This document shows, in pieces, positions 1 to 30,271 of a stretch of DNA of 30,271 nt. The stretch spans positions 1 to 30,271 of IMG/VR virus record IMGVR_UViG_3300024346_007609. One strand, 5' to 3'. Both the position numbers and the translations under genes were made by a program. Source of the DNA: a virus. Position 1 is the first letter of the stretch; every line of letters starts with the position of its first letter. The notes under the pieces were generated by a model. The model saw only the letters and a program-made list of their open reading frames with translations, was not told where the DNA came from and did not search any database.

Positions 1-696
1 GAAGCCACTGGTGCCACTCGTTCCACTAAAGCCAGAGGTTCCACTGGTGCCAGAGTAGCCGGAGTAACCAGAGGTGCCACTGAAGCCAGAGGTGCCACTG
101 AAGCCACTGGTGCCACTGTCTCCAGAGGTGCCACTGAAGCCACTGGTGCCACTCGTTCCACTAAAGCCAGAGGTGCCACTAAAGCCACTGGTGCCAGAGG
201 TGCCACTGAAGCCACTGGTGCCACTGTCTCCAGAGGTGCCACTAAAGCCACTGGTGCCACTGAAGCCACTATACCCAGAGTAGCCACTGAAGCCAGAGGT
301 GCCACTGAAGCCACTGGTGCCACTGAAGCCAGAGTAGCCAGAGTAGCCACTGATGCCAGAGGTGCCACTAGTGCCAGAGGTGCCACTGGTGCCAGAGGTG
401 CCACTGAAACCAGAGGTGCCACTGAAGCCACTGGTGCCACTGAAGCCAGAGGAGCCAGAGTAGCCACTGATGCCAGAGGTGCCACTAGTGCCAGAGGTGC
501 CACTGGTGCCAGAGGTGCCACTGAAACCAGAGGTACCACTGTAGCCAGAATAACCAGAGGTACCAGAGCCACTGAAGCCAGAGGTGCCACTGTATCCAGA
601 GTAGCCACTGAAGCCAGAGGTACCACTGGTACCAGAGAAGCCAGAATATCCGGAACTGGCCCTGACTCTTACGGCTGAAAAGCTGATTGGTGGCAT
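1..696 (-). CDS. Collagen-like tail fibre protein, N-terminal part (runs off window)
   Basis: The minus-strand frame stays open from an ATG at 696 to the window edge (232 codons), so only the N-terminus is present. After about 18 residues ([11 protein letters not shown]...) it is almost wholly Gly-X-Ser/Thr triplets, chiefly GFS, GTS and GYS, with a few GIS, GDS and GSS. This is the collagen-like repeat known from phage tail fibres, where such stretches form trimeric shafts; a receptor-binding C-terminus probably lies beyond the window. The start is only 4 bp after the stop of the 523-aa fibre gene, so it is probably the last gene seen of the tail operon. One triplet is short by a residue (Gly-Ser-Gly, 562-570), which breaks the Gly-X-Y register without breaking the frame. 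The collagen-like class is secure; the role as a fibre is inferred from family and position. Confidence 0.85.
341..534. repeat. 77-bp perfect direct repeat, period 117 bp, within the collagen-like gene
   Basis: Positions 341-417 and 458-534 are identical. The 117-bp period equals 39 residues or 13 Gly-X-Y triplets, so copy-number change keeps the reading frame and the collagen register. It lies within a wider field (about 1-660) of 9-bp and 18-bp units built from gccactg and gccagag words. This fits recent expansion by slippage or unequal recombination. Confidence 0.85.
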
Positions 697-700
697 ATTA

Positions 701-2272
701 TTATTCGATTGTCATGATGCCTGAGTAGTTGCTGCCACTACTCGTCGGAGTACACTCAATAAAAATAGCATCATATTGGTTAATCGTCAATCCGCTAAAT
801 GTGTAAACACTTGTAGTGTTTAGTACAACACTCTGAGTGACTGTGCTCGTTAGAGAAGTCGCAGCTGAGAATGCTGAACCATCAGCAGATCTAAATATCT
901 GGATAGACGTGTTGTTTCCGCCACCACTAACTCCACTCTGCCGAAGATAGACAGAGATCTTGTTTAAGGATGGGGACGTGACGATGAAAGCCGCGTCTGA
1001 AACAAGTGAAGATGACGAGTCTGCCGACACAACAAAGGAATTAAAATAGAAAGGAAGAGCGTTTATTCTGTCTGCACCAATCACAAATTTTGATGTCGAG
1101 ACTGATGGAGTTCCACTGAAGCCAGAATACCCACTGTACCCACTGAAGCTGTTTTCAACTATTATGCCTCTCCAGTTGTGGAAGAAGGCCGCTGTGGTAG
1201 ACACCGCCACAAGAACGGGCTTTGAAACGGCACCCAACTGACTGACGTCAGTTGTCGAATAGGTGCCTGGAGTGTAGAGGTCCAAGTAATAAACAGTGCC
1301 GGGAACTAGTCCAGACAAGCCTAGGATTTCACCCTCTGTAAGATAAACAAAATTGTTTGAGTCAATTACTTGATAAACTATGCCTACAACTTCAGCATTT
1401 TCTGGAGTATCGGCTAAAGCAGGTAAGTAGTCGGTGCCATTGAAGCGGATAATTTCTCCAAGGGACAGACCATGTGATGGCTGATTAACAAGTATGGTCT
1501 GATTGGAGCTTGAACCTGAAAATCCTGAATAGCCTGAATAGCCACTGACTCCACTGGTGCCAGAGTAGCCAGAATAACCTGATGTTCCGCTAAAGCCACT
1601 GGTGCCAGAGTAGCCAGAATAACCTGATGTTCCACTGAAGCCACTGGTACCAGAGTAGCCACTAACCCCTGAGTAACCTGAGTAACCTGACTCACCCATG
1701 CCATTCTCAACAATGACACCACGCCAATTGTGAAAATAAGCCTTGGTGGCAGTGATGGCATCCATCAACGGTTTCGACACCGCGCCGTACTGAGAAACAT
1801 CCGTTGTGGTATACGCTCCTGGGACATAGAGGTCTAGAAAGTAGGTGTACCCAGGAATTAGCCCGGAGAGTCCTTCGATCTCACCTTCAGTAAGAAGGTT
1901 GAAATTGTCTGAGTCGATTATTATACAAACTATGCCAACAACTTCGGCATGCTCAGGAGTATCAGCCAGGGCCTTTACATAGTTTGTGCCATCAAATCTA
2001 ACAATGTCACCCACGACAAAGCCGTGGGAAACTTGGTGGACTTCAATAAACGTGGTGCTTAGTCCAGAGTAACCGCTGGTGCCAGAGTAACCGGAGTAAC
2101 CCGATTGGCTTGACCCGGATGTGCCAATATTTACCCAAACGCCAGAGACCTTTAGCCAAACTAGATAAGAGGAGTCAGACTCATAGAATCTGGCTCCGTC
2201 GATGACGTTTAAGGGTTTAACGTCAGACGAAAGACCTACAAACGTATCTCCGGCGTAATGCTGAACTGCCAC
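701..2272 (-). CDS. Tail fibre protein with duplicated domain and collagen-like linkers
   Basis: A 523-aa protein with a GTG start, 3 bp after the upstream stop. Residues 1-50 ([16 protein letters not shown]..., ending in WVNIG) resemble the short N-terminal module common on phage fibre proteins. A GYSG linker follows, then a domain of about 118 residues (73-190), a longer Gly-X-Ser linker (195-255), a second copy of the same domain (257-374), a short linker and a different C-terminal domain (392-523). The two copies share blocks such as ALADTPE.AEVVGIV, LTEGEI.GLSGL.PG and HNWRG.IVEN. The layout suggests a trimeric fibre with paired globular knobs joined by collagen-like rods. The function as a fibre is inferred from architecture; the receptor is unknown. 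Confidence 0.8.
1551..1660. repeat. 45-bp tandem repeat encoding 15-residue collagen-like unit
   Basis: Units begin at 1551, 1596 and 1641. The first two match over most of their length; the third is partial and diverges after about 20 bp. Each encodes a 15-residue unit of GTS, GYS and GFS triplets in the linker between the two copies of the duplicated fibre domain. Confidence 0.75.
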
Positions 2273-2275
2273 AGG

Positions 2276-2737
2276 TTAATTACACTTCGACAATACCTCA
2301 TTTACAACCACCGCCGGGTTGACAAAAGACTCCAGATCATGAGCACAATCATGCCAAAAGCCAAATTGGTCCGGCCTAAGGTAGGACCGATCCTTCAAAA
2401 TGTTTGTATTTTGTGGGTAACCAAAAATGGATGGGTCTGAGCGAGACCACACAACCACCCCAGATTTTTTAGTGTGGGAACAAAGGTGTGGGAAGAAATT
2501 ATCCACAGACATCCATGTCTTACAGCTTGGATCATCAACCATTCTGGTTAACTCGGCCAAACTAAGGCCAAAAGCTGGTTTGGCCCCATTAAGCAAAATT
2601 TCTCCGAACAATCCAATCTGTACTATGGGGTGGCCCATCGACACGAGCACATCTACCACGACTTGCCAGTGGTGGTAATTTTTGGGGTTGGTGGCCCCAG
2701 TGCGAAGTTTAGACGAGTAGGGTGAAAGTATAATCAT
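2276..2737 (-). CDS. GT9-like glycosyltransferase, C-terminal half as a separate gene
   Basis: A 153-aa protein whose sequence looks like the C-terminal Rossmann half of a family 9 (ADP-heptose transferase type) glycosyltransferase: it opens with IILSPYSSKLRTG, then NPKNY.HW, an IVQIG.FGE strand-turn, and MSVDNFFPHLCSHTKKSGVVVW, where this family binds the nucleotide sugar. It is far shorter than a complete GT9 enzyme (about 340 aa). The preceding gene ends in a GT9 N-terminal half, and the two overlap as ATGA at 2734-2737, so the products probably act together as one split enzyme. Alternatively this is a relic of a frameshift in a fused gene. Donor and acceptor are unknown. It lies directly upstream of two fibre genes. 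Confidence 0.65.
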   Translation of the reverse strand: MIILSPYSSKLRTGATNPKNYHHWQVVVDVLVSMGHPIVQIGLFGEILLNGAKPAFGLSLAELTRMVDDPSCKTWMSVDNFFPHLCSHTKKSGVVVWSRSDPSIFGYPQNTNILKDRSYLRPDQFGFWHDCAHDLESFVNPAVVVNEVLSKCN

Positions 2738-4404
2738 ACATCGTGCATGGTTCTAAAAGCTTCAACAAGCGACTTGTTCCAATTTCTGCTTATCATGAAA
2801 TTGTAGATGTTATACTTTCCAATGTCAGGGTCTAACTTGATTGCATCAGCTATGCTAATGGTTGTCTCATTTACAAAAACTTGTGGATAACAGACGGACA
2901 GAATGAGTTTCTTGCCAAGGTTATCTGCTTTTTTCTTGATATCTGGCCACACGTGAGAAAAGGCAAGGTGGTCACCCAGGCCGTTGTCGAGGACCACAAG
3001 CCAGTAGTCATTAAATTTGACTCCATGGTCTGAAGCCCACGAGTCAAAAACTGTCTCATCAGTCTGCCACAATGATGTGTCATTAAATAGCCTGATGCCA
3101 CCCTGAGGATCTCTTAAGTGCCAAGTTATGGCATCACCAACCACGGCAAGTTTCCACCCTCTCAAGACCATTTCGTGTGAAAAAATGGTCTCCTCTCTGT
3201 GACCTACAACAGAAAGATTTGTGGGATAGCCATGCTGAGCGGCCTCTTTCCTAAAGAGAAAAGTGTTGTGAAGGTGCTCAACACTTTGAATGCCAGAGAA
3301 TCTGTACCACTGCACATTTTGACGACACTTTACGTCACTGATTAACCCGGAAGCTGAGATGTCCAGTGAGTGTGGTGTCAGCCACGGAAAATGGACCAGG
3401 GGTGCAACAGCACCCACACCCTCGTCCATGTGGCCTAATAAACATTGAAGTACATTGGGTTCTGCCGAGTTGTCATCGTCCACCCTCCAGATAAAGGTTG
3501 TTTCAGCCATGTCAATGGCCTTTTGGTGATTCAAGACTTGACCACGTCCCTCACCCTTTACAACATCAACCTGGCATCCTTTCTGAGACAAAACATTGAA
3601 AAGGTGACTGTAGACACTATCATTGAAAAATTCGCCACCATCACCATCATCAAAAATGATAAGCCTTTGAGGAACCACTGACTGCAATGATATTGACTGG
3701 ATCGCCAGAGGTAGTGTGGTCTTGTACCGTCCTCGTGTGGATATGTGGGCTGTGACTGGGGTTGTTTGACGAACAGGAGGTACCTTGGAGAAAACTACTC
3801 CTGGACTAAGAATAATGGCTGTGGGTTCGGGCTGTGCATTCAATGTGTGGCCACCCTTGTGGAAGATCTGGAAGTCTCCAGTTAGGTAACCATTGGCCGA
3901 CTTGACGTCACACGTTCTTTTGATAGCATAGCCGCTTTTTTGGGCCCTTTTGCACCAGTCAATCTCGTAGTCTCTGTACGGAAAATCTTCAGACAGTGGA
4001 CCCACTTTGTTCCAAACTTCTCTGGACAGGGCAGCGCAGAAAAAATGAATGTAATCTGTGCCATTCTTGTTGAGTTGAAGGGGACCACAGACAGCTATTT
4101 TTGAGTCCACCACCAACTCTTTTAACTGGTCCAGCCACCGTGAAGGTGGTTGTGGAAGAAGTAAGGCATCATCATGAAGAATTACCACATATGGGTTGCT
4201 AGTCTCACTTATGCCCTTGTTAATGGCAGAAGCAACTGTTCCATTGTGTTGAATCCACTTTAGCCACGACACTCTGGGCTGTGTTGGACCAACGGCCACA
4301 AACTTAAGCTGGCCGTCCGTTGCACGAGTGTTAGCCTGGATGGATTCACACAGTTTTTCAAGTGCAGACCCAACACACTTTGTAGGGATGATGATATCGA
4401 ACAT
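2734..4404 (-). CDS. Tandem glycosyltransferase: GT2-GT2 plus N-terminal half of GT9
   Basis: A 556-aa multidomain enzyme. The chosen ATG at 4404 gives MFDIIIPTK, the usual first strand of a GT-A fold, and sits 1 bp after the upstream stop; a start at 4443 would add 13 residues overlapping that gene. Domain 1 (about 1-200) has a DXD-type HDDALLL motif at 77-81 and an acidic EDFPYRDYEIDWC block near 139-151. Domain 2 (about 215-440) begins with PVTAHISTRGRY and carries VDDD at 308-311. Residues 467-556 look like the N-terminal half of a GT9 enzyme (VVLDNGLGDHLAFSHVWPDI), whose other half is in the next gene. The family is clear and the acceptor is not. Its position between adhesin and fibre genes suggests action on virion proteins or a host glycan. 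Confidence 0.8.
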   Translation of the reverse strand: MFDIIIPTKCVGSALEKLCESIQANTRATDGQLKFVAVGPTQPRVSWLKWIQHNGTVASAINKGISETSNPYVVILHDDALLLPQPPSRWLDQLKELVVDSKIAVCGPLQLNKNGTDYIHFFCAALSREVWNKVGPLSEDFPYRDYEIDWCKRAQKSGYAIKRTCDVKSANGYLTGDFQIFHKGGHTLNAQPEPTAIILSPGVVFSKVPPVRQTTPVTAHISTRGRYKTTLPLAIQSISLQSVVPQRLIIFDDGDGGEFFNDSVYSHLFNVLSQKGCQVDVVKGEGRGQVLNHQKAIDMAETTFIWRVDDDNSAEPNVLQCLLGHMDEGVGAVAPLVHFPWLTPHSLDISASGLISDVKCRQNVQWYRFSGIQSVEHLHNTFLFRKEAAQHGYPTNLSVVGHREETIFSHEMVLRGWKLAVVGDAITWHLRDPQGGIRLFNDTSLWQTDETVFDSWASDHGVKFNDYWLVVLDNGLGDHLAFSHVWPDIKKKADNLGKKLILSVCYPQVFVNETTISIADAIKLDPDIGKYNIYNFMISRNWNKSLVEAFRTMHDV

Positions 4405-4405
4405 G

Positions 4406-5149
4406 CTATACGATGACAGAAGAAAGAATAACTTCTCCACCATCGCGGCTCTTGGCCTTCCAAATTATTGTCTTGTTCGGACTTGATCCAGATGAGTACA
4501 CCCATGAAACAAAAGAATCATCACTAGGCGTGGCTGGTGTGGATTGTGCAATTATCTTGAGAATGTCCAGAGTCGTGGTGCCAACGAAATGCGGGTCATG
4601 TGCTACAAGGACCTCCACACTGTTTGCGTTTGAGATCAGGTTTATATTCTCACCGGCCTTTATTCGTCTGAAAAGTAAGACGGTGCCTGAGAGTGAGTCA
4701 TACAGGCCCTGTCCATCCGCGCCGGTGCCCATATTTTGAGCACCTGTGATTGTTCCACCCCCGCTAATTGTGACCCATGTTGTACCGTTCCAGTAGTAGG
4801 AAGCGTAGCCAAGATCACTTCTAATGACACGATAGCCCACATGGGTGGTAGTTGGGAATGATGTTACTACGGGGAGTTCAGCTTGTGCCCAAGTACCTGG
4901 AATACCGGATGCTACGCAATACCAAAGTCCGCGTATGCCATCGACCCAAACTGCATTGACGTAGTGTTGGCCAAATGTGGGTGGTCCAACCACACTGTTG
5001 GGCTGTCCTCCCACACGAGTGGGTTGACGACTAAACCCAGGACCCTCATTTATGATGAAGAAATTCTGCCACAGAACTTGCTTAAGGTCTGCAGCATTTC
5101 TGGGGTCTAGAAGCGTGCTAGGATAGAATGGAGCCGTGGGCAATGACAT
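4406..5149 (-). CDS. Tail-associated structural protein, function unknown
   Basis: A 247-aa protein, mostly beta-rich, with short motifs typical of phage fibre and baseplate accessory proteins: LWYCVASGIPGTW near 75-87, then GYRVIRSDLGYASYYWNGTTWV. It starts 1 bp after the stop of the 2225-aa tail protein (TAG, A, ATG) and ends 1 bp before the glycosyltransferase start, so it is firmly within the tail operon. No catalytic motif, membrane segment or signal peptide is visible. A role as an adaptor or fibre connector is inferred from position only. Confidence 0.65.
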   Translation of the reverse strand: MSLPTAPFYPSTLLDPRNAADLKQVLWQNFFIINEGPGFSRQPTRVGGQPNSVVGPPTFGQHYVNAVWVDGIRGLWYCVASGIPGTWAQAELPVVTSFPTTTHVGYRVIRSDLGYASYYWNGTTWVTISGGGTITGAQNMGTGADGQGLYDSLSGTVLLFRRIKAGENINLISNANSVEVLVAHDPHFVGTTTLDILKIIAQSTPATPSDDSFVSWVYSSGSSPNKTIIWKAKSRDGGEVILSSVIV

Positions 5150-5150
5150 A

Positions 5151-8100
5151 CTAGTAGGTGTATGTGACTATTGTCTGAGCCGGGAAGACCGACCGTGTGG
5201 AATTACGCAATGCATAGACTCTGATGTCTATGTCCTGGTAGGAGCCAAAGGAACTTAAGATATCATTTGAAGTTAGAACCAGCACACTTACGCCAGAACC
5301 AACATCAATAGTCTTGACGAGTGTGCCATCAAACTTGCGCAACTCAACAGCAGATCCTGGAACAGTGCCACCATCATTGGTAAGGGTCCACTGAAGCGTG
5401 AGTGTCTGGCCTGAGGAATATCGAGGATTATTTCCGTCACCATTCACAATAAAATTAGTGGGTGTCAGAGGAGGCGTTGTGGCCGTGTAGATTCTCCAGG
5501 TGAAGTCTCGCACATCTGTCCCACTTGCAGAGGTGGCCGTGAGGTGTGAGGCTGTGATTCCAGCAATTTGAGGTGTGCCTAAAACAGTGCCACTGATTAG
5601 TGTAAGGCCTGAAGGAATTTCATCCCATGAGAACGTGGCCACTGTGGGTGACATGGCGTATGCACGATAGCTAAAGGCCACACCCACAGTGCCATCAACG
5701 ACTGTCTTGCTAGAAATAAGCACTGTGGGTATGGACATAGAGTCATAGGAACCATAGGGGTCAGAAGCGGTAAGAGTGCCAGTCAACAGGGTTCCATTGG
5801 GGTGTACGATAATTGGATTTGAGTTCAGGTTTGTGATTGGGTCGGAGACACTTGTCATTGCCCAGGAGTAAGACAACAGATCATTGTCTTGATCAGTAAC
5901 AATGGCCTGTATCGTTGTTGCAACACCCGGCTCAATGTTGTCAGGGGACAATATGTCAAAACGTTGGATTACTGGGGCATGGTTCCCTATCAGAGTCACA
6001 GACCCATATAGTAACACTGGGTCACCCACTGTGGGAGTGATTGTCAACTTGACTCGTCGAGAACCTGCAGTTTGATTGGCTATAGATGGAAGCAAAAGGG
6101 TGTTTTGGTAGACACCTCCACTCAGATTTTGAGTCAAACCCACACTGGTGTACCCACCTGATATGGGTGAAAAACCCGTAACGCTAGAGAAGTCAGATAA
6201 CACCCAACCTTCAGCTGTCAAGAAGTCCCAAGCAAATGTTGGAGTGCTACCACCATTTTGGTCAGTGGCCCGGCAAGTAAAGCGCACAGTGCTGTTGTTG
6301 CCAATTCTTTGAGATTTGGGTTGAGAAACAACTGCTGCAATAATGGGCTTAAATGGCAGAGCTCGAACATCAATGTCTAGTAGTGTTGTGCCACCATTGA
6401 CATCCACAGCATGTAGAACTTTCGTAGCACTTGTGGCCACACTAAATGGAAGATTAAAAGTGCCTTCTGTGGTTCCGTAGCTCAGGGTACTTATCGTTGT
6501 GGGTGTGACACCATCCAACCAAACTAGGATGGGTGAAGCAGAATTTGGATCTGAGATTGTACCCGTTAAAGTTGTAGCGTATGTGGGTGGTAAGTCATTG
6601 TTGGACAGAGTGGCTGACTGAATCACAGGGGGTGAATTCACTACAATTGAATCAGTCACATTTGTGGATTGGCCCCACTCGTTTGCAACTGTACAGGTCC
6701 AGGGAAGGGTGCCACCCTGGTTGACGACTTTCTGGATGGTCCCAGCGCTAGAAGTTTCTACTGAGTTGTCCCAGAAATTCCAGATGTAAGACACCGCCCC
6801 TGAAGCCACAACGTCTATTCCAAGGCCGTAGCCAACTTGAATGGGTGTTGTGCCTGGTGACAACGTTTGAGTGTGAGATGAAATTGAAGGTGCCGATGTA
6901 GCAGAAGGGTTTGTAAGCACTGTGGACCCAGCATAACTTGGGCTCAGCATCACTCGGCTGACCTTATTGTCTGTGGACATGGTCAACAGCTCTGACAAGG
7001 TGTAAGACTCCTCAACGCCTCCAACGCTTGGGTTTATGTTGGCCTCATGCTCCCACGCATAAATGGTGCCGGTGCTTGTGACTTCAGCCAACCACCCACC
7101 TGGCGTCAAGTTGCCCAAAGAAGTTGTGCCACTAGCTGTTGTGGATACCTCAACTAGTGAAACACCTGGGCCAACCCTATAAACTTGTGTCTTAAGCCGG
7201 TCAATTTCAATGCCGTCAACAACCAGCTGGTAGGTAATGCCTCGAGTGGGATCATCGACAATACCACCCCAATAAATCTGTACAAGCCATGGAGATGATA
7301 TGGCATTGTTGACGTAGAAATCATAGTATGTTTCCTCAGATGTTGAGTTTGGAGACAACACCATGGGGAATGTAATATTCTGGCCGATGGTGACCTCGAC
7401 ATCAAAACCTTCAAATGTTCTGGCAACTTGCCCATGATTGTGGGCTGTAACACGTAGACGATAGTGACCAACGTCTAGATTGGCAGTTGAGGCCGTGGAT
7501 GACCACATCAACTGGCCTGTGGAGTACAGAGATGGACTGCCATCATACAAGGTAGACGATTCTGTTGGAATCCAACCCTCACTTCCTGTAAAGGTTTTTA
7601 GGCCATACTCATGGCGATACAGATAAGTTATGGGTGTGGTGGTGTCAGTAGTACCCGTGGAATAAACGACATCACTTGAATTTACGGACAATTGGGTAGT
7701 TCCATTTGTAAGGACAGTAACTGCACCTGATGGATACTCATTTAATGCATTGATTGGAACTGGAGTTACAGTAAATGTGGGTGACGAAACATACCCACCA
7801 ACGCCTAACTGGTAAATGGTTCCACTGTCACCTTCAATCCAAATACGGTCCACTAGAGGGTTGGTGTAGTTGGCAGGATTTGGCCAAGGTGAAACTGTTC
7901 CAGTGGCCTCGGTGGACACCACTCCGCCTGTTCCAGAGAATGGAGCCGACACGATTCTGACATAGCCAGCAGAGGTATCAGCCAGCCATTCAGGGTTTAT
8001 GCCGCTTGGTAACCCGGTATTTGGCGAGACTGGGTCCCTGTTGATGGCACTTGTGGGCAGAAAGGCCTCACCAAGGCGTCGTGGAAGAGTTGGAAGAACT

Positions 8101-11100
8101 CCACCAGCCAAACCTACGAGATTGCGTCCAGAGTCAGCAATGAAGCGCCCCTGGACGTCATAGTTGGACACGGGTAAAAGGTTGCCAGGATACTCGGTGA
8201 TTGTTCCAAGACTGGTCACCGTGGTTGTTCCACCCGATGTTGAAGTGAACTGACCTGTTACTTCCACAAGATTAGACTGTGGCTGCAGATCAGAGGCAAC
8301 AAACCCACTGGCCAGTACTCTAAGAAACCACCGATCCCCTGTGGTTGATATTTCAACTGGCGTGGGTTGTGTGGCCAACTGTGTGGCCACCCCACTTGGT
8401 TGATAAAAAGTAGTTACATCACTGGACAGTTTGAACGTGGACCAAAGCTTAAAGTCCTGGAGGTAATACTCTGCATCAGTTGACACAGACAAAAAGTCAA
8501 GTGTGTCCGTATAAACAGAGATTGGGCTTACGCTGTATGATGTATAAGTGCTATTAACGCCAGTGACCAGCGTGGCATTCTTTTGGCGAATGCTGATAAA
8601 GGAAAAACTGGAAACGGTTAGTGTAGCTTGTAGTACTCCACTGTAGTAAACGGTTAGTGTTGAGATACTGGCCATCTTTACAACCAATGGGCCCATGGAC
8701 AAGATAGTCTGCGTGGAGACGTAAGCATTGGGCTTAAACCAAAAAGCTAGGGTAAATTCATTCAGAAGTGGATCAATGCTTATGGAAGCTTCCAAGCCAT
8801 GGCAGTATGTAACCCAACCTCGGTTAGAATCCCAAACACGATCTTGAGGTATAAGACCCGTGACAGTCATTTGACGAATCACTGGATACACACAGTTGAT
8901 ATCGAGATCTTCGTCTGGGTGTGCATTAAATGGTATCCATGCACTCAGACCACTTTGCATGGAAGCAGAAAAAGTGCGTTCTGGGCAGGCTAGAAGTTGG
9001 CCATACCGTATGCCAACATAGTATTGGTTGTTGCCACTGTACGCAATGGTTGGTAATGGATTCTGGCCCGAAAGCCCAGTAAATCTGAAACGATATGGGA
9101 ATGTACCTTGAAGAAGATACACGCCGTAACTCAACCCACTATTTGAGTCAGCACTTGCAACAAATTTTCCAGGGAATTTTTCCTCATTGCCATAGACAGG
9201 TTCCAGATCACGATCAAGAATTTCACGTTCAAGTGGGCGAGTCCACTCATTGACGTCTGGATAAAGTGTTGGACGACTTCCAAATTCTGATAAGGTACCA
9301 AACTGGTCTTCAGGACGAGGTAGAAAACCAATAGTTCCTGCTTGTTTCTGGGCCGTTGTAGGCTCAGTGCGTATGGTGCCACTGTCTGTCAACAGCCAAT
9401 TAGCAACTACGACGTTTCCAGACGGAAATTGTGCAGGGCGTGTGGCAGAGAATACACCGGTGTAATAATTTAAGTCAGTTGAAACGGCCCCATAAGACTC
9501 AGTTCCAGAGAATGTTACTTGGTTGGGATCACCTTGGCTGGATTGGCCTGTCAACACTACCGTCTCATATGGAACCAGTTGGTAGGTGGTTACAGATGAC
9601 GTGGCCATGAACACTGGCGTTGCTGGATACCAAGGTGCAAAGAGTGAGTCTTGCGATTCAACCTGGTACTCAGTACCCACAATAGTGTTAAATGTAATGA
9701 CCAACTCTGGACTGATAGACAGCGTGGGTGAATCATCACCAAAGGAAATGACTCGGAAAAATTGAGTGTCACTGGGAACACGTACGATGGTTAGTGTTGC
9801 AGTTCGTGGATAAATGGGTCCTGTAATGGTACCTGACAGTGATGATGTCTCGTCGTAGACAAGCGCCTGGTTGAAATACTCAGCATAGCCGATGGCGTCC
9901 TCATACAAAACGCCAGTACTGAATTGGCGAATATACCTTGTGGATGGCTTTACAGAGTTTAGTATGACGTCAGTCTCTGCGGCAAGATTAGTAAGCCACC
10001 GGGTATCAACTTGCTGGGTATTTCCAGCCACCTCTGTGGTTCCACTGAACGGAAAATATGGAGGTGACGCCACAAGTGAACCACTGCCAACTTGTTCAAT
10101 AACACTGGGGTTTGGTTTTACTGGAACTGATCTGGCATTGATTGTGACCTCTTTTATAGCCAGGGCTAGGTTGTAGTAGCTGGTACGGTACTTTATGCTG
10201 GAAAGTCTGTCAAAAATTGTGGCCTCAAAATCACCGTTTGAATAGTATGGAACGGTCCCATCTGCTGCAGTTCCAGCCACATACACGTTAGAAGCCAATG
10301 TGTATGTGAAGCTCGTTGAGCTGGTAACTGTTATGACGTAGAGGCCAACGTAGTCAAAGGGAGTAACATTGCTGATAAAAACATAGGACCCGGATGTAAG
10401 ACCATGCGGCTGGTAGGTTACTACCGTGGCAATGGATGGTGTTACATCTGATGTGTTTATAGTGGATATTACATTAGGTACGCTCTCGACTACTATGGAC
10501 AAGCCATTAAAAGACACACCCTCAGCCAAACCCTCTACAGACAGTGTATCAGAAAGTTGTGCAGCGGCTTCAACATTTGGCTTACCACCACTCAGGGTGT
10601 AGATTCCAGCAATGGGTTGGGTGATCTGAAGCCAAATCGAAGAATCTTGTGAAATGATTACACTGCCCTCATTTACAGTGATTCCAGAGGCCAAGTTACC
10701 ATTGGCTCCCTTGTTGAAGAAAGTCACTGATGTTCCGTTAATGGCTCCCACCTCCAGGGTTCCGGCACTGTAGAGGGTGACCAGCTGTCCAACACTCATC
10801 CAGGATGAATCAGTGACAGTGGCCAAAACACTTGAATCGATGGCAGGCATCAAAAATGAGGCGCTGACAAGAGATGTTGGAGGGGCGGTGGTAGTGCTGG
10901 CTTTGACTAAAAATGTTCGACCCGTTGAGGACACCACGACGTCGCCCAAATTGTAGGTGGACGCTTCTGTGTAAACACCCCTGAAATTGGTAAGAGTAAG
11001 GCCATCAATCTTCCACTTTACATAGGGATTGGCTCCATTGGCCTGAGAAAGGAAGTTTGTGGTATTAAGCAGGCTTAGCCGAGTGGACCAAGTATAGAAA

Positions 11101-11828
11101 GGCCCATCACGATAGGACAGAGGGTCATAAAACTCAGTAGTTTCAATGGTAGGCTCCACCAAGGTGGTCTCGGAGAAATCGTTGTTGTTAATATTTAGGC
11201 CAACGTCCAATGGATTTCTTGGGGTGAGTCTTCCCCACAGTGGATTGACGTGCACTGAGTCAAAACCGGCTAAAAGTCCAGCGACCTCAATTGACTGAGC
11301 TGTTCCCTTTATTGGGAGGCGAGAGAACTGACTGGCCACAAGATCCGCATTCCGTGTATCATCCGCGTTTGAGGTGGGAAAGATGACACCAATGTTATTG
11401 GCCAGGTAGCCAATCATGGGTGAGTATACCGTCTTGAACGGATCAATGACCGTTTCAACCGAGGAGATGACCGATGGATCAATGGCCAAAACATCTCCCA
11501 TCCACGCTTTGGCTTCGTCCTGTGTGAGGTTGCCAGATTCAAAAGCTTGGTAAGTCTTGTCTGACTCCAAGTCAAAACTTAAAACAGTGCGGGTTACATT
11601 TAGACCAAACTCGTCCGTATAGTTCGTAGCAACACATGTGCCAGGAATTGGGTGGCCTGCGAATGGGTCAATGAGCTTGTTAATGTAGGAAATGTAGGCC
11701 CGGATGTCATCTGCGTGATCTTGGAAGCCAGATAATGTCGCATGCAACACCCCAGTGGTGTCAAGCTCCATGACTTTCGTGGGTATCAAGTCAACGAAAA
11801 AATTCTCCGGTAGTACAGAAACGGCCAT
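5151..11828 (-). CDS. Giant modular tail/baseplate adhesion protein (LamG and Ig-like domains)
   Basis: A 2225-aa protein, first gene of the tail operon, ATG at 11828. The N-terminus (about 1-210, FFVDLIPTKVMELDTTGVL... to NPLWGRLTPRNPLDVG) resembles phage tail proteins related to the P2 gpI group that attach at the baseplate. Residues about 320-393 carry a module (F.MP, SSWMSVGQ) also found in the 444-aa fibre of this window. Residues about 1005-1145 look like a LamG/concanavalin jelly roll (EFTLAFWFKP, YYLQDFKLW). From about 1650 onward there are repeated Ig/PKD-like units (WNFWDNSV, SPPVIQSATLS, HAPVIQRFDIL), a He_PIG-like unit (IPSGLTLISG..LGTPQIAG, about 2040-2120) and an FN3-like end. 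LamG and Ig modules bind carbohydrate or protein surfaces in other phages. No hydrolase motif was recognised. Domain limits are approximate. Confidence 0.8.
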   Translation of the reverse strand: MAVSVLPENFFVDLIPTKVMELDTTGVLHATLSGFQDHADDIRAYISYINKLIDPFAGHPIPGTCVATNYTDEFGLNVTRTVLSFDLESDKTYQAFESGNLTQDEAKAWMGDVLAIDPSVISSVETVIDPFKTVYSPMIGYLANNIGVIFPTSNADDTRNADLVASQFSRLPIKGTAQSIEVAGLLAGFDSVHVNPLWGRLTPRNPLDVGLNINNNDFSETTLVEPTIETTEFYDPLSYRDGPFYTWSTRLSLLNTTNFLSQANGANPYVKWKIDGLTLTNFRGVYTEASTYNLGDVVVSSTGRTFLVKASTTTAPPTSLVSASFLMPAIDSSVLATVTDSSWMSVGQLVTLYSAGTLEVGAINGTSVTFFNKGANGNLASGITVNEGSVIISQDSSIWLQITQPIAGIYTLSGGKPNVEAAAQLSDTLSVEGLAEGVSFNGLSIVVESVPNVISTINTSDVTPSIATVVTYQPHGLTSGSYVFISNVTPFDYVGLYVITVTSSTSFTYTLASNVYVAGTAADGTVPYYSNGDFEATIFDRLSSIKYRTSYYNLALAIKEVTINARSVPVKPNPSVIEQVGSGSLVASPPYFPFSGTTEVAGNTQQVDTRWLTNLAAETDVILNSVKPSTRYIRQFSTGVLYEDAIGYAEYFNQALVYDETSSLSGTITGPIYPRTATLTIVRVPSDTQFFRVISFGDDSPTLSISPELVITFNTIVGTEYQVESQDSLFAPWYPATPVFMATSSVTTYQLVPYETVVLTGQSSQGDPNQVTFSGTESYGAVSTDLNYYTGVFSATRPAQFPSGNVVVANWLLTDSGTIRTEPTTAQKQAGTIGFLPRPEDQFGTLSEFGSRPTLYPDVNEWTRPLEREILDRDLEPVYGNEEKFPGKFVASADSNSGLSYGVYLLQGTFPYRFRFTGLSGQNPLPTIAYSGNNQYYVGIRYGQLLACPERTFSASMQSGLSAWIPFNAHPDEDLDINCVYPVIRQMTVTGLIPQDRVWDSNRGWVTYCHGLEASISIDPLLNEFTLAFWFKPNAYVSTQTILSMGPLVVKMASISTLTVYYSGVLQATLTVSSFSFISIRQKNATLVTGVNSTYTSYSVSPISVYTDTLDFLSVSTDAEYYLQDFKLWSTFKLSSDVTTFYQPSGVATQLATQPTPVEISTTGDRWFLRVLASGFVASDLQPQSNLVEVTGQFTSTSGGTTTVTSLGTITEYPGNLLPVSNYDVQGRFIADSGRNLVGLAGGVLPTLPRRLGEAFLPTSAINRDPVSPNTGLPSGINPEWLADTSAGYVRIVSAPFSGTGGVVSTEATGTVSPWPNPANYTNPLVDRIWIEGDSGTIYQLGVGGYVSSPTFTVTPVPINALNEYPSGAVTVLTNGTTQLSVNSSDVVYSTGTTDTTTPITYLYRHEYGLKTFTGSEGWIPTESSTLYDGSPSLYSTGQLMWSSTASTANLDVGHYRLRVTAHNHGQVARTFEGFDVEVTIGQNITFPMVLSPNSTSEETYYDFYVNNAISSPWLVQIYWGGIVDDPTRGITYQLVVDGIEIDRLKTQVYRVGPGVSLVEVSTTASGTTSLGNLTPGGWLAEVTSTGTIYAWEHEANINPSVGGVEESYTLSELLTMSTDNKVSRVMLSPSYAGSTVLTNPSATSAPSISSHTQTLSPGTTPIQVGYGLGIDVVASGAVSYIWNFWDNSVETSSAGTIQKVVNQGGTLPWTCTVANEWGQSTNVTDSIVVNSPPVIQSATLSNNDLPPTYATTLTGTISDPNSASPILVWLDGVTPTTISTLSYGTTEGTFNLPFSVATSATKVLHAVDVNGGTTLLDIDVRALPFKPIIAAVVSQPKSQRIGNNSTVRFTCRATDQNGGSTPTFAWDFLTAEGWVLSDFSSVTGFSPISGGYTSVGLTQNLSGGVYQNTLLLPSIANQTAGSRRVKLTITPTVGDPVLLYGSVTLIGNHAPVIQRFDILSPDNIEPGVATTIQAIVTDQDNDLLSYSWAMTSVSDPITNLNSNPIIVHPNGTLLTGTLTASDPYGSYDSMSIPTVLISSKTVVDGTVGVAFSYRAYAMSPTVATFSWDEIPSGLTLISGTVLGTPQIAGITASHLTATSASGTDVRDFTWRIYTATTPPLTPTNFIVNGDGNNPRYSSGQTLTLQWTLTNDGGTVPGSAVELRKFDGTLVKTIDVGSGVSVLVLTSNDILSSFGSYQDIDIRVYALRNSTRSVFPAQTIVTYTY

Positions 11829-11844
11829 ACGAGTTAACTATCTT

Positions 11845-11860
11845 TTAAGTCCAGTTCTTG
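11845..11860 (-). promoter_or_regulatory. Promoter-like/operator motif upstream of the giant tail gene
   Basis: On the minus strand the sequence is CAAGAACTGGACTTAA, with its first base 32 nt before the ATG at 11828. It matches 15 of 16 positions of the motif at 29549-29564 and 13 of 16 at 22350-22365. The shared 9-bp core CAAGAACTG is found three times in the window, always in a divergent gap. Whether it acts as a promoter, an operator or an RNA-level signal cannot be read from sequence. Confidence 0.6.
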
Positions 11861-11883
11861 GTTATGTCGAAATTTTGCCTCTC

Positions 11884-12274
11884 GCAACTGTCACCTGACA
11901 CCGGCAACTGTCCCGCCGTCAATAGACTCAGCGATACGCATGCATTCTGGCATACCCAGAACACCCACAACCCATGGTAAATTGGTGTTCTGGGTTTTAT
12001 TTTCCCCATATACCTCGCAAGCTTGAGTGGTCATAACCACTGGAGAAGAACCAAACCTCTCCGTATGAAATACCAAGCTGTGATAGGGAGCTCGCTAGTG
12101 GAAGAGTTGCCTTATACTTTGCATTCACTCCTTAGTGCTTTGGTGCTAACGATGTTTCCGCTGCTAACTGCAGCAGGCTCTGGCTCTCCCTGTCTGGTTG
12201 TCTACCTTCCTATAGGGAGAGTCTTATCTACTCCCTGTTAAGTGAGTAAGATTATGCAACAATCCCCTGACACC
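11884..12274 (+). repeat. Bipartite direct repeat GCAAC-N6-CTGACACC, two copies
   Basis: Copies lie at 11884-11902 and 12256-12274 on the plus strand, with identical half-sites and identical 6-bp spacing. They stand near the two ends of the intergenic region, one close to each divergent operon. A second short direct repeat, GCAACTGTC, occurs at 11884-11892 and 11904-11912. The arrangement suggests binding sites for a phage regulator; this is inference. Confidence 0.5.
11954..12000 (+). terminator. Intrinsic terminator-like hairpin, plus strand, with no gene upstream
   Basis: A perfect 12-bp stem pairs ACCCAGAACACC (11954-11965) with GGTGTTCTGGGT (11984-11995) around an 18-nt loop, followed by TTTATTTT. 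The minus-strand reading has no T-run after the stem, so it would terminate only rightward transcripts. No plus-strand gene precedes it, so it may end a short non-coding transcript or act as an attenuator in the leader of the 12310 operon. Confidence 0.7.
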
Positions 12275-12311
12275 ACCCATCCTCTCGGGGGCCGCTATCT
12301 CTGCCAGAGAT
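12026..12311 (+). other. Series of hairpins in the probable leader of the 12310 operon
   Basis: Reading rightward: AGTGGT/ACCACT with a 4-nt loop (12026-12041); GGAGA/TCTCC (12042-12062); GCTGC/GCAGC (12160-12174); a 12-bp stem with two G-U pairs joining 12182-12193 to 12212-12223; and ATCTCT/AGAGAT with a 3-nt loop (12297-12311) that covers the first two bases of the 12310 start codon. The last could modulate translation of the first gene. No known riboswitch or RNA family was recognised. Confidence 0.45.
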
Positions 12312-12702
12312 GATTCAAGCTGTGGACCTCATTCGTGACTTCATGGCCCAGAGAGTGGGCCTCAACTGCTCAGACAGCGGGCTGCTTAACTTGTTCCATC
12401 GTGGAAGCTTCGACATCTTGGTCAAAGCAGTGGACACCCACATGGTCCGTGGCTTTAATGCCAACAGGTCGTACATCTTGGCGAGGGAGGTGGGTGCACC
12501 CTCAATCATCCAGCTTCAGATCCAATTGGGTCCCATCCACAGTGCCACTCACATGGACTACCTCTTGCCTCAACGTGGTGATGATCCAGTGGTACTCTTT
12601 ATCAACGTGTTAAAGGACTATTTCCATGGCAATGATAATTTCTTCATTCCTAGTGGTGCTCAGATTGAATGGGGTGCCATACAGGCTTTGCTGGGTGAGT
12701 AG
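12310..12702 (+). CDS. Hypothetical protein, first gene of the plus-strand thyA operon
   Basis: A 130-aa soluble protein (MIQAVDLIRDFMAQ... to IQALLGE) with no recognised domain, signal peptide or membrane segment. The N-terminal half is predicted helical; the middle (PSIIQLQIQLGPI, DYLLPQRGDDPVVLFIN) looks strand-rich. The start codon is partly covered by a small hairpin and lacks a clear Shine-Dalgarno sequence. Its last codons form one arm of a hairpin (CTGGG at 12691-12695, CCCAG at 12707-12711) whose other arm includes the first base of the next gene's GTG start, which suggests translational coupling. Function unknown; the context with thyA suggests an early or middle gene. Confidence 0.7.
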   Translation: MIQAVDLIRDFMAQRVGLNCSDSGLLNLFHRGSFDILVKAVDTHMVRGFNANRSYILAREVGAPSIIQLQIQLGPIHSATHMDYLLPQRGDDPVVLFINVLKDYFHGNDNFFIPSGAQIEWGAIQALLGE

Positions 12703-12710
12703 TTACCCCA

Positions 12711-13609
12711 GTGACTGCTAAACAAGCCATAGATAGGACTGTAACTAGGAGGGATTTCAACCTCCCTGCCAACGCTATCAACGGATTACTGGCCTTGCTC
12801 TCTGTACAAGACCCCTTCCTGGAGAAACCAGAGGAGACTTATGAGATGATTGAGGACTTTGTTATTGACAACTTGGACTTACTACTGGACCAGACTATCC
12901 CCATGGCTACAGACGCTGTTAGTAGGAACAGCCAGCAATCTGAGAGACCTGACAGACCTCAGATCCTTCCCAACTTGGATATCTATATTCAAACTATGAC
13001 CATGATGGCAGCACTTACCATGGTTAACAGAATCATCAATCTTTCTGGCGCTAAAGACATGGTCCTTCAACGGTACTCAGAAGGTAGCATACGTGATCAT
13101 GTGATTACAAGAGTCAAAGCAAAAATTAAAGACATGGGATTTCACGCAACTGGACCGCTATTAGGACAGCTAAAAAAATCATTGCCAGCGTGTTGGAATC
13201 AGATGACTTGCCCATGGAACTGGGCATTGAGCTTACCTTGTTGGGTGATCCATTCCATGAGGATCCAAAACTTAACCTGGAGAAATACAAGCTTCTGTGG
13301 TCCCATGTCAAAAGCCAGATGCCTAAGATATGGAGGGGGGTCGCAGAAGAAATCGAACACGCCCGTGACATGTACAGTAAAGGAACCCTGAAGGTTCCAC
13401 CCCACCCGTGGGCTGGCAACGTTTCCATGGAGTATGCGCTTGAACAAAAGATGAAAAATGACTTCATCAGCCGCTCATATGACACCATGCACCACTTGGT
13501 CGATGGGGTTGGCATGACCTCCCTGGGTGATTGTGACATGAAAACTTTCCACGATATGGTTGAGATCATGCAGGACGACGCACACGACTTTTACCACATG
13601 CCCAAATGA
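12711..13609 (+). CDS. Two-frame gene joined by a -1 frameshift; function unknown
   Basis: The GTG at 12711 opens a frame of 226 codons ending at 13391, but coding character stops at about 13178. Beyond it the zero frame is rich in Trp and Cys and looks like noise, while the -1 frame gives a normal acidic protein (IIASVLESDDLPMELGIEL... to DAHDFYHMPK) ending at 13609, just where the next gene overlaps as ATGA. The switch sits on A AAA AAA (13172-13178) in the exact codon phase needed for -1 slippage, with AGGA at 13163-13166 upstream, as in dnaX-type sites. The joined product is 299 aa: 156 residues, then 143. A one-base loss in the A-run (true mutation or sequence error) would look the same. 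The fused protein matches no family I recognise. Confidence 0.7.
13163..13178 (+). promoter_or_regulatory. Candidate -1 ribosomal frameshift site (A AAA AAA with upstream AGGA)
   Basis: In the zero frame the codons read CTA AAA AAA TCA, so the heptamer is X XXY YYZ in the correct phase. AGGA lies 5 nt before the heptamer and could act as an internal Shine-Dalgarno stimulator. A weak hairpin (GCCCA/TGGGC, 13210-13225) lies 31 nt downstream, farther than usual for a stimulator. Confidence 0.6.
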
Positions 13610-14133
13610 GCACCACCAAATACACCAACAAACTCCTGGGTGTCACTGAGGCAGATGATAGCCTGCTCAATGATGTCTTGTATGGTCGTACCTTTATGGA
13701 TGACCGGGAGAAGAAGCAGGCTGCATGGAAGGCCTTTGTAGGCATGGACCTGGACGCCATTCTCAAGCAAGCCACCGGTTTAGATAACTTGGAGAAATTC
13801 AAGGGGACTTGGAAGGACAGTGACCATTGGGATGAACCTGGCACTGATGAGCGTGCCCAGTATGAGGAGGCCATGTACCCGGCCTTGGACATCTACTACC
13901 CAATTGAGGCTAGAAACACTGATGTGTATCTCAGACTCAGAGGCAAGGTGCAAAGGGCGGTTAATTACAAATTGTACGATTTGGGCTTTGATGAGAAAAA
14001 ATTGGGGTGGAACCCAGAAACGGGGAAAGATGTCATGGGCCAGATAAGAGGCCACATCGAAGGATATGTCAAGGGGTGGGTCAGTTACCGCCGCCTGGAC
14101 GACTATGACGCAATGGAGGTACTTTACAGATGA
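13606..14133 (+). CDS. Hypothetical protein of the thyA operon
   Basis: A 175-aa protein, ATG in an ATGA overlap with the frameshifted gene. It is acidic at the N-terminus, rich in Trp, Tyr and Asp, and has no membrane segment or catalytic motif I can identify. The C-terminal half (VQRAVNYKLYDLGFDEKK..., GYVKGWVSYRRLDDYD) looks helical. It ends in an ATGA overlap with the next gene, and the GGAGG that can serve that gene lies within its own last codons. Translation of the operon is therefore probably coupled. Function unknown. Confidence 0.7.
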   Translation: MSTTKYTNKLLGVTEADDSLLNDVLYGRTFMDDREKKQAAWKAFVGMDLDAILKQATGLDNLEKFKGTWKDSDHWDEPGTDERAQYEEAMYPALDIYYPIEARNTDVYLRLRGKVQRAVNYKLYDLGFDEKKLGWNPETGKDVMGQIRGHIEGYVKGWVSYRRLDDYDAMEVLYR

Positions 14134-14615
14134 AGATCACCCCAGAGGACATTATGTGGGGCATGGACCCATTCAAGGAAGACTTGGTTCTGGGGTTCAA
14201 GAAACTGCCCAACAAGGACCAACTCTTGCTCAAGGCAATCAAGTATGCCCTCTACCACCGTGGCTTCACCGGCAGTTTGGACGCGCCTGCCACCGCTGGA
14301 CTAAAGAAGTTCATGTCATCAGTGGGAGTGGACCACGGACCAGATTCCGACACACACCACTGGACACAGAAGGCTAACGACTTTGAAAAGTTGTTAAAGC
14401 AAAAAAACTTTGCCAGAGACGTGGTTGATGAGATGATGGTGGACTCATCCCTGCAAATGGAGAGGGACGGTTACACTCAACTTGAGAACTACCACATTCC
14501 TGACGAACTGATGCGGACCATAATCCAGTGGACCATGGCTGAGCTAGTGAGGCTTGGAATCCTACCTGACAGTGAGGAACTTAACAGAACGATAAGGGAA
14601 GTCTACCTGCAATGA
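14130..14615 (+). CDS. Hypothetical protein of the thyA operon
   Basis: A 161-aa, mostly helical protein (MKITPEDIMWGMDPFKED...). It is preceded by one of the few strong Shine-Dalgarno sequences of the window, GGAGGT at 14116-14121, which supports the ATG at 14130. It overlaps its neighbours by 4 bp on both sides. Charged helices such as LKQKNFARDVVDEMMVD suggest a protein-protein interaction role, but no family is recognised. Confidence 0.7.
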   Translation: MKITPEDIMWGMDPFKEDLVLGFKKLPNKDQLLLKAIKYALYHRGFTGSLDAPATAGLKKFMSSVGVDHGPDSDTHHWTQKANDFEKLLKQKNFARDVVDEMMVDSSLQMERDGYTQLENYHIPDELMRTIIQWTMAELVRLGILPDSEELNRTIREVYLQ

Positions 14616-15382
14616 GCACCAAACAGGAGTGGAGAGCACGCAGCCACCAATTGGGTGGACGACATGGCCTTCAGTGTGGCATGCTGGTGCCGTCTGGCAG
14701 TGCGGCTCACGTGGTGGTAAACATCGGCGGTTCACAGGTGAATCTTGGAGACCATGCCTTTCACAAGCACTTTATGTGCACTAGTGACTTCATGTACGCG
14801 TCAAGCCCCACATGGACCATTTGCAACCACTACGTGGATGTGGGTGGACTCTTGCCCGCGGGATTTGTGACTGAGACACTGGTGCCAAATATCATGGGGA
14901 AAAACATCGAGGACATGTCCCTGTTCCCACTAACATACATGGCCGCCAATACACCACCCGATAATAGGGGCCTGGCCTCCGTCTATGTTCGGGTTTCCAG
15001 CCCAGGAGAGAACGCAGCAAGCACAGCTGAATTGAAGAAAAGTTTTAAACTGAAGTGGCCCACTTATGCGGGTGATGAAGAGAATTATGAAGAGAATTTT
15101 GATGGGTGGTTGCAGGATGAATTGCGAATGGAGCCCGTGGACTTAGACTTGGAAACCCTAGTGGAATCCCTTGAGGAGCAGTATGGTCTCGTGGTTCCCC
15201 TGAAAGAAATCATGGGAAAAATTGCATACACCCTTTGTAAGGTCAGTGGAAAAGCCCTGGAAAATTGTTGGGCCTATGTTGAGGGAACCCAGTATGAGAA
15301 TGAGTACATCAAGATACTCACAGGTGGTGACATCCTAGACAGCCAGATTAAAGGGTTTACTTCCAAAATCCTAGGTGATTAG
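14612..15382 (+). CDS. Hypothetical protein of the thyA operon
   Basis: A 256-aa protein. The N-terminal half is His/Cys-rich and strand-like (HGLQCGMLVPSGSAAHVVVN, KHFMCTSDFMYASS, TICNHYVDVGG), the C-terminal half acidic and helical (EENFDGWLQDELRMEP, LETLVESLEEQYG). The clustered Cys and His could bind a metal, but no standard zinc-finger spacing is clear. It overlaps the upstream gene by 4 bp, with GGGA about 12 nt before the ATG. Function unknown. Confidence 0.7.
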   Translation: MSTKQEWRARSHQLGGRHGLQCGMLVPSGSAAHVVVNIGGSQVNLGDHAFHKHFMCTSDFMYASSPTWTICNHYVDVGGLLPAGFVTETLVPNIMGKNIEDMSLFPLTYMAANTPPDNRGLASVYVRVSSPGENAASTAELKKSFKLKWPTYAGDEENYEENFDGWLQDELRMEPVDLDLETLVESLEEQYGLVVPLKEIMGKIAYTLCKVSGKALENCWAYVEGTQYENEYIKILTGGDILDSQIKGFTSKILGD

Positions 15383-15396
15383 GTTCTTTATTGTCT

Positions 15397-15606
15397 ATGG
15401 ACAAAAAGCAAAAGCACGCCATCCACCTCCCCAATGGAAAATCGTACACTGTCCTTGTCACTGAGGAGCCCAAAATAAATGAAATTCGTGACTTCATGGC
15501 TGGACATGCGGCTGTGACTATCCAGATTGAGTTGGAACCAGGAAAAGAGGCCTCACTGCTTCTGTGGGGTGATGTGCTTAAGAATTCCTACATCACCGTC
15601 GAATGA
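15397..15606 (+). CDS. Small hypothetical protein upstream of thyA
   Basis: A 69-aa protein from the ATG at 15397 ([17 protein letters not shown]); a TTG at 15391 in the same frame would add two residues and has AGG at a better distance, so the start is uncertain. It is strand-rich, with [11 protein letters not shown] and [19 protein letters not shown]. It overlaps thyA as ATGA at 15603-15606. Function unknown. Confidence 0.6.
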
Positions 15607-16553
15607 CTCACGACTTCACCTACCTGGACCTGGTCAACAGGGTCCTCACGGAGGGGAAGCTTAAGAAAAACAGAACGGGCATTGATACCATTGGAATTTT
15701 TGGTGCTCAAGCCCGTTTTGATTTGGCTGATGGCTTTCCACTCCTCACCACCAAGAAAGTATTCTTCAAGGGTATAGTTCATGAGCTGCTCTGGTTTATC
15801 AGTGGCAGCACCAATATCAAGTACCTGGTGGACAACGATGTGCACATCTGGGATGATTGGGCCTATCAGCGGTACTTGAAATTTGTCTCTAAAATTGTGG
15901 TTGTGGGTGGAATTGATAAAACCACCTTGAGTAAAGAAGACTTCATCCATCGCATCAAGACAGTGGATGAATTTGCCAAAATTTGGGGAGATCTGGGCAT
16001 GGGCACGTATGGTGGCATGTGGCGTGCCTTCCCATTCCATAATGACTATGATAGAACCCCAGACACTGTCGATCAGCTGAGGAAAGTCATTGAGAAACTC
16101 AAGACTAGCCCAGATGACAGACGCCTCATTGTCTCAGCTTGGCATCCCCACTGGGTGGATCACTGTGCCTTGCCTCCATGCCATGTCTTGTTTCACTTCA
16201 ACACAGAGGTGCTCTCAGATGGGCGTAGAAAGCTCAACTGTCTGCTCTACCAGCGTAGCTGTGATCTCTTCTTGGGCGTGCCATTCAATATCGCCAGCTA
16301 TGCCTTGTTGACACACATGGTGGCCCATTGCGTGGGCATGGTTCCAGGTGAATTTATCCACACCTATGGAGACCTTCACCTCTATGTTAATCATGTGGAG
16401 CAGGCCAGACTACAGGCCACACGAGATCCACACTTGTCACCACAACTTGCATTGAACCTGGCAAAGAGAGACATCTTCCACTTCAATTATGATGACATAC
16501 AACTGATTGGATATAACAGTCACCCAGCCATCAAAGCTGAAGTGGCTGTCTAG
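15603..16553 (+). CDS. thyA: Thymidylate synthase
   Basis: A 316-aa ThyA-type enzyme, which methylates dUMP to dTMP with methylene-tetrahydrofolate and supports phage DNA synthesis. Hallmarks in order: KKNRTG (phosphate-binding Arg24), [28 protein letters not shown] (134-141), [14 protein letters not shown] (169-182), the catalytic cysteine in LPPCHV (Cys193), [13 protein letters not shown] (217-229) and DLHLYVNH (257-264). The segment at about 90-130 is longer than in E. coli ThyA (264 aa), making the length like that of the Lactobacillus enzyme. It is the last gene of the plus operon; its TAG overlaps the convergent nuclease stop (CTAG, 16550-16553), and a terminator follows inside that gene. 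The identification is firm. Confidence 0.97.
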
Positions 16554-17017
16554 AGACCAGCCTCTTTGTAAGTCAGCTTCACAGCGCCTGAGTCAATCAG
16601 GCGCTTTCTATTTTTAAGGTGGGCATCAGCGACCAAGGCCTTGTTCTCACCCAAGTACTTTACGGCCAGACCCTCCTCAACCATGGCCTGATTAAGAGAC
16701 TTGGTCATATTCTTTGGGTCCAGAATATCGCCTAAAATGCGACCAAATTTCTCAGTGGAGTCTGAGAGAACCGTTCGAATAATGACGTAGTTCTCACACT
16801 TTTCCACAAAGTGCTTGACATAGTCCTTGCTGCAGAGGCCAAAGACTTTCTCAACCTTGTCAGTGGTACGACTCTCTGGCGTGTCTATGCCATTGAATCT
16901 GACCTTTTGATTGGCCAGAACCACATCAAAACCAAGGTCAATGTCAACAACAATAGTATCACCATCAACCACTTGCTTTACACGGGCATGGTATTCGAAT
17001 GGCACAGTATCAGACAA
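16550..17017 (-). CDS. Staphylococcal nuclease-like (SNase/thermonuclease) protein
   Basis: A 155-aa protein with the SNase OB fold: [10 protein letters not shown] (13-22), [12 protein letters not shown] (39-50) and [10 protein letters not shown] (89-98). The catalytic set Arg40, Glu48 and Arg93 corresponds to Arg35, Glu43 and Arg87 of micrococcal nuclease, with Ca-site aspartates Asp20 and Asp45 in place. It should cleave DNA or RNA phosphodiesters. No signal peptide is present, so it acts in the cytoplasm, perhaps in host nucleic acid breakdown. No ATG fits; a TTG at 17017 overlaps the upstream gene by 8 bp, and a GTG at 17005 is the alternative. The 3' end carries the plus-strand thyA terminator within its codons. 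Confidence 0.88.
16583..16616 (+). terminator. Intrinsic terminator of the thyA operon, inside the SNase gene
   Basis: A perfect 9-bp stem, AGCGCCTGA (16583-16591) with TCAGGCGCT (16597-16605), has a 5-nt GTCAA loop and is followed by TTCTATTTTT. It lies 30 bp beyond the thyA stop and within the last codons of the opposing nuclease gene. The opposite reading has no T-run. The class is well supported. Confidence 0.88.
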
Positions 17018-17477
17018 TTACTTCTTCAAAGTCGAGACCAATGTCTTGACCTTTGTTCGTATGGAGATCCACAAGCTCTTGAGCGAGTTGAATAATTGAC
17101 CGACCGATTTGAGCTTCGCGATTATCTTCTGGAGCCAGTTCATGGGGTTCACCTAGGGTTACTTGTTTTGATTTTGGATCAGCTTGAAAAGAGACTGCGA
17201 GCATATCGTGGATGACATCATCAATGTGCTCCTTCACACTCTTTTTGCCACGGCAATGCCACTTCCTACGACTAAGGCAGTTTGGCTTGTTGCGGTCTTT
17301 GCCTCCACAGTCATAGCCAGCCTTCTGGGAGATTCCAGAGGATCTGGCACAATAGGAATCACCCGCAGAGGTACCAGGCTTGATCTTGTAGCCTTTGGCT
17401 CCATAGGAGACGGTTTTCTTCCTACCTGTTTTAGAATCAGTGTAGGACTTGGAAAATTTCTTACCTTTAGCTGGCAT
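17010..17477 (-). CDS. Small basic cysteine-containing phage protein, function unknown
   Basis: A 155-aa protein. The ATG at 17477 (MPAKGKKFSK) is preferred over an in-frame TTG two codons earlier. The N-terminal half is very basic (KTGRKKTVSYGAKGYKIKPG) and has GDSYCARSSGI and NCLSRRKWHCRGKKS. Cys43, Cys57, Cys67 and Cys75 could form a small metal site. This pattern resembles a conserved uncharacterised family seen in large aquatic phages. The C-terminal half is acidic and helical. It may bind nucleic acid, as an inference from charge, and overlaps the SNase gene by 8 bp. Confidence 0.65.
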   Translation of the reverse strand: MPAKGKKFSKSYTDSKTGRKKTVSYGAKGYKIKPGTSAGDSYCARSSGISQKAGYDCGGKDRNKPNCLSRRKWHCRGKKSVKEHIDDVIHDMLAVSFQADPKSKQVTLGEPHELAPEDNREAQIGRSIIQLAQELVDLHTNKGQDIGLDFEEVIV

Positions 17478-17489
17478 AGGCAAATCTAA

Positions 17490-18221
17490 CTACACTGGAG
17501 GGTAGTAGGTTGTGGAAACGGGGGTAGTAAGGCTAAAAGGACTTAAAATAGCAGAGGGTTGAAAACTACACTGCGTGGGTTTTACCACCGTGGCACTATA
17601 GGTGACGCTGCCCATGATGATGGTAGTTTCGCCCAAGTAAAAGCTGTCACCAGTAATAGTGACAACCAGGGATGATGGGTCCTGGAGCACATATGTGACC
17701 ACGGGCGAGTCACTGGGGAACCTTACACCAAACGTGCCAATGTCTACCCCATTCACAGTTATGACATAGTTGCCATCTGACACGGATGGCACGACAAACG
17801 TGACCAAGGTATTAGACGAAGTCTGTGGAGTTACCACAGTCTGACCAAACTTTATGACAGTACCCAAAAGCTGGTTGCCAATTATTTCAACCAAGGTGCT
17901 AATGGGGCCATAATTTCCGTTAAGTGAAGCTGTGCCTTGCCACACTGAACCCACATCTGGACCCCAATTTTGGTAAAATACTGAGGCCATCTCCTGTACA
18001 TCGGCCAGGGTGCAATCGTACCAGGCGGATGTGGTATAGCCCAAGTCAAGTTCAACCCGGGCAAAGGGGTTATTTGTCAGAGTGATGATAACATGCTGCA
18101 GACCGTAGTTGTCATCACCTTGGAAAACGTGTGTGCCAGGACTGGTCCAGTCTAACTTGAGAAATTGAAACTGGTACGTCTTCTTGTCAACGGCATATTG
18201 TATCTGTTCGCTAGTCAGCAC
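17490..18221 (-). CDS. Predicted virion protein with TIG/Ig-like domains
   Basis: A 243-aa protein with a GTG start at 18221. The N-terminal domain (about 1-95) is mixed, with LDWTSPGTHVFQGDDNYG. Residues about 105-170 look like an IPT/TIG-type Ig domain (GTVIKFGQTVV, VTFVVPSVSDGNYVITVNG), with a second beta region to the end. Such domains occur in phage tail and capsid decoration proteins. It is the first gene of a three-gene minus operon with the Cys protein and the SNase, and starts 21 bp from a divergent small gene. Virion location is inferred. Confidence 0.6.
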   Translation of the reverse strand: MLTSEQIQYAVDKKTYQFQFLKLDWTSPGTHVFQGDDNYGLQHVIITLTNNPFARVELDLGYTTSAWYDCTLADVQEMASVFYQNWGPDVGSVWQGTASLNGNYGPISTLVEIIGNQLLGTVIKFGQTVVTPQTSSNTLVTFVVPSVSDGNYVITVNGVDIGTFGVRFPSDSPVVTYVLQDPSSLVVTITGDSFYLGETTIIMGSVTYSATVVKPTQCSFQPSAILSPFSLTTPVSTTYYPPV

Positions 18222-18242
18222 GCTATACCTACGCGAGTAGTT

Positions 18243-18578
18243 ATGCCGGCTAACATGTCTATCTCAAAGAAACAACTTGCACCTGTTGTACAGTCATTCA
18301 AGGCCAAAGCAGAGACACTAAGGCCTGACAATGACTTGCAGAATGCCATGGGCCCACAATCATGGGGTATCCAAGTGGGCCGTGCAACGCAAGACTTTGA
18401 GAATTATCTGTCACGCATCTCAAACAGAATCCTTGGGCGGCTGGAAAAAGGTGAGTACGCGCCCACATCAGCCATGAATAACCGCAATCGTCCCATGGAC
18501 ATGGATGACGATAAGAAGGAACTGTCCAAGATTGGTGGCAAAGCCACTCGTGAGATCTCTAAGATCCTAGGTGTTTAG
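18243..18578 (+). CDS. Small hypothetical protein
   Basis: A 111-aa basic helical protein from the ATG at 18243 (MPANMSISKKQ); a start at 18255 is possible. An upstream in-frame ATG at 18165 would run through the first 57 bp of the divergent gene and reads as non-coding. Motifs such as FENYLSRISNRILGRLEKGEY suggest helix bundles. Its TAG (18576-18578) overlaps the convergent helicase stop, and a terminator-like hairpin follows at once. Function unknown. Confidence 0.6.
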   Translation: MPANMSISKKQLAPVVQSFKAKAETLRPDNDLQNAMGPQSWGIQVGRATQDFENYLSRISNRILGRLEKGEYAPTSAMNNRNRPMDMDDDKKELSKIGGKATREISKILGV

Positions 18579-20323
18579 AATAGGCACTCATATCGTGTGC
18601 CTTTGTCTTTTGTGTCTGGACCCAAGACAGGGAACACATACTCATACCCACGGATTTTCTCCAGCTTTTCTAAAAGAGCAAGCCCGTTCTTCTTTAAACG
18701 TGGGTGTTGTCTGTCGATGAACATAACAATCTCACACTCATTCTTGCCAGTTTTCTTTTGGCGAATGAAACGACCGATAATCTGAGACATCAACTCGTGT
18801 GATACCACGTGGTCAGCCACGATGCCTCCACGTATCTCATTTATGGAAACACCCTCCTTGACCAAAGGCGTGATCAGGACAGCTCCAGGCGTTTTCTTGA
18901 GCCACTCAAATGTCTCATCTCTTTCTTTGGAGTCGTGGGTTGAGAAAAGTATCTTCACCAACTCTGGCTTTACAAGCTTAGAAATGCTCGCTTGAAGGAT
19001 CAGAATGTGCAAGGTTCTTGTGGCCACAACCAACGTGGGATGGCCTTGATCAGAGAAGTGTTTGGCCCAGTCTGCAATGAGTTGGTTTCTTTCCTTGAAT
19101 TGAATGATGCCCAAGTCATTCACTCGTTCCAACAAACACCAGCGAGATTCAATCTCAACGTCATCATCATCCACTTGAACATGGTGCATGTTTTGTGTGG
19201 GTATCAACTCACCCTTTCTGTCTCTCTTCAAACCGTCTTGCTCACTCTCTTTATAGTCACCTGTCTTCTTATCTGGCTCTGCTTTCTCAAACACAGGTCC
19301 AACATACTTGGCTTTGGACCACTTGTTGTCAATCAACACCCAGGCTGGACTTTCCGGACGGGCGGTGTGGGGCAGATGTGAAAACCTATCTTTCCAATCC
19401 AAGTTGTCCACCACGTAGATTGTGGGTTTGGCCACACGACCCACTCGGATAAGAGGGTCGACTTCAACCCTATTTCGTATGGGACCGACTAAACCATGAA
19501 TCCTTGAAAAAGAAACCACATCGTCCTCACGAGTGGTGTCTGACGCACCCAGTCGAAAAAAGGCTGGAGTGGACAGGAGTATTCGTTGCCAACTCTCACT
19601 GGATGCATGATGATGCTCGTCGACCAACACTGTCATGAAAGTTCTGAACCACTTCTCGTATGTGAGTTCATCATAGTTTGCATGCATACATGCGGCTGTG
19701 GCCACCACCATGTCTTTGCCCTCACAGTTTTTCTTTCCACCGCCAAACTGGGTGATGTCCCAGTCAGGAAGAAACTTCTTGGACTCACGGTAGACTTGGT
19801 TGATAAGTCGTTCAGTGGGAGTCAAGTACAAAAAACGAGACTCAGGAAAACGCCGCTTGATCATGGCAGCAGCTGCACAAAACATGGCCGTCTTGCCACC
19901 ACTGACCGTGACCTTATGAACACCATGGCCATGATTCAACCAGGACGCAATGCATGACTTCTGGTTTCCATCCAGTTCAAAGTCAGAGACTAGTAAATCA
20001 TCAGGGACATCATCTACAACCAGACCATGAAACGGACTCTTGATGAGTTTTTCCTTGTCAACCTCAATGTGCAATGTCTTGCAAGCTTCAAGCACAGAGT
20101 CCTGCAAACCACGAAGGGCCTTTCCAGCTTGGGCAGCACTACGCTCAATCAGCTTCATGTAACCATCCCAACCCTTCTTGCCACCACTCATCTTGTAGAG
20201 CTGGTATGAATCGGCCCGCCAATAATTGGGTGGCCTTATCTTGGTGGCCTCAATGAGCGAAGACAGCTCTTTAGCATCACCCTCAATATGGATGTAGATA
20301 GCAGTCTCTCGTACAAAAATCAT
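18575..20323 (-). CDS. UvsW-like SF2 DNA helicase
   Basis: A 582-aa ATPase. After an N-terminal domain (about 1-110) come a Q-like LDGNQKSCI, a Walker A of unusual form, VTVSGGKTAMF (138-148), an LTPTERLINQV motif Ia, the DEHH box (235-238), a LGASDT motif III (258-263) and QIIGRFIRQKK motif VI (about 513). An insertion of about 100 residues rich in charged amino acids follows motif III. This layout fits the UvsW/SSL2-type helicases that unwind branched DNA in phage replication and recombination. Its ATG overlaps the FkbM stop as ATGA, so the two are cotranscribed. The 3' end overlaps the opposing small gene. A type III restriction subunit is less likely, as no methylase or nuclease partner is present. 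Confidence 0.85.
   Translation of the reverse strand: MIFVRETAIYIHIEGDAKELSSLIEATKIRPPNYWRADSYQLYKMSGGKKGWDGYMKLIERSAAQAGKALRGLQDSVLEACKTLHIEVDKEKLIKSPFHGLVVDDVPDDLLVSDFELDGNQKSCIASWLNHGHGVHKVTVSGGKTAMFCAAAAMIKRRFPESRFLYLTPTERLINQVYRESKKFLPDWDITQFGGGKKNCEGKDMVVATAACMHANYDELTYEKWFRTFMTVLVDEHHHASSESWQRILLSTPAFFRLGASDTTREDDVVSFSRIHGLVGPIRNRVEVDPLIRVGRVAKPTIYVVDNLDWKDRFSHLPHTARPESPAWVLIDNKWSKAKYVGPVFEKAEPDKKTGDYKESEQDGLKRDRKGELIPTQNMHHVQVDDDDVEIESRWCLLERVNDLGIIQFKERNQLIADWAKHFSDQGHPTLVVATRTLHILILQASISKLVKPELVKILFSTHDSKERDETFEWLKKTPGAVLITPLVKEGVSINEIRGGIVADHVVSHELMSQIIGRFIRQKKTGKNECEIVMFIDRQHPRLKKNGLALLEKLEKIRGYEYVFPVLGPDTKDKGTRYECLF
18582..18611 (+). terminator. Terminator-like hairpin after the 18243 gene, inside the helicase gene
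   Basis: AGGCAC (18582-18587) pairs with GTGCCT (18597-18602) over a 9-nt loop, and TTGTCTTTTG follows. It begins 4 bp after the plus-strand stop and lies within the helicase 3' codons, the same design as at thyA. The stem is short, so strength is uncertain. Confidence 0.55.
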
Positions 20324-20979
20324 AGATCGAATCGTGAGACCCAGGCGTCTAGTGGTCGGTGTCCCACTTGTTTACCATCAGGCTGGCTCCACCAGAAAAA
20401 CATCTGGTGTTGATGGGTTAACTTGTAGCTAAAATTAAATAAGTATTCACACATGGCTTGGTGCTTGGCCTGTGAGTCGTGTGTCTCTAGAAATATGGTT
20501 TTGAAAAAAGTTATGTCACGGCGATGTGCTGACCACAGAACATTGTACTCATAACCTTCTATGTCCATCTTCAGAACTGCGTTACCAGCGTAGGACTGGT
20601 GTCCATGAGTTATCTCCTCCAAAGGAATGCTAAAGATTTCAGAACCCTGGCCCACCTTTGAGTTGTTATCATCATCACTGATGAGAACGGGTTTATAGTC
20701 ATGGCTAACTGCACGATTATGAAGCACGAAACTGCTATGGTTACCAAAACAATGGTGCAATCTTTGGTAATTTTTAGCGTTGGGTTCAACACAAATTACT
20801 TTCTCAGCTTGACTATGAAAATGGGCCATGTAGGAAAAAGTGCCCATGTGAGCACCAATGTCTACCACAAGGTGGTCCTTAAAACAACCTGGAGATAAAC
20901 CATAGCAATTACGTGTGACAACTTCATCAAACACCCCTGGGTTCCCACCACGTAAAAAATCTAAGTCGATGTTACTCAT
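20320..20979 (-). CDS. FkbM-family SAM-dependent methyltransferase
   Basis: A 219-aa methyltransferase with a Rossmann core: motif I VVDIGAHMGTFS (38-49), the acidic CVEPN (63-67) that holds the SAM ribose, and the FkbM signature LKMDIEGYEYNVL (136-148). FkbM enzymes O-methylate sugars or polyketides. Next to a GT9 glycosyltransferase this suggests methylation of a glycan that the phage builds or alters. It lies 22 bp after the GT9 gene and overlaps the helicase start by 4 bp. The acceptor is unknown. Confidence 0.88.
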   Translation of the reverse strand: MSNIDLDFLRGGNPGVFDEVVTRNCYGLSPGCFKDHLVVDIGAHMGTFSYMAHFHSQAEKVICVEPNAKNYQRLHHCFGNHSSFVLHNRAVSHDYKPVLISDDDNNSKVGQGSEIFSIPLEEITHGHQSYAGNAVLKMDIEGYEYNVLWSAHRRDITFFKTIFLETHDSQAKHQAMCEYLFNFSYKLTHQHQMFFWWSQPDGKQVGHRPLDAWVSRFDL

Positions 20980-21001
20980 GTCTATCCTGTGTGATTCGCT
21001 T

Positions 21002-22129
21002 TTATTGGCCTGTTAAATCTGTGTACACCTTTATTTTCTGGACAACTTCATCAAAGGGTATTGCACTCAATACAGCACACTGAGGCATATTGGCTGTGGG
21101 ACAGTAGTGTGGAAAAGAAGTGGTATAGGCATGACAAGGTGCCATGTGACAAGCATCTTTCTTGAAGATAGGTGAATGATTCCTGTAGTATCGCACTCTA
21201 GTTTCTGGGTCGATGGGTCCCCATAATCCAACGCAGGGTATTCCTTGTGAACCAGCAATGTGGACAACCATACTATCAGGTGCAACACAGACCTCAGCTT
21301 GGCCAATCATTGCCCATAGCACCCTTAGGTTGGGGGCTGTGTACGGTACCACATTAAAAGGGTGGTCCTTGAGCATGTCCTTGAAAACGTGGGTGTGACC
21401 AATGCCGTCATAGACGGCATACCAGATGATGTCAGGAAACTTTGATGCCACATGCTTCAATAGGCTGACAGACTCATCAGGAGTCAGTGATCTCACTCGT
21501 GATGCAGCTGATAATTGGTAAATTCCAATGCGTCGGCCAAAGATCAAGTTGTGGGCTGAGTGCATCTCATCAGTAGTAAAGCGTGGGGCGACACACTTCA
21601 ATGACAGGTCCACTGATGAGGGATCTATTCCAATCTTAAACAGCATGGAGTCAAGTGGGTGCAGTTGAGGACAATGCTCATCCAAATTGGCCACCACTTC
21701 ACACATAAGGTGGTGATCAAAAAGTCCAAACACGGCCAAGTCCATGGGAAGTACATTTACTGATCTTATCCAAGATAAATTCGACCAGCACTCTGCATTT
21801 CCAGGATCAACAAGGACGTGCACTTTGTAGCCCATGTTGTGTAGTATCAAGGTAAGAGGCCAAGTCATGACTTGATCACCAAAACCACCACACCCATTAT
21901 AAACAAGAACATTGCCACCCTCACCTTTTCTGGCCACAAAATTGGCCAATCTTGGTTCCAGTAGTGATTGCTTAAGTATGGATTTCTGGAAGTCTTGGCT
22001 CTGGGCAAGCTTCACGAGTTGTGCCCGACCAAAAACGTAATGACTTCCGGGCAACCCCTTAAACAAGCACTGGCCAGTGCTCTTGTTAAAGTGAAGATCC
22101 ACATGTTTATGAAATGTGATGATATTCAT
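21002..22129 (-). CDS. GT9-family glycosyltransferase (heptosyltransferase-like)
   Basis: A 375-aa GT-B enzyme. The N-terminal Rossmann half has GGFGDQVMTWPLTLIL (81-96), and the C-terminal half has the donor-site signature VAPDSMVVHIAGSQG (282-296) and GLWGPIDPETRVRYY (301-315), as in ADP-heptose:LPS heptosyltransferases. Four cysteines near the end (327, 332, 343, 351) could bind a metal. Unlike the split GT9 in the tail operon, this one is complete in one frame. It is preceded by a 72-aa gene (ATGA overlap) and followed by FkbM. The sugar and acceptor are unknown. Confidence 0.85.
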   Translation of the reverse strand: MNIITFHKHVDLHFNKSTGQCLFKGLPGSHYVFGRAQLVKLAQSQDFQKSILKQSLLEPRLANFVARKGEGGNVLVYNGCGGFGDQVMTWPLTLILHNMGYKVHVLVDPGNAECWSNLSWIRSVNVLPMDLAVFGLFDHHLMCEVVANLDEHCPQLHPLDSMLFKIGIDPSSVDLSLKCVAPRFTTDEMHSAHNLIFGRRIGIYQLSAASRVRSLTPDESVSLLKHVASKFPDIIWYAVYDGIGHTHVFKDMLKDHPFNVVPYTAPNLRVLWAMIGQAEVCVAPDSMVVHIAGSQGIPCVGLWGPIDPETRVRYYRNHSPIFKKDACHMAPCHAYTTSFPHYCPTANMPQCAVLSAIPFDEVVQKIKVYTDLTGQ

Positions 22130-22344
22130 TGGAATAGCTTTCGTCGACCCACAACCTTATAACCACGACTGGAAAGACGCACATCTTTGATGGTGTTGTC
22201 TTCTGTGATGTCTTGACGTGTTCGAATTTCGTTTAGAGTACCTTCTATCCGTATGAATCTGCGGTGCTTAAAGGCCTGATCCACGAACTCTGGGTCCTCA
22301 ATATCAAATTTCCTATCCCTTACCTTTGTGAGGAATTCTTTCAT
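22126..22344 (-). CDS. Small hypothetical protein, first gene of the GT9-FkbM-helicase operon
   Basis: A 72-aa, highly charged protein (MKEFLTKVRDRKFDIED..., HRRFIRIEGTLNEIRTR). It is separated by 27 bp from a divergent operon, with a palindromic motif in between, and overlaps the GT9 start as ATGA. No domain is recognised; the basic content would suit nucleic acid binding. Confidence 0.55.
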   Translation of the reverse strand: MKEFLTKVRDRKFDIEDPEFVDQAFKHRRFIRIEGTLNEIRTRQDITEDNTIKDVRLSSRGYKVVGRRKLFQ

Positions 22345-22371
22345 GACTACAAGAACTGTAGTTAGAGACGT
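22345..22371. promoter_or_regulatory. Divergent control site with CAAGAACTG motif and palindrome
   Basis: The plus strand holds CAAGAACTGTAGTTAG at 22350-22365, 22 nt before the ATG at 22372. Here the core is framed by a perfect 6-bp inverted repeat, ACTACA (22346-22351) and TGTAGT (22357-22362), around AGAAC. It fills almost the whole gap between two divergent operons and could serve either direction. Confidence 0.6.
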
Positions 22372-22752
22372 ATGAAGCTAAAGAAACAAGCTGGACAATT
22401 CAACACCTATAGTGCTGAACTCACTTATGGTGAAATCCTTGTGTTACGTAACGGCCTTCAGAACAGCCCAGGTATGGGCCCGGAAGCAGATGAAATGCTA
22501 GAGGGTTTTAACTGGTACTTGGAGAAGATGCCAGAACCGGGTGAAGAGGGCGATAAGAAGGAAGGTACCTCTGACAACCCTAACATGGCCAAAGATAAGG
22601 CGGATGATGCCCTGAGTCCCATGTTGCTGGAACCCGCTCCAGGACAAGAAGACACGGCGTCTGAAGAAGACGACAGGGGTGAAGAGACACTGGCCGACAG
22701 ACTGGGCGTCAATACAGAGGAAGAGGAATTGCCTGAGCCTCCCACACGCTAA
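22372..22752 (+). CDS. Acidic hypothetical protein, possible scaffold or virion gene
   Basis: A 126-aa protein. Residues 1-50 look folded (KLKKQAGQFNTYSAELTYGEI, LEGFNWYLEKM); the rest is a disordered tail rich in Glu, Asp and Pro. It opens a plus operon whose other members look structural. The stop overlaps the next ATG by 1 bp (TAATG). A scaffold or chaperone role is speculation from composition. Confidence 0.6.
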   Translation: MKLKKQAGQFNTYSAELTYGEILVLRNGLQNSPGMGPEADEMLEGFNWYLEKMPEPGEEGDKKEGTSDNPNMAKDKADDALSPMLLEPAPGQEDTASEEDDRGEETLADRLGVNTEEEELPEPPTR

Positions 22753-23318
22753 TGAACAGTCCGCTCATCACTGACAGCTCATTAGGCTCAGAAAGTTTCA
22801 AAATTCTGAGCCTTAATAATGCGTTGTATACTCACTCCTTGGAGGGTTTGAACGCCCACGACTCTGAAGGGGTTGTGGCCTACACCTTCACAGATTCTGG
22901 AGGCAACAGCCTGAGTGTCTATAGTCTGCTGATTGGTGGGCAAAATCAAAGTGGCACTGTACAAAAAGTCTACTTGCCTATAAAGAGCTTTGTTCCTGTG
23001 CCAACAGTTTCTGGTCTTTTTGAGTACAGCTTTGTGGGGCTTGGGTCTGTGCCCACGGCTGAGTCCACCAGTTCAACAAACATTGGTTTTCAAAGCCAAG
23101 ATGACTTTGATTTAGCTTTGGTAAATTTGACGTTAGAGATCAACTCAGACGCAAGTACCACAACCGATGAGAAAACAGCCATGACAAATCTTCTCAGTAT
23201 ACTACAGTATGGGTCTACTGACCAAGACTATAACCAAGTGGTAAATGGGGTTACCTACACCATTCACCTTACAGTCTACACTTCACAGGCTTACGTCCTT
23301 GTATCCTATCAAAGATGA
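22752..23318 (+). CDS. Predicted structural protein
   Basis: A 188-aa beta-rich protein with LNNALYTHSLEGL, VVAYTFTDSGGNSLSVYSLL and VQKVYLPIKSFVPVP, followed by a helical segment (DDFDLALVNLTLEINSD) and a strand-rich end. Hydrophilic, with no signal or membrane segment. It lies in a tight operon (TAATG before, ATGA after). The KVYLPI segment resembles the YYVPA and YSIPA segments of the next two proteins, which hints at a shared module. Virion role inferred. Confidence 0.55.
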   Translation: MNSPLITDSSLGSESFKILSLNNALYTHSLEGLNAHDSEGVVAYTFTDSGGNSLSVYSLLIGGQNQSGTVQKVYLPIKSFVPVPTVSGLFEYSFVGLGSVPTAESTSSTNIGFQSQDDFDLALVNLTLEINSDASTTTDEKTAMTNLLSILQYGSTDQDYNQVVNGVTYTIHLTVYTSQAYVLVSYQR

Positions 23319-23566
23319 GTGCTACTAGCATACTCACATCTGAAGAAACGTTGTCCTTAGAGCAACGGGCAACCCAAGCCCAGTCAGCTCTTGAGGAACA
23401 CGTTGAGCAGAACCATGGCCAAACACACTTAGGCCTGCTGATAACTACGCCAGTCAACCCATACAAGGACAGTGCGGGCCAAAGTTGGCCATCCAGCAGT
23501 GCCAGAGTTGTTGTTATACAGATCAGTGGTGTCAAGTACTATGTACCGGCTCAAATTGTGCCATGA
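23315..23566 (+). CDS. Small predicted structural protein
   Basis: An 83-aa protein with a helical first half (SEETLSLEQRATQAQSALEE) and a strand-rich second half ending in VVVIQISGVKYYVPAQIVP. It overlaps both neighbours by 4 bp. The end resembles a segment of the next protein (TLQIVANGQIYSIPASL), so the two may share a small virion module. Function unknown. Confidence 0.55.
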   Translation: MSATSILTSEETLSLEQRATQAQSALEEHVEQNHGQTHLGLLITTPVNPYKDSAGQSWPSSSARVVVIQISGVKYYVPAQIVP

Positions 23567-24663
23567 ACTCATCCCAACTGATAACGGCCAGTGATCTTGT
23601 GGCTATAGCCGCCCAAGTAGATCTGCTAGTGGCCAACGTAGAGGCCCACCGCAACTTAGGCCTGGCTGTTTCTCATGGCAACATTACCGTGGTGGATGAG
23701 GCTGTTTATGACAACAGTTCCACATATTTTGATGACTCACCCAATTCACCAATTGGCAATAGGGTTGGAACAGTCACCCTTCAGATTGTGGCTAATGGCC
23801 AAATCTATAGCATACCAGCCAGTCTGTCACTGTATGGTCCGCCAAGAGTTGGTACCATAACCCAGCAACTAAACACAGAGGCTTTTAGCTTTGCGTCTGC
23901 AGGAGACACTCAGCCCCCTGTTACTGTCACGTGTGAGTTCACAGCATCACAAGCCACCGTTGTAACATGGCAAGTGTATGTGGGCAGTGCTTGGGTTAGC
24001 ATGAACACCGTCTATTTTTATTTTGGCGGAGGCCAGTATTCTGGACACCAGACCCATGATTTTAGGGCTTCAACTGCTACATTCACATATAAGAATGCTG
24101 ATGGCTCCTCAGGCACTTCAACTGTTACGTCTGGCCTAGTTCAAAACACGACGCCCAGCTACACCGAGCCATCCGCTCAGACAGCATCACTAACGATGGC
24201 CTTCTTTACCGGTGACACCACTGGAAAGATAACTCTGGGCAAGATACGGTTAAAAATCGACAACTCGGCTATCGGTGGTGGAATTCGTTACTCAGGCGAA
24301 TGTACCGTCACTTTGGAAGACCAGACTGGTTCTTGGATAGTGTCAGCCATTGAACATCCCTGGACTGACCTGGAGCTCAAGAGACTATTTAGGTTTAAGA
24401 CATGGGCTTGCAAGCACCAAGCCTATGAAACGTCAATCTACAGAGGATCTTTGGGACGTCAACTAGTCGAGAGGATGGGGGCCAGATTCGTTGAATCTGG
24501 CCTAAAAGAAAAAGTCATCGCCATGCTGAATTCAAACATGACGATGACCCAAAGATACTCGACCTACAGGGCACTGATCAAAGAGTGCTTTAAGAAGTAT
24601 TGGCCTGATTGCCCCAATTCACACGTTCAAAAAGAATTAGGCCACAACGACGCCAATGTATGA
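23563..24663 (+). CDS. Predicted tail/virion structural protein
   Basis: A 366-aa protein. The ATG at 23563 (MNSSQLITASDL) is in an ATGA overlap with the preceding stop; an earlier in-frame ATG at 23485 would add a Cys-rich stretch that is only the other frame of the 83-aa gene. Residues about 1-95 hold a helix and the QIYSIPASL module, about 95-255 are beta-rich with Ig-like features (PPVTVTCEFTASQATVVTWQVYVG), and about 270-366 are helical and basic (LVERMGARFVESGLKEKVI, RALIKECFKKYW). The last 27 bp overlap the convergent fibre gene. A tail role is likely but unproven. Confidence 0.6.
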   Translation: MNSSQLITASDLVAIAAQVDLLVANVEAHRNLGLAVSHGNITVVDEAVYDNSSTYFDDSPNSPIGNRVGTVTLQIVANGQIYSIPASLSLYGPPRVGTITQQLNTEAFSFASAGDTQPPVTVTCEFTASQATVVTWQVYVGSAWVSMNTVYFYFGGGQYSGHQTHDFRASTATFTYKNADGSSGTSTVTSGLVQNTTPSYTEPSAQTASLTMAFFTGDTTGKITLGKIRLKIDNSAIGGGIRYSGECTVTLEDQTGSWIVSAIEHPWTDLELKRLFRFKTWACKHQAYETSIYRGSLGRQLVERMGARFVESGLKEKVIAMLNSNMTMTQRYSTYRALIKECFKKYWPDCPNSHVQKELGHNDANV

Positions 24664-25971
24664 GATGGCCACGCGAGTGTCTGCGACGTAACCAGCAGGC
24701 ATGGTTATCTGAACTGTCGCAGTTGGTGTGATCAACTTGGATGTCTGGCCAGCCGCCTGAAATGCATCATCCACCGTGACTGTCACGAAAGTATTGGATG
24801 TAGTAAATGGCGATGGCAAGGTAAGGACCAGGTTGCCTGTTCTCATCATCACCAACAGTTGGCCCTGAATTATTTTGAATGTGCTCGCACCCAGAGTGAG
24901 TGTGGTCACACCAACCGTATAAGAACCAGCACCATTGACAAGAGCAGCATAATTGCCTGAAAGAGAAGTGGTTGTGCCAGAGTAAGCGGTGGTAATGGTG
25001 GCAGTCGTGGAGGCAATGGACGCAGAACCACCCGTTGCGCCACTGATTCCTATTAGTCCACCGGGTGAAACACCCACGCCTGAGGATATTGTTCCACCAC
25101 CCGCTTGACTGTAGCCACTTGGGTTGGTGGCTGAGATTTGGTTGGTTGACGTCTTGGAAGCCACCGTAAAATAACCAGCAGTGGCAATGTAGATGACCTG
25201 GCCCACAGTCATCCAACTGTTGTCACCCACATAGATAGTCACACTGCTCGTTTCACCCGGCATGGTGAAGCTGGTGGTCACTGTGGTGTAAGCAGGGCTC
25301 CCAGCACCATTGCTGCCACTGTAACCTGAAAAACCAGAGGCACCCCGTGTGCCGGAGAAGCCAGAATTTCCAGATATGCCTGATGAACCCGAGAAGCCAG
25401 AGGAACCTCCGCCATTTGTAGATGTGGTAGGAATAAGCAGTGAACCTTGAACTACAGCCACAGGCCTCATGGTGATCTGAACATCAGCACAGACTTCAGC
25501 TGTTGCACTGCCGATGTTGGTCACCTTGATGATAAATTCACCTTCACCGTAGAAAGTTGTTTGTCCACTGACTTCACTCAGGGTAGAAGACACTGATGTG
25601 CCGGTGGAAGCTCCATAGGTGGATGACCACAAGACCTCAACACGTACAGTGTTAGAGGGCGTTGAAGCCACAATGCCATTCAAAACTCTCGCTTCAAAGC
25701 CAGAAGGTATGCGGTAGTTCAGCACCACTGTCGACTGTGAAGCTGACAGTGAGATGCGAGGAATTGGCAGGTCAATGATCTGCTCCTTGTTGTTGACTTC
25801 AGAGATGAGTTGGTTGATCACCTCAGCCAAGACGTTATCTCGTTCAGCAAGATTACGCGTGGAAAAAGATATGGATGTGGCTGAGTTTGCGTCTGTATTG
25901 GTAAGGTGTCTTACGTCACCGTTACCATATGGAAGCCCAGCAGCTTTTGGAAGTATAAGTGGAGTGATCAT
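24637..25971 (-). CDS. Fibre or decoration protein with short collagen-like segment
   Basis: A 444-aa protein. Residues 1-75 include SFSTRNLAERDNVLAEVINQ and a short helical region; about 75-180 form a beta domain (STVVLNYRIPSGFEARVLNG). Then come about ten Gly-X-Y triplets (GFSGSSGISGNSGFSG...), a module SFTMPGETSSVTIYVGDNSW-MTVGQ that matches one in the giant tail protein, a Gly/Ser/Thr-rich shaft and a beta C-terminus. It overlaps the HU-like gene by 4 bp and ends 27 bp inside the opposing gene. It is the last gene of the portal operon. A short virion fibre is the best guess. Confidence 0.68.
   Translation of the reverse strand: MITPLILPKAAGLPYGNGDVRHLTNTDANSATSISFSTRNLAERDNVLAEVINQLISEVNNKEQIIDLPIPRISLSASQSTVVLNYRIPSGFEARVLNGIVASTPSNTVRVEVLWSSTYGASTGTSVSSTLSEVSGQTTFYGEGEFIIKVTNIGSATAEVCADVQITMRPVAVVQGSLLIPTTSTNGGGSSGFSGSSGISGNSGFSGTRGASGFSGYSGSNGAGSPAYTTVTTSFTMPGETSSVTIYVGDNSWMTVGQVIYIATAGYFTVASKTSTNQISATNPSGYSQAGGGTISSGVGVSPGGLIGISGATGGSASIASTTATITTAYSGTTTSLSGNYAALVNGAGSYTVGVTTLTLGASTFKIIQGQLLVMMRTGNLVLTLPSPFTTSNTFVTVTVDDAFQAAGQTSKLITPTATVQITMPAGYVADTRVAISYIGVVVA
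24681..24722. other. Nested inverted repeat downstream of the 23563 gene
   Basis: CTGCGAC (24681-24687) pairs with GTCGCAG (24716-24722), and inside them TAACC (24689-24693) pairs with GGTTA (24703-24707). It lies 18 bp after the plus-strand stop, inside the opposing fibre gene, as do the terminators at 16583 and 18582. No T-run follows, so it is not called a terminator. Confidence 0.35.
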
Positions 25972-26303
25972 GGCTTGTAATTGTACTCGACCTTGTCCGA
26001 AAAGGACTTGTAGAGTTTAAGGTGAAAGCGAACACGTTCATCCAAGAAAAAGTATCTCTGTACTTTCTCAACACCAATCTTTGAACGCTTAAAATTCATG
26101 GATACTGACTTGCCCTTGATTATCTTGGGTGTGATGGATCCCACATGACCAAGGTTAACCTTGCTAAGATTTATGACAGCTTCCTCAACAAGTCCAATAA
26201 GACAATCATGGACCTTGTTGGCTTCAATATAGGACAACTCACAGTCTTCCATGAATCTGCGAATTATCTTAGCCTTCGTAATCGATTTGGACTTTTTTGT
26301 CAT
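25968..26303 (-). CDS. HU/IHF-like DNA-binding protein
   Basis: A 111-aa basic protein resembling the HU/IHF fold: N-terminal helices (KAKIIRRFMEDCELSYIEANKV, then HDCLIGLVEEAVINLSKVN) followed by LGHVGSITPKIIKG, which corresponds to the GFGSF turn leading into the DNA-binding arm, and a basic SMNFKRSKIG stretch. HU proteins bend DNA without much sequence preference. It sits between gp25 and a fibre gene with 4-bp overlaps, so it is expressed with virion genes and might be packaged or help DNA condensation. The usual RNP arm tip is not evident, so the call is moderate. Confidence 0.6.
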   Translation of the reverse strand: MTKKSKSITKAKIIRRFMEDCELSYIEANKVHDCLIGLVEEAVINLSKVNLGHVGSITPKIIKGKSVSMNFKRSKIGVEKVQRYFFLDERVRFHLKLYKSFSDKVEYNYKP

Positions 26304-26971
26304 GAATAGCTAAGGCCTAAAGTCAAAAACTGATTCAGCGCCTGAACCTGTATTGCAACGTTTATTTGACGTTGATTTGGCTGCCTCTCAGTGGTTATGG
26401 ATATCACACTGACTCTTGGTTCAAATTTTGCAATGGCCTGATTCACTTCTTGTTGTACTTGAGCTTCAAGAACAGAAGAGTCTAGTTCAAAGACCAATTT
26501 TCCAATCTGTGTACCAAATTCAGGACTCATCAGACGCTCGCCTTTCTGTGTGAGCAAAAGATTACGCAAGTCAGAAGATATTACCTGGATGTCTGAACCC
26601 CCATTTAGTATCCACCGACCAACAGAGGCATTTTCGGGCAATATTGGCCCACGCAGAAAACCTCTATTTTCTGTTAAAATAACTGCTGAACCCACATCGA
26701 GGTATATGACACTCAAGTCTGTCGTTGGAGTGGGCGATTTAAAATTTCTGCCCAACACCTTGATGACATAGAAACCCTTGTTGACATAGTTATGACTGTA
26801 AGTGCCAGTTACAACATTGTTCGACTTAAGAGCTGAAGGGATATCTGTAGTAGTTCCATCACCCCACTGAATGGTGCCAGTCAAATACGTAAGAGCTGTG
26901 TCAGTCTCAGTGAGTGTCACTGAGACTGATACTGTTTGGCTTTTTAACGTATGACTTGTCGTTGTCGTCAT
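26300..26971 (-). CDS. Baseplate wedge protein, gp25-like, with N-terminal PKD domain
   Basis: A 223-aa two-domain protein. Residues about 14-92 look like a PKD/Ig domain (IQWGDGTTTDIP at 34-45 and YSHNYVNKGFYVIKV at 58-72). Residues about 128-223 match the T4 gp25/P2 gpW baseplate wedge family: ISSDLRNLLLTQKGERLMSP, FGTQIGKLVFE, then a helix with QEVNQAIAKFEPRV and a closing beta hairpin. This family joins the sheath to the inner baseplate and is a mark of contractile tails. It overlaps the portal and HU-like genes by 4 bp. The PKD part is not in standard gp25 (T4 gp25 is about 130 aa). Confidence 0.85.
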   Translation of the reverse strand: MTTTTSHTLKSQTVSVSVTLTETDTALTYLTGTIQWGDGTTTDIPSALKSNNVVTGTYSHNYVNKGFYVIKVLGRNFKSPTPTTDLSVIYLDVGSAVILTENRGFLRGPILPENASVGRWILNGGSDIQVISSDLRNLLLTQKGERLMSPEFGTQIGKLVFELDSSVLEAQVQQEVNQAIAKFEPRVSVISITTERQPNQRQINVAIQVQALNQFLTLGLSYS

Positions 26972-28938
26972 TTGTTCAGTCGAGTATACTTACGCCAAGC
27001 CGGTTCACTGTCTTTATCAGATTCAAACACCGGTATTGGACCCTGATCTTGGGCCTGTGTCTGAGGCTTTTCTAAGGATTCTTTGACAAAGAGTGGCGTC
27101 ATCTTGATCCTCTGCTGGTTCTCATTAAGAGGTTTCTTAGGCCCGTCCAGGGCCTCCTTGCTGACCTCAAAACTATTACCGGCAACCATTCGTCCTTCAC
27201 CCCCTATCATGATGCCATCACCCTCACGAATACGAGGAACAGACAGCACGTCAGAAGCTCTACGGTACTTTTTCTTGGCATGATTATCCAAATGAGAGGC
27301 TTCCACGATTGACTTAATTTTCATCATGATTTGACTCTTTTCTGGGTCAAGACGTGAACTAATAGTTTCAAAGATCCTCTTCAGGTTGTCTGGATTGCCC
27401 TTAGCTTCAAAAGCGGGTGCTTCCATGGGTGAGGGCAACGCTGTCATAAAGACATTGACAACATTATCCGGCAACCTTAAGTACCGCTTGAATATGAGTT
27501 CAACCCAAGCTTCTTTAGGCAGGTTGTAAGCAGCCATCACGTCAGCTAACTTGCTAAGAATATCGGCCTGAGTGGCCAACAAGTCCAACTTCATCTGGTC
27601 TTCTAACCCACCAATGTCAGCCATCTTGGCTTGAATGTTCAGTGAATCCAGGTTGGTCTTGCCCTTAAGAATGGCATGAAAATTTCCCAACCAAGTGTAT
27701 TGGGAAAGGATTGGCTTACGAATGGACCTTACCTTGCGAAGGAAGCGAATGTCCTGAGCTAGCAATGATTTTCCAGAAGGTGCACCTCCACCACCAGAAT
27801 CACCAATGCCAAACCAACTCTTGGGCATGCCGATGATGGAATAGAAAAGGTCTGTCAGTAACTCAATGTCATAGACATCTGGAACATTGGCTGTGCCTGC
27901 GAGTTTTGTGATGGTATGCTGAAATCCCTTGGGCATTGCAACCCACAGGACTGAATCAAGCGCCCATGGGTTATAGAAGCTCTTGAAGTCGGTGGGAGCT
28001 GACATGCTGTCTGTGTCACCTCGTCCAAATGACTGCTTGCTACGAAGCATCTGCTTCCACCGCTGTACCGTACGCATCTGGTCAGCTGGGGCTTGTTCCT
28101 GCACGTCAATGTTGATTACATAACGATCAGGCTGAACTTGAGCTCGGTGCACAACCATCTGGTCCACGGCCATGCGAAGCTTCTTGTAGATTCCTTGTGC
28201 TTCATCATAGATTGCTTCACCATATTCAGATGTACGCATGCGGAACATACGGCGCATGTGGAGCATATCCCATGGGTACCATAGGTCTTCACTACGTCCT
28301 TGTGTAGCGGCAATAGAAGCGCGTGGAATCTCTGTGATACCGTCAGCTGCCACGAAAATATCGTTAGCCCGTGGCTTCCTCTCTGACCATTTGAAGCCAA
28401 CGCACTGGCGATTCTTTTCTAGCCAATAACGACGGACACTCTTTGGATGAATAAAGTGTAGACCTAAGACACCTTCACCCTGAGCATACTCAATCTTCTC
28501 ATAGTGGTTTCCAAGAGCAGCCAGGTACCAGACCTGTGAATTGAGAATATCTTCAACCCCAACACGGTCAAGCATCTCGTTAAGATCATCTTCAAACTCA
28601 GAATCATTGCATTCAAACCAAAGTGTTCCAGGGTTGATTGGATCACGTTGTGTGGCTTCCTCTACCAACTCAGTCAGAGCGGCAGCCATCATGTCCCAAG
28701 TTCCCATCTCCTCCCACAGATCAAGCACTTGATCCATGGACGTGGGACGCTTCATGATTGTCGAGTACTTCGTCCACGTGTCTGGATTAGCCACACGACT
28801 GGCGTCCATGAAGTCGTCTGTCAGCTCCTGGTTTGCTGATGCGGTGTTTGCACGAGGAATAATCGAGCTGATCGGGTCTCCCGAGCCAATAAAGCCCATC
28901 CGTCTCAGCAATTCTGTCCCTATGGTGCTAAATTTCAT
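26968..28938 (-). CDS. Portal protein, T4 gp20-like
   Basis: A 656-aa protein with the portal pattern of large myoviruses: N-terminal WEEMGTWDMMAAALTELVEE, wing segments (EDILNSQVWYLAALGNHYEK, LHFIHPKSVRRYW), AVDQMVVHRAQVQPDRYVI, then the crown and stem region with YDIELLTDLFYSIIGMPKSW and a long helical stretch. Twelve copies would form the DNA channel at the capsid vertex. It is longer than T4 gp20 (524 aa), partly through a disordered C-terminal tail rich in Pro, Gln and Lys. It is the first gene of a four-gene operon, with CAAGAAC 2 bp before the ATG. Confidence 0.88.
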   Translation of the reverse strand: MKFSTIGTELLRRMGFIGSGDPISSIIPRANTASANQELTDDFMDASRVANPDTWTKYSTIMKRPTSMDQVLDLWEEMGTWDMMAAALTELVEEATQRDPINPGTLWFECNDSEFEDDLNEMLDRVGVEDILNSQVWYLAALGNHYEKIEYAQGEGVLGLHFIHPKSVRRYWLEKNRQCVGFKWSERKPRANDIFVAADGITEIPRASIAATQGRSEDLWYPWDMLHMRRMFRMRTSEYGEAIYDEAQGIYKKLRMAVDQMVVHRAQVQPDRYVINIDVQEQAPADQMRTVQRWKQMLRSKQSFGRGDTDSMSAPTDFKSFYNPWALDSVLWVAMPKGFQHTITKLAGTANVPDVYDIELLTDLFYSIIGMPKSWFGIGDSGGGGAPSGKSLLAQDIRFLRKVRSIRKPILSQYTWLGNFHAILKGKTNLDSLNIQAKMADIGGLEDQMKLDLLATQADILSKLADVMAAYNLPKEAWVELIFKRYLRLPDNVVNVFMTALPSPMEAPAFEAKGNPDNLKRIFETISSRLDPEKSQIMMKIKSIVEASHLDNHAKKKYRRASDVLSVPRIREGDGIMIGGEGRMVAGNSFEVSKEALDGPKKPLNENQQRIKMTPLFVKESLEKPQTQAQDQGPIPVFESDKDSEPAWRKYTRLNK

Positions 28939-28977
28939 ATGTTCTTGTAAACTAAGGTAGAGTATGTTCTCTTAACC
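28939..28977. promoter_or_regulatory. Divergent gap between portal and 28978 gene, partial motif
   Basis: The 39-bp gap holds the minus-strand word CAAGAAC (28941-28947), the first 7 bases of the motif seen in the other divergent gaps, but without the TG that follows. The word TATGTTCT is repeated directly at 28938-28945 and 28963-28970. Both point to regulator or polymerase contacts, with less support than the other sites. Confidence 0.4.
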
Positions 28978-29253
28978 ATGACAGAACTAGGTAACCAAAA
29001 CATTCGTAGTAAGGTTAAGACACCAGGAAAAGAAGAAATCATTGCCTTTAGACTAGAGAAGAACGACTGCATTGGCTTAGATAAGGCCATACAAGATCTT
29101 GGGATTAAGAGCGTCAAGTCACGTGGACACGTGAGCCGTAAGATTGTTAAGGACTTTCTCATGGGTCGACTGGTGTACATCACACCGGAACACCTGTCGT
29201 TGGACCCTGCTCGGAATCATCCGATCCACCCAGGTCTTGTGGATTTAGTTTGA
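28978..29253 (+). CDS. Small hypothetical protein, possible DNA-binding regulator
   Basis: A 91-aa basic protein (MTELGNQNIRSKVKTPGKEE...). A strand followed by two helices (EIIAFRLEKNDCIGLDKAIQ, then SRGHVSRKIVKDFLMGRL) gives a faint ribbon-helix-helix look. It is read divergently from the portal gene across 39 bp, a common place for a regulator. Its last 74 bp overlap the opposing 121-aa gene. Function unproven. Confidence 0.55.
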   Translation: MTELGNQNIRSKVKTPGKEEIIAFRLEKNDCIGLDKAIQDLGIKSVKSRGHVSRKIVKDFLMGRLVYITPEHLSLDPARNHPIHPGLVDLV

Positions 29254-29545
29254 CTCTAAAAGCAAAGTGAGTCTGGCCCTTCTGCTCAAAAGAGAATGAA
29301 GTGTTCGGCTCAGCAATAAAAGCCTTGATCACATCCACTTGCTCTTGAGGAACTTTTCTAAAGAGCAGTTCAACGATGTAGTCATTACCCTCCTTAAGGA
29401 TCTGAGTGGCCTCAAGAAATGACATCAAGGCTGGAGATGTCATGAGTCTCAACAGAAGACGGTCCATGTAGGCTTTGGCCTTTTCATCCAAAACCTCACT
29501 GGCTGTATCTTCCATCAGAAATTGTAAAATTCGATCAATTGTCAC
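29180..29545 (-). CDS. Hypothetical protein with its own motif-bearing upstream site
   Basis: A 121-aa protein with a GTG start at 29545. The N-terminal part is helical (MTIDRILQFLMEDTASEVLD, AYMDRLLLRLMTSPALMSFL), then a strand region (DYIVELLFRKV, HFAFRVKLNPQDL) and a disordered acidic end. The last 74 bp are shared with the opposing 91-aa gene, and both ends read as plausible protein. It is preceded by the best motif copy in the window. Function unknown; closeness to the portal suggests a head gene, as a guess. Confidence 0.6.
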   Translation of the reverse strand: MTIDRILQFLMEDTASEVLDEKAKAYMDRLLLRLMTSPALMSFLEATQILKEGNDYIVELLFRKVPQEQVDVIKAFIAEPNTSFSFEQKGQTHFAFRVKLNPQDLGGSDDSEQGPTTGVPV

Positions 29546-29569
29546 GGCTTAAGTACAGTTCTTGAATTT
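29546..29569. promoter_or_regulatory. Divergent gap with CAAGAACTG promoter-like motif
   Basis: The 24-bp gap between two GTG-started genes contains, on the minus strand, CAAGAACTGTACTTAA (29549-29564), 19 nt before the 29545 start. It differs at one position in 16 from the site before the giant tail gene. In so short a gap a promoter here would give a very short or absent leader. Confidence 0.55.
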
Positions 29570-30079
29570 GTGATTGAACCCATTAAGGCTGAGTGGAGAT
29601 GGCGCACATGTGAGGATCTGCCAACACCAGCTCCATATGTTACCACCTCTGGGTTTGCCGTGGATCCTCACGGTAATTTTCCACTCATCTATCGTGGTCC
29701 TAATGTCCGTTCTGCAAAGAACTGCTGGTCATTGCCATCTGGATTGCACGAATGTGGTTTTACTTTGGCCCAGCAATTTGCAGTGGAACTGGGTGAGGAA
29801 CTGAATCTAGAAGCAGACCCAACCAGAGGCAAGATCATTGGTGTCTATGAGAACATAGCAGCCGTAGACAAGTGGCACTGGGTCATTGCTGTGTTAGTCA
29901 TACCTGTAAAGACTTTGGACACGATGGTGAACAAGGAACCTGATAAGCATCCAGAGATGAGAAAAGCTCACTACACCCAACTTACTGAGATACTTGGTCT
30001 TAACTGGGCGCCACAGTTAGGTCCGTTCATTCAAGAGAATGCTAGTGCCATTCGAAAATCAATTGTAAGATTGCTCTGA
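29570..30079 (+). CDS. Nudix-like hydrolase with degenerate Nudix box
   Basis: A 169-aa protein with a GTG start at 29570. The order of parts fits the Nudix fold: an early strand (TTSGFAVDPHG), LPSGLHECG at 55-63, the box region with VELGEELNL (72-80), then GVYENIAAVDKWHWVIAVLVIPV. Compared with GX5EX7REUXEEXGU, Gly58, Glu73, Glu76 and Glu77 are kept, but the first Glu is Phe64, the Arg is Val72 and the second Gly is Asn79. The metal-binding glutamates thus remain, so activity on a nucleoside diphosphate derivative is possible but not sure. Its stop overlaps the next ATG by 1 bp. Confidence 0.65.
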   Translation: MIEPIKAEWRWRTCEDLPTPAPYVTTSGFAVDPHGNFPLIYRGPNVRSAKNCWSLPSGLHECGFTLAQQFAVELGEELNLEADPTRGKIIGVYENIAAVDKWHWVIAVLVIPVKTLDTMVNKEPDKHPEMRKAHYTQLTEILGLNWAPQLGPFIQENASAIRKSIVRLL

Positions 30080-30271
30080 TGCGATTTCTAATCTATGGTG
30101 ATCTCCAGGCCTCTGATGGTCATGAGAGATGTTTCAATGATACAACCATGCCCTTACAAAGATGGCGTGTCAATAAGACCATGGACTTTCTAAAGGAAAC
30201 CTATGACACACACAAGTGTGATGGCCTGATTGATCTTGGCGACACCACAGATGACAGACAGGCCATTCCCA
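30079..30271 (+). CDS. Calcineurin-like metallophosphoesterase, N-terminal part (runs off window)
   Basis: The ATG at 30079 overlaps the previous stop (TGATG), and the frame is open for 64 codons to the edge. MRFLIYGDLQASDGHERCF and GLIDLGDTTDDR match metallophosphoesterase motifs I and II, with Asp8 and Asp55 as metal ligands; the usual His of motif I (DXH) is Gln10. Related phage proteins are annotated as phosphoesterases or SbcD-like exonucleases. The His motifs further on lie outside the window, so nuclease activity cannot be judged. Confidence 0.7.
   Translation, partial: MRFLIYGDLQASDGHERCFNDTTMPLQRWRVNKTMDFLKETYDTHKCDGLIDLGDTTDDRQAIP

Follow-up and report, generated by a model that had tools for sequence, protein, structure and literature searches.

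A recurrent 9-mer in the divergent gaps of an uncultured phage as a probable overlap of two opposed core promoters

The 9-mer CAAGAACTG occurs exactly three times in a viral DNA stretch of 30,271 nucleotides (IMG/VR record IMGVR_UViG_3300024346_007609, analysed whole and called the window here), at 11852-11860 (minus strand), 22350-22358 (plus) and 29556-29564 (minus), in each case in a gap before a start codon. At the second and third of these sites we read it, from sequence comparison and with a probability of about 0.68, as the overlap of two opposed core promoters, L (TAnTTA) and M (GTTCT), of which L would be late and both near-leaderless. L, in its best form GTAGTTA, would be a lone -10-type promoter of virion (late) genes with RNA beginning at the start codon or a few bases from it, giving leaderless mRNA. 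M (GTTCTT/A) would serve mostly replication and metabolic genes and would likewise be near-leaderless. Back to back within 24-27 bp, the two would admit a single polymerase at a time, making the two directions mutually exclusive. At site 1, L would be a separate TAGTTA.

The window, a piece of a phage genome, carries genes for a T4-type portal (PF07230) and a UvsW-like helicase together with a gp25-type baseplate gene. It also encodes a GT2 glycosyltransferase (2734-4443, minus), a thymidylate synthase (15603-16553, plus), an FkbM-type methyltransferase (20320-20979, minus) and an HU-like DNA-binding protein (25968-26303, minus). It is far from any named phage, the best portal match being 21% identical (LR756511, an uncultured 595-kb record), and the group is one of large, little known bacterial viruses from metagenomes only. 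Genes were called in the window and its relatives with a simple codon-score script, and the start codons are those predicted. At 23315-24663 (plus) an 83-aa ORF runs into an overlapping frame of some 370-390 aa that is in a different phase, and the relative G001 has the same layout; the true start of the second gene is probably the ATG near 23563 (MNSSQL).

The relatives are IMG/VR metagenomic fragments, and some of the 17 records overlap in content. Close relatives share sites and are thus not independent samples. Records G018, G020, G021, G022, G023 and G024, found solely via the sigma-like protein described below, were used as an independent test set. Every hexamer was counted, unbiased, in the 40 nt before the starts of 12 related phage records. 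Orthologue counts were read by eye, setting aside partial matches and an extended frame in G014.

We rejected CAAGAACTG as the functional unit. It stands 32, 22 and 19 nt before the start at the three sites, so the offset is not fixed. The 93.6-kb G001 carries four exact copies, two orthologous and two elsewhere inside reading frames, which speaks against a genome-wide motif. In distant phages, the upstream stretches examined for orthologues of the genes at sites 1 and 3, of the portal gene and of the 444-aa gene lacked the 9-mer; most distant orthologues of the latter two keep TAnTTA before the start. Both copies for which the initial annotation had proposed the longer form CAAGAACTGKACTTAA fit it completely and the third does so with two mismatches, and all three sites were found again in close IMG/VR relatives. 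The CAAGAAC pointed out before the portal gene reads CAAGAAA in G001, and this word is altogether in slight excess only (9 versus 5.45 by chance). An operator dyad was also considered, and inspection by eye of the three sites gave no consistent one. Neither box of a sigma70 promoter (TTGACA/TATAAT with a spacer of about 17 bp) was found at the three sites. The suggestion of a phage-specific promoter, neither standard sigma70 nor the T4 box TATAAATA, is thus supported as far as sequence can tell, but the unit had been misdrawn, the conserved core being TAnTTA at 10-13 nt before the start. A fixed offset and copies outside genes, by which the initial annotation was to stand or fall, are lacking in the 9-mer and present in TAGTTA.

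TAGTTA was the top upstream hexamer in 11 of the 12 records, with TACTTA, TATTTA and TAATTA as variants. Its counts exceeded expectation in close relatives (10 versus 0.35 in G001, 5 versus 0.23 in G002) and in distant ones (6 versus 0.21 in G012, 12 versus 0.34 in G013, 11 versus 0.68 in G014, 12 versus 0.37 in G015). In the independent set it came first again in G018, G020, G021, G023 and G024 (P 6e-14 to 5e-26), and in G022 (L159-L170, 224,954 bp), which has the most divergent promoter set, it is replaced at offset 10 by TAGGTA, TACTTA and TAATTA. Of 710 upstream regions, 28 have it at precisely 10 nt and 12 at 13 nt, the second peak; TATTTA, TAATTA and TACTTA also peak at 10 nt. The logo of the 28 sites reads GTAGTTAnnnY directly followed by the start codon RTG; it is flat upstream of -11, with no conserved -35. 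The pattern TAGTTANNNYRTG gave 103 matches in the 17 records versus 7 for a reversed control, the corresponding numbers for T4 being 0 and 3, and words like TATAAATA were absent from the top enriched upstream words of the related records. Genes with assignable function that follow L encode portal, tail fibre and baseplate wedge, and L also precedes giant structural-type genes. A literature search for a TAGTTA phage promoter returned nothing relevant at the level of titles and abstracts. The elements in the window and the features next to them are as follows.

2277..2282, minus strand: further L element TAATTA, 10 nt before the GTG (2272) of a tail-fibre-like gene
11835..11840, minus strand: site 1, L element TAGTTA, 12 nt before the ATG (11828) of a 2225-aa gene
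11854..11859, plus strand: site 1, possible M element GTTCTT inside the 9-mer, upstream of a predicted short terminated plus-strand transcript; weak
11954..12003, plus strand: site 1, intrinsic terminator hairpin with T-tract, 12-bp stem, z -3.9
22345..22371, no strand: site 2, divergent gap of 27 bp with both elements back to back
22351..22356, minus strand: site 2, M element GTTCTT, 12 nt before the ATG (22344) of a 72-aa ORF
22359..22364, plus strand: site 2, L element TAGTTA, 13 nt before the ATG (22372) of a 126-aa gene
28966..28970, plus strand: further M element GTTCT, 12 nt before the ATG (28978) of a 91-aa gene divergent from the portal gene
29550..29555, minus strand: site 3, L element TACTTA, 10 nt before the GTG (29545) of a 121-aa gene upstream of the portal gene
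29558..29563, plus strand: site 3, M element GTTCTT, 12 nt before the GTG (29570) of a Nudix-type gene

CAAGAAC is the reverse complement of GTTCTTG. Since GTTCTTG is found 12 nt upstream of the divergent start codon of both site 2 and site 3, the 9-mer there is explained as a back-to-back overlap of opposed elements. The opposite strand of site 2 reads GTTCTTGTAGTC-ATG and the plus strand of site 3 GTTCTTGAATTT-GTG, with GTTCTT at 12 nt in both. In relatives the core of both sites is invariant and the flanking spacers vary; among four haplotypes of site 2, every substitution falls outside the 16-bp core ACAAGAACTGTAGTTA. The 72-aa ORF of site 2 leads a run of glycosyltransferase, methyltransferase and helicase genes. 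The divergent pair of 126-aa gene and glycosyltransferase is kept in distant phages, and the glycosyltransferase orthologues of G013, G020, G023 and G024 have GTTCT 12-15 nt before the start. Six of seven distant orthologues of the site-3 gene have TAGTTA or TAATTA, placed 10-11 nt ahead of the start.

At site 1 the TAGTTA 12 nt before the ATG is invariant in relatives, and the ACTTAA half decays (GACTTA, GACTCA, GTTTCA). All six distant orthologues of the giant gene examined carry TAnTTA 10-14 nt before the start. On the plus strand, an ATG 10 nt downstream of GTTCTT is not conserved in G001. The terminator hairpin persists in G001 despite sequence change, with no other plus-strand gene upstream, and since this stem survives, a short plus-strand transcript is implied. 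GTTCTT would be its obvious start, so that M at this site probably begins a short terminated RNA. The claim that the 9-mer heads virion operons fits site 3, where the genes that follow on that strand include the portal and the gp25-type gene. It probably fits site 1 as well, and it may hold at site 2.

M is itself enriched in the related phages, as GTTCT(A/T) 12-15 nt before another set of genes, with 12 nt as the commonest offset. These genes include GroES, SbcD, a replication-initiation protein, a helicase and RuvC; terminase and baseplate-hub-like genes are also among them, and M can therefore not be purely early. The 91-aa gene (28978-29253, plus), on the strand opposite to the portal gene, occupies the same place in distant phages, and its orthologue in G013 (E 2e-13) also diverges from the portal gene with GTTCT 12 nt before the ATG. 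An 82-aa minus-strand ORF at 28935-29183 had been considered as a gene of the portal operon; the conserved gene is the opposite-strand 91-aa ORF, and the minus-strand one is probably spurious. No -35 box was found at 17 bp from M. The words GTAAAC/GTTTAC are enriched before genes in G012-G015, and at 6 of 113 M sites GTAAAC, which is perhaps a regulator site or a -35-like box, has its end 12 nt upstream of GTTCT.

Pairing of L and M was evaluated in the 113 divergent gaps of ten records. Fourteen gaps join the two versus 5.4 by permutation (p=5e-5), and in gaps of up to 60 bp the numbers are 10 versus 4.5 (p=0.002), the tightest gaps being 14 and 16 bp. This bears on an alternative in which the CAAGAAC half, instead of being an M promoter, would be an activator or operator site peculiar to this phage clade, by which L is boosted or repressed. 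Such a role would suit the retention of CAAGAAC at three L sites in close relatives, an M element without a clear -35 and the lack of a conserved start codon after GTTCTT at site 1. We nevertheless consider it unlikely, at perhaps one chance in five, as other L sites of the same clade have no CAAGAAC, as GTTCTT stands at two sites exactly at the offset commonest elsewhere before the divergent start, and as the pairing exceeds chance in many phages and a terminated plus-strand transcript is implied at site 1.

The surroundings of TAnTTA bear on whether it acts in transcription or translation. All 44 genes with TAnTTA at 10 nt have a pyrimidine directly before the start codon, versus 72% of all genes; in the independent set the figures are 59 of 63 and 69%. 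A pyrimidine at -1 is the usual signature of a transcription start. Shine-Dalgarno-like words at -18 to -5 are about as frequent as in a control stretch, with no excess. Together with the missing -35, this suggests a lone -10-type late promoter and leaderless mRNA; in the class at 13 nt, a start exactly at the start codon looks the same as a leader of 2-3 nt. Near-leaderless starts seem to be general in these phages, because the sigma70-like sites of G001 (TTTACA/TATACT), a separate class, also have their -10 box 13-14 nt before the ATG. TAnTTA could alternatively be a translation-initiation signal, i.e. a non-Shine-Dalgarno ribosome-binding box at -10 to -5, as it is locked to the start codon at the Shine-Dalgarno position in phages without such signals. 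We regard this as improbable. TAnTTA precedes merely some 12% of genes (168 of 1373) and is rare before overlapping tandem genes (4 of 201, versus 31 of 170 divergent starts), which need translation and no promoter. Furthermore, its offset is bimodal and not broad, two copies directly follow intrinsic terminators, and it pairs with an opposed element, points that join the pyrimidine at -1 in favouring the promoter reading.

Mere chance recurrence in a 30-kb window is very improbable. The excess alone is mild, with 0.55 copies expected (under one, as had been estimated) and three or more in 1 of 100 dinucleotide shuffles; the word was chosen post hoc, and its partial match at site 1 decays in relatives. 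At sites 2 and 3, however, the core is invariant amid variable spacers with both halves matching independently enriched elements, so that chance is largely refuted there; the site-1 match may be partly fortuitous.

L is probably read by host RNA polymerase with a phage sigma-like protein, by analogy with known late transcription. The one weak match to the profile of T4 gp55 (phrog_234; E 0.001) was a protein that is conserved among many of the phages. The N-terminus of this protein is closest to gp55 among the PHROGs (best E 4.6e-4, a weak similarity), and its C-terminus matches the Mor-family HTH (phrog_836, best 2e-10; PF08765, 8e-5); its weak tblastn partners are named Mor-like. The AlphaFold model of the 346-aa protein is confident over residues 21-110 (pTM 0.36), and the 50 best PDB neighbours of the model are sigma factors or sigma-containing models (best probability 0.99, none at E<=0.001). 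Its own gene is preceded by M at 12 nt in G001, and the G022 and G001 proteins share 38% identity. That this protein reads TAGTTA we infer from the analogy with gp55. A gp55-gp33 fusion was considered and dropped: T4 gp33 corresponds to phrog_254 and PF16805, and the candidate has no PF16805 match and resembles Mor at its C-terminus. Whole-record searches for Sigma70_r2 and a second late-sigma PHROG gave no matches, nor did one for gp45 (phrog_223), the control for which was uninformative. RpoB (PF00562) was absent from 10 records, with the control positive in 14 of 14 genomes, a search that very divergent subunits could escape.

The late promoters of T4 have a TATA box of 8 bp, which gp55 recognises together with gp33 and the sliding clamp gp45 (PMC2988020); this is a lone -10-type box (PMC2988020; PMC7892883). 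As in T4 (PMC2988020), the predicted promoter L is one -10-type box roughly a helical turn ahead of the start, has no -35 and stands before virion genes; the portal and baseplate genes are also T4-type, and the N-terminus of the candidate is closer to gp55 than to any other PHROG. Unlike in T4, the box is TAGTTA, RNA would start at the start codon, and the candidate sigma is a single chain that carries a Mor-like HTH; no homologue of gp33 or gp45 was found. The late promoters of the jumbo phages phiKZ (TATG) and AR9 (AACA-N6-TA/G) are likewise short phage-specific motifs that lie a constant few bases from the start site (PMC5312081); they are read by phage multisubunit RNA polymerases, whereas no RpoB-type gene was found here, and the leaders of AR9 are 26-491 nt long. 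For E. coli, Warman, Grainger and colleagues described bidirectional promoters with divergent starts over overlapping -10 elements and exclusive binding (PMC12825309). The gaps described here are similar in having predicted divergent starts close together over overlapping putative core elements, but in E. coli one near-symmetric sigma70 element serves both strands, and here TAnTTA and GTTCT abut and apparently belong to different gene classes.

A wider scheme, which we put forward tentatively and hold to be less probable than its negation, is that a single-chain late sigma (gp55-like region 2 plus Mor-type HTH) drives leaderless late mRNAs from a lone TAGTTA, that abutting TAGTTA/GTTCTT in 14-27 bp form compact early-late exclusion switches across the group, and that in G022 the sigma and its TAGGTA-type box changed together. 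If true, opposed promoters that abut in this way would act as a very small switch from early to late. A review of T4 late transcription asked why natural examples of a fused late sigma are lacking (PMC2988020); the protein described here is a single-chain late-sigma candidate, though not a gp55-gp33 fusion. The lone late -10 box idea of T4 would be separated from its known consensus. For an uncultured phage group, a transcription plan with start sites, likely late genes and corrected start codons becomes readable from the genome.

Additionally, an Rfam scan of the window gave no match, including for a conserved non-coding segment at 12005-12235 (plus) that has high identity to G001. This segment folds better than its shuffles, with z -4.0 on the plus strand and z -1.5 on the minus strand, and is a candidate structured RNA.
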